A stretch of DNA of 64,000 bases, from positions 27,666,582-27,730,581 of the forward strand of contig OX467092.1 of assembly GCA_950106755.1 (NCBI GenBank), read 5' to 3'. This document shows, one piece after another, positions 1 through 64,000 of this stretch (the stretch's first letter is position 1; the number at the start of each line of letters is the position of its first letter). The DNA comes from Climacium dendroides. Its lineage: Eukaryota; Streptophyta; Bryopsida; Hypnales; Climaciaceae. The position numbers and the translations under genes are program-made. The notes below the pieces were generated by a model. The model was not told the DNA's origin and searched no databases. It saw only the letters and a list, made by a program, of their open reading frames with translations.

Positions 1-3000
1 GGGGGCGTTCTGAGGGATTCAACGCGTTCAACAGCCTTCAACTGGGAACTCGAGATGTCCACCACCTTCTCTGATCGGAGACGCTCGAGCTCCGCATCAA
101 GCAATGCGCATTGCTCTCGCATCAAGTGAAGATCTTTGTTGGCAGGATCGACCAAGCAGGCCACTCGGGGAGGAAGGGGCTTATGTGCCAAAATGTAATC
201 CAAGGCAGTTCCCAGTTCGACTGTGAAGTCCACAATATCAGATTTCCCCTGCATAAACTTGTTACTCACATGCACTAGATTGCGCATGACTTTCTTCAAG
301 TCATGATTGTGCCAATCCAGTTGCAGAGAAATCTCACTGTTAATGTCGTTGGTCTCGCCCGGGAAGGATGGAGTGTAATCGTATCCACTGGTCTGAGCCA
401 GCATTTCCGCAACATGCACGATTTTACGTACTGCAAAGGCAAGCTCCAAGTGACCAGTGCTTGTCTGCATTTACAACGGAACAGGTAGTGGAGTTACTTA
501 CGTACGGTAGCCAGAACTTTGAGCTCACATGCATCACCGACCATCGCAGTGACAGCAGGAAAAAGAAATGGTTGGCAAATAAATAAATAAATGCGAATTG
601 AACCTTGGAGATCATGCAACTAACCAGCAGCAATTAATAAAAGTAAATGCGGTGAATATGAAATCAGATCAACCTACCAAGATCGATCGACCGAGTGGCT
701 GCCACGTACCTTGGACTCGGCGTCCGAAACGGAGGCTTGCTCGTCGTGCAAAGCCCCTTCAGATGAGCTCGCCGCCTCGGGAGGTGTTCTGCCTTCGTCG
801 GGGGTCTTGGCCCTGCCCAAAATGTCTTTCAACGTGAATCCGGAGAGCCTCTTGGACGGCGCCGCCGCACTCGCACTGTGGCTGCTGCTGCCACTTCTTC
901 CTCGTTCTCGCTCCGCCAACAAATCCAGCTCCTCTTGCAGTTTCACGATGCAGGCCGCATTGCTTGCGTTGTGGGACTGGAGCCCATGCAGTTGCTTCTC
1001 GCTTTCCTTCAGCTTGGCCCGGAGCTCCTGACACAGCTGCTCGGCCACTCGTAAGTCGTGCGACTTGCCCTCGAGCTCTCGAGTCCTGGACGCCAGCGCC
1101 TCTTCCAAGTCCTGGAGTTTCATCGTGGTCGTCGTGGGTTCGGCCAGGGTCGCGCTCATGGCCAGACGCTCCATCTCCGCGAAGTCATCCATCAGTTCAA
1201 AGTTCTGAGACTCTCTCCTGTAGTTGTCGGAGGGGTCGTTGATACTGCCTCTCGCAGTAGTACTCACGGCTGCATCTCTTGCCATGTCAAACAAGGAGCC
1301 ACTCTTCCTGCTTTGCAGATCCGACGGAGGGGAGAAGCCGACGCTGGGCACTGGTTTGCTGGATGCTGCAATCTTCAACGCCTCTGAATGCAAGCAAGCA
1401 AATCACGTGTTCAGTGAATATATCATTCGACAGATGATTTCATGATCATTAGTTAATTAGTTAGTTGTAGAGTTAGATAGAAATGAAGGGTAGCCATCTG
1501 CCACGAACATTAGGTAGGTACCAAGGCAACGAAATGGACCTCAAGTGACAGTCAGTGGATTCTCACAATATGAGCATTTATTCAATTAGCATCGGTTAGT
1601 CCATCGGACATAAGGTAGGGATCAGTGAATTTTGAAGAACGCCGACCAGTCGGGAGTGATAGAATTTTTCATAACTCGTGAAGAGGTTAGAATTCAGAAC
1701 GTAAAATGGAGAATGAATGGACCATCATGCATAACTATGAAGTCAATTAGTACCGTTGAGCTGCCGAGACTTTTTGAGTTCTTCCTCCACAGCAGAGAGC
1801 TGAGCTGAGGTTTTGGAGCACAAAAGGCGAGCAGCTTGATTCTCCCCATTTCTCTGGGACAGGGCTTCCTTCAACATCTTCATCTCTTCATCCATGGCCA
1901 CCACCCGCTCCGCCAACATTTGGGCTTCGTGGGTGTGCCCCCCGTCACGGCCATTTTCTTGCATGGCGTCATTCACAGCGGACAAATCCAAAGCGCTGCC
2001 ACTCCGGCTCACGGACCTACGCCTCCTCTCCGCCGGATCTTTGGATACCCCCTCCACTTCCATTCTCATTCTTTGAATGGCTGCTGGACCTGCACAGAGC
2101 GAATCATCGACTTAATTAATTAAGACTTACTAACTGACAGCACTCACTGGTGATCGAGTTACTTTATAAGTGCTGGAAAGATCAAAAACCAGCTAGGCAG
2201 CCCTTTAGAACCAAAATCAAAATCAGAGCCATTTTCAGAGCGTGCATCTATCCACTTCTGGAAGCAGAGACTTCACGATTTAGCATATGGCAAGCTCCAT
2301 CAGACATTCAGATGCACCCCGGTAAGCTTGCAACTCACATATAGAAGACAGATCGACAGATTGACAGGGCACCTTGAAAAGCTAGCTTTTGTAGACTTAA
2401 TAGGTTAGTATGTACAATTAAGAGCAGAAATTTTATGTTAAGTATTTAAAACAGGTAAAAGAAATCAATGATGATGAACTGAGCGATGTCAGCAAAAGTA
2501 TCAGCAAAAATGTGCCGAAATTCAAAAAAAGGATTTAGGTTAACTCCTTATAATTGGGTTTGTTCAAGGAATTTTCTCCATCAAGGATTTTGTCTAAGAA
2601 GAAACGCTTTTGGATTCCTCTATGAAATGTCTACAAGCCTATGTACGTATGTACAATGACTAAAATCATTTGGCAATGCATTAACTTAATTGTATTATTG
2701 ATAATGGAATGATTGAAATCACGGCAGGCATATAAAACGGGAGTTGCGAGCCTGCGATGCATCAGACACAAGAAAGAAATTGTTATCCTTCGTTTTAATT
2801 GACCCGAATGATTCTTTTACCTTCATTATAACGTTAATGAATTGAAACTTTACGTCTACGAGTAAAGAAAAAGAGAAGAAAGGAATACCTGGAAGCTTTT
2901 TGCGGACCAAGAGACGAAGGCGATTGCATTCCTCCTCAAGCTTTGCAATCTTCTTCACACTCTCGAGGTGCTGTTTGGAGGCCAAGTCCACTGCTTTTCG

Positions 3001-4800
3001 TTCATATTCTCGCTCTTGGCTTCGAATATCAAGCTCTTTGTTGAGGACATGGACCTCATACTTGAGTTGGGAATTATCTTTCTCCATTGTTTCCAGCCTC
3101 ACCTGGATTGAACACCCAACACGTACAGCTCGATCAATACACGTACATGTGGAAATCTCCATTGATAAGGTTGAATGAATGCTTCATTAGAAGTGAGAAT
3201 TGCGTACGCAAGCTATAGTCTCAGATAATGATCACTGTGAGCGAATAGGGTATGGAGCAGCAGTTTAGACATCGTATACATGAATTGAACTACTCGATAT
3301 ATTTTTCAAGTACGTAGCTAACTACCGGTAATTAATTTGCGCTTGAGTTCCGTGAATAATCTTTCAAATTCTCCAACCCCATACGTACCTGGAGTACTTT
3401 AATTTCCGTTTCAGCTCGTGCTTTGGCGTCACCGATCTCCGCAACAGTTCGCAACCGCTCCTGACATTTCCAAAAACAACACATACACAGAGAGACGGTT
3501 ACCTGTCTGACCGGGTCATTGCGTTTCAACGAGTGCTAGTAGCAAGCGACAGAGAGCATGATTGAGCTGCCTGCGTGAAGCCAAGCTAGCTCGACTGGGC
3601 TCGACTGGCCGGTGTTCCAACCCCATACAGGCAGCAAGCAAGCACGTAATAACAGACAAAGAGAGGTTCACTAACTCACGCTCACCTGTAAAGCATGGTT
3701 GAGAGCAGTAACTTCCGCTCTTGATTCCAGGAGCTCCGATCGGGTCTCGGACAAAAAATGGGACGATTCGGCCAACTTGGTGTCCATCTCCTGTCGTAAT
3801 TTATCATACTCTCGCGTTTTCTTCAGCAAAGTGTCGTGAATGCGTTGCTCGTTTTCCTCGCGGAGGAGCCGGAGCTGCTTCATACACTCCTTCAAAGCCC
3901 CATCCAAATGCGCCACTCGGTCCTCAGTGACCAATTTCTGCTGGAGAGCGGCATCCAGTTGGGCTTTCAAGGACACCGCTTCGGCTTCGGCTTTCTCCCA
4001 ACCTGACATACATGAAATGGCCACCCACATTAGAAGCCAGGATGGAGGGATGGAGGGATTAATTTATGATCATTGCTCATTGATTGTAATTAAGCGTGAC
4101 ACATAAGATATGTGTTTCTGGTGATGAAAAAATACAGTTACATGTAATTAATTACCTTCTATGTATGGATTGTCAATTGAATCCCGGCCTGTACGAATTA
4201 ATTAAGGGGAACGTACCCGAGACGGCCTCTTCCGCCACTTTGACGTGTTGCTTGACGAGGTTATCTTTGGCGGTTATGTCTGCCAGCGCCGAGGACAGCT
4301 TCTCCGACAGACATTTGGCTCTCTCCTCGGATTGCAGCCACTGGCCCTTCGCCTCATCCACAGCCATGCGGTTGCGCTCCGACAGCCCGGACGCCTTCAT
4401 GGGGGACTGATGGCGCTGATGACTCGGAACGTCTGGTTGCCGGTACTCCCAAATCTGAATCAATTACAACCAACGCCATCGTTAACACACCGTTCGTACT
4501 TACTTGAGAAGAAAGTTTTAATTTATAATTACTTTATATTAATCACGTACATATGAATGATTAATGCTTTAGACGTGGGAATATATAACTGTTCAAACAC
4601 TTTCGATTCAGATTTATTCCTGTCATTCTGGGAAGTAGACAACAATACAATTAATGTGAAGGAGTCACCTGGTGGTTGTCATAGGATTTCGATGGAACGG
4701 GGGAGGGGCCCAGCTCCGGTGCAGCGGATATTTTGTCATTGGACTTCCTCTTCCATGGCCAGCTCCGTCTGGAGCTCTCCTTGTCTGAGGACTTCTCCAT
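1..4800 (-). CDS. Filament-like plant protein (FPP family), 3' end beyond window
   Basis: Eight minus-strand exons join in frame with GT..AG borders: 4669-4800, 4217-4454, 3686-4002, 3389-3460, 2889-3102, 1754-2089, 710-1383 and 1-464 (continuing off the left edge), about 815 codons so far. The ATG is at 4800-4798. The protein begins MEKSSDKESSRRSWPWKRKS, the basic N-terminus usual in FPPs. Family blocks follow in order: SEKLSSALADITAKDNLVKQH, then WEKAEAEAVSLKAQLD, then LDGALKECMKQLR (exons 2-3); LKYEVHVLNKELDIR and HLESVKKIAKLEEECNRLR (exon 5); MDDFAEMERLA (exon 7). Long heptad coiled coils dominate. FPPs are plant-specific coiled-coil proteins; some Arabidopsis members (VETH proteins) sit on cortical microtubules and work with the COG2 exocytosis factor in wall patterning. 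No transmembrane segment is visible. Family assignment is firm; cellular role here is inferred from relatives. Confidence 0.93.
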
Positions 4801-4850
4801 TGCTGATGGCGACCAAACGTTCCGGGCTGAAGTTCTTGTGCTTCTAATTC
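4801..4850 (-). other. 5' UTR end of FPP first coding exon, preceded by a likely UTR intron
   Basis: Just upstream of the FPP ATG, the minus strand shows an acceptor (TTTGCAG) at 4853-4851, so the coding exon probably starts at 4850 and carries 50 nt of 5' UTR. This implies at least one further non-coding exon to the right, whose position I could not fix. The 50 nt contain no in-frame stop before the ATG. Confidence 0.5.
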
Positions 4851-4853
4851 CTG

Positions 4854-7800
4854 CAAATTATTTATCGTTACTCACCTGAAGTCAGAGGTCTGTTAATGGA
4901 ATCAGCTAGCCACTGAAGACGAAGAGCAGGAAATAAATTTGAAATGAGCTCTGGGAAGACATTGAGGACAATTACTCTGTCAGTATAGAACACTACATTG
5001 TGAGAACTCAGGTCAATTCGAACGCTGAGCCTCACCTACAAATCGATATCGAAAAGCATAGTCGGATCCAGTGCTGTGAAGACCCAGCTAGCACGTCAGC
5101 TATCTTCTCAAGGGGGTCACATCAGTGATGATCTGACTGCAAACCTGCGTCCCAAAGAAGACGCTGCAGATTCTTGAACTCTACTCCACTGTTTCGCAGG
5201 TCACAAACTTGAGCCCGGGGATGGGTCCCGTTGAGCAATCCGGATTGTCGCCGTGAATCTTTACGAACACATCTCTACTGCGCGTGATACTCAACAAGAT
5301 TCTGCGGATGTTTGGTACCGAAATTGAATACAAGTGTCCAAAACCTACATGTCTGCCCGTAGCTGGATCTATAGTTGCCCTTGAACAGAACAGATGTCGT
5401 TGGCGTCACCTGAGTTCTATCCTCGATCCTGTGACAAGAGCATGCACTAGAGGTCAGTAGAAAGTGACAGAATTTGTCCTCCCTCCATTGGAATGCCGTG
5501 AATAGACAAGTGTAGGGCATCGAGAGACATAGAAGAAAATGACAACTTAGCCTCAAGCATATGGAAGAAGCAGGCAGGAAATAACTGGTGGCACCCCATC
5601 ATATACACAGAAAAGGCACGGTCCATTCCACCCATCACCCATTGACACTGACGAAAGAACCACCCATTGCACAAAATGAGCGCTGACGGAATCTTCAGCA
5701 TCCCAGCCCATAGAAAGCAATACATTGCAGACTCCTAGCCCACGCAAAAGCCACTCATCAATGAGAAATGGAGTTTTTCTTTCCATGAGGCCCAGGTGCG
5801 GACATGAGAGGCGGCAACTAAACTAAACTCCCGTGACCTGGGGGTGAGAATCAATCGGTGTTAAGAAGGTAGAAAGAAAAGGATCCGCGGATCCGAAGCC
5901 CAGCCAATGAGAGATCAAATGCTGTTGCAAACTGCAAACTTCTAAAAATGGCATCTAAGCCGCGCCCAGTAAGTACATATTTAATCTAAAATTGGCGCAT
6001 GCGAGCGAGGACGAAAGTCAACATCGACAAATAAGGATGGTTTGCTGTCATGCACCCCACTGGATGGATCATGTTTTCGGCACTACAAAATATGCCCGGA
6101 AAGGAATCAAATCAAACCCGAAGGTCTACGGACGCCCTTCCGACCAAGCTCTGTTCTGTGAAGCAAGCGTCACAAACCAACCACGCCGCTGGCCACTTGG
6201 AAAGGGTGGCGTGCTGCAAGGGCAAATACATTCAAAGCCCAAAACCATTCACTTGATCTTCACTAGCCGCTCCCTTGAGCTCCCAATTCCTCAATCGGTC
6301 ACCAAATCAATGGCGCACAATTTTTAGAGGGGCAAGCTACTTCTAAGAGCGAGCGAGCGAGCGAGCGAGAAATCGGACACTACAACGTGGCTGCTCTGTG
6401 AAGGCGAAATTTAATTACAAGTGAGGCCCAGGAACAACGTTTACGAGTCGATCATGGGGCGAACCCCTGCATCACGTTGCCAACCTCTGCATCACGTTGC
6501 CAACCCCTGAATCACGTTGCCAACCTCTCGGTCGAGGAATGGAGTACCCTCCATGGTTGGTTGCCACGGTCAGTGCGTATTTGAAGCTCTTGCAGGGCCC
6601 GAGTCAACAATCACTAATTAATGTTGCAACAAACAAAGCAGTTGCTGTAGAACAAGCTAGAGCGCCGCGACATACAACTACTTGAGGCCTTCAGCGTCCT
6701 CTTGTCTGAGGTCCTCTCGAAGAAGCTAGCTAGGTTCGCCCCAATCAATGGCGAGTCAGTCCAATAACCCCCGCTCTCAATCCCCCGCAACTTCGCTCGC
6801 TTTCTCGACTCCGCCTGTCGCGCGATGTATGTATGTCAGTCAGGGAGAAGCGCGCAGCACACCACCAAAACGGAACAATATATCACTCTAGAAATGAAGC
6901 AACCCCGGCCTCACACTGATCCCCACGCCATACCTGACCTGACCTGACCTTCCCCCATTGATCGCCAGCCTTTCATATATCTGCGCTCGCTTTCTGCAAG
7001 GCGACGTAGCTCTACCGCTCACGAATCATTTAAATGTGTAATCGTCGACAAATGTAGAGCCCCGCAATATACAGCGACGTAGAGCACCGAAATTATGCTG
7101 CAGCTGCTAACACAAACTGTAGCTACAGCTAACATACTAACCTCACTTGGCTAATTCCAATGTCGGTCGACACAAAGTACATTGGCACCACATATTCCGG
7201 CCAACCAATCCAATAAACCAATCCAGTAAGGAGCTTGCTTGCTTGCTTCGCAGAGCAAGAAAGAGACTCACAGGATCAAGCGATACACACACACAAAACA
7301 CCCACCTGCAACGAAACCCCAATCCTCCGGCCTGGCTGCCAGCTCCACGCTCTTTACCAAGTACAGGACGCCCACTGTACTAACTAGCTAGCTACTGACC
7401 AACAAACTTTCCAAGGCATATATGCAGCCACGCAGCGAGCAGTTCTGGCGAAACCTCAGAGTTCAGAGTCCGGCGCTAGCTGGGCACAAACGCTAGCTGT
7501 GAGTAAGCTTGGCTCACACCCGACATTGGACTAGCAGGAGTAAGATGATGGTGAGGTGCGGAGGAAGAACTCGAGGAAACAAAGGCCACATAGCGAGCGA
7601 GGAGCGGGAAGAGTAAGCAGCGGGGAGAGTGGCAATGGCAACGACGATGAATGAATCGTGGCTAGGTATGGTACCTGTTCACAGACTCGACTCCTAGCAG
7701 TGGCCAAGCCAGCCTGCGAAGGAGAAAACTTATAAGTAAGTTACTATCGTCTAAGGTTACGAGGGAAATGAATTAATGAAGCCGGTCCCCATAGCCTCGC

Positions 7801-9600
7801 TCCCTCGCAAGCTGCAGGGCAGACCGGCAGGCCAGACGAAGTTAAGAGCGCTTCTTAGTTATTGATTCCAAGTTAGTGCTGACCGCTGACCGCTGGGTGG
7901 CATGCCCACGTACTACGACAACGACGACGACACCAAATAACTTTCGTTCCTCTAGCTCCAAATGAAGTCAAGAACTTTGTTGCAACCCCCCACGCGCTCC
8001 TAACTGCAGGCAGGCTAATAAGCGGAACTTAACAAATTAAAGTGAAGCCAAGCTTACAGGCCATGCCAGCCTCGCTACGTCTGCGTCTGCCATCGCCTCT
8101 CTCCCTCCCTCAGGGGTCGGATCGGAGGCTAGGGTGGAGCAAGCTGCACCTCAGGCAGGCAAGGCAGGCAGACAGACAGCGTCATCAATTCTGCATTATT
8201 AACATTTGTTTCCTTCGCTTGATTTTCCATTTGTCCAACAGCAGTTATATATGCTACGGAACTAGTACCTTATTACTTTCACTTATTCGGGTGCATTGCC
8301 CCCCCCCTTTCAAAATGCGTGACTCCCTCCCTCCCTGTGAGTGTGTACCTTACCACCCGAACTTCACTTCCCTTCCCTTCGCTTCCCTTCCAACCGCAGT
8401 CACCCGGGTGCAGTCCCTTTCCCACCCACCCACCCCCAGCCGCGCGCACTCGAGCGTCATCAATTTCGAATCCAAGCTACCAAGTTACCGCCTTACTCGT
8501 AGCCTGGACTGAGAGGGGAGTAATTACTGCGTGAGTAGTGAGTCCTGCCATCCGAAATGACTACTGTAGCTTGAGTGAGTGAGTGCAGCTACTTTTCCTT
8601 TTCCTGAGCTAGCTAGCTATGCTTACGGCTTAGCTTGCTAGCTGCCCTCCCTCCCTCTCTTCCTCCCTCCCTCCTCCCTCAGTAACTTAGTCTCTCGTAC
8701 GCTTGCTGCTGCTGCTCCTCCTGCTCCTGCACAAATCTATTAGTGTGGCTTAATGGGCATTTTGATGAGCTGTCCCCTGAGTGGTCTTTCATTGCTGCGG
8801 TGCTGCCCTTGCACCCTTGGCAAGTTAAGTGAACTTGTGTGACGTCCCTCGCCTAGCTTTCAATTTCCTTTTCGTACACTCTCTCCAGTCCGGCCCAGCC
8901 CGGCCCAGTCCGGCTTGAGAGCCGGTTTGTTTTTAATTTCCCTGGCCTAGCCCGGCCCGGCCTGCCCTCCCTGCCCGTCCCTGTCCACCTGTCCTCCATC
9001 CCCTCTCCCCTCCTGTAATGAAAGATCTCAGTGTGAAGTGACTTTCCCAATTGCAATTTCAAATTCCCTTGCAGGCGAATGCTCAGAGCCCCAGCCCTGG
9101 CCTGGCCTCGCTGCCTGCCTGCCTGCCTCCCTCCCTGCCTTGTCTGGTCCCAGTGTTCCACTGCCTATGGAAAAAGAGGAACTTACGTGTCCCGGTAAGT
9201 GCTTTTTCCTCGCATTATTGGAGGAGCATGGGACCTGAGACTGCAACATACAGCCAGGGATGGATGGAAGGAAGGAAGAGGAAGGACGACGATGACGACG
9301 GGAAATTAATTAAAAATAAAAATAACTTTTTTTTTTTTTTCAAGAAACACAAGAAGCTTACTGGCTTTGCTCCAAGAAGTGAAGTCATGGGGTGGAAACC
9401 CCACAAGGAGGGAGGGAGGGAGAGGTCCCCAAGGCCTTGGATGGATATGCTGCATGCCCTTCAGGATATGATAAGCCATCTTTAATCTTTCCCTTTGGGA
9501 AGGAATCCAGGCAGAATTATACGGTACTACTGTGTAGACCTTCTTTAGTCTTTAGGAAGACGGACTTGGAGTGTTTTTTCTGAATTATTTGCAACGCTCT
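4854..9600. other. Upstream flank of FPP; low-complexity, no supported gene
   Basis: The short ORFs here are unrelated to one another and show no family motifs or consistent codon use. The DNA is GC-richer than the centre of the window. It holds many short reiterations: GAGC runs near 6350, GCTAGCTAGCTA near 8610, CCTCC/TTCC runs at 8640-8690, GGCAGGCAGGCAG near 8150 and CTGCCTGCCTGCCTGCC near 9110. This fits a plant promoter and 5' UTR/intron region for the minus-strand FPP gene. No TATA box or transcription start can be assigned with confidence. Confidence 0.5.
6462..6526. repeat. Three-copy 21-bp tandem repeat
   Basis: A 21-bp unit with core CATCACGTTGCCAACC occurs three times in a row with one or two substitutions, about 1.7 kb upstream of the FPP start codon. 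It contains CACGTTG, close to a CACGTG-type G-box. A role in FPP transcription is only a guess. Confidence 0.7.
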
Positions 9601-11730
9601 CAATGGGCTCCTTGCTTACTGGTGGGTGCCATTGGGGACCAGCTGGGAGTTCAGGGAGAACACCCTTCCCGTAGATGGTGATCATGGGACTCTATCTTTT
9701 CTTTTGCAAAGGGGCCAATACCATGGGCCAATACCATGGGGGCAATAATGGTTGCCTCTTCCTACGCCAAGGTATACTGGCTACGGAGAAAGCCCAAGTG
9801 ATGCAGACGAAAGACTGAGGTCAAACTGGGCTTATACTAAATGTCACCAAAAGGTTCAGGAAAGAGGATAGGAAGAAACTAATGGATCATAAATACAGGC
9901 ACTGAGGGAGGTTTCAATTGGGGCAGGAACAAATTGTTGAACGGCTGATTTTGGCACACAGGTGGAATCATGCTAGCTGCCTATTGTACTGTACAGTACG
10001 GCACTAAGTCAGCTACTGTATTCCAAATTAGCGCCCCCACTCAGTGCCCACCCAACAGGTAGCCCCGCCTTCCCAAAATGTTTGAACATGTTAGAGAGGG
10101 AAAGTTAAGAAGATGCTGATATTTTTGTCTGAGGTGACATTCAAATAGAAGCTAAATATCATCTCCCATCGACCTAATCCACATGGATGCATGGATCAAT
10201 ATTCATCCATGAGATTGGAAGCAAATCTTTCAAAACAAAACTACTTCTAAAACCAATTGTGAATAAAAAATGATTGATTTGCGTGTTTTTCCACCACAAT
10301 TAGAATAAGTGTTGGTTTTGCTACAAGCTTCAAATGGAAACATGGAACCCAGCCTCGTGGTTTGCATGGTTTTGATATCATGTCCTTATTACAGAAGGAA
10401 TTCATTGGCTAATCCCTCCCATTTGGAAAACTGAAGTCAAATCCTGTTTGATGCTGAGAAAGTCCTTGTTTGATGCAAGGGAGCCTAAAGCTTGAATTAT
10501 TCTACCCCCTCTGCCTGCTGCTCGGGCCCTTGGTTAGTCTTTGGGGGAGTTTTCCACAGCCCCTTATTATTAACTTATTACTGATCCTTCCCTCCCCATT
10601 TCTTCTCCTCTCCATGCATCCATGCAGGTCAACTCCGCACTGTTCCAATAGGGGAGTTTTGTCCCTGCGATGAACAGATGCCCACCGTACCTGGAATCAT
10701 ATTTTAGAACCCTGCCCCCTGCCCCTCCCCGCACCTGCTGGACAAGGAAGTTAATCCCAAATCAGCTGATCCCTTCCCCCCAAGCCTAAAGCCTAAAAAG
10801 CTGAAAGCCTGAGCCTGAGCCTGAGCCTGCCTGCACCTGCCCTGCTTCTGCTCCCAGTCTAGGCTTCGTTTAAACATTCAAAATCATGGGAACCCACACT
10901 AATTGGTTGGGAGTCCGGATGGGAGCAAAGGCAAGCTCCGCTCCCCAGCGTGGCCCATCCCATGCATCCGCCCGTTTGCAAGAGTACCAAGGTGCAGCTC
11001 AGGAGCTGGCTGGGTAGGTAATTGAATTGGAATGGGTGGGCAGTGGGCACTGGGCAGGGTCTCGGGCGCTCAGAAACATGGACAGCTTTACTGGGAATTT
11101 GAACCACAGGTAGTTAGTATTTAAATTAAGTCAGAGCTGGTCATCTGGCTGGCTTGGACACTTTGACATGGTTAGGCTTACTCGAACCTTTCAAAAAGGG
11201 GGAAGAAAACAAAGAAAAACAAAAAAACAAAACAAAAAAACAAACAACTTATGGCTCACCAAATACTAGAATATATGCTTGCCTCAATCCAAAATTCAAA
11301 TCCACATGAGCAAGGACTGACAACGGGCTTTGACCCACAAGGTAAGAAAAGAAAAGGTAACTGAGTGCACACCCTGGGGGCGGGCATAGAACAGGACCAT
11401 CCACTGTAGATTCTTGCACAAAAAAGGTACTGAAGCCCTTTTAATCCCTAAAGGACTAACTAAAAGGACTGGGACTTTTCTTTTTTATCTTTTTATCTCT
11501 AAAGGACTGGGAGTCCAGTCAGTCCACTTGGAGGGACTGGAGAACTTGGGTAAGCTCTATTATTGACTTCATGATTTGGAATTTCTGCAGGAAATTGGAA
11601 GGATCATGGGTGCTCATCATTCCAATGTATCTCTCAAACTTTGTTGCACAATAGTAAACATTGCAAAGTCATTACCTTTTTCCAGTTTCAATGTCAAATT
11701 GGGAAACTAAAATTATATTCTAAGAATACA
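9600..11730. other. Gene-free stretch with simple repeats
   Basis: I see no coding region. There are short reiterations such as GAGCCTGAGCCTGAGCCTG near 10,810, an A-rich run near 11,215-11,245, and repeated AAAGGACTGG/AAGGACT motifs at 11,440-11,540. Composition shifts here from the mixed upstream flank to the very AT-rich repeat DNA that follows. Confidence 0.5.
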
Positions 11731-12581
11731 TTAATCCCTACATTTTTTTACTATGTTTTAACCAAAACCATTCCAAATCTGCCATTTTTAATACAAGTAT
11801 CAATTTTTAGGGAAAAAAAATTTTGGACACATGTAACCATAGGATCTTGTAGTACATTGGTTTGAGAAGATGTAGAAAAAATTTCAGAAATTTTCACTTT
11901 GTAGATTGCAAGATATTAACGTTTGAAGTGAAAAAAATACTTTTTTTTGCTCTGCCAACAATCAGGCAATTGCACTTCACAAGGTCACATTTGTATGAAA
12001 AAATGTCCAAAATGGTGGTGCATGTTTAAATTCATTCTTCAAGGCAAGTTGGCTACATATTTGAAAAAATTTGGATGATTTGAAATTGTACAACATATAG
12101 AAAAAAAACAATAAGTACAAAAAAGTTGAGAATGATTCAAAATACTAAATTATTAATAATTCATTCATGGGATTGAAAAATGACAATTCCCATGGTGGTA
12201 ATGTTGTACTAAACAATCTACACCCAATGTTTTTATGTTTTTTCAAAAATATTGAAAATTGAGTTCAATAAAGGACTTCAAAGCTTATTTTAGAGTAGAG
12301 ATTCCATAACTACCTACGAACTACCCACAACTAAAAATCCTCATAACTTTCATCTCATTAATCAAAATGGAATGATTCTAGCTTCACGAAAAAACTACAT
12401 ATCATGCAATAACTTTTAAACCATGTAGTCAAAAGTTATGAAAATTGTTGGGCCTTAAAGCTACTCCTTGATTACATGTTGTGTGAAAATTTCAAAGGAA
12501 AAAAATAAAAATTCCATTCATAGTGAGCTACCCAAAATATCTATAATGCACAAAAATGGTATTTTGATCTTTAGGGGTTAA
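11731..12581. mobile_element. TTAA-flanked non-autonomous element, copy 1
   Basis: This copy begins TTAATCCCTA and ends CTTTAGGGGTTAA. Its interior aligns by eye with copies at 46,152-47,083 (same orientation), 48,322-49,459 and 34,053-35,022 (opposite orientation). Shared blocks include the AAATGGTGGTGC segment, the TTTAGAGTAGAGA segment and CTCATTAATCAAAATGGAA. Ends of the form TTAA-CCCCTAAAG are consistent with a piggyBac-type MITE, but no transposase is present to confirm the superfamily. Confidence 0.6.
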
Positions 12582-15500
12582 TTGATTTGTTTTAATTATT
12601 TAGATTGATAATTGTAAAAAAACAATTGAACCACTTGACTCCAAATAATGAAACAACCGATATGAAGAGTTTTATTTTGAAGAAAATGAAGGTAGAAAAA
12701 AATTCTTATTGAACTTAGTTTTGAAAATTTCCAATAAAAAATAAAATATAGAATATATTTGTTTAGTGGAATATTTTTGCCATTGGAATTTACAATTCTC
12801 ATTTTTTTGTCAAAGTTATTAGCAATTCAGTTTTTCTTTCATCAAGTACCACCTTCCACTTTATAATTCTTTTAAATGAATATGAAAGTGTTTTTGGTTA
12901 AATTTTTCTAATGTATTCTCAAACCATTTTTCAACACACGTGTCAAGATTTTGGCTAAAACACACTATGAGACATACCTTCTTATAAAAATGCTGAAAGA
13001 CAAAATTTTATCTTTGGAATAGGTTAGGAAATCTTAGTTTTTGAAGTTTAGGGATGTAGAAATTTTGGGAGGATTTACATGAACAAGTTAACTAAAGGAA
13101 CCTACAATTGAAGTTGTTAAAAAGAAATATAGACAAAGATTTGAACCTTACTTTTAGCACAAGTATTTTGAAGCACTTCTGAGCCTTAAAATGGTGCAGT
13201 CCACTCTTTAAGGGGTTAACACAAGAACTTAGAATAGATTTTGAAAAAACATGTTTCCAACTTATTTAAAAAATCAATCATTTATTCTTGTATTATTCCA
13301 AAAATGCATGCAAAGAAAATATAAATTTCCATTTGACCCAACAAGATCTAACAAATTTCTTTAAATTTAACATTTGAAGCAATTTGGTGATTTAGATTGA
13401 ATGAGGCTAGAAAGAACTATTACTAGCAATAACCAAGGATAAATTAACCAAGGTTAAAGGCTATCCCAACCTTGACCCTCCCAAATTTTTTAGAAAGTGC
13501 TCTAGCCAAGCAACTATTCATACCTACCCAATGCAACAAATTTTTAACTGTTGGGAATGCCCATATTGAGAAAGTGCTCTAGCCATGCAATTCCAGCTAG
13601 GGTTTAAAAGTTATTATATGATTTGTAGTTTTTTTTCAACATAAACATCCCCTTCAACTAAAAAATCATTTTTTTTTAAGAAATAAAATTTTAAATTTGG
13701 AAAGGGAAAGCCTTGAATCATTCCATTTTAATTAATAAGATGAAAGTTGTGAGGGCTTTTAGTTTGCAAATAGTTATGGGATCTCTACTCTAAAATAAAC
13801 TTTGAAGTCTTTGATGGACTAAATTTTCAATAATTTGGAATAAAATAAAATAAATATAATTTTAGAATTATTTTCAACTTCAATTTTCAACTTCAATAAA
13901 TAAGTTTATTTTAAAAATAAACTTATTTATTTTTACAAGTTATTGTAGTGTAAGAGACTAATCCACCACATATTCAAATAGAACAAGTTTTAATATGCAA
14001 TGTTAAAATAGTCATTTTTGTACATGTAATATTTTATTTGGTGGTCATGGTCAACATTCTTTGTTGTAAAATTAAATAAAATTGTGGTTTCTAATTCGAT
14101 GGGTTTCTAAAAATAGAATCATTTCTTAAAAATTAAAGTCTTTTTAAATTGAATTTTTTTATACTTGATTATTTTCCTTCCAACAATCATACTATGTTCA
14201 TTCAAATAAATAGAGAAATCCTCCATTACAAAATGCAAATCCAACTTAAATTCGCTAAATATTGTGTACCTAAAGAACACAAACTTAAGTGGTCTATTTT
14301 CAATTCCTTTCCTTGACTTATTGTCGGCTTATTGTTATTGTGATGCCAATTTCATAACCAAGGAAAAATAACAGAGCAAAAATAACTTATACTATAATTG
14401 AAAGTTTGGATTGGCACATCTTGTCAAATAATTAAGTATTGTTGAAAACCAAAGTTCAACAAATGTTAAATTAAATACATTTCTTAAGATCTTTTTGTCC
14501 CATATAATTTAGCATCTGTTTTTAGAATTACTTTCCACAAAACTTGCCCTACAAGAATAATAGTTTTTGTCAATTATATTCAAGAAACATGGGTACAATT
14601 TTGGCATCAGATATCTAGGGATCCTCCAAAGTCTCATATCATGATTTTTGAGGTATTAGAGCCAATAAAGTTATTGAAGATAAGTTTTTTTAATTTTTAT
14701 TAAAAAAAATTGTTGTCCAAATTTTTGAAAAATGATTTTTTGTCACATTTTTATTTTTCATAATTTATTTAATGAATTTTAATTATCCAAAATGGAAATT
14801 TTAAAGGATAACTTTTGAAAGTATATTTCTAATACTAATGATACACTTGAAGAAAAATTTAAAACAATAGATTTCATGTTAACTAATTGGATGTAAAAAA
14901 TGCTCCTTTGGACATGTAATTCTAAGCATATAAAATCCTCTTTAATTATTATTTTTTCAAAAATATTTTTATTTTCCATAAGTTCTAAAAAAGTCATTTT
15001 TTATTTTAGTCTTTTGAAAATTTTACTATTTTGATTTGGACTCTTTTATTTATGTATAACATTCAAATTACTATTCCAACATACTGTAAATGTTTACTTT
15101 ACTTCTCCTCACATTTCTCTTAGTTTATTGTATATTAAAATATGCCATTGTCAACAAAAAATTTACATATACAAAAGATGCATTTGACATTGAATTTAAT
15201 TCTATAATGATTTTACCCTTGTATTATCACTTTCACTCTTTGAAAGTAATATTTATGAGATAGTGCCTTAAAATTTATCCAACCTATATTTTGAAGTTGG
15301 CTATACAAATTCAAATTTTCAATCAAATAATGTGGTGTATGACAAGAAATTTAGAATTTAAAAGATGAAATATAGGTGTTCCCTTCATATCACCTTTATT
15401 TCTTTACTTGCACATCATAGAAATGGGTATATTTGATGATTAAGTAGTGTAAATCATACCCCATAAACTATTTGCAACCTTGAAACCTAAATCTCTAATC

Positions 15501-16680
15501 AATTAAAGCAACACAAAATATACACAAAGTATTGAGTTCATAAAATAACAACGAAGGTGAAATGTTTTTCCATTACTACTAAATAAATGGAGAAACAAAG
15601 TGTAATATTCAACCAAAAGAAAGCATATTAGAAAGTCATGTATTCAATAAAAACCTTAAGCCTTGAGCATATCTTATTAACCCCTTAAAGACTAAACGTT
15701 CAAATTTTAAACTATAGAAGACTTCAAACATGTCTCGAGCACATAAACTCTTGGTTTTCATCCATCTAAATGTTCTTAGATTCTTTCATTAGTTTTTTTA
15801 CATTTGCACTATATAGATTTTCAAAATGCTTTTATGCACTATAATATCCTATAGTTTGAGGGCTATAGGTATGTTAACTTAAAAAAAAAATTCAAATTAA
15901 AAAATGATCCATCAAATGAAACTTGAATAAATAAATAAAATAAGAAAATCTTTTTAAATAACCATAATTAGAACTTAAAAGTTCAAATTTAAAGGACAAA
16001 AATATAGAAAAATTGCACATAATCTATTTACAATCAATTTTAGAAAAAATAATAATTTTAATTTCAAAATTACATTAAATTTATTGGTTAGTGTAGCTTA
16101 AGTGCTCACTAGATGGATATAATCTATAGATCATATACTACAACTTTTATTTAAAAATTGTTATTAAGCTATATCTCTTAAAAAAACATTTAATATTACA
16201 ACTTTGTGATTTTGGAAATTTAGACTCCTTTCATGGTCTTAAAATGGCTGAAATACCTATACAAAAATTAAAATCCTAGTTTATGTCAATTCAACTTATT
16301 TTTGCAGGCCCTTTTAGCATTCTTAACCCCTTAAAGCCCAATCAACTAATTTATGGTTGTAGCCTAATTTAGGGCTTTAGATCCCAAAAATATACTCTTT
16401 AGAATTACATATCTTTCTATAGCAAAAAAACCTCTTGATTCTGACAAAATCTTCATTTTGGATGATTATTCAAAGTGAAACACATTGAGGAATGCTCATG
16501 CAAATTGCCTTTTATGAGAGAGACCAAGTCAATGAGAGGTCATCCAAAGAAAATATATACCATGGATATAGCAAGTGGATAGTGGTTGATTGATAAGAAC
16601 AAATACCTAATAAACTTGGTCAATGGAAATTATTGATTTTCTAAGTAGAGTGCTAGTATGTGAATCTAGGAGTCTATACT
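12582..16680. other. AT-rich repeat debris, no gene
   Basis: No coding region is supported. Around 13,700-13,830 lies a fragment homologous, in reverse orientation, to the TTAA-flanked family (the segment around GAATCATTCCATTTTAATTAA). Isolated end-like motifs occur at 13,205-13,218 (CTTTAAGGGGTTAA), near 15,677 and near 16,322 (TTAACCCCTTAAAG), suggesting more decayed copies that I could not delimit. Confidence 0.5.
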
Positions 16681-16689
16681 ATAGACACC

Positions 16690-16830
16690 TTCTATAATTA
16701 TAGGTACCTATAATATAGAAAAAATCTATGTTATAGGTACCTATATTATAAACTCTTTCTATGTTATATAGGATACCTATATTATAGATACATACATTAT
16801 AAACACTTCAAATGGTTGTAGGTACATACC
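16690..16830. repeat. AT-rich palindromic repeats at the insertion site of element A
   Basis: The motif TATAGGTACCTATA and variants (TATAGGATACCTATA) recur here, each nearly self-complementary. The stretch ends in GGTACATACC, the 10-bp sequence duplicated around element A. The transposon therefore landed in, or beside, a local palindromic repeat. Confidence 0.6.
16821..16830. repeat. Left target-site duplication of element A
   Basis: GGTACATACC is present here and again directly after the other end of the element at 32,762-32,771. A 10-bp duplication suits the Mutator superfamily (usually 8-11 bp). Confidence 0.85.
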
Positions 16831-16935
16831 TAGGGTTGCTAGCAGGCGAGCTTGTGAACGTGAGCCTGTGAGCCTGTGAGCCTATGAGCAGGAAAATTTT
16901 TTCATTAAAAAAATGTGGAGGACCTATGACCGTGG
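16831..16935 (+). repeat. Left terminal inverted repeat and subterminal motif of element A
   Basis: The end starts TAGGGTTGCTAGCAGGCGAG and contains several GTGAGCC direct repeats. At 16,923-16,935 it carries CCTATGACCGTGG, a motif found in all four ends of the two elements at varying distances from the tip. Clustered GTGAGCC repeats plus the shared motif are plausible transposase-binding sites. Confidence 0.7.
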
Positions 16936-17411
16936 ATGTAAGTGTTTAATTTTTTCTGAAGATGTGAGCTCATTCTTCAAAAATTTAACTTACTTACAAA
17001 CTTAAATGAAATAAAAAATTGCACTAACCAATTGTGTATAATCTATAAAGGCCGTGGAGGACAACAAATGTCTAATGAATGACAAAAGAATCGCATATGT
17101 AGGACGTAATTGCAATTATTCATCCACATAATTAAGGATGGAAAAGAGAGGTCTTCTACAGTATTGTGACTCCTAATAAGTTCTTTTGGTAATTTTAAAG
17201 TAAATAATGTCACAGGGTTCCAGAATCACTGATTTCCACGGTAACCAGCCCAACATTCAAGAGTTAATTTTGATAGAAAACATAAATTGTAAAATTTTGA
17301 AGGAGAATGAATCATACTAAAGATGTAGCCATAAAACACATAATCAAATCAAATCATATTGAAAATAAAAACATAACAGTTTGACTCATGAGATATGTCA
17401 ATCTTATAAAT

Positions 17412-20400
17412 CTAAATTATAGTGGACTCAGTTGCAGACGCCAAGCTACTCTCAAACTCTGAAGTCTCTTTCGCCTCTGATGCCGATGCATCTATGAATT
17501 GCAAAACATTAAGAGCATATGTATCTTTTCTATGTTTTGGTTCTAAGCTACCAAAGTTTGCAAATGCTGATGCTAGTTGCTCAGTATAAATCGGGAGATC
17601 AAAAGACTTTTCTGGACTTAGTACCATTTTGAGTCTCTTCCTCACTGCATCTGTGGACATCAGTTTCTGATGCCTACAAAAAAATAGATACAATATTAGA
17701 GTCATGAAATAGAAGAAGTAAGATGTCAAATAACACTTCAAAAATATGAAAAACTTACTTACTGGGTTTAGTTCGGTGAGGAAATTTTCGAGGAACCACA
17801 GTCATAGCGTCCGGATCTTGTGAAGATGCAACCAACGTTTGCATTTGCGTTTCAGTTATTATCACATCTTCTTGAGTGTTTCTTTTCATGGGTTGAAGGA
17901 CGCCATGAAAAACACTCTTGTCCTCCTCTAAAGCCACTATGTGTTGTCCTGTGCCGCGACATGCTGTAATTGATGCACCTACAATTTACAAAATGCAATT
18001 CATATCAATGAATCACTATATCAATACATATATGAAAATACAATTATTAAAATGAAAACTAACCAGTGGATGCTGTGCAGTCCAAAACCAAGTCGCCTTC
18101 TTCAGTTGTCCCCTCTATAAGGAATTGGAAGAACCTAGCATCCTTTTCGCGAGGCCCTCGCCATGGAATTTTGGTTTGTGGATTGACCAACATGCTCTCT
18201 TCAGTTGTATAGTTAATTAATGTATCATCCTTGCGTAGGTCTACTTTTGCCTTCTACATTGTTTGTGACCGCTTCAAGAGAACTTCGACTTCTCTTTATC
18301 ACCAAGGTCCTTCACCAAGAGAGTTATTCCAAACTTCAAAGTCTATAGTCATAAAAAATTATATATTAGAAAAGAATAGAACCATTTGTGAATGTCAATT
18401 TCCATTAATATCATGAAAATATTTGAAAACACTAACCGTTTCCGAGTCATCCACAGCTGAAGTTAAGTGCATACGATTGATGCCCAACCATTCCTTCTTC
18501 ATCACCAGTGAAGGATAAGACTCGCACAATCCTACAATAATGCCCTTTGAATCGGCACACCATGATTGAAATACTATTATGCAGCCATGGTCTTGTAAGT
18601 GCATATCTACAAAGAAGAAGGCCGATTGAATGGCCTCGTACTCTGGATCTGAATTCCATGAAGGTATTGATTCCTCTGGAGTTCATACATCCGGTACAGG
18701 TAAATTCTCTTGGCAGTCAAAGAAAATGAGGTCCACTAAAGGTGCTTGGCTCATTTTACCTACATACATACGGGGCTTCCCTAGTGCCAACTACAAAAAC
18801 GAATTTATACAAACAATCAATTATTCATACAACTTTGTTTCACAGGTCCAAAAAAAAGGATTCTTAGTTTCAGGCAGAACATCGTGGTTACCTTCTTCAA
18901 AAAGGTCGTCACTTCAATATAGTATGTAGGCACCTCGGACTCCATGTCCTCCATTACGTTGACAATAGAGACGTTTAAGATCAATTCCTCTGAAGTGACG
19001 TCTGCATCATCACCAAGAACTATGACTTGAGTACCTTGTGTGACGATGTCCTCTGTGAAATCTGGAAATATCGCCTTCCTCTTCGAAATCTGGAAATATC
19101 GCCTTCCTCTTCAATCCACTTTGGGATCCACTTTGCATATGTGAGTTCTGATCAACCATTGAAGAGGCCGGTACTTGTTTTTTGCCTTCTTCCTTCTTCT
19201 TGCCTTTGCCTTTGCCCTTGCCCTCTTCTTTCTCCTTCTCCTTCTCTACCAACTTGAGAAGACGCTCCGCTTCTTTTTTCTCCTTGTTCTCACGAATCTC
19301 TTGCTCTTTGTTCTCTTTCTTCTTGTCAGCAACCATTCTCCTTGCAATTGCTTTCTTCTTCTGTTGATCAGTGTAGTTGTTGAATTCGGGAACATCCACA
19401 TCAATGACGCCAAGACCATCTAGTGATTTTCGAAGTTCTACTTCTGATGGATGAGTGAATGTCAACGGACAGTCTAGATACCATGCACTACCACTAAGAT
19501 GAACCGTCGTAAATGTCTTCAGTTGGCTTGATGTGTACATGCACTCTTCAGAACTCCGGTCCAACCATGTGGTTAGAAATAGAGGAAGATCCTCCCTAGG
19601 GATGGCGTTCTTTCCTAAAATCTTGTACTTGAAATACCTACAATAACAACATTTAAAAAATAAGTAACAATCACATAGCCGAATTCCTTGTTACAAATAA
19701 CACACATTCACTGAACAAGTAACTATATATGCAAATCCTTCAGAGAAATGAATGGAATATGACATTTATATTTACATGAACGTACCGGAAAACAACTCTA
19801 CGAACATCGTCATTTGATCCATCAAAATTCGAGAAGGTATCTGACTTCTTGAAAGGGTTCGATCCCTTCAAAGCCGGGCCAAATCCTTGATCCCAAATCT
19901 TCCTTCTCCATCCCTCTATATACTCTGGAAGATACTCCGGTTGAAGCGGGGCTGCCATATTGATTTTGAGGCCATCCTTATTGACTACATTGTCGAAGTA
20001 CTCTTCCGCAGTATCTTCAATCTGCATCATATTCTTGTCAATACATTTTCATTGTTGTTTGGTATAAATGAAAAAACAAAACTTTACAATGTAGCACTTC
20101 AAGATTTTGACATTTCAGACATGAAAACACTTACCCCACTCCACCAAACCCATTTATTGAGGAAGGGCCCTAATTTATCTTCGGAAACTGGCTTTGGAGG
20201 GAAACGTCTAGTATCCCGTGAAGGCAGGGATGAGTTCTACCACTTCAACAACTTTGTCTTCTGTATTGGAGAAGTATTACAAGTAGCTATCATTTGGAGC
20301 TTTTCCAAAGTCATTTCAGGAACCTCATTCGTAGTCCAATGCTTTTCAACCTTCAAAGTCAAATAGAATTTTATCAACATTAAATAAACCATAATAACAA

Positions 20401-21735
20401 AAAATTTGACAACTCATTCTTACCTCAAAATTCTTCATCACCTCTTCCAAAAATCCTGGACCGTGAGTAGGATTTGCCACCGCAAGCAATTTTCCCATTT
20501 TCACGTTCAACTTCGACGCCTTCTCCTTAGCTCCAACCCTCACGGCATTAGCCACCCCTTGATCACTTTTATCCTCAGGTGTTGTCACTTCATTGTACTT
20601 TCGTACTGCGGCATTTGCTCCTTGTGCTATCTTTTGCTATAGAATAACATGAACACAATTTCAATTACACAAAAATTGAACATTCTTCAACCTCTCCTAT
20701 CTAATAATGACATAAAATAAAAGATATGTAAAATTCTTATAGCACTTTGACTCTCACCCGGAAAACAAATGCTGTGAAGACCTCTATTGGCATTGAGTAC
20801 CATGTTTTTCTCACTGATTGAATACCACAACGTTTCCTCTCAGATGGTCTCAACATTTCATTGAACTTCTCCATGGGAAAAGGCCCATACTTCTGAACAT
20901 GATAAAGAGTGTGAACCAAATTGGTCTTTACATGGGAATCCTCCGTCGACCTACAATTTATATTCTTCAATAAGTATATATAATACACATTAAACAAATT
21001 AAACCTCAAAATATTAAAAGCCATATATAATAAACAATAAAGGAACATCATATGATATACTCCTACTTACTTGTTGATGTCATGTATAATCTGCATGACG
21101 AGCTCTATTCTCCTTCTTGTGTCCAAAATGATGCTGTCCACTGAAATGTGCCAAGCTCGATCTGCTACATGCAGCCTCGAGATATGATTCATCCATGCTA
21201 AGTGACGGTGATTTCCGTCACAGACAAAAAACCTGCAGTTCTTTAAATGACTCAACTCTGGCATAGAATCTAAGTAATCATTGAAGATGTCATTTTCTGA
21301 TTTCCACAAAGGACCCCAGGCATCTATTTCATCTCTTGAGAATTCCGAAGACTCCCCCGCCTCATTTGTTGTGGACACATAAAAAACTGCGGCTCCATTC
21401 CTATATCCGTGAATAAACTCTTGTTCAAGTTTTACAAGATCACAAAAGAGGGTGGGTTTGACCATTAGCATGGGTACCAATCTGCACAAAGGTATGCGCA
21501 TTCGTGAGTACTTTTGAGGCCTCATCCTCAAACTCTCAATGGTAGCCACGGAGTCTACCTTCTGCAGCCGTCGAAGTTCATCTTCGAGCAACTCCTTCTT
21601 CTCCTCCTCCTCAACATCATTCACTTCAACATCTCTTTCTTCTCGAGTGCCAATTTCTGGCTGACCTCTTTCACTGGTAGGTGGAGTTGAATGAACTTCC
21701 TTTGGCTGTGACAGATTAATTGGTGACTCCTCCAT
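17412..21735 (-). pseudogene. ParB/Srx-like plus N4/N6 methyltransferase-like fusion gene, element A copy (broken)
   Basis: Ten exons on the minus strand, defined by comparison with element B: about 21071-21735, 20758-20950, 20424-20636, 20135-20350, 19786-20021, 18892-19637, 18437-18790, 18064-~18341, 17759-17978 and 17412-17673. Exon 1 holds CRFFVCDGNHRHLAWMNHI, the signature of ParB/sulfiredoxin-like folds. Exon 6 encodes a lysine/glutamate-rich linker with GLKRKA. Exons 7-9 hold a permuted methyltransferase: VDLIFFDCQENLPVP at motif IV, then KIPWRGPREK, then GDLVLDCTASTG joined to GASITACRGTGQHIVALEEDK at motif I. The gene is dead: TAG at 20237-20239 (exon 4), TGA at 18683-18685 (exon 7), at least three stops in exon 8, and a frame-shifting 28-bp duplication in exon 6. 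The start at 21735 is a guess; an upstream exon is possible. Confidence 0.82.
19057..19112. repeat. 28-bp tandem duplication in exon 6 of the element A ParB-MTase gene
   Basis: The same 28 bases occur twice without a gap (19057-19084 and 19085-19112). As 28 is not a multiple of three, reading shifts and terminates soon after. Removing one copy restores an open exon of 718 nt whose phases fit both neighbours, so the duplication is a recent inactivating event rather than family structure. Confidence 0.85.
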
Positions 21736-21963
21736 CTGCTAGATCATGTACATTTCAGAAGTCAATCGGCAAATACAATGAAGTCCTTATGAAGTTGCAA
21801 GTGCAATTTGCAAACCAAATCTTTACCAATATTTTAAAAAAAGCCTCAATACAAAGGATTGTATGAGTAATACATAATGAAAAAACATATAATATCACCA
21901 ATGACTAAGTAATACATTAGTCATTCATACTAAGCACCAGAATGTTATCTACTCCTTCCAATT

Positions 21964-22330
21964 TCAATCAACTTCTACACTAGCATCCAAGTCAGAACTG
22001 AAGTGGATGAGGACAATTTCGTGCTTGCCCAAACCAGAGCTGCAAGCAGAATCTCTAGTATCCTCTACTAGTGGAGTAAGTGGACTAGAAATGGAGATTG
22101 ATGTTTGACAATTAGAACTACTGTATTTAGTCTCAGAACTCTTAGGAGAGAACACTGGTTGTTTTCGTTTCCTTTTGTTGAGGTCACTGAACCTATTGCA
22201 ACGAGGCTCTTCTAATTCATCAGCTGCTCGATCACAAGCATCAAGAATGTCTCCAAGGCTTACCAAGTCATTGTCTTCATGAGGTAATGACTGGCTGCCG
22301 ATGTTGGCGTTCTTGTCTATAGGAGTCCTA
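21964..22330 (-). other. Possible 5' exon or small hypothetical coding segment upstream of the ParB-MTase gene
   Basis: An open frame runs leftward from just after a stop near 22,330 and encodes GFRTPIDKNANIGSQSLPHE, then SLGDILDACDRAADELEEPRCN and a basic NKRKRKQP stretch that looks like a nuclear-localisation signal. It ends in a stop at 21964. It lies directly upstream of the ParB-MTase exon 1 and on the same strand. Element B has no counterpart: the box array occupies that position. It could be an alternative first exon or an unrelated relic. Confidence 0.3.
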
Positions 22331-23213
22331 AAGCCTTAAGTGCCCGCATCATCTACAATGCAGGTTGCCACATTGGTCGCCAATGGTAAAGGTGCCTGCT
22401 CGTTGAGATTCTCATGTGTATGCATCTGCAGAAGCATTATAATAATGAGGTAGGTCAATGTCAGTGAAAATGACTTAAAATATTCTATAATAAATAGGAA
22501 GAATAAATGAATAACAAGTAGGAAGAAAGAATCAGTATTAAGAAAAGAATGTGTTATTCCAAAATTTATTGACTTTATTTAGTAAAATTAAATTGCAAAA
22601 TTGCTTCCTAGAACTTTCCATATACAATAAATTAATATGAAATTGACAATTCCTAAATGAACTATTTAGATTTGAAATTTTTCTGACAACATAAGCTGAT
22701 CTACAGATGAAAATGGAAATTCCATCATTCCCTAAGCCATTTCATTATTTGCAAGACCAAAAATAGGGATACAACAAGATACCTCCACAAATGGCGTCGG
22801 ATCCGACAACCTTACCCACTGTACACTGCTGTACCTCCATTATTGGTCTTGTTGACCAAATGTGATTGTCTATTTGCATTGACCACCCTAACAACTTAGA
22901 ATTGAAATCCTCATGGGCACAATTAGAATAAGCAGAAATGGCGAATTTTTTTCATTTTTTCATTTTATTATTTTGATTACAATTTTGTTACATTGATCAT
23001 TCTTCAGACATTTGTTAGAATTATTCCTTCCATTTAAAAAATACCTGAACTTGGAATACCAAATATTCATAAATTCTGTAATTATGACCAAAATACCAGA
23101 CAGTCTGAAAAAATGAAGAACAACTGTGGAAGTCGAAGTCTACTAAGTATTTTGGCTGGTTGTAAACAGTCCTAGACTAACCATGAGACTTTTGACAACA
23201 AGACGAGAAATAG

Positions 23214-23283
23214 GGGTAGCGTGAGCTACCCCAGGAAACCCTGTTGGACCCGACAGGGTTCATTGGGGTAGCTCACGCTACCC
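23214..23283. repeat. Nested perfect inverted repeat in element A spacer
   Basis: The arms are GGGTAGCGTGAGCTACCCC (23,214-23,232) and its exact reverse complement (23,265-23,283). The 32-nt loop holds a second palindrome, AACCCTGT ... ACAGGGTT. The DNA or its transcript could form a strong cruciform or hairpin. Confidence 0.85.
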
Positions 23284-23567
23284 TTGTTTCTTATCTTGCT
23301 ACTACTTCCTTATGCCGACTTCACACGTCCTCTTCAGTGACGGCTTGAAGTTCCTTCTGTGCAAGCCTAACCAAGTGCATGAAGAGTTCACATTTTCTAT
23401 TTTACTCTTGCCTCCTTGAATCCACACGGACTTGTGCGTAGTAACTTCAGCATGCCATTACCGGAATTCCGAATTGGTTCTTCATCTACCTGAGTGTCTG
23501 CAAAAATCGACTGTATCATGCACAAGGATGACTTCCTGCCGTCTATAGTCTAGCAGGACTGAAAAGT

Positions 23568-23639
23568 GGGGTACCACAAGGTACCCCGAGGAGCACTGTC
23601 GGATGCGACAGGGTTCCCCAAGGTACCTTGCGGTACCCC
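23568..23639. repeat. Second nested inverted repeat in element A spacer
   Basis: The arms GGGGTACCACAAGGTACC (23,568-23,585) and its reverse complement at 23,622-23,639 differ at one position. Its loop holds CTGTCGGATGCGACAG. Arm-loop-arm length and the CTGT..ACAGGGTT loop motif match the palindrome 350 bp to the left, although the arm sequences differ. Confidence 0.85.
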
Positions 23640-25060
23640 AATTTTTAGTCATGCTCCTGATTCAAACTCCAGTTTCCTCACAATTGAATGGGTTCGTCAT
23701 TGCCAAATTTTTAGAGGCTTGCAGTGGGGTTCACTAATCTAGGAGACTTGGGGAATGAAGTAATTGGCAGACCACCGTAAAAAATTGGTGAGGCTGCAGG
23801 TAGCCTGAAACAAAGTCTAGCACATTCGGAAACAATTTGAGTGCATGTCAAGCTCCGAACCTCAGCGTGCTTTTCTTTCCGACTAATCCAACACCGGAAG
23901 AATCTCTAATCCCTGTGACACCTGTACGCGGAAGTGTCTTCATACGACAACTTACAGAATTCTAAATTACTTCACTCAGACCCATTGACTTCCCACAAGC
24001 TACTTCTGATCGAAATCTAGAAACTCCTCCCAACTGCCATGTTACAGGGAACTTGTGGTATGAATCTGGCCCTCTTGAAAGATGCCTAGGAAGCCAAATC
24101 GCTCAAGGAAGTCACCTATCTGTTTACAATGGAATACCGAACACGCTTACTTCTGGAGTTTTCAGAATCCTAGTTCATCTGGCAACGCAGCTACTGTTTG
24201 AGAAAGTTCTAGAAGCGATATTCTCGCCATAAGGGCATTTAAATATTGAACTTTCTAAACTCGTCTAGTTTACTAATTTCCTGCAAAATTCTTCTTCTAT
24301 CGTGCAACCGCTGCCTCCAAGAAGATCAGACATAAGACCGCATTCCTAAACTTGGGTATACTGATCTAGCACCGGAATATCACTGTTTCTGGAAGTCTGG
24401 AACTGATCATCGGGAAAATAGACCTGTCGGGTTCGACTGGAGTCCATCGAAGATTGAACCACAGTCTGTATCGATCACAGGCCTAGTCGATCCACGTGAT
24501 CGAAAAGACTGATGCCACTAGTACCCCTGTTCACAATTGCCGCATTCGTCAACCTTTTGGCACAGTTGCAAGAATGAGGAAGCGTGATTGGATCAGGACC
24601 TGATTTTAAATTTGGGATTGAAGTCACTAACCTGCATGTTCTGGTGCTCGTTTAAATTTGGTGCCTCGATGTCTTCCACTTCTAATCGCTAGCGTCTTCT
24701 GGTGTTCTACATGTCTAGAAGATGGAATCGAGGTTGTTTTTCTCTGCTTCTGTCAATGCCAAGACAATGAAACGATAATTTCAGCTGAACAAAAACTTTA
24801 TGAATATCTCTGCCCACGCTAGGACTTACCGCAGACTACAAACCACCGAAGGTTATCCTATCCTGCACAATCAGATGTGCATGCTACTTCAAGGAGCTTC
24901 ATCACATCTTTAACCCCTCAATGATAATCATGCGGTTAGAAGTTAAAAGAAATGACGAAAAATGAGTTGGGCAGTTCAATTCTCTGCTGCGCCCTCAGCA
25001 TACGCAACTCCCCAACCTTTGAACTTACCAGGGTCGATACGAGTGACGTGCAGTTGTATT

Positions 25061-25252
25061 CCTCAGCTTCAATGCAGGCCACATCGACAAAGGGAGGCAC
25101 AGAACAATGGACGATGCGCTGACGCCTCAACTTCAGTGCAGGCCACATCGACAAAGGGAGGCACAAAACAATGGACGATGTGCTGACGCCTCAGCTTCAA
25201 TGCAGGCCACATCGACAAAGAGAGGCAAAGAACAATGGACGATGCGCTGACG
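25061..25252. repeat. Three 64-bp tandem repeats in element A spacer
   Basis: Units start at 25,061, 25,125 and 25,189, each opening CCTCA(G/A)CTTCA and containing GGCCACATCGACAAAG and ACAATGGACGATG. The copies differ at only a few sites. Overlapping ORFs on both strands simply reflect the repeat. Confidence 0.9.
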
Positions 25253-26924
25253 ACACCAAACTTATACCCTGAGCGACAGGATGGTAGGCCAACGAAGGAC
25301 TTCGGGTACCTTCCAGAAATGGACCTCCGTAAACGCATTTGGAATTTCAAAAATTCCGTTCAAATCTGCTCTTGCATTTTTGTATGTCCACCAGAATCCC
25401 AGTTTAGGATGCTGTCACAAACTCACATGGAGTACAAGCGGCGGAATGGCACAGAGGAATTTCCGTGGACTACGAATTTAGCAGGTGGACAGCATCAGAT
25501 GACACCTTTTTTTTTTAACGCCTTTGTTTGCAAGGTATACCCAATATTAAATTTTGAAACTGCAGATATTAAGGAAAAGGTTTTCCCTCCTGCAAATGAG
25601 CTCGGCTACCCTTCAAGGAACTTCTAGTATGACGGAGAAGTAGTAACTACAAAAGCAGCTCCATCATACAATATATGGATCTTGCATTGGCGGACCCATG
25701 ACCACTGATTTAAATCCTATTGTATGTCACTTAATTTGCTTCCATTTCGCAAGTACATATGCATGAAAAATTATATTTTTTTTTTCCAGAGATGACATTA
25801 TATATCTTCTCTACTTCACAGAAATTCTAGATTTTTTTGTTTAAATTGATTTTTTTGAGAATTTTTGAAGAACAAAGTGAAGAAAAATCACATGAAGTAG
25901 AAAATTAGTTCAGAAAATCTGAAAATTTCACCATGTGTGTATACTATAGTGACAAATATCATGGTGTGAACCCAATTTCTGTGTCACTCTAAAAATAGAA
26001 TTTCATAGAAATTGAAATAACATCCACAATTCAAATTGCAATAAAATATTCAATATTAGGAATTTTTCAAAAAATCAAATTGGAGTAGAAAGTAGAGTAC
26101 ATGAACTTCATTATGTTAGTTGGGCTCAAACTCAAGAAATATAATTTTTGTGGAGAAATTTCAGATTTAAAACAATGAGGAAGAACTTTCCAAAATGCAC
26201 TAAAATAACATATTTTGTGATCCGTTTCTTTTACTAACTTCTCATGTAAATGAAGACAAAGACTAACAAGACTACAAAATCAATTGCATGCTCTTCATAA
26301 CCCAACATTAAAGATCAAGAGGAAAAATATGGATGAAAAAATGCTTCTGGTCACTGTACAACACACCGTACTATCATCCAAATGCCACAGAATGGCGTTG
26401 GCGGCGTTTAGGGATTAACCATTTTCTTATTATGAAATGACATTCATAGAATCTTCATATCCTCCACAAAAATCCTGTCAGCTACTCTATTTGTTTCTGT
26501 AGTTAATTCTTCAAGAAGTGCAGCTAATCATTTGCAAAATTTGTTTCTACTTTCTATCTCCGAAATTGTATAAAGAAAACAGTGAGGTTTGAGTCAACTA
26601 AAATAGTACATACTTTTCTCTACACAAACAAAATTGAAAGCTCACTTCAACATATTTGATCTTGAATTCAAAGAGTGGCAATTGACACTGTGGTTTTCTC
26701 TTTCACACAAAAGTTGTGTGAGAATCATTTCCCTTGAACATATGGAATTTGTGCCTACAATTGTTGATTGTAGTCCACATATGGAACAACTATAGTCTTA
26801 CAAAGCACATGTACAAATTTGGATTAGACCTTGAACCCACTGTGAAGTGTGAATTTTGAAGACGTATCATGAGTGGGGTAAAAATAAGAATGAGAACTCT
26901 GGAAAATTTACGTGCTCTATACCT

Positions 26925-27206
26925 CAATGGAACTAATGTTCTTTTATTTCATATAGTTGGTGCACAAATATATCTATTGTAGGAAGCCTAAGTCTACTAG
27001 GCTTAGTTAGTAATAATTCAATGGAACTCATGTTCTTTTATTTCATATAGTTGGTGCACAAATATATCTATTGTAGGAAGCCTAAGTCTACTAGGCTTAG
27101 TTAGTAATAATTCAATGGAACTCATGTTCTTTTATTTCATATAGTTGGTGCACCAATATATCTATTGTAGGAAGCCTAAGTCTACTAGGCTTAGTTGGTA
27201 ATAATT
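26925..27206. repeat. Three 94-bp tandem repeats upstream of the element A transposase
   Basis: Units begin at 26,925, 27,019 and 27,113 and are nearly identical; shorter diverged versions continue to about 27,380. Each contains AAGCCTA-agtctac-TAGGCTT, a perfect 7-bp inverted repeat, and TTGGTGCACAAAT. The array ends about 270 bp before the transposase ATG, which fits an upstream regulatory or binding array. Confidence 0.88.
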
Positions 27207-27650
27207 ATATTTTATGTAATTGGTGCGCAAGTACTTCTATACATAGTGTAATTGTGCAATGTTTTTCTATTTTATATAAGTGGTGCACAAATATTTCTAT
27301 TGTAGAAAGCCTAAGTCTAGTAGGCTTAGTTGCTAATTATTCTATTTTATGTAATTGGTGCGCAAATATTTCTATACATAGTGTGAGTGTGGCAGGCATA
27401 ACCGCCAACATCAATAAATGTTTTACTGCGGGGCACTGCTATTAGGATGTATGAGAAGTTTCAAGGGAATTTTTAGTGTCCTGTACATTTGAAGTTTAAC
27501 TATCTTATATTATCCTATTGTATTTTCAGTAGGTCTATGGTAAAATCAGTATGCATGCAAATGCACTATAAGATAGTGAGTGTTCATAGTTAGAACACTA
27601 AGGAGTACTCTCTTTGATTCTGACAATTGTGTTTAAGCAAAGATTGTATC

Positions 27651-30600
27651 ATGGCTTGCATTTGTGTAGATGGTCATGATATTCCCTTAGTGTTTCCAGT
27701 AGAGGAAGGTGGACATGCTAGAGTATTGAGCCATCTATTGCATGTCCGCTTCAGATTCATGGAATCCTCCATCTATGTTGAAGAAGAAAGAATGTCAAAT
27801 TCAAGAGAAGTGCAACAATCAATTCTAGTTGTAAAGTCTGTAGAAGAAGGAGGTCATTGTTGGTATCTCTCTATTGGAAACTATAGAGCTTATGGACTGC
27901 CGTTGTCTATGGTAGTTCCATCAACTGAGATTCGAAGTCATCACTCTGATAATTCCAGTGTAGATATGCCATACGTCGCTCATATGGTTTTACCTAGTCC
28001 TCCTCGTGAAGTATCTCCAATGCTTCTTGAAAATACAATTCTTCGACCAGTGAAAATTGAGAAGTTAGAAACCATCATAGAGTTGTCTAGTGAATCAGAA
28101 GTAGAATCTCCCGACTTAGCGTTTCAAAGAAAGTCATGTACTATGAAAGATACAGCGGACGAAAGTGCTATGGTGAAGTTAGTGTCAAAGACCTTGTCAT
28201 GCAGTCTAGATCAGACTGACTTGTCTCGTCCTCCGTTGTATCCAGACGTAGTCAATCGAGAAAGCATAATGGAGTCTTTGAGAAGATTAGGCAAAATGCA
28301 TCACTTAAGGAACGAGTTGTCAACGACAGATTTGAATAGCATGAAGCACCATCATGTGCAGTTTCTTCCACCCGTTTTCAATGAAAATGTCATATTTGAG
28401 TTGCCTCCATGTTGTTCATTTGCTTCTTCAGCAGCAGCCAAGAACTTAGAAGGAATGGATAAGAGATATGATAGACACCCATGGTGCAAGTTGGTGACAA
28501 CTAACATCTACAACTCCGACAAGTTGAAGTTCCGTAAGTCATACTGTGTTGGACATCTTGTTTGTATGAATCTAGAGTGTGACTATTTGAAGAGGGCTTC
28601 AAAACGCAACGAAACTGAGTGGACTGGTGCAACAACCTTTGCTTTCACAGTAGGGGAGACTCCTCCCAAAGACTGTACTCTAGTTTGCAAACTCTGTAGA
28701 AAAACACTTGTGTATCTTAGCACTTGTGATGCTAGGATGTACTACTGCTATAGTGAGAATGTGAAAATGACTAGGGTCGCTATTCATTTCGGACATCATG
28801 CTTACCATGTTGCCAAGGACATGTACAGAGATTCTGCAGAGAAGATTTGTGAGTTGATTGCAGAGCAGGTGTCCAAAACACCGATGGCCTCAAATTCCGC
28901 CATTGCTCTATTAGCAAGCAAAGACTTCCTTACAAACTATCTATTCCACAGCGGAAATGGAGAGAAGAAGATGTTGGAAGGTGAGGAATTGGAGGAAGTA
29001 AAGGATCATTTCCAATACTTGAGCAGTCCAAACATTCGTAATGTGATTTCTTCATTTCGCTCAAATAATAGAGGAGGAGTCATAGACAACATTATGACCA
29101 TGAAGAGAGACTCAAAGTTTGAGTTCATTCATGATAGCGTTTTCCCTGGACAAGGAAAGGAGAAAGTATACATTTTCAAGATGCTCACTGAAGGACCTAG
29201 TAGTGGAGTAGATTTGGTGAAGCGCATGCAACTAGGGGAGAATCTGCAAAATACATGGATGATGTTTGACCACGTGAAGCGTGTGAAGGAATGGACCACA
29301 ATGGCTTGCCATGTGTACGATTCTGAGTACAAGAAGGTCATGACCATTGCAACATGCGATATGCAGTCCGAAGATACGGAGATTCAAGTGCAATTCTGGA
29401 GGTCATTGAATGCGGTAATGTCAAAACATGGACTAGATCACCCCAACTTCAAAGGGTTCATGGCAGACAGAGTTATGGCCAATTGGAATGCAATTCGAAT
29501 TATCTACGGAAGTGGATCTAGAAATGAAAAAATGGAGAATAGGGAGAGGACGTGCTTACTTCATTGGAGTACTTCTCTCCAAAAACACACTCAAAAGTAC
29601 ATCAAGGAAGCCTTCCAGCAACAACACAATGCACTTTGCAAACAATATAAAGATGCTAAATCTATGGAGGAGGCAAAGACACGTTACCTAGCAATTTGAT
29701 CATGGTGGTTATCATCGGGAGTTGCCACTAAAGATGCACTTCATCACTTGGAGCATTGGCTGGCATATTGGCATTTCAGATACCGACAATGGGGAGGCTT
29801 CATGCAAACGGTAAGAAAAGATTTCCTTTATTGTATGTGAATTTTTTAGCATACCAAGAAGTTCTACTGAAATGTGACTAGGGAAATGCAAATCTTAAGC
29901 ACTTTTAGAAATTCATTAATAGCTATGTCTATATTATTATTATTTTTGAAAATCATACCTGCAACCCAAAGTAGGAGTGGTATGGTGGACCATGAAAACA
30001 ACCATCAAATCCGAGGGTGTTTCCATTGTCCTTCACAATATACCTAGTTTTGTTTCAGGAGGTAATTATAGGGATGCCTTTCATTAAGAAATTGAGGTTT
30101 GTTGTGAAGTTCTATAATTGTTGACGTATTTAGTTAAGCATGAATACATAGTTTTATAAATTTAGTTATTATAAATGTCTTTCATCCCAACTAAACTATA
30201 TATGAACTTAGTTGATGGTATTCACTATTTTTTATAGCTTTCATGAATGAAAGTAATTATGAAAAGTAATGTTGGTTATTGGATATATTTGTAGAATTTG
30301 AGTTTGGAGGAAATGGCGGACATGCCTTCGTGCAATCTATTAGAGATAGTTCATAACAAGTGGCTCCAAATGTCTGGCAACCGAGAAAACAATTTTGTTT
30401 GATGCTACGTGTGATGATAGCATCCGTGCATGGATGCAAATGACAAACTACCGTGCATATTTGAGAGGACATGCATCTGGATCCGGTCCATCGAAGGGGG
30501 AGTTGAAGTTGAGAGCTGCACGACGAAGTGGAGATCCTAAGAAAATGGCAAAAGCGTTGAATTCCCTACCCGGTTCTAAAGGAATTGGAACTCGCATACC

Positions 30601-31684
30601 ACATTTAGAAGGAGAAGAGATCTTTGGAAGCACAAAGAGGAAATTGGACGTTCCAATTGGTGATTCAGGAGGCTCACATCGACTAGATAAAGTAAATTTT
30701 TCTCAACCTCGTATCTGAACGAGGTCCACTATTCCTCCTGCAAGCTCTTCAGAGGGCAAAGAGAAAGAGTCAGAGTCTAATAGGTATGACTATGTGACAA
30801 TTGCATTTGAAAGCGACTGTGACACATCAAAGTGGCACATTGCAAGGATCAACCACAAATCTAATGCTAAATGTCAAGCTCAACAACGAGGGTCGAATAT
30901 CAAGTGCACTGCTCGAATTGCAAGAGGACGGAAGGGAACACCAGCTCTAACTTATCGTGGTAGAAAAGAAGATTATGGGACTAAACGAGAAGTATTTGCA
31001 AACTTCTGGTTCTGTGCTGATGATGTTGAACGATGTGTGAAGGGTTCAAAGCGTAAGTGGGTAATAGATTGGCCGGATGTGCCAGAGATTTGGCCTATTT
31101 TGACAGGGACACACCTTAATCGAGATGAGACTTTGCTGTTGCAACATGCTGAATTTCGGTTGCAAGAACAACCTACATTGTCACCACGTCACCTATTTAG
31201 TATGTCAAAGATATTTGAAAGTGTTGTGTATGATGAGGTCCCGCCAACAAATGCAGATGTGTATCCTACAGTGAGGAACAATCGAACCATACGGCGAATA
31301 GCAAATGCACCAACTGCAGAACAACGCAATAAGTGGGAGAGTGTAGGCAATATTAGAGGTCAAAATTTGGGAGTGACCTTACTTCCTTTGCCGGGACTAG
31401 GTGCAATCATATCTCTGGAGATTGGGATAGATCAGAACAAAAATGTGTATCGAGTAATAGTGGGTATGTTCCCGTCCTGCACATGCTCAGACTTTGTGAA
31501 CATGTCTACTCCAGCTATTGGAGGACGTCAACAGTATGTGAATTGCAAGCACCTATACTACTTGTATTGATATTTTTGCAAGATGGACGTGCATGAGGAT
31601 AAATTCATTCATGCACCAAGTTATAGTTTCAATGAGTTGAAACTTCTTTTACTTCGAGCAGGAATAATCACTGTGCCACAATAG
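27651..31684 (+). pseudogene. Mutator-like (SWIM-type) transposase, element A copy (broken)
   Basis: Start taken as ATG 27651. Exon 1 runs to 29810, intron 29811-30294, exon 2 to the stop at 31682-31684. The N-terminal third is unrecognised. A Cys/His module follows: GHLVCMNLECDY, then CKLCRK, then HFGHHAYHV, resembling the WRKY-GCM1/FLYWCH-type fingers of MULE transposases. The DDE-type core has MMFDHVKR (D near residue 540) and FKGFMADRVMANWNAI (D near 606), then CLLHW. The C-terminus has the SWIM signature, SCTCSDF ... YVNCKHLYY. Compared with element B the frame is interrupted by TGA at 29697-29699, a +1 insertion near 30,390, TGA at 30716-30718 and TGA at 31568-31570. It is therefore a pseudogene, though nearly full length. 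No third acidic catalytic residue could be assigned. Confidence 0.87.
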
Positions 31685-32227
31685 GCATGTGTAGAAGTTC
31701 ATATGTATTTCAATGGTATTATATTAATATATTTAAAATACCATTGAAGTTATGGAAAGTAAAAGAAAAGTGGAGGCTTCAAAACTACAATTGAAAGTGA
31801 TAATGTAGTTATGGAAATATAAATATGAATGACATTTTCATTTCGTTCTTCTTTTGTTTGCATTTCTTTTTTTTGAATTGTGTTTTTAATTTTTTTCCCC
31901 TTTTTTTCCCATTGGTGTTTCCATTCTTCTTGAAATTGACTTTCATTTGTTTCATCATGCACTTGTATGTTTTTTTTATGTTTTTCCTAGCCTACATCCA
32001 TACTATTTTTTTTTCTCCACTCGTACTTGTATTTCATTTTAGTTTTCTATTTTGTATCATTTAGTACCCTGCTTACTAAGTTCTACTCCCCTTTTTTTCC
32101 TTTTCGTTTCCTTTACTTTTCCATGTTATTTCTTTTTTTTGGTTGCTTACCAATTTTCTAGGAAGATGTCTTATGTGTATCATATTTATTTTTTTTACTT
32201 TAGTAATCACTCCATTAAGTTGGAGTA

Positions 32228-32296
32228 TATTTATTAGCGAGAGGTCTATGAGACTGTAATGTGATGGCCCGGGTTCGAATCCCGTGAGGCCCTAAA
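32228..32296 (+). repeat. tRNA-derived SINE head or decayed tRNA-like sequence
   Basis: TTAGCGAGAGGTC resembles a polymerase III A box, and GGGTTCGAATCCC is a perfect B box with T-arm pairing, followed by GAGGCCC. The 5' acceptor strand that would pair with GAGGCCC is missing, so it is not an intact tRNA gene. A tRNA-derived SINE inserted near the transposase-side end of element A is the best reading. Confidence 0.45.
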
Positions 32297-32561
32297 TTAT
32301 GCCGTTGGGCGCAATCTCTATATTGAGCTAAGTCTTAAGAGTTCATCTAGAGCAACTATAGTGGAGGCTAGGTAATGTCCACCAAATATTTTTTAGAGTA
32401 TTCTTTGCTAAACTAATTATATTTTTTCCTATAAATGATTGGTGATTGCATACATACTTGCATTATAGATTTGGAACTACATGACTAAATATATACTAAT
32501 ATTTCAGGGAATTTTCACATTTGAAATGGTCATTACTGAAACAATTTTTTTTTAATAAAAT

Positions 32562-32761
32562 TCACGGTTATAGGTGCATTGGTCATAGGTTCCAAAATTT
32601 ACTATAAATAGAAAATACAAGTCTTTTTTTGGAATTTTTTTATTTTTCTATTTTTTTTATTTTTTTTGTTTTTTTTTTCAATTTTTTGGGCTCCACGCTC
32701 GTAAGGCCTACGCTCGCAGCTCACAAGCTCGCCGCTCTAGGCTCGCATGCTAGTGTCGTTG
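32562..32761 (-). repeat. Right terminal inverted repeat and subterminal motif of element A
   Basis: Read inward on the minus strand the end is CAACGACACTAGCATGCGAG, followed by GCGAGC/GTGAGC repeats for about 70 bp, a T/A-rich run, and TCACGGTTATAGG (plus strand, 32,562-32,574), the shared subterminal motif. It begins like the transposase-side end of element B (CAACGACGCTAG). Confidence 0.75.
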
Positions 32762-32771
32762 GGTACATACC
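32762..32771. repeat. Right target-site duplication of element A
   Basis: GGTACATACC, identical to 16,821-16,830 on the other side of the element. Confidence 0.85.
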
Positions 32772-32812
32772 TACAACTAGGCTTATGGCTTGTAGGCTCG
32801 TGTCTCTACACT

Positions 32813-33175
32813 CATCATCTCAAACTTAAGGATAAACGGATTATTAATAAATATTGTATTGATTTAGTGCCTTCATCACTACGTACTATAATCGCATCGA
32901 TTATGTGCATTTTTACGCATTAAATCAGTGCGAAAACAATGAATATCAATAGCGAACAGTTTATGTACTTTAACTATACGATTGTTGTGTAGTTTTGACA
33001 TAGCAATTGTATAGTTAAAGTACATAAACTGTACACTATTGATATTCATTGTTTTCGCATTGATTTAGTGCGTAAAAATGCACATAATCGATGCGATTAT
33101 AGTACGTAGTGATGAAGGCACTGAATCAGTACAATATTTGTTAATAATTTGTCTATCCTTAAGTTTGAGATGATG
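32813..33175. mobile_element. Fold-back palindrome (hairpin MITE), about 363 bp
   Basis: Two arms of roughly 170 bp are near-perfect reverse complements around a short loop at about 32,990-33,008. The tips are CATCATCTCAAACTTAAGG and its complement, and shared blocks include GTACGTAGTGATGAAGGC on the right arm. There is no coding capacity and no clear target duplication. It lies only about 40 bp outside element A and would make a long double-stranded hairpin if transcribed. Confidence 0.85.
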
Positions 33176-34052
33176 TGCTAGTGTTTTTTTCTTAATGTAT
33201 TGCAAGGCTTTATAAATAAACTTTCATTGCTCCAATACTTATAAAAATTATCATACATATTTTCAACCATTCAATATTGCATTTGGTCAAAAAAGGAAAA
33301 CTTTACTTTTGTGAAAATTTGAGATATGCCCCCTATGAAGTTATGTTGCCTAAGGAAAAAAAATTCAAAAATTCATTACAAGTGATTTTGGAGGGAGGAC
33401 CCCCTTGGTCTTTAAATGTTAAAAAGACACATTCAAAAATGTCAATGATTCAAGGAAAAAATCCATGTCTTTTTAGCATTATTTAAAGACAATATTAACT
33501 ACTAAATTTGAATTTTTTGAGACCTATATAGGATGACCAAGCTTGCTCAAGGCACTTGCCTACTAGCCTTGGGGATTGAAATCTATACCTAATGGTTATG
33601 GGCTCCCTTATATTTTAGTGTCTTGCTATATGTGCAACATTGAAGATTATTTTATAAATTAAATGAAACAAAGTGTCTATATAACATTTTTTGCAACAAT
33701 AATCTCCCTTTTCTGAGGTGGTGCCCTTCAATTTAAAAAAACAAAAACAAAAATAGAAAAAGAAACGAATTCAAATCCAAATCGTATACTAGTATTTTTT
33801 GGAACCTTGTAGACTTATGAGTTTTCAAAGCTAAGAATATTTTTTTGATTTTCTTTTTGACACTCATTCACTCATTTAGTAACTTATGACCAAAGAAGTC
33901 AAATTTTAGTAATGTATAGACTAGTTATTATTGCGGACTTGCAACATATTCATTATATGTAAGTAACTTGACCTTCTAGCACCAGAAACAACATTGCCAT
34001 AGTTTTTGTACTATTTGGTTATCTTAGAGTCTACTATTGTTGTGGTAGAGCA
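33176..34052. other. AT-rich, no gene
   Basis: I see no coding region or structured repeat. The short ORF at 33,277-33,486 has no recognisable features. Confidence 0.4.
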
Positions 34053-35022
34053 TTGACCCCTAAAGACCTTTTGTCCCCTCGAGGGACAATTGAAAATGGA
34101 TTTTGGGCAGGTTCCTATGACTTCAATTTTCAAAGAATTTTTTAAAAAAATCTAAAAGATAGAAAAACTTATTTGCTTGGTGGGAATACAATTTTTATTT
34201 CAATCAATGCCCGGGAACAAAAGTTATACCACAAAAAGCCCAAATTTTCATTTAGTGGGCAAAAAAAGAAATTCATACAAACTTAAAAATTAAATTTTTA
34301 ATTTTTTTTTATAGATCACATTTTTGTCTACACGTGAAGCTTTGATTCATTTCATTTGGATTAGTGATGTGAAAGTTATGAATAATCTTGTTATTTGGAT
34401 AATTTGAGCATCTTCTTGAAAAAATAACCTATTGGATTCATTTTTTAATGCAATTTTTATAATTTTTCAAAAACAATTATTTGATGAGGTTGATTTTGAT
34501 TGCTAAAACAATCTCACCATTGTAATTATTGCGTTTTAGTATTATCTTAGAGCTATTAACAAATTAGTTTTTCTTTCATACTTGAACCTACTTCTACTTA
34601 AAAAAAATTTAAAGAATGAAAATCAATTGTGTTTTTTTGTAAATTTTTTTCTAGACTATCAAATCAATCCTTCAATACAAAAAAATTTACATTCAAAGTC
34701 CATGGTGTAAAAAAACTTCACAAATGGTGGTCAAATGCATTTGATATTACAAACTTGTATTAAAAACAAATCAAAATCTGCTACTGTATTTTTTAAATTG
34801 TCATATTTGATCATCTCTTCCAACTTTGATTTCTAATATCTCTCAATTTGTATAGTTAAACTTCGTGAAATTTTTACCACATAATTTTAGACAAGTAAAG
34901 CACAAGATCCTATGATTTTATTGTAAGAAAAGTATTTTTTTGTTTTCATCGGTGAACACAATAGAAATGTCAATTCTAAGTGTTTTTTGATATAAAAATG
35001 GCCTTGGACCTTTAGGGGATAA
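34053..35022. mobile_element. TTAA-type non-autonomous element, copy 2
   Basis: This copy begins TTGACCCCTAAAG and ends CTTTAGGGGATAA, so the flanking TTAA has decayed on both sides. It aligns in the same orientation with 62,833-63,738 (for example GTCTACA..TGAAGCTTTGATTCAT) and in reverse orientation with copy 1 (the CATAGGATCTTGT block). Confidence 0.6.
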
Positions 35023-37640
35023 TTATAAATGGTTAAAAATTTCATATCCAATATATTCTTTCAATTTCTATATCTTTTGTGGTGGGATCCAATAATTATA
35101 GTTTAGTGGAAGATTGAGTTTATAAATGTGATGTTAGAGTAAGGCATGATTTCTTCCATTGAATATTTCATCAAATATTCTTGTTTTTGTAAAGATTATT
35201 TTAAAAAATTAAGGTAAAATCATTGGTTTCATCTTTCACGTATATATCTTGATGCGTGAGTCCTACACTTGATTATTGATGCTTTTGTTGAATCTTGTTG
35301 GCAATCAAAAATAGCTTTTAAGTCTTTATTGAATGTAGTTTTTGCAAAATATATGAAAAATTATAGATTTTCAAAGTGTTGAAATTAGGTGTAATTAAAA
35401 TCAGCCTTGGATTCTCATGAATAGATTCTATACATTTTAGGTAAGAATTTTAGGGTGGTATTGAAAAAACATTACAATTAGGTGCAATGATCATATATCA
35501 CCACCAATGACCTTGACTTATAATGTCACCCCATATCATATCTATGGATTAGATTTGGTAGACAATAATTTAAAAAATAAGTGATAACTATTTTGAATTC
35601 CAAATTTATTTTGTGCGCCAAAAAATGTAGAATATTTCTATATTCACACCCTAAGAAAATAGATAGATTTTTGGCAAAGATGTAACAATCATGCTCTTCA
35701 CTTATTGAATTCATTGTAGATTTATAAGTATGTTTCTAATGTGAAACATGATGTGACCACATACAACTTAATTTTTTTTAAGCAAATATTTGCTAAAAAA
35801 CAATTCAAACAAAAAATATTAAGAGATATTTGGAGGATACATTATTTCATTCTCAATAAATGAAATCACTAAGTTGTTACAAAAATCTTGGAATGGTATC
35901 GCTTGTATCAAATGACTATATTCACTTTTGGAAGAATAAATAGAATTTCATCTATATTTTGCATATTTAAACCATATCCATTCATGCTAATAATGAGTAA
36001 AAAGCTCATTGTAGACCCTTGTGTCACATTTATTGAAATTCACAATTTTTGGCAAAAGAGTGACGAATAAAGGAATATTCCACATATATTTTTATCAAAT
36101 AATTTTTATGAACCTAATCTAAATACATGGATGCTCCTCACTTCTAAGATTATTTTAAAAAAATGACATTTGGGAGTCATTTTTGTTTATCCTTTGATTA
36201 GCTTTGGACCTTGAATGATTACTCTTTAGTAACTTACTTGTTTCCATATACTCTCCACCTTTGTTAAAGGAACCAGATTCATATAATGAATACCTTCAAT
36301 CAACTATTAATAGCATGCATTACTTTGTATACAACAAACTACCTACATGAATCACCATGAGATGAAAGGATGGATCAAATTATATTAGAATTTATTAGAA
36401 TAAAATTGTATTAGTTCAATAGCAAAAACATTATATTTTTAAACAATACCAATTTGTTTTATACCATGTATGTCTATATGATTTAAAGCACATTATTTAA
36501 ATAGAAAAATGAATTGCCAATAACAAGGTTGTCTTCAAGAATTATATGACTCCTTGGTTCAATTCTTAAATCTACAATTGGAATCTTAATTAAAACTTGA
36601 AGACATCCCTTCCAACCCAAATATATGATTATTTATAAATAGAAATTAATCAAATTATAATTGTGAGATCAAGTGTTTAGTGTAATTTCTTGAATATAAA
36701 GTATTTAGAAACCCCTTTTTAACAACAAATAATCAAAGAACAAATCTTGAACCTTAGATCAAAATATATGAGAGGGAGGTAAAAAAACTACCAACTAATT
36801 GAATAATCCAAATCCTATTAAAAATTTATCTATAAAATTAAAAAACAATCTTCTCTAAATTCTCAAAAGTCTCAAATCTTCACTCATCCATTAATGGTAG
36901 CACAAAGAGAAACCAAGCTCTAGTTTCTAATTTTTAGTTTAATTAAAAATAACGATTTTTATATTTACAATTATAAATCCATTGTAAAAATAATTATTCT
37001 AAAATTTTCAATATTTAGAATGTAATTAGTTATAAAAATAAATTTCAATTTAGATTGCTATTTATAATAACAATTATAAATCGAAGGTTTTGTTCAAATA
37101 TAATTCAAAATTCAAAATTCACAACTTTTGTTTCTATATTACTATGATATTTTTTCTTCAATTTTTTTGTAATATATCTTTACAAAACTTCAAATTTTAA
37201 AGCACTAAACTGTGATTTTTTTTAAAGCACTAAACTTTACATAGAATCATTTCCTCTATATCTATTACTCAATGTTTGATTTTTGCCTCTTTTGGAAAAT
37301 AGGCTTCATTGCAGTGTATGAGTCCTATTTATAAATGAGCCTTTAACATTGGACCCCAAAGGAATGGTCCAACATTTTGAAATGAACTGATGTAGAGTGC
37401 TAGTTATTAGGCATTGGTGCCATGTAGGAAAAATGTTGTATGGGTTGCTGTACATCATCATCAATATCAATTAGAAGCTTATATTGTTGATCATTTGGTC
37501 TTTGTTGTTGGGAATATTAAATCATATGAGAGTGATTATCATGGCATCATAGGCTTGAAGGGTCTACTTTAATTCAAGGTTGCAGGGAAAGCATGATTAT
37601 TCAGCCAAAGAATATGGTCGACTTGAAGTCCGTTTATAAT
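35023..37640. other. AT-rich stretch, no gene
   Basis: Only short, featureless ORFs are present. No tRNA, rRNA or delimited repeat was recognised. Confidence 0.4.
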
Positions 37641-39240
37641 GACGTTCAACCATTTTCAATGAAATCCATTTCCAATGATGTCCAACAAGTGATTTGAAGA
37701 GCCCATTTCTTCCCATGCAACCAAGCACAAGGTCCTCCTCTTCCCCTGCTGCTGAACCCCAACCCTAGCTCCCCCAGCCATGGAGGTTGTCCCATTTCGT
37801 TTGATGCAATTCGAACTTCATATAACCTAAGGTGGCTTATACCACTTGGCTTCTCCAGGTGGGTTCCGTTCCTGATGTTGGGTTCCTTCCTCCACTCTTC
37901 CCAGCTGTACGACACCTGATGCTGATGCCCCCTTGCCTTGCCTTGCCTTGCCCAGCCCAGCCCAGCCCAGCAGAGCAGCCACTGCCTGCCAACCCACAGG
38001 CAAGAGCCAGCTCGTCAGCCAGCAGGAACGTGACTTAACTTAACGTAGCATGATGGTGACCGCACACACAACCCCGGCCCTCCCCCTCTTTTGTTTTGTT
38101 TCCTTCCGTTTCGTTTTGGGGATGCCTCCTTTGCACTTGAGGCACCCAGCCCACTTCCGTTTGTACCCACAGCTCCAGCTCCGTCTGTCCGTCTGTCCAA
38201 AGGAACTGAAATGATCATGGCTGGTGCACACCACTGAACAGTGCAGTGCGTTGGAAAGGCAAGGGGAGGCGAGGCCGAGGAGAAGGGAGGAGAAGGGAAG
38301 GGAAGGGAAGGGAAGCACAAGCACAAGCACAGGGCAAAAGGGGGGCAAGGCAGGGGGACATGTCAGAGAGGACTTGACAAGAGCACCACCCCACCCCCCG
38401 CCCCGCCTTCGGCACTAAGTCCCCGACAATTTCAAGGAAATGCCGGGCAAGCCATGCTTGCCCGCCCAAAAAATAAAAAGAACCCCCTGTATTGAACCGA
38501 TTTTCCAGAATTTCTGCACTCCACGGAAGTAATTCGGGGCCTCTGATTGCAAATATGAGTTCAGAATTTTAAAAAAAAAACTTGTGTAAAAAATAAATAA
38601 TTTCAGTGATGCCTACGGGCAGGGGCAGGCAGGCTTTTTGGCAAATCTGTCCTGGACTTAGTGCCGAGGCTGCCCTGCCCTACCCTGGGGCTCCCGGAGG
38701 GTCCGCCCAGTTTGGGTGCTCCATGGACTGACTGTATGCATGACGGCCGGCCTGCATGTGAGGCGAAGTTCCAAGGGAAGGAAGCAGGTCGAATTGTCAG
38801 TGGAGGGTGGGTGCCAGGGCATGCACCTAACCCTAATTTCTTCACAGCACTGACAGGGTGCAGCGCAGTGCAGCACAGAGCAGCAGAGAGAGGGGGGGAG
38901 ACGGAAGGAAGACGCACTCCACTCCGCACTCATCAACAAATCATCATTAAGCTCGCTCATGGGAGACCCACCGCATAATAAGTTACAGCATTGCACTCAC
39001 AGGCAGATTCAAAAGACAGATGTGTTGCCAACCTCAATGCAATAGAGGGACACCGTACAGTACACCCACAGGACAGGACAGTTTGTCGTGGTGGAAGAGG
39101 CCCCAAACCCCCACTTGGGATGGGACAAAAGGATGAGATGGTGCAATCGGTATAGCATCCCTTAGTTCCCTCTTACATGAAGCCTGAGAGGTAGGACCAA
39201 TAGGACCAGATAGTTTCAATTCAAACTCCTTCAATCCAGA
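37640..39240. other. GC-rich island without a recognised gene
   Basis: Composition changes sharply from the AT-rich surroundings. Reiterations include CCTTGCCTTGCCTTGCCCAG near 37,930, AGCCCAGCCCAGCCC, and GGGAAGGGAAGGGAAGGG near 38,295. ORFs on both strands overlap in the GC-rich part but lack family motifs. The style resembles the FPP upstream flank, so this may be the promoter or UTR of a lost or non-coding transcription unit. Confidence 0.4.
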
Positions 39241-40767
39241 TGCTCACATTTTGTGACTACATGAGAATGAAATTTTAAAAAATTGAAAAAAAATATTGAA
39301 AAAAAGGGTTGACAGAGATGAAATCACATGTCTTCTTACATCATACAAAAAATTTAGATTCTTGTCGGCAACATGAAATGGTGTGTGTGAAGAAAACGTG
39401 AAGGAAAATAAAGTCTAATAAAAAAATTATCACACAAATTCTTAAAATTTCACCATTGGTATATATATTACAATGAAAAAATAGAATTCATTAGGCATTG
39501 GAAATACGTCCAAAATTCAAATTGCAATAAAACATTCAATTTCAAATTTCCAAATTGGAATAGAAACTAGCACAAATCACCTTCACTTTCTTAATCATGT
39601 ACTACACTACACTACATTTTCTACATTCACTACACCATTTGATTTCAAGGTTGAAGGATAGCCTGTACCTTGAGAACACCATGCTCCAATGTTATTTGCA
39701 TACTACAAATTGATGCCGAGGGAGTTGTAGGATAAAAAATTACAACTTCTCAACTATTATCAAAGATTCACAACAATAAAATCTTATGTTGACTATTCCT
39801 TGCCTTGAGACTCCATCCTAGTATAAATTAATCCTAGAAAGACATTGCTATAATGTGCATTGTTTACAGTTTGAAGATTCCATCTTAGTAAAAAAAATCG
39901 TTGATTCCAAAGGTTATAGATAGCTTGCAAGGAAGGTCGAAGCTTTACATGTAATCTCGTTGGGAGGTTTTGAGGTCCATTTGTCCCATATAGTTGGTAG
40001 GGTTGATTCTTTTGGAGGGTTATTTAAGGCTTGGCCTTCATTGTTATTGGGACATTATTTTTTCACTTGTAATTTGGCTTTTGGACTTTAGAAACTTGAA
40101 ACCATACTTTGGACTACACTTTTTCTTGAGTGCAATCACTTTTGTGTTTTGAGAGGTTTTTATTTAGGTCTGAAGGAATTAGGTAGGCAAACTCAAAAGG
40201 GCTTTGAGTTCTACCATTCTTGTAGGGTTTAGAGTAGAAATCTATGTTTTTGTAGAGAGAATTCGTTAAAGCAATAGTGGTAACCTCTTCTAGTTGGGAG
40301 TTACTTTCTTTTCACTTTTATGACCATTATAGAGTTTGGTTTAGGGGTCCCTTTGTCCTCTTGTTTTTTTGTCCTTTCACTTTTCATTTCACAAATTTTG
40401 CCATAGCTAGAAGCCCCATGCTTTTTTGGATAGACTATGAATCTTACGACAACATTGAGGTCATCTTGGGTCTTTCGGCTGGTCCAACTAGGCTTTGTAC
40501 ATATTAAAGAATAGATGACATTCAATCAACTTGTTGTGTACAATTTTAGTAATGCTATAGCCACATCATCAAGTTAAATTCAAGATATTTTAGTTTTTTT
40601 TTAAATTTTACAAGGGATAATTTATCAAGAAAAGATACACTATCTTACATACTTTAATACTTTGAAGTTTTTTCTTGAAGACTTGATTTTGACATTGAAT
40701 TTTTTTTTTGGTTTTGAACAAAACTAACAAAATGAAGCCTTCAAAGCTTAGTTTCTACTTTATTAAG

Positions 40768-40831
40768 AATAACTCTGTAAAATAGTTTTGAATAATTCTG
40801 TAAAATAGTTTTGAATAATTCTGTAAAATAG
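40768..40831. repeat. 23-bp tandem repeat, nearly three copies
   Basis: The unit opens AATAATTCTGTAAAATAG and repeats at 40,768, 40,791 and 40,814, the last copy being partial. It is near-perfect and lies in otherwise unremarkable AT-rich DNA. Confidence 0.85.
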
Positions 40832-41469
40832 ACATTTAAGTGAAGTTTGAAGTAGAAGATCTATAGCCACATTTTAAATATGGAGTAACACGGAAATTTT
40901 CTTTGTACTACAATGTTCTACACTATAATGTACTTCTATTCTACAAATTTTAGATTTTTTTAATGGTATTTTTTTAATATGAATTTTCTTCATTTTTTAA
41001 ACAAAATTTCAAAATTTTAATGCTAGTTTTTGAAAAAATTTGAAATTTACACAAAAAAATTTGATATTTTAATTCTAGTTTTTAATTAGGAATTTCATAG
41101 AATAGAAATTATTATTTTGTGTTTAAGAGAATTGAACATGGTCATTGAACTCAAAAAAATAAAGAGTTTCTACACTTTTCTCTTCAATCTTGTGGACAAG
41201 TTTTCTTTAAAATTTGTCAAATCGTATTAAAATATTGTTTAAATGCTGGCTTGTACTTGTGATTTTTGTACTTAATATATATTGGATTCTTTATTTTCTA
41301 CAACTTAGCTTGTATTTGAAAGTATAATGAATTTATGTATTAAATCAAGCTTTTCAAACCACTCAGTCTAGTCTTAAAAAGTCAATTAGTCTTGAGAATC
41401 TCAAGGCCTTTTATCTCAAGAATCCATAAAAAACACTCAAGGAAAAAAACTTTAAATTTTATTTATTTA

Positions 41470-42282
41470 CTAGCGGTTGATGCTTGCTATGCTACGCATT
41501 CACCATTAGAATTTCATTAGAATTTTTATGTATTAGATAGAATGCACAGCAAGAATTTCAATAAATCTTCAAATAAAAATTACTAAAATCTTCATTTAAT
41601 TTTTTTAATAAATAAACATACACTGAAATAAACAATAGAAATTTATTGAATAATGAATGAAACATATGCAATGGTAAATACTATAAAAGATACACATACA
41701 TTAGAATGCATTAGAAATTTGACTCCATTGGTACAAAAAATGGTAGTCCAAATTGAAGAATTGAAAAGAAAAACTTATAAATCTCAAAAACTTTGAGAAC
41801 AACTTAATTGTTGTGGAATCCAAAATCGCTTCAATTGAATTAATTTCTTAAAACCATTTGGTAGTAGCAATAGAAAATTGAAATCATGAAAGCTCAAAGT
41901 TCACAGAAACACAAAATCATAGAAATGCAAAAGAAGTATAAAGCCAAGAAAAACAATGGATTTGCTACCTCTATAATATCATCCTATGGATCCTCTTTAA
42001 TATCACCTTAATTGCAACAACTATATTATTTCTATAATATCACCCTTGGTAAAAAGTGATATTACAAAAGTGATTGCAAATTGCTACTCTATTTTTGTAA
42101 TATCACATTGTGTGAAAATACGATTTCTATGTATGCATGATTGAAAATATTCTTACAAAATATTTAAAATAATTATTTTAAAGACTTATCAAAATCATTA
42201 TCATCCATTCTATTCAAATATATCAAAATTTTACTAATATATGATACAATGAATGTGTAGCATAGCAAGTACGAGCCCTTAG
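41470..42282. mobile_element. TA-flanked non-autonomous DNA element, 813 bp
   Basis: The left end reads CTAGCGGTTGATGCTTGCTA and continues TGCTACGCATTC. The reverse complement of the right end reads CTAAGGGCTCGTACTTGCTA and continues TGCTACACATTC. Both outer flanks are TA. Inverted ends of about 31 bp with a TA duplication suggest a Tc1/mariner-like or similar MITE. No transposase is inside. Confidence 0.6.
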
Positions 42283-45200
42283 TATTAATGGTAGCATTTG
42301 TGATATTATAGAGGGAGTTATGATTTTAGTAGTATGATTGAATACTAAAGAACAAGAATCTTGCATTAGAATAGCATGAGTATATGCAACAAATTTCAAA
42401 AATTCTAACTACTTAAATTGCATTTAAAGTGAAACAAATAGTTTTTTTAGCACCTTCTATAATTAGATTTTAAGAACTTGATTTTTATTCTTTAAAAAAT
42501 AGTTAAGTTGAAATAGGTATGAGATTAATGGAGAAATTAAATTGTTAATAGTTCTAAGATGGAATTGAAACATACTGATTTCAAAACTTCTGTAATTCTT
42601 TTTTTGAATATTTCAAAAATTGAATTCAAACGAATTCAATATGTTATATTTAAGAATGTGCTATAATTGTCTACAAAATAAGAAGCTCCACAACTTTTGT
42701 ATCACTAATTTGAATAGAATGAATCAAATATTTCCATGTGGAAAAAAATTATTCAAATACTTAATTCAAAATTTTAAAAATTAAAATTTTTTTGCATGAC
42801 AAACTACTTTTTGGACTTAGGATGGCATAAATTTTGCTCCAAGTACCAATTGAAATAAAAATCATATATGAAGAAGCAACTATGATTTTCTATTCCAAGA
42901 AAAAATTCAAAAAATCACAACAAATTTGTATACAATTGATGAAAAAATCCAACTTTTGAGCCTCATATAATACAATTACTCTTATGATGAACACTGTCCA
43001 AAATTCAACATCTACAATTGGACCAAAATTTTTCACTTATTTTAGATATTGATTATACAAGATGTGCACAACCAAAACATGAAAGTCTATGAGAGACTTT
43101 TATTGATTTGGGATAAACTAAAGACACTACTTTGAAAATTCATAATAAACACAATACAACGCTATAATTAATCCATGGTGTTTCCAAATAGTTCATGTTG
43201 GAATCCTCTTTCAGTTCCAGTAAGATTTAATTGAAAAATTTACATTTAAAAGTGGTAAATATGTTCAATGTACTTTATGACAATAATAGAGTGCATACCT
43301 TAATTTGTGCAATTAGCATGTATAAAGTACCAACACCTAAAGTGACATTTTTTCTAGTACCACTACCTCAAAGGTTGGTCCCATTACCACAAGAAACTTT
43401 AATGAGGTTATTAGCAAACTCAAAAGAAATGCAATCCAAGTCCTTTCATAATTTTATGAGGCTCGAGTAATATCAAGCAATATTTCAAAGTTGAAAATAT
43501 AGGTAGCATATACTTAATAGTACCTACTTTGAAGAGCAAAATGTCTTGAAGTTTCATTGGTTGCTTCAAAAAATTCTTCACCTCTCATTGGTTGTTTCTC
43601 AAAAGTTATATTGGTTTTGAGTTTGGGAAGTGTTCATTTATGGCTATTTTTTAGATATCAGAGAGAACGGAGTGTGTTGCAACTAAATGCTTTTCCCTTA
43701 GCAAATTTGCCCAATGTACAACCTCATAATCAAGCCATTGGTGCATAATGAAAATATTAAATCCCTATGGCTACCAATAAACTTGCAAATGTCCAAGTCT
43801 TACTACAAAAGTTAATTCAATTAGTGTGAAAGATTGAATAATGCAAGATTCAACTACATACAAAGCAATATTTGTCATCCATATATTTATACAAAATAAT
43901 AAGAGATCAAAACTATAGTATAACAATAAAGTCTATTTTTTTGCTTCATTATTGTCATTGGAATAATAAATTCATGCTTTAGTGTCTAAAGGTTCATGAT
44001 TATTTTTCTCTCTTTTTCCTCTATCTCTTTTTTTATTTTGCTACTTTGTCATATGCACTTTTAGCTTTAGAGAATTTTAGTACTCTCAAGTCTCCAAAAT
44101 TAAATAATTAATGATCTAGAGCAAAAAATTTTGTGGCCTATTTTCAAAGTAGGTAGACTTGTTCCTACCAAAGGAAATCGAAAAATTATTTTATATCCTC
44201 TGTGCTAATAGGACTCTTTGGTAGGCACACTTTTGAACATTGCAAATGATTTCAAGCTCATTCTTTGGGTGAAATCTCTTCACCATTAAGTCCACAACTT
44301 CCATTTTTTTTCTTAAATTGAAAAAATTTCCCTTTTATTTACAAATTAAAAGATCAAAGTATGAATTTTTTTAAAATTTTGCGCTTTTCTAATTTTTCCT
44401 ATTTAGAGAATTTTTCTATATTATTCCTTCTTAAAAGTACCACCTCTTTAATGGTATATACATTGATCATATTTTTTTATGTATTTAAAAAAACATTAAT
44501 TTTTAAGAGTATTATAAAAAAAACATGGAAACAGTCAAAATGGTCTAAAACCTATATATCATTCTTGCAATTACCCACAGGTTCATCAAACTTTGATTCA
44601 CTTTGCATTGGTGTGAATTTTTAATACTATGCAAAGTTAGCAATATGACATAGAAGATCACGTTAGCTTCTTGTGTATACAAATTACGGAGGTAGTTGCG
44701 AGGCATAGCTTATAGAAACCATTCTTAAAATGAAAGGAAGTATAATAGACTGCTAGTATACTTTCTACTATAATGTAGTTTACAATGAAATAAAAATTAT
44801 AACATCTAAATCCAAAAAAACACCACAAATTTCACATTTAATTTTCAACTACATTTTTAAAATATAATTTTGTTACCCTCAAACCAAAAAAATCATACCT
44901 TTTACTTCACAATTGGAAATAGAATGAAAGAAAGCTATCTATGTACATATGGATCAAACCAAGTACAAAATCTTAATTTCTAAAGGATCAAGTGTCTATT
45001 CAACGTATACAAGAGATCTTGGGTATCTTACTCCAAAGACATTTTTAATCAAATGTTCATGAAATTTGAACAAAATGTGTGAACATGTACCTCCTTGGTG
45101 AAAAAACAATTTTGGAGGTAGTTTGGGCAATTTGAAAATCTTTTAAGAATCTTTTGCAAAAAACCCATCAACTTTTGAAATTTGGCATTTATGTAACTCA

Positions 45201-46151
45201 TAAAATAGGCATGCAATTGCCCCCCCAAAACCAAATTTTAGTCCTCAAATCTCATTCTAAGAAGAGTCAAACTTTATTAGCTATATTGGGACAATTTCAA
45301 AAAATAAACATATTCTTCTAGATTCAAGTCCTATTATCTTACAATTTGTGAAGTCAAAATCTTGAAATATATCTACATAATCCAAATTTTTGTCTTTATT
45401 TTTTTATTTTTTTTATTTTAGTTAAAAAAATTTCCTCATTGCATAAGAAATCATCAAAAATTGAATCATGTATTGCTAACACACTCAATCTCCTTACATT
45501 GTAGGGTGATTTAGTATAAGCTAAACATCTCAATTGCTTTAAAAAATTTTCACAAGTAAGCCTAACATCATATACTTATAAATGGTCAAAATACTCTCAT
45601 CTTTGTGTAGAGCAAAAATCGTACTCCAAGAGGACACAAAATATGCTGACCATGTTCACTTCAAATGCTATAATCTTTCAACTTGTGCTATAAAATGGGC
45701 TAAAATTTTACCTACACATTTGTCAAACACTTTGTTTTAATTTTGTATTGTTGAAGATTCAAAAAAAGTCTCAATTTTCGTTTTTGAATAACATACCAAA
45801 AAATTGCAATTTTTAACAATGTCTCTTTCAATCCTTTAGGATTAAAATAAAAGTTACAAAAAATTATAATCTTGAATTTTTGTAAAAAAGAGCTCCTTGA
45901 TTTTTTATTTATGAATTAGCCTTTTGATTCATAAGAAATTTGTAAGAAAATCTACAAGAAAATAACCAAAATCTTTGGTTATTTTGAAATAGTTTGCCTA
46001 ACATCCTAAACAACCAATTTAGTTCTTTGAATCTTTGGGAATTGGTAATGCAACATTCTTGTACTAATTGTAGGAAAATATGTAATTATACTTGGTGCAA
46101 GTTTCTAAGCTCAGTGAAAAACTCAAAGATAATCTAAAGATAGGTCCAAAT
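42283..46151. other. AT-rich, no supported gene
   Basis: The open frames at 43,231-43,470, 43,557-43,748 and 44,361-44,624 are short and show no conserved motif. I recognised no structured feature. Confidence 0.4.
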
Positions 46152-47083
46152 ATAACTACTAAAGATTCCTTGACTATGTTCTTACCAAAAACACTCCAAA
46201 ACCGTCATTTCTAGTATAAGTACCAAGTTTTAGAATTTTTTTAAAAATAACATTTTTGTGCACATGAAAATGTAGGATGTTATAGTATAATAGTTTGAGA
46301 AGATGTGCAAAAAATTCTAGAAACTTCCACCATGTAGATTGCAAGATTCTAACATTTGAAGTGACAAAAATCCTTTTTTAGGCCCTATGAAAATGGGTAG
46401 TTGCACTTGACAAGGTCACATTTGTATTAAAAAAAATGTGCAAAATGGTGGTGCTTCTTTGAATTCAATCTTGAAAGCAAATAGGCTACATGCTTGAAAA
46501 ACTTGAGATCATTTGGAATTATATATTATATGGGAAAAAAATAATAAGTAGATAGAAATAGAGAATGATCCAAAATACTAAATTGTAAAGAATTTAGTTA
46601 CAAACTTGAAAAATAACAATCCCAAAGGTTGTAATGTTGTAATAAACACTCTACATCTTATGATTTTATTTTTTTCCAAAAATTTTAAAATTGAGTTAAA
46701 CAAAGGACTTCAAAGTTTATTTTAGAGTAGAGAATCCATAATTGCTTGCAAACCTAAACTCCTCATGACAGTCATCTCATTAATTAGAATGGAAAGATTC
46801 AAAGCTTTCTATGTATACATAAATCTAAAAAAACAATTTCAAATTATTGTTTCTAAAAAAGTGATTTTCTTAGATTTGCTTGGGCTTGACAAAAGAATAA
46901 AACATATCATGCAATAACTTTTCAACCATGTAGTCAAAAGTTATGAAAGTTATTGGACCTTATAGATATACCTCAAGCATGTGTTTTGTGAAAATTTCAT
47001 AGAAAATAATGAAATATTCATTTGTAGTGAACTACTCAAAATTGTTATGTTTCTAAAAATAAAGCTTGGTGCTTTAGGGATAA
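46152..47083. mobile_element. TTAA-type non-autonomous element, copy 3
   Basis: The ends are decayed (TAACTACTAAAGATTCC and CTTTAGGGATAA). The interior aligns with copy 1 in the same orientation over nearly its whole length, including CTTGACTATG, AAATGGTGGTGC and TTTAGAGTAGAGA blocks. Confidence 0.55.
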
Positions 47084-48321
47084 AAATGATGTTTTTTGAA
47101 TTTGATTTCAACTAACAAGATAAAGCTCTACTTCTTACTTCAATATGGAAATTTGGAAAATTTCCAAAGTTTAATATTTCTTAGCCACTTGAACTCTTGA
47201 ATAATTACCGTAATCTCACTATTGAATTTTTAATTATAAAATGATATAGAAATTTGGTTTACAAAATGTTATAGTGTTCTATACCATATAGTGGACCCAT
47301 GGTGAAATTTCCAGTTTTTTTCTTTCAAAAATTCATGTAAAATTCAAAATTCTCACAAAAAATACAAAATGTTCACAACTTGTAGAAGACATGTGAGCTC
47401 ACCTTTGTAAAAGTAAAAACAATAAATTCCATTCATGGCAAAATGGAACAAAGTAGAAGATCATAAAGTGATCACAGATTCAAATGTTTCATGTTAAGGT
47501 CTCAAAATTTATGGAAGGATTCAAACCACTTCAATACTTCATTCATCTTTGTCTATTAATCTTAACCACTCTCCCCAGAAAATAGGTTGTTTTATAAATT
47601 TACACTTATGTAAATTGATTCATGGTCTTATAGTAAAGTACACACTATTGTAAAAGACTTGATGTAAATGTCCCATTAGAATTGTCACTTGTAAATTAAA
47701 AGCTTTGACAAATCCTTGGACATTGGCAAATTTAGATGAAAAATTCACAATGAATCCAATGGGAGTATCAATTTCAAAAAAATTCAAGGGTTTGTTATAA
47801 AATAAACTACAAAAGAATATTTTGGAATTGATGTTAACAAAAAATTAAGATTTTAAAATTTAAGATTGTATTCAAACCTAGATCTTTATCGTTAAATTTA
47901 CCATTTGTATTGTCAATAATTTAATGTAATATTTATAACTTAATCTTCAAAAACATCTTTTAAATTTGATTACAATAGAATGTTTATAAAAATTTTATAC
48001 TAGTTTTTAGTAAAATTTGGAGGACTAGATTTGAAATGAGATGATTTCATTGTAGGAATTTCTTTGATATTTTCCATTTGTGAATTCATATTTTCATTGC
48101 TACTTTACAATCACTCAAATCACTCAAAGCTTCACATATTTATATTTCTACAATTCTCTTGAAGTAGTGTCAAATGTAAATTAACTATTGCGTACTAAAT
48201 TTATCATGTTGAGTTCTTTTCCCCTTCCTTCCCCTAGAAGGCTTCAAGATCCTTTTCATTATGAATAATGAAAGTTAAAAACATCCATCCATTCAAGTTG
48301 GATTGTTGCATCCTTTGGAAC

Positions 48322-49459
48322 TTATCCCCTAAAGCACCAAAATTTGTTTTTGGCAACATAACAATTTTTAGGTAGTCCACTACAATTAGAATTTTTTAAT
48401 TTTTTTCTTTGAAATTTCACAAAACACGTGCTCAAGGAGTAGCTTTAAGGCCCAATAATTTTTATAAATTTTGAGTACATGGTTATTGTATGATATATAA
48501 TTTTTAGCAATCATCCAACAACTTGAGTAGTTCAATAAAGGTCTTACAAATAAAAACTTGAACTACATTCTCTAGATTTATATGTATGTAGGAAACTTTG
48601 AATCATTCCATTTTGATTAGGGAGATGAATGTTATACGGAATTATAGTTTGCGGGCAATTATGGATTTTCTACTCTAAAATAAATTTGAAGTTGTTTTTA
48701 ATTTAATTCAACTTTCAATATTTTTTGAAAAAAATAAAATCATAGGATGTAGATTGTTTATAACAACATTACAACCATTGTAATTGTAGTTTTTTTTAAT
48801 CCATAGCTGAATTCTTAACAACTTACTCTTTCTATCCTAAAATGATTTGAGCCAATTCCATTGATTGTATTATGAAAAACATAATTAAGAAAGGTTTCAA
48901 GTTTTATATCACTAGAATCAATGAAGAATAATACATGTGTTCATTGCAACCTAAATAAAATTAGCCACAAGGAAGTATTTTTTTGACCCACTCAAAACAA
49001 CATGACATTCAAAGTAGACAATCATTTTGGGAGAGAAAGTAGCATTTTGAATCATTCTATACTGTTTTCTACTCATTGCTTTTTTCCATATGTTGTACAA
49101 TTCCAAATGATTTGAAAATTTTCAAGCATGTAGCCAACTTGTGTTGAAGAATGAATCCAAAGCATTACCATTTTGGACATTTTTTTGTACAAATATGACC
49201 TTGTGAAGTGCAATTGCATGTTCTTTCATAGGGGCCTCCAAAATATGTTTGTCACTTCAAATACTAATATCTTGTGATTTACATGGTGAATTTTTTTGAA
49301 TTTTTTTCACATTTTTCTAGATCTTCTCAAATCAATACTACAAGATCCTCCGGTTGCATGTGTTCAAGAATATTTTTCCAAGTTTTTGGTCCTTGTGCTA
49401 GAAATAGTAGTTTGGGAATATTTTTGATGAAAACATAGTCAAGGAAATTTAGGGGTTAA
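48322..49459. mobile_element. TTAA-type non-autonomous element, copy 4
   Basis: This copy begins TTATCCCCTAAAG and ends AAATTTAGGGGTTAA. It is the reverse complement of copy 3 over most of its length, so 46.2-49.5 kb forms a large imperfect inverted repeat with about 1.2 kb between the arms. Confidence 0.6.
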
Positions 49460-51358
49460 AGGCTAAAATTTGGATCAAGAGCAAAAACTTAAGGTAGAAA
49501 TTGTCAAATACATCTGAAAGGCATCTTTTGTGATCCATGGCTTCCACATCTTTGTCTCTAAATTTATTTGTAGTCGCTTTTAGGAGGGACTTTGGACCTT
49601 CCAGTGGTGTATCCACACCCAAGGAAGTGAAGGAGCTTTCATTGAAAGAGGATGAAAACCATCCATTTTCTTTGTAAGAAGGAGCTTAATCTGACCATTG
49701 GCTTCTCCCACAACTTTTTTAGACCTGTGAGACATTTCACCTTGAACTCATCATTTAACTTCAACTTGCATGTTGAGGTCACACTTGGTGTGAGTGTGAA
49801 TGTCCCGGCCATTAAACAATAGCTTGTGTACTTTCAGGTTGGTCAATTCATCTGGCATGGAAGCGATGACAGCAACAACCTATCTGGAAGTCTCCAGACT
49901 CACTGCCCTCTCGGAGTTTGTGATATCAAAGATTCTTGGCATTAACCTCAGCACACCTTTTTTAAATTATCAAGCAGCTCCACAAACTGGGAACCACAAT
50001 TGGGCACACTGCATGCCTCTCTTGGCACATGAAACAATGGGCAGTCATAAAGACAAAGGTTTTCTATTGTATGCAGAATGGTGGGGGACCATGCAAGCTT
50101 TTCAATTACAATTTTTAAAAAAAAAATTAAAAATTAAAAAATTTTCCACAAATGAAATGGAATTTCATGGCAAGGACAATCATGGAAGCTTTCTTGCACT
50201 TATGCAAGGAAATCTAAGTTTGACTTACAAATTTCCAGTTCTTCTCTGTAAAGATGATGTGCAGCAATGGAGTCCACTCAAACTTCTTTAATGACACTTC
50301 ACTGCCCAGTTTTTAAAATAAATTCATACATTTGCATTGGTTGTAAGTAGTCAGTTTTTTTTTAGCAGTGGCGATAATTATGGATGAACTTTCGATGAGG
50401 TGGCTGCTCCTATCCATCCTTAGGAGACAGTAAGCAGATGAACATTAGTGAATTTGGGCTATATGTAGATTTGAAACAAGAAAGTAAGGAGGCAACATAT
50501 CCATCTTTTTAATAGATGTATATTGGCAAGAGCTGAAAATTTTCAAGTGAATTTTGGCTTCCATATATTTGGGATCATTGGAGTGTGTTGATGTTTAAAA
50601 AAAATTAGTGACGACAAACTAGCAAATGGTTTCAAAGCAAAAATGTAGCAATACCTATCAATAACCATTTTTTTTGTCAATTCAGTAGCAAACCTAAGGC
50701 CATCATTTACAAATAAGATTGCAAAAATGGAAGTTGACTGTTTAATTACCATTTAAATGAAGAGCTCTCAAACTACCAAACGATTGCTTTGTTTAAGAAC
50801 TACACTATTCAAAAACAACAATATACAATTGCTAATCACTGATGAACCCATGACCTCATTGGACCCCATGACACTTATAAACAATGTGCCAAATTGCCAA
50901 GCATACAAAGTATTGGAAGTTCTTGACCATTGAGAACTTTTGAACATGCATTTCCACAAGAAATTCAAAATAGGTTGTAAGTCATTTCCTAAGTCGATTT
51001 TTGATAAATGAGAGTGCTAAATGTGCACTCATCTTCAACAATACTTGGCATTTGTCAATGCATGAAGCATGTATGGAAGACAACCGAGTGCAAATTATAG
51101 GAAAACTTATTGAACTCACTAAAACTAAGCCTACAAATCTTGAGAAGGCAAACTTGAAATGTTTTGTTTTTTCTGAACCCATGCATTGCATCAAATTGGG
51201 ACTAGCAAATGATACTAACACCATTTAGATAGTCCCAAGTTTTTATTTTTTTCAAGCTTGAAGTAGTTCTATTATGAGAGATTAGATTCATTTTTTTTGT
51301 GAAATGTTTTTGGACAACGTCTTACCAATGAAGTCAAGCCAAATGGGGCTTGTTGATA
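49460..51358. other. No supported gene
   Basis: The longest open frame (49,800-50,291, 163 codons) has slightly higher GC than its surroundings, but no motif, no homologous copy in the window and a lysine run from A-rich DNA. I do not recognise it and would not annotate it as a gene without transcript evidence. Confidence 0.35.
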
Positions 51359-51368
51359 TCTTACATGC
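51359..51368. repeat. Left target-site duplication of element B
   Basis: TCTTACATGC occurs here and immediately after the other end of the element at 62,407-62,416. Confidence 0.88.
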
Positions 51369-51557
51369 CAACGACGCTAGTTTGTGAGCCTAAAAGCGTG
51401 AGCTCAAGAGCTGTGAGCATACATTTTGTGAGCCTAGAGCGTTGATTTAAAAAAATTAAAATTTGTTTAGGCCAATAGAGAAAAAAGGGGAGACATTTCA
51501 AAATTTTAATATTAATAGTAAAATTTCAGCCCTATGACTGTGGATCTATAACCGTGG
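51369..51557 (+). repeat. Left terminal inverted repeat and subterminal motifs of element B
   Basis: The end starts CAACGACGCTAGTTTGTGAG and holds several GTGAGC repeats. Two versions of the shared subterminal motif follow: CCTATGACTGTGG (51,531-51,543) and TCTATAACCGTGG (51,545-51,557). Confidence 0.75.
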
Positions 51558-51600
51558 GATTGTTGTAGCATGCACACCATAATTTTTTTTTTTTTTTGGG

Positions 51601-51780
51601 GTGTGAAAGTCCCGACTTTGAAGCGCCTAAAAGGGGTTTCTCGGTACCGAGAGAGGTTTTCAAGGGTGAAAAAGTCGCGGAAAAAAAAAAAAAAAAAAAT
51701 TGGTTGAAAGTCCTAACCATGAAACCTCTCAAAGGCTCTCTTTGTATCGAGAGAGGTTTAGGGTGGTGACAAAGTTGCAA
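51601..51780. repeat. Subterminal ~100-bp repeat pair carrying TCTCG palindromes, element B
   Basis: Two units about 100 bp apart begin GAAAGTCC and end GAGAGAGGTTT. The first contains TCTCGGTACCGAGA (51,639-51,652), a perfect 14-bp palindrome; the second has the degenerate TCTTTGTATCGAGA (51,739-51,752). These share the arms of the box array in the spacer of element B, placing related sites near one end as well as in the centre. Confidence 0.7.
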
Positions 51781-52466
51781 AATTTTGGGTGATTTTTTGG
51801 GACCTACTTACAATATGACAAACAACTCTTTGGACTTTTGTCATGGCCTAATTTTTGCCCACCAGTGCTTAAGTGGTCAACTATAGGTGGCTCAACTTTA
51901 AGAGTTTTTGTCTTTCATGAATTAATGATATTTGAAGGTAAAAAATCATTAAGTTATTGATTATTTCAAGTTTGGCTTGTTGAAGCAAACTGTCCCAATT
52001 TTTAAATATTGAAGTTCATTAACTTAAGTTTAATAAAGCTCAACACTCAATTGTCGATGGCCTCAATTTGTTTGGATGGGAGGAGCGGAAAAAAAAATTA
52101 AAAAAAAAATTAAAATGGGGGTACACTAGGATTAGGTGGATAGGAATATTTTGTGGGGCTTTAATGTAAAATCAGTCCCACTTGTGTACTTCCTAAGTCC
52201 TAACCAAACACAGATTGAGGGAGAAGCATTGCAATGTACTTCCACACGTTTCATACATTACACATAGTATATAAAGCATTTACATTGCCTATAGGGAGAA
52301 GAATATGCAACAATCAAAGTTACACACTAATCACTCTGCAAAATTATAGATAAAGCATACATAGTTCTGTACATGTAGTATTTTCACTCAAAGTTCCAAA
52401 TACATATGAATCTAACTCTACATGCTGGGCTTGTATAGGACGGTTCTACATATTCTAACTACAGTT

Positions 52467-54914
52467 TTAAGAATTCATTTTGATCATCCCTGCATTTTCA
52501 AGTAGTTTCATGACTTCATCCATGCTGAGGCTTGGAGCATGGATGAAGGGGTCCTTCTTCGAATCTACTTTGCAAAGGTAACGGAAAATGTAATATAGAT
52601 GTTTGCGGTTGACATATTTCCCTCGCTTACCAATGGAGGCAGAGATCATAGTGCTAAAGGACAAACAAGTGCAAGATGGAAAATTAGAAAGAGTGACCCG
52701 GTTCACCATATGGTGAGGTTCTACGCCTGACTGTAGAGTAATGATAGCTCCAAGTCCTGGGTAAGGCAAAATGTTCACTCCGAGAATGATTCCAGATACA
52801 TTTTGGGCACTCTCCCATTGATTTCGGTGCTCATCAGTAGGTGCCTTCTCATTCCTACGAATGTTTTTTCCATTCCTAACACATGGTGGCTTGTTAGCAT
52901 GAGGTGGTCTTGCGTACGTCCATTCTACAACCTCGAATAGTTTTGAAGACGTGAAGAGCCGTCGTGGAGACAAAGGTAGTTGCTCCTGGAGGTTGAAACT
53001 TGCTTCTTCAAACAATGTGATTTCATCAGAAGTGAGGGCAGTATCAAGCATCATGGCCACACGCGAGGGATTTCAGGTCGGCTAAGAACATGAGACCTTC
53101 TGGGACCCATTACACAACGCTTGATGTCGTCTGGACAAAACCAAAATTCATCAGTCTCCACTCTAGACCCTTTGAACTCACGCTTCTGCCCCTTATATAA
53201 TGGAGCAGTTGTGGCTGTAGCACCCCTCACAATGATCATCTTGCACTTAACCTCTATTTCCGATTGAATGGCATGGCACTTTCTCTTAGACTTCACAGAA
53301 AGGCGGGCTATGTGCCACTGAAATGGATCACAATCTGTCTCCAACACATGTTTGACATGAGGAACTGGTGGTGTATCATCCACTGTATTCCTAACATGGC
53401 TTGGAGCTGACCGAATTTGAATGCGTGGGTGGAAAAAATTCACCTTATCTAGGCGATGAGAATCTCCTTCGGAGCCAATAGGAACATCAAGGGTCCTCTT
53501 AATGGACCCAAACACTTCTTCTCCTTCCAAGTGGGGGATGCGTGTACAAATGTCTTCAGCATCAGGCATACTGCACAAAGCATCAGTAATTCGTTTCCCG
53601 TCCATTGATGCTACTGCCTTCTTCAACTTTAGGTCCTGACGGGAAGGTCCATGTCCAGATGGCCGTAATTGGTCATCTGCATGAAGGCACGGACCCAATC
53701 ATCACATGTCGCAATGTATAAGTCCGTTCCGCGTTTACCAGATGCTTGTAGCCACTTGTTGTGAATCGTCTCAGAGAGGTTACAAGACGGAATGTTAGCC
53801 AATTCTTCCACCGATAGATCCTGTACATTATTTTAGCACTCACATTAGCAATAATCCAAAAGGCAATGTGAAAACTGCATATAAAGAACAAATGAATCGA
53901 AAGGTAGAAGAATGTGACACTTACAGTTTCCATGAAGCCCCCCCATTGGCGGTATCTGAAGTGCCAGAAGGCTAACCACAATTCAAGCTCCTTCAGAGAT
54001 TCCTCTAATGCTGCACCAGAGGAGTACCACCATGCCTTGATTTGGAGGTACCTACTCTCCGCTTCCTCCAAGTTCTTAGCATCTTTGTAGTCTCTGCACA
54101 GCTTCATGTGTTGGCATTGAAGTTCGCGCTTAATGAGTTTTTCAGTGTGTTGCTTCATTGAGGTAGCCCAATGAAAAAGACAAGTGCGTTCTTTGTCAAT
54201 CATCTTGATAGATGGATCTCCAGATCCATAAACAATTCTAACAGCATTCCAATTGGCTTGTGTCCTGTCTGCCATAAAGCCTTTGAAGTTAGGATTTGCC
54301 AAGTCATTCTTCTCCATTACTTTGTTGAGACACCTCCACATAATGACTTGTCCTTCGGTATCTTCTGATTGCATGTTACAAATTGCAATTGTCATTACTT
54401 TGCAATAAATTGAATCATATACGTGGCAAGCAATTGTGGTCCAACCCTTGACGCGTTTCACATGATCAAACATAAGCCAACAATTTGCTAGATCACCTCC
54501 GGGTTGCATCCTCCTTACAAGGTCAACCCCGCTCCCAGGGCCGTCCACGAGCATCTTGAAGACATACACCTTATTCTGTCCCTGTCCCGGGAACACACTA
54601 TCATGAATAAACTCAATCTTTGCTTGTTTCTTCATTGCAAGTAGACGATCAATCTCCCCTCCTCCTCCTCCTCCAGCGTTACGAAAAGAAGCAATGATGT
54701 TCCTCACATTTGGCAAACTAAGGACTTGAAATTTATCCATGACATCATCAAGAGCCTTGCCATGCAGCATCTCCTTGGGTCCGTCACCAGAGTGAACTAA
54801 GAATGTATCAAGGAATTCCTTGCTAGCAGCCAAAGCAATGGCTGATGCTTTGGCAGTAGGGGTTTTTGAAACTTCTTCTGCAATGAGACCTGAGATAGTA
54901 TCAACTGCATTTTC
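52467..54914 (-). pseudogene. Mutator-like (SWIM-type) transposase, element B copy (5'-truncated, frameshifted)
   Basis: Homology to the element A transposase starts near 54,914 at GLIAEEVSKTP, just after an in-frame TGA (54,915-54,917). The N-terminal 400 or so residues, including the Cys/His module, are absent. Exon 1 (to 53,925) holds MFDHVKRVKGW and FKGFMADRTQANWNAV with CLFHW. The intron is 53,821-53,924 (104 bp, GT..AG) at the same site as in A. Exon 2 (from 53,820) holds TRIPHLEGEEVFGS and the SWIM finger SCTCLSF ... YVNRKHLYY, where Arg replaces the Cys seen in A. A deletion with frameshift near 53,685 and a 1-nt shift near 53,060 break exon 2. It is a transposase relic, still colinear with A elsewhere. 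Confidence 0.85.
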
Positions 54915-55250
54915 TCATCTTTCTAGAGTTTCCAATACTTTGCTCTTGCCATTAGGTATCCCAAATTTGTGAACATTTGACGGAAACTGCGACAATGGAG
55001 ACAAGGCGGAGTCGAGACCTCGCACGGTGGGAGCAAGAGGCTGCGATAGTTTCAGCATCGGATTGTGATACTCGTGAGGTACAATCTTGAATCATGGCCT
55101 TTGAATCGCATCCCACATGATATTCGGTACCCTCAATAGATTTCCGAGAACCCTCCCTTGTCGCTTATGTCCCTTATCTGGCTTAGTCGTTGCTGATTGA
55201 ATTTAGAAATGGGAGAAGATCTGGATCGAGGCGTGGTCTCAGTTTTGAGT

Positions 55251-56507
55251 TCTCGCCACCGAGAGGGAGTCATCGCGCGGATTCTCTCGGTTATCATATT
55301 TTGAATTTTGTAGTAGGTTTTGATCTCAATCTCGTGTCCGTCGCTCGACAGTCTCGCCAACGAGACATTGAATATCAATTCAAGATGTTGGAGTAAAGTC
55401 CGATCGCTTACCGCATTTTTCTGATTCTCTCGTCACCGAGACGGAGGAATTGTGGAAAGTGTTCTGTAAAATATTGTCGTTTAGATCTTTCCAAATCGAC
55501 AGTGCGCGTCAGCATCGGATTCTCACATTTCAGTGGCTAGAGCAGCAACACGAAGCCGGGCTGCATCTGCTTGAGTGTTGCAAGGAACTGCGCTGGCCAA
55601 CAGTTGTCTCACCACCGAGAAACTCCAGGCGGGCTTCGTGGGCCGAAGAATTTTTTTCTTTAGATTCATGTTTTTCAGATTTTTTAGGTTTCTGTCCACA
55701 CAGAGGAACATGAGGATTAGTCTCTCGCCACCGAGATTCAAATTTGGGGATCAGAGACTGCTGCGATCTTCCCAACTGATCTGCTTTGAGTTTATCATGT
55801 GGGGACATGGGATCCTTGTCTCGCCACTGAGATAGATATTCGGAAATCATAGACCGCTTTGACTCCCCGACTGAAATGCATTATTCGGAGCTTGTGGGGA
55901 CTTAGGATCCTGATCTCGCCACCGAGAGTAATTTCTGGAAATCATCCTTTCGCAAATTTTTTAGTCAGTCCAATGTGATCCTCTACATAAGCATGCGGGA
56001 TCTAAAGGCTGTGGGGTCTCGAGATTTTATCTCGCCACCGAGAGCCCTGTGAAGGTTGTCCTGTTTGTTGGACTGCTGGACTGCTGCGAGGAACTCGGGC
56101 CATGTTTGTTGGACTGCTGCAAGAAACTCAGCCTCTAACAAGAGTCTCGTCACCGAGATATAGCATGCGGGATTCAAGTCCTGCAAACTTTGTTTTTATT
56201 AGGGTTTTTTTTCCGCAAAATGATTTGTATATATTCTAATAAGTGGGCTTGAAGTAAGGGTCTCGCTACTGAGATAGAAATTCGGGGAGAAACTGCATGC
56301 TCAAATTCTAGTAGGACAAATTAGATATTCTTGAGTACTTTGCATTCTTTGAAGCTAGTGGGGACTTGGGATCTTGCTCTCGCCATCGAGAGACATTTTT
56401 GGAAATCATCCGCTCGCCTATGTTCTAGTTGGGCCATTGTGATTCTTCAAGAAAGCATTCAGGATCTACACGCTGTGGGGTCTCGGAGTTTTCTCTCGCC
56501 ACCGAGA
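55251..56507. promoter_or_regulatory. Array of twelve 14-bp palindromic boxes (TCTCG-N4-CGAGA) between the divergent genes of element B
   Basis: Boxes start at 55251, 55352, 55428, 55607, 55723, 55819, 55914, 56030, 56145, 56261, 56378 and 56494. The consensus is TCTCGCCACCGAGA; seven positions of the arms and CCAC spacer vary only by single changes (for example TCTCGTCACCGAGA, TCTCGCCATCGAGA). From 55,607 on, spacing is 95-117 bp and five of the last six intervals are 115-117 bp. Intervening sequence also repeats loosely (GTGGGGACTTAGGATCCT and CTGTGGGGTCTCGAG before boxes). The array fills the spacer and ends about 145 bp before exon 1 of the ParB-like gene. It looks like a tandem binding platform; the bound protein is unknown. 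Confidence 0.85.
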
Positions 56508-56651
56508 GCCGATTGGTGGATTCTTTTGCTTGCAAAAATTCCAGTTGGTCCAAATACGAAGGAGCTAAGCCTTCACAGGGATTAATTTTCTGAATCATGA
56601 CCATTCCAATGAATATATGAGGTCCTAATAATGTTGCTTATATTTGCGCAG

Positions 56652-59600
56652 GTGGATGCCGCTGATGATGATGTCTTGGTCGAAAATCAATTCCAAGAAA
56701 AAATAGATCCTTCATTGGAAGAGGATCTTGCAAGCATCTCGATGGAAGAACCACGATCGTCTCACGTGGTACAACAGCCTGCATCAATCTCGGTGGAGGA
56801 GCCACAAAAAGATGTCAATGTTGGAGGTGGTTCTTCTGCAATCCAATTGCTTGAGGGAGAAGATGACATTCGTAAGTCTCAGGAGCTTGACTTCGTGGCC
56901 ACAATATCGGGATTGCGTTTTGTCCCAGTCCATCTCTCACGAATGAAAATTCCACTTTGTCGTTTGGTTCCAATGCCAATGGTTAGACCAACTCTTAATT
57001 GTGATCTAACTAAGCTAGAGCAAGAGTTTGTGCACGGCTACGAAGAAGGAGCTCGAGTCTTTTATGTCTCTGTGGCAAATGAGCAGGGCCAAGGAGGGAC
57101 ATTCTCAGATTCAGAGAAAGCTGAATGGGGCTTGCATTAGAACTCGGTGAATGATGAGTTCAATGAGAAACTTTGGGGCGTGGAGGAGCTCAAGCATCTC
57201 GAGGATGCAAAGTTTTATGTCTGTGACGGAAATCATCGTTGAATCGCATGGATGAGGCACATTAGACGTCTCCATAGTGATGACTTGGCCTGGCACATAT
57301 TGGTTGACTCAATAATTTTAGACACAAAAGGGCGTGTAGGAGTGGCGATGCAGGTCATGCACGACATCAACAAGTAAGATTTTATTCATGTCCTTTTTGC
57401 ATTTTTTGTAGATTGCAACGCTCTTTTGATATCACAATTGCATAACTTGTGGATGTCTTACACTCGATTCATGGATGTTTTCAGGCACACTGAAAACTCT
57501 CATGTGAAGACTAATCTAGTACACACCCTATATCGCGTTCGCAAGTACGGGTCGATGCCAATTGAGAAATTCAAAGAGCTTCTAAGTGACGCCGATGTCA
57601 AAGCTTGTCAACAAAATGTGAGGAAGACATGGTACTCCATGCCATTGGACGTATTTACATCATTTATCTTTCAGGTACTGTGTTCCAAAACAAGGGATTC
57701 TCTTTTGATCATAGTGGGATTCCTTTGTTAGTATTTTGATGTGAAATTGTTGGTGCATGCAGCAAGAAATTGCAGTAGCCGGGTGAAAGTACACTAGACC
57801 CCATACACTTTTGTCAAAATTTTAGTACTTTAAAAGTACAAATTTACTAAAGAAAGTGAAATAGAAGGTGGAAAAACAAAAAATTTCAAATTCCATTACT
57901 TAGCCATTCTAGAACTAGCCAATAGAATCTAAAATCTTAGAGTTGATTTTGAAATTGCTCACTTTTCACCAACTTATCCATTCCCAACTAAAATAATACT
58001 ATTTTTTTAGATCTTTGCTACAAGAATGATGTGATTGTAAATTAAACAATAAATCCTAATAGAAGATCTATTGATGTCTATTCTGGAGAAAGGAAATCAA
58101 AATTGAAGTTTCCTAAGACCAAAAATTTTGTACATTTTCACATGATTGTAGTACAAAATTGACTGTGACTTCTTATAAATAATTCACAAAAGTACAAATT
58201 TAATACACTCAAAGAAGTTTTTCAACAAATCTTATAATGCACATGCAAACTAGACATATCTAGCATCTAGAAACATAAAACAAAAGTTGTAAAAACGACC
58301 TTTAAGTATGAATAATACCTTGTAGAAAACCACGTTCTTTGAGAAAATTGAATTGTGACATGAAAAGTACAAGGGTCTAGTGTACATTTACCCAGCCTCG
58401 GACGCAGCTGTCCGAAAGTACCACGAGGACACCCCTCTTGAGGAAGTTATTGATGCGGGGGTTGCAGCTGCAATGAGGACTTCTACAAAGGATGCCACAC
58501 ATCTACTATATAAGAAGCTATCAAAAATAGTTTCTGTTGCAAATCCAGTACTAGGAGATGATTGGCTTCAAGAGGTACACATAGACATGTTTTACTCCCT
58601 CAGCACATACCTACTTAGAATTATTGAGGTTGACCATTCCTATAAGTATTCGGAAGTAGTGAGTTGGCGACAATATTACAGTCTCTGGACCGAGACAAGC
58701 ACTTAGCTATCCAAATTGAGAGTTCATGCTTCCTAAATCTTGTAGTCTATCTTCCGTGGATTCTTGAATTGGATCCATTAGTATGTAACTAGAGTGTCTT
58801 ACCCTAGTGAATTGGGTCATTAGGTTGCTTGTCTAACGACATTCATTTTCATTTTTTCGATATCTATTCAGTTTTCTTAGACTCTTCTTGCTGGGCATCG
58901 TCCGTACTTCCTAATTGAGCCCGTAGATTTTACTAATTTGCCTTCATCCATGCTGTGACTTCTAATGTATTTTAGAATTTAACTGCCATAGTCTCTTACT
59001 CCTACCTTTGCGTTGTTATGATCCTTGTACTGTGTGCCATGTTTTCAATCCATCCTTTCATAATCCCTGCATGAACATGTACTTCCTCACTAGCACTGTG
59101 TTAAGTTTCTCAATATCGGTTAAATTTTCTCCAGATCTCATTCTTGCGATTGTCAATGTATGTTATCTAAATCGGGAGCTAGCTTTTTTCACTGATTGAC
59201 GTTTCTATTTGATCATTGACAGATTGAACGGCATTGGAGCATGTACGCAGTCCAGGAGTTGACTCTCGACAAGCTTCAGCTCATTGCCACAGCAAATGCA
59301 GCCTCAAGTCACAAGGTGAAGTGGCTCAAATGGCTCAATTCATCTGGACCTACACGTGAGGCACGACGATTTCCACCAAGACCAGCCAATGATGACAAGA
59401 TCAACTCCTTCCTTGCCAAGGTGTGTTGGTATGCCGCGGTATGAATCTGTCACGATTTATCATGCAAATTGAGCAAATGATTTGAGTTATTGTTGTTGAC
59501 AGTAATTGATGTCATTATTTTGGCCTGGGTCAGATTGAGGATGCTGCTGTCGAGATGTACGAGGGCATCATCCGCTCCGATAATATTCATGTGGATATGG

Positions 59601-62111
59601 CTGTTGTTGGCGAGCCTGAATCTCTTGTGGATTACATAGAGGGATGGCGGATGAAGGTGTGGGACCACGCCTACCCAGGAACTTTTAAGGGTGCAGATGC
59701 CTTCAAGAAGTCAGAGTCCTTTAAAGACCAGAAGTTCTCTAACCTTGTGGTTAAGAGAGTAATCTATAGGTGAGGGACCTCATTTCCAATATCTTCATTC
59801 TTAGCTTTTCAAGGACATGTTTGTGGATTACTATTGTCTACATGGTTAACTAATATCTTTGAGTCCCGGCCTTGTGCTATAGGTACTTCAAATTTGAATT
59901 GTTTTTCAAGAAAGCAATTGCGAAAGCTGACTTACTGCCTTTCTTCAACACCTGGCTTGACCGGACCTCCTCCGACTACATGTTCTCACCGTCTCAAGTG
60001 AAAAATTGGACGAGTGCTCATTTGCAATCAGGGGCGTGGTACCTTGAATGTAGTCAGGGGTTCATCCCACCTGAAGAGACGGCGCTCTTTCAGTCCATCA
60101 AAGACAGTGGCGTGGTGGATCCACAATTTGATGAATTTGTGGGGCTTGACGCTGATGCTCGAGAGGCTGCTTTGAGGAAGAGAGAGGCATCTGACAAGAA
60201 GAAGGAAGAAAAATGGGAGATAGCAAAGAAGAAGACTGAGGAGAATGATGCTAAGAGAAAAGCACGTGATATCGAGAAAGGTAAGGTCGAGGCAAAGGGT
60301 AAGTTGAGCGGAAGGAAGAGAAAAGCAGAGTCGCAAGGACCAAAGCAAGCTACTAGTGATGGCGCGATGAAGCCCACCTCCTCAGCCTTCTCACTCACGC
60401 AGGAGAAGCTTCTCCATGGGCTTCCTTCCAAGGCCTACACTTTGGAGGCACATGATAACGTGGATGAGATTATCTTGAACCTTGGAGTCTCTAGCTTGCT
60501 GGGATCTGCTGAGGATGGTGTACCTGCATCGTTTGATGCCATCATAGAGTTGTTTAATAAGGTACTATATCTCTTCATTCTTACATGGTTTCATTAGATG
60601 AAGGCAATGACATTGAGGTTATTGTGATGGCTGAGTCCATGATGTAGCGTTCCTATAGGTAATTTATGGCTAATTTTTTACCTGGATTGTATGTGATCAG
60701 CATGCAGCAGACAAAGAGCGCTTCTTCAATGGTGTGGTTACTGGGCAGGCGGCCGTTGACCTCATAGTTGTAGATCTCCCCGAGGGATTACCGGTCCCTA
60801 CAGTTTCCAATCCACCAACATCGGTTCCCAAATGGAACGAGTTCTCGGCGGAAGGTCTTACTGATGTCTTCGATTTTGCTGACAACTATTTGCACGACGG
60901 TGGTGCTCTCCTTGTGATGTACCCATTTAGTCGTGACATCAAGTCTCACTTTCTTGAAAATTTTAAGTCGTTTGAATTTACTTCAAAGAAGGATTGGTGG
61001 GGCATGAATAGGCTCCACCTAGCGTCTCCATCTGACCCATCAGCCACGGTATGCTCTAAATTCTTTGAGTTTGTATTAGGTTCCTAAATTTGAATTTCAT
61101 CTTTAAGGCCATTCAATAATTCTAATTGTTTTGCAGACGATGCGCTTTGCGATTTCACTTTACGTGAGAGGTTCCCAGGGCCGATTCAAGAGCCGGTTTT
61201 CATTCCAAGATGTACCTGAGCATGAAGCAGTAGGCATCAACGTGGGTCGAGACGACATCTTGCAGAATTTCTGTGGGAAGGATGATGTGGCTTTAAACAG
61301 GAAGATTCCTTGGCGGGGTCCTCGGGAGAAGGCCCGGGCGTTTATGCAAATGCTTGTGGAAGCAACGACCTTGCCTGGTGATATCGTCATGGACTGCACC
61401 GCATCTACAGGTTTGTATTTCCAGTTAGTTTTTGTGAGTCCCGAATTTTAACCACATTATGATTTGATGTATTCATTCCAGTTCATGTAGATGGTTCAAT
61501 GACTTCCTTCTTGTATGCAGGTTCATGTGTATATGCTTGCCGTGCTACTGGTCGTCATATTGTGGCCTTGGAAGCAGAAAAGTCCATATATGATGCACTG
61601 CTAGCTCCATTAACTCGCCGTGCATCGAATACTGTGACTCAACCGAAGCACACTCCTGCTCCTCCAATTGATTTGGAAGAGGAAGAAGTGCCCGTCCATC
61701 ATGTCGTGAGGACTTCAAAATTTAGTAAGTAAGTTTATCCCTAAATTTTCAAAGTTATCCATCTAGGTTTCATCATGTACTTTGATCTCATGTGTGGGTT
61801 TTTTTTTGTATAGGCAAGCAAAGAAAATGAGAACGGCACAACATCGACTGTCCTTTGGGAAGGCTCCATTCTTCTTTAGCCCGCCTAAGCCATTTCATTT
61901 ACCAGTGTATGCCGAGGCATTAGCTTCACAGTTTGCTACTTTTGGCAGTAGACAGTGTTCAAGGATTTGTAAGGTAGATCCTCGAGTTCTCATGTTCATA
62001 GATGATTCGGCTAAAGAGTCAATTAGTGAGACATCAAATAGCCATGACACTTCTTCATGTAGATCTCCTGGTAGTTCTTCATCCAGATCTCCTAGTACTT
62101 CTCATCACTGA
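56652..62111 (+). pseudogene. ParB/Srx-like plus N4/N6 methyltransferase-like fusion gene, element B copy (broken)
   Basis: Ten exons: 56652-57373, 57485-57674, 57763-58574 (with a MITE inside), 59223-59438, 59534-59769, 59883-60561, 60701-61048, 61137-61410, 61521-61728 and 61814-62111. Without the MITE all phases join, giving about 1,121 residues. Exon 1 has the ParB/Srx-like block AKFYVCDGNHR. Exon 6 is a long charged coiled linker with SGRKRKAESQ, a likely nuclear signal. Exon 7 has motif IV VDLIVVDLPEGLPVP; exon 8 KIPWRGPREK and GDIVMDCTASTG; exon 9 CRATGRHIVALEAEK. The order IV-X-I is that of permuted (beta-type) N4-cytosine/N6-adenine methyltransferases, but DPPY and FxGSG are replaced. 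TAG at 57138-57140 and TGA at 57240-57242 interrupt exon 1. The start may be ATG 56631 (reading through) or an upstream exon spliced at 56651/56652. Confidence 0.85.
57781..58393. mobile_element. 613-bp MITE inserted in exon 3 of the element B ParB-MTase gene
   Basis: The inverted ends match at 19 of 21 positions (left GGGTGAAAGTACACTAGA.., right complement GGGTAAATGTACACTAGA..). The exon base string AGCC is duplicated on each side (57,777-57,780 and 58,394-58,397). Removing the insert restores EIAVASDAAVRKY, colinear with ANAAVRKY in element A. There is no coding capacity. A 4-bp duplication does not by itself identify the superfamily. Confidence 0.85.
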
Positions 62112-62293
62112 TCTCTATTGTGAATTCTATCACTTCTATATCTTACTAAGGGTTATACTTTTCACATTCTTCAAGTCCACTATATGTTTTTATTATTCCT
62201 GAACCCTAATCCCTTGTTATATTTTTGTTATCCTAAAGCCACTATTTCTCTACTAATTTGTATTCTCACACACAAAGCCCTACAAAATGTTAA

Positions 62294-62406
62294 CCACGGT
62301 TATAGGTCCACACCCCATAAATTATAAATTTTTTGGAAAAGGTTGAAGGCTCAAAAGCTCACAACTCTCGGGCTCACGCTCCAAGGCTCACAAACTAGCA
62401 CCCCCG
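62294..62406 (-). repeat. Right terminal inverted repeat and subterminal motif of element B
   Basis: Read inward on the minus strand the end is CGGGGGTGCTAGTTTGTGAG, with further GTGAGC repeats. The shared motif appears as CCACGGTTATAGG on the plus strand at 62,294-62,306. Confidence 0.78.
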
Positions 62407-62416
62407 TCTTACATGC
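62407..62416. repeat. Right target-site duplication of element B
   Basis: TCTTACATGC, identical to 51,359-51,368. Confidence 0.88.
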
Positions 62417-62832
62417 TACATTTTAAAACCTTGAATCATGCAACAAACATAAATTAGAATTTGGTTTTCTACCTAGATACTAAGATGAATCACAAGTTTG
62501 AAGAATACAATTGTAGGAAGAGAGACTGAATACACAATATTGTGAGACTTATATACCTATCCATGTTGAGCATTGATGCCATCAAATCTTACAAGCTCCA
62601 TTGATCACAACCTTAAACTATGCAAATAAACTCAAACAAACACACAATTGAGTTTGGATACTATAATATTCCATTCCCTTTTGAATTGATCTCTCTTTTG
62701 CACAAGGACAAAGTAAACTTAGATTTCAAAGTTCAGTATCCAAACTAAAATTCCTTCATTGAAGGTACATTGTAATGTTGTTTATAAAATAATGAAACTT
62801 TCAAAATTATGACTATTATAGACACTACAATC

Positions 62833-63738
62833 TTAACCCCTAAAGTCACAAGAGTCCCTACGTGGGATTGTTGGGATTTTGGGTAGGTTTGTGTGATTTC
62901 AATTTTTGACATGATTTTTTGAAACTTTTTTTGAAGATACAAAATCAAATTAGCTTTTGAAGCATGTAACTTTTATTTCATTTGATGCTTGGGAAAAAAA
63001 GTTACTCCACCATGAGTCCAAAAAGCAACTCAAGGGGCACCCTACAAAAAATTACAAAAAATTAGATTTATTTCATTTTAATTTTTTTCAAAGATTATCT
63101 TTTGTCTACATCTAAAGCTTTGATTCATATTATTTGGACTGGTGATGAGAAAGTTATGGACATTCTTATTTTTCAGGCAATTTAGGAATCTTTTTGAAAA
63201 AATAACTCATAGACTTCATTTTTCAATGCAATTTAAAAAAAATGTTAGGCAAGGTTTAGTTTTCTTGCTAGATCAATCTCACTATTAGGATTATTGTCTT
63301 TCAACTCTATCTTAGAACTATTAACGGTTTAGTTATCCCTTCAATCTTGAACCTACTTGTACTTAACAAGTTTTTAATGAGTGAGAATTAAATATTTTTT
63401 TATTTTTAGACTCTCAATTTAATTTTTCAATACAAAGAATTAGAAAAACAAAATCAATAGTGCAAAAATTATCAGTTAAAAAGATTCAAAGCCAAAAATC
63501 TAGTCGATCAAGGTGAATAAAAAACTTGTTTTCTTCACTTTGAATGCAAATATCTTGCGATTTGAAACTTCTTCCATACATTCTTATACTAGTGTAGTAC
63601 ATCTTATACTAGTGTAGTACAAGATCTTATGGTTAGATAATTATGTAAAAAAAATAATTTTAAAAGTTTTTTATTTTTTGAAATGGCAGCCTTGAATAAG
63701 TTTTGAAAAAAAAAAGGCCTTGGAACTTTAGGGTTTAA
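62833..63738. mobile_element. TTAA-flanked non-autonomous element, copy 5
   Basis: This copy begins TTAACCCCTAAAG and ends CTTTAGGGTTTAA, so TTAA is intact on both sides. It aligns with copy 2 (34,053-35,022) in the same orientation. Near its right end a 22-bp stretch (CATTCTTATACTAGTGTAG region, about 63,578-63,622) is locally duplicated. Confidence 0.62.
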
Positions 63739-64000
63739 TAGAGGTCTTAACTCCTAATTTATTTGTATAAGAAAATAACATGGTGACAAGGAAGTGCATT
63801 GGAGAGAGTACCTTAGGGAATTGGATGTTGAAGTTTAGATTAGGATAGATAAGGAGTTGTAATTTGATGGCTAAGATTTGGTAACCTTCTTTGAAATGTA
63901 GGGTCTCAAAGAAAGTAGTATAGCCAATTATAATCTAGTACTTATCCAATTTAGTGGTGATGAAAGCTTTTGGCATGAGGCTAAATGGCTAAACACCAAT

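Follow-up and report, generated by a model that had tools for sequence, protein, structure and literature searches.

Two insertions in the window, the stretch of 64,000 nucleotides of Climacium dendroides DNA analysed here, belong to a group of transposons in which a ParB- and methyltransferase-like (ParB-MTase) gene lies divergently beside a transposase gene and moves with it as one unit. The reading put forward here, which stands at about even chances as a whole, is that these insertions (E1 and E2) represent degenerate copies from a large clan with 10-bp target duplications, a Mutator-like transposase and two co-moving divergent genes, and that the second protein, encoded by the ParB-MTase gene, may be a DNA-binding anti-silencing or regulatory factor.

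Borders, ends and genes of the two insertions

The borders originally predicted for E1 and E2 proved exact, each element lying between perfect 10-bp duplications (Table 1). The duplicated sequences, GGTACATACC for E1 and TCTTACATGC for E2, have no further occurrence on the + strand of the window. The ends of the two elements match as predicted, with CTAG located 8 nt inside the border at all four ends. GYRAGC is found at position 16 from the border and recurs further inward, and the terminal inverted repeats, which contain these GYRAGC repeats, are short (~20 bp or more). A perfect 10-bp duplication flanks seven of the 13 copies whose ends were examined (E1, E2, ten copies fetched through a left-end match and the copy S2), and a 9-bp duplication flanks one (c09). 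No duplication was found in the other five of these 13 (the outer c04 copy, c05, c06, c08 and c10). A 14th copy, nested in c04, is bordered by a 10-bp duplication with one mismatch.

Table 1. Positions of E1, E2 and their features in the window
Feature	Position	Strand	Basis
E1, element with both genes, 15,931 bp	16831..32761		borders and 10-bp duplication
E1 left target duplication, GGTACATACC	16821..16830		sequence read
E1 right target duplication, GGTACATACC	32762..32771		sequence read
E1 ParB-MTase-like gene, spliced, in-frame stop after PDV	17412..21738	-	exon matches
E1 ParB exon with CDGNHR	21070..21735	-	exon matches
E1 exon with motif IV DCQE, interrupted by a stop	18422..18790	-	exon matches
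E1 exon with motif I DCTASTG	18062..18232	-	exon matches
E1 transposase gene, 691-aa frame followed by a downstream exon, in-frame stops	27624..31570	+	frame and matches
E1 SWIM-like end CTC...CKH	31478..31567	+	read by eye
E2, element with both genes, 11,038 bp	51369..62406		borders and 10-bp duplication
E2 left target duplication, TCTTACATGC	51359..51368		sequence read
E2 right target duplication, TCTTACATGC	62407..62416		sequence read
E2 transposase gene, without its ~400 N-terminal residues, containing stops	52467..54914	-	exon matches
E2 ParB-MTase-like gene, spliced, in-frame stops, broken by MITE-like insert	56652..62111	+	exon matches
E2 exon with motif IV DLPE	60695..61051	+	exon matches
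E2 exon with motif I DCTASTG	61137..61412	+	exon matches
E2, 12 palindromes TCTCGNNNNCGAGA (nine exact and three that differ at one base) between both genes, candidate binding sites	55251..56507		motif search

The ParB-MTase and transposase genes are divergent in both elements, and the predicted gene pair with outward polarity is thus present in each. At the DNA level, E1 and E2 have five blocks in common (64–71% identity), and their ParB exons are 52–60% identical. In-frame stops interrupt both genes in both copies, and E1 and E2 are therefore decayed. For the E2 transposase, the colinearity that had been claimed for the encoded proteins is confined to the C-terminal part, because the E2 gene lacks the first ~400 residues, for which seven transposase queries and fragments gave no match in E2.

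Three smaller features were observed in the two copies. The MITE-like insert in the E2 ParB-MTase gene (window ~57,779–58,396) is ~600 bp long and has the inverted ends GTACACTAGACCC...GGGTCTAGTGTAC. The right part of E1 (window ~32,270–32,284) contains a tRNA T-loop-like sequence, GGTTCGAATCC, perhaps from a tRNA-derived insert. A frame ending in SSDxDASVE is conserved upstream of the ParB exon in E1 (window 21,964–22,335) and S2 (L029), with a similar one in family F5, and may correspond to a 5' exon or to a small gene of its own.

Genome-wide pairing and movement of the two genes

The 412.6-Mb assembly that contains the window (contig C41) was searched with the E1 transposase frame and the E1 ParB exon, and all counts cover scored matches. 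The transposase frame yielded at least 64 matches with 77–100% identity (scored out of 1,366 first-look candidates), of which eight are free of inner stops, counting the window's own. The ParB exon yielded at least 150 matches with 55–100% identity (scored out of 1,054 first-look candidates). Pairing was assessed for all 64 transposase matches and for the 79 ParB matches at ~77% identity or more, leaving out the 71 of 150 below that level. Among the matches listed, a divergent ParB exon lies within 20 kb of 53 of the 64 transposase matches, against a chance expectation of 0.12 pairs, and 55 of the 79 ParB exons have a divergent transposase within the same distance. The pairs within 20 kb comprise 55 divergent, one convergent and four same-strand arrangements among the matches listed, in which 24 of 79 ParB and 11 of 64 transposase matches are partnerless. 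The DNA fetched for c02, c07 and c09 does contain the partner, in a fragmented or truncated state.

The ends of the element lead to the same gene pair. Forty matches to the E1 left end were listed, and the element side carries both genes in 22, the ParB exon in 30 and the transposase in 27. Ten further copies fetched by the left end include seven with both genes, one interrupted by another element, one without the ParB exon and one with an MTase fragment only.

Movement of the pair was captured in S2 (L029 and L030), which carries both genes, measures 15,416 bp and resides inside a sister copy, with ATGTGAATTG on both sides. Its transposase frame of 740 aa contains no stops, and its ParB-MTase exons were also read without stops. 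When the S2 flanks are joined with one duplication, they align without gaps over 1,414 bp (98.1% identity) to intron 1 and the exons next to it in the same gene of S2; the target into which S2 inserted was therefore a sister copy. The positions of a left end (C39:23,622,695), a ParB exon (23,642,352) and a transposase (23,648,251) around S2 fit a sister copy that also carries both genes. The pairing of 53 of 64 transposase matches, together with the filled S2 site compared with the uninterrupted sister sequence, thus indicates that the pair moves as one unit. These observations support the predicted status of the ParB-MTase gene as an integral part of the transposon in the families tested (ParB exons at ~77% identity or more). 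A stand-alone host gene with a linkage limited to two loci is not supported in these families.

The divergent arrangement recurs in all five families that were read on both sides (E1, S2, E2, family 3 and F5). Family 3 is represented by an 11-kb element with both genes that is nested in an E1-type copy between the flanks CATACGAAGC and CATACAAAGC. F5 (L031/L032), which likewise has the divergent pair, shows 51% identity for the ParB exon and 68% for the transposase frame. For seven more loci (L033–L039), the stretch fetched and read covered the second gene and excluded the transposase side. Intron 1 of the second gene has its GT donor in the same place at all 11 loci and a YAG acceptor at 10 of 11. 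Two E1-type copies in opposite orientation were also observed on contig C34 (L017–L020, 1.725–1.770 Mb); their transposases are near-identical (dN 0.002, dS 0), and one copy has on its left the flank that its counterpart has on the right (CGACTCGGAC), a configuration that an inversion or inverted duplication would leave.

The second gene is under purifying selection, with ParB-exon dN/dS values of 0.12–0.20 between E1-like copies (E1, c01 and c05) and c07, c09 and S2; the transposase frame gave 0.21–0.23 against S2. The youngest E1-type copies have higher ratios (0.37–0.62 for ParB and 0.59–0.98 for the transposase), which is the pattern expected of copies that decay once inserted. These ratios, the decay of many copies and the frequent capture of host genes described for MULEs (PMC6446971) would also suit a captured host gene fragment that travels as a passenger in the style of a Pack-MULE, but the same orientation in five of five families, the saturated dS between families and the constraint make a passenger very improbable.

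Transposase with Mutator-like features

The original prediction assigned the elements to the Mutator-like group, and the assignment holds for individual features and fails at the level of profiles. The 10-bp duplications (9 bp in one case) fall within the 8–11 bp of the Mutator superfamily. Of the rows in the transposase alignment, 28 of 30 have a candidate D, 20 of 21 a second D, and 17 of 18 each the C and the H of a CxxH motif; W and E are present in all rows that cover their positions (six of six and seven of seven, respectively). A SWIM-like end, CTC...CKH, was recognized by eye, with no Pfam match, in E1 and F5, and its second Cys is lost in E2 and family 3. The two window exons with this SWIM-like end do not match any Pfam model, and none of 48 relatives matches a MULE Pfam model. 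The predicted structure of the transposase has a mean pLDDT of 43, and its DDE part is unusable. MULE terminal inverted repeats are often hundreds of bp long, and forms without them are also included (PMC6446971); those of the E1/E2 clan are shorter than the length often given there.

A superfamily other than Mutator, for example a hAT-related or undescribed one, would account for the absence of a Pfam match in all 48 relatives and for the poor structure model, and CxxH is common to hAT as well (PMC5225508). Such an origin is nevertheless unlikely in view of the 10-bp duplications and the SWIM-like end, which fit Mutator. By its features, the transposase is thus probably Mutator-like, an assignment that is moderately supported.

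Predicted ParB-like fold and altered methyltransferase motifs of the second protein

The ParB-like domain of the original prediction is retained as a predicted fold: structure matches of the model point to a ParB/sulfiredoxin-like fold with weak E-values and a uniform hit list, and no HMM match was obtained in Pfam, PHROGs or NCBIfam. DGNHR is conserved across the 12 loci read; in the copy that S2 interrupts, one fragment has NGNHR instead. The methyltransferase part of the prediction stands for the fold, and activity is doubtful with an altered motif IV. The N6_N4_Mtase model (PF01555) matches the Ceratodon purpureus relative P0047 with 30.4 bits (cut-off 26.7) and E2 with 24.2 bits, below the cut-off. 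Profile matches of the MTase domain in the PDB include CcrM and a DpnA-named adenine MTase.

The canonical motif IV of beta-class methyltransferases is (D/N/S)PP(Y/F/W), as in the DPPY of CcrM. In the second protein, motif IV reads D-x-P/Q-E at 12 of 12 loci, with the first Asp kept and the aromatic residue replaced by Glu, and ordinary methylation therefore appears doubtful. Motif I (read at nine of the 12 loci) is DCTASTG-like, compared with DPFFGVG in CcrM. Inactivity does not follow from the altered motif IV: the Ceratodon relative has DTPF. This relative (P0047, M758_1G295400), an annotated 1147-aa protein that is colinear with the transposon gene, is the single protein match to the second gene among 7,989 candidates scored. 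A four-row alignment search gave no relatives at E ≤ 1, which means little because even P0047 was missed, and viral contigs, when scanned, yielded no relatives.

A functional DNA methylase whose motif IV is non-canonical, depositing 6mA or 4mC on the element in the way suggested for algal ParB-MTase transposon proteins (PMC12477816), would be compatible with the PF01555 matches on either side of the cut-off and with the invariant first Asp. The Glu at all 12 loci and the divergent motif I weigh against this activity, which we consider possible but on the unlikely side.

Candidate binding sites and proposed function

The region between the two E2 genes that adjoins the deleted transposase start contains an array of palindromes (Table 1). 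Their cores are conserved and their flanks have diverged. In the whole window, TCTCGNNNNCGAGA has 15 matches compared with 0.53 expected, a count sought post hoc after the array had been noticed. Most spacings in this array (window 55,251–56,507) measure ~116 or 95 bp, values close to an integral number of helical turns. Palindromes exceed shuffled sequences in only four of seven representatives; E1, c01 and c07 contain other palindromes, which in E1 are partly a tandem duplication. The palindromes of S2, family 3 and F5 are not above shuffles, which rules out a universal feature. Palindromes as binding sites are thus a candidate lead rather than a result.

In the proposed reading, the second protein would bind the element's own DNA, with the terminal GYRAGC arrays and, for some families, the intergenic palindromes as candidate sites. 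Once bound, it would protect the element from silencing or regulate transposition. It would more likely be a DNA- and nucleotide-binding factor, like VANC in VANDAL elements, than an ordinary DNA methylase, because motif IV is D-x-P/Q-E at all 12 loci read and motif I is non-canonical. We infer this functional step of binding and anti-silencing by analogy.

The fixed pairing with the transposase and the terminal GYRAGC arrays would also suit a transposition co-factor without an epigenetic role, which would bind the ends, choose targets or take part in re-integration along the lines proposed for mudrB (PMC6446971). A methyltransferase-like domain is unnecessary for such a role, and this alternative is improbable. 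A more specific form of the anti-silencing proposal is offered tentatively and is itself improbable: in the land-plant clan, a ParB-MTase-derived protein that has lost ordinary methylation might be a nucleotide-switched ParB-like loader that assembles on the intergenic palindromes and spreads along the element against silencing, so that a parS-ParB system would have turned into an anti-silencing device.

The conserved change in a catalytic motif predicts that the action of the second protein may not involve DNA methylation. Because mosses are amenable to culture and transformation, transposon counter-defence could be studied directly in them.

Comparison with known systems

The original prediction knew of no described eukaryotic transposon with such a pairing, a statement that is overturned by an Ectocarpus case in print and by green and red algal transposons with ParB-MTase accessory proteins cited in the same paper (PMC12477816). 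The large DNA transposon Sola1-1_Ec32 (Sola-1) of Ectocarpus encodes a ParB-like and N4/N6 methyltransferase protein opposite its transposase, and the kind of element is therefore already known; the algal relatives are described as predicted methylases (PMC12477816). Searches of open-licence PMC literature found no ParB-MTase in Mutator-like elements or land plants, no high copy number there and no fixed motif IV change. Mutator-like elements, a moss host, a high copy number and an altered motif IV are thus new within the literature searched.

Sola1-1_Ec32 and the E1/E2 clan both have the two domains in one gene opposite the transposase. They differ in that the former has a Sola-1 transposase in a brown alga (PMC12477816), whereas the latter has Mutator-like features and many copies in a moss. 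The altered motif IV is described for the moss clan. The fixation of a ParB-MTase gene in a successful Mutator-like moss clan suggests an accessory gene that serves unrelated transposases and reaches land plants. VANC is an accessory DNA-binding protein of the Mutator-like VANDAL elements (PMC5735166). VANDAL elements and the E1/E2 clan are alike in combining a Mutator-like element, an accessory protein and short motif arrays in noncoding parts, with DNA binding predicted for the clan; the E2 array is palindromic, a property not ascribed to the VANC motifs in the available part of that paper (PMC5735166). Fungal DNA transposons that carry TET/JBP (PMC12730594) and retrotransposons that carry DNMT (PMC5890265) likewise place a DNA-modification gene on a transposon, but their enzymes and transposon types differ. 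Bacterial ParB/Noc proteins and beta-class methylases such as CcrM resemble the second protein in predicted fold; the catalytic motifs are altered in the clan, and the bacterial proteins are not transposon genes.
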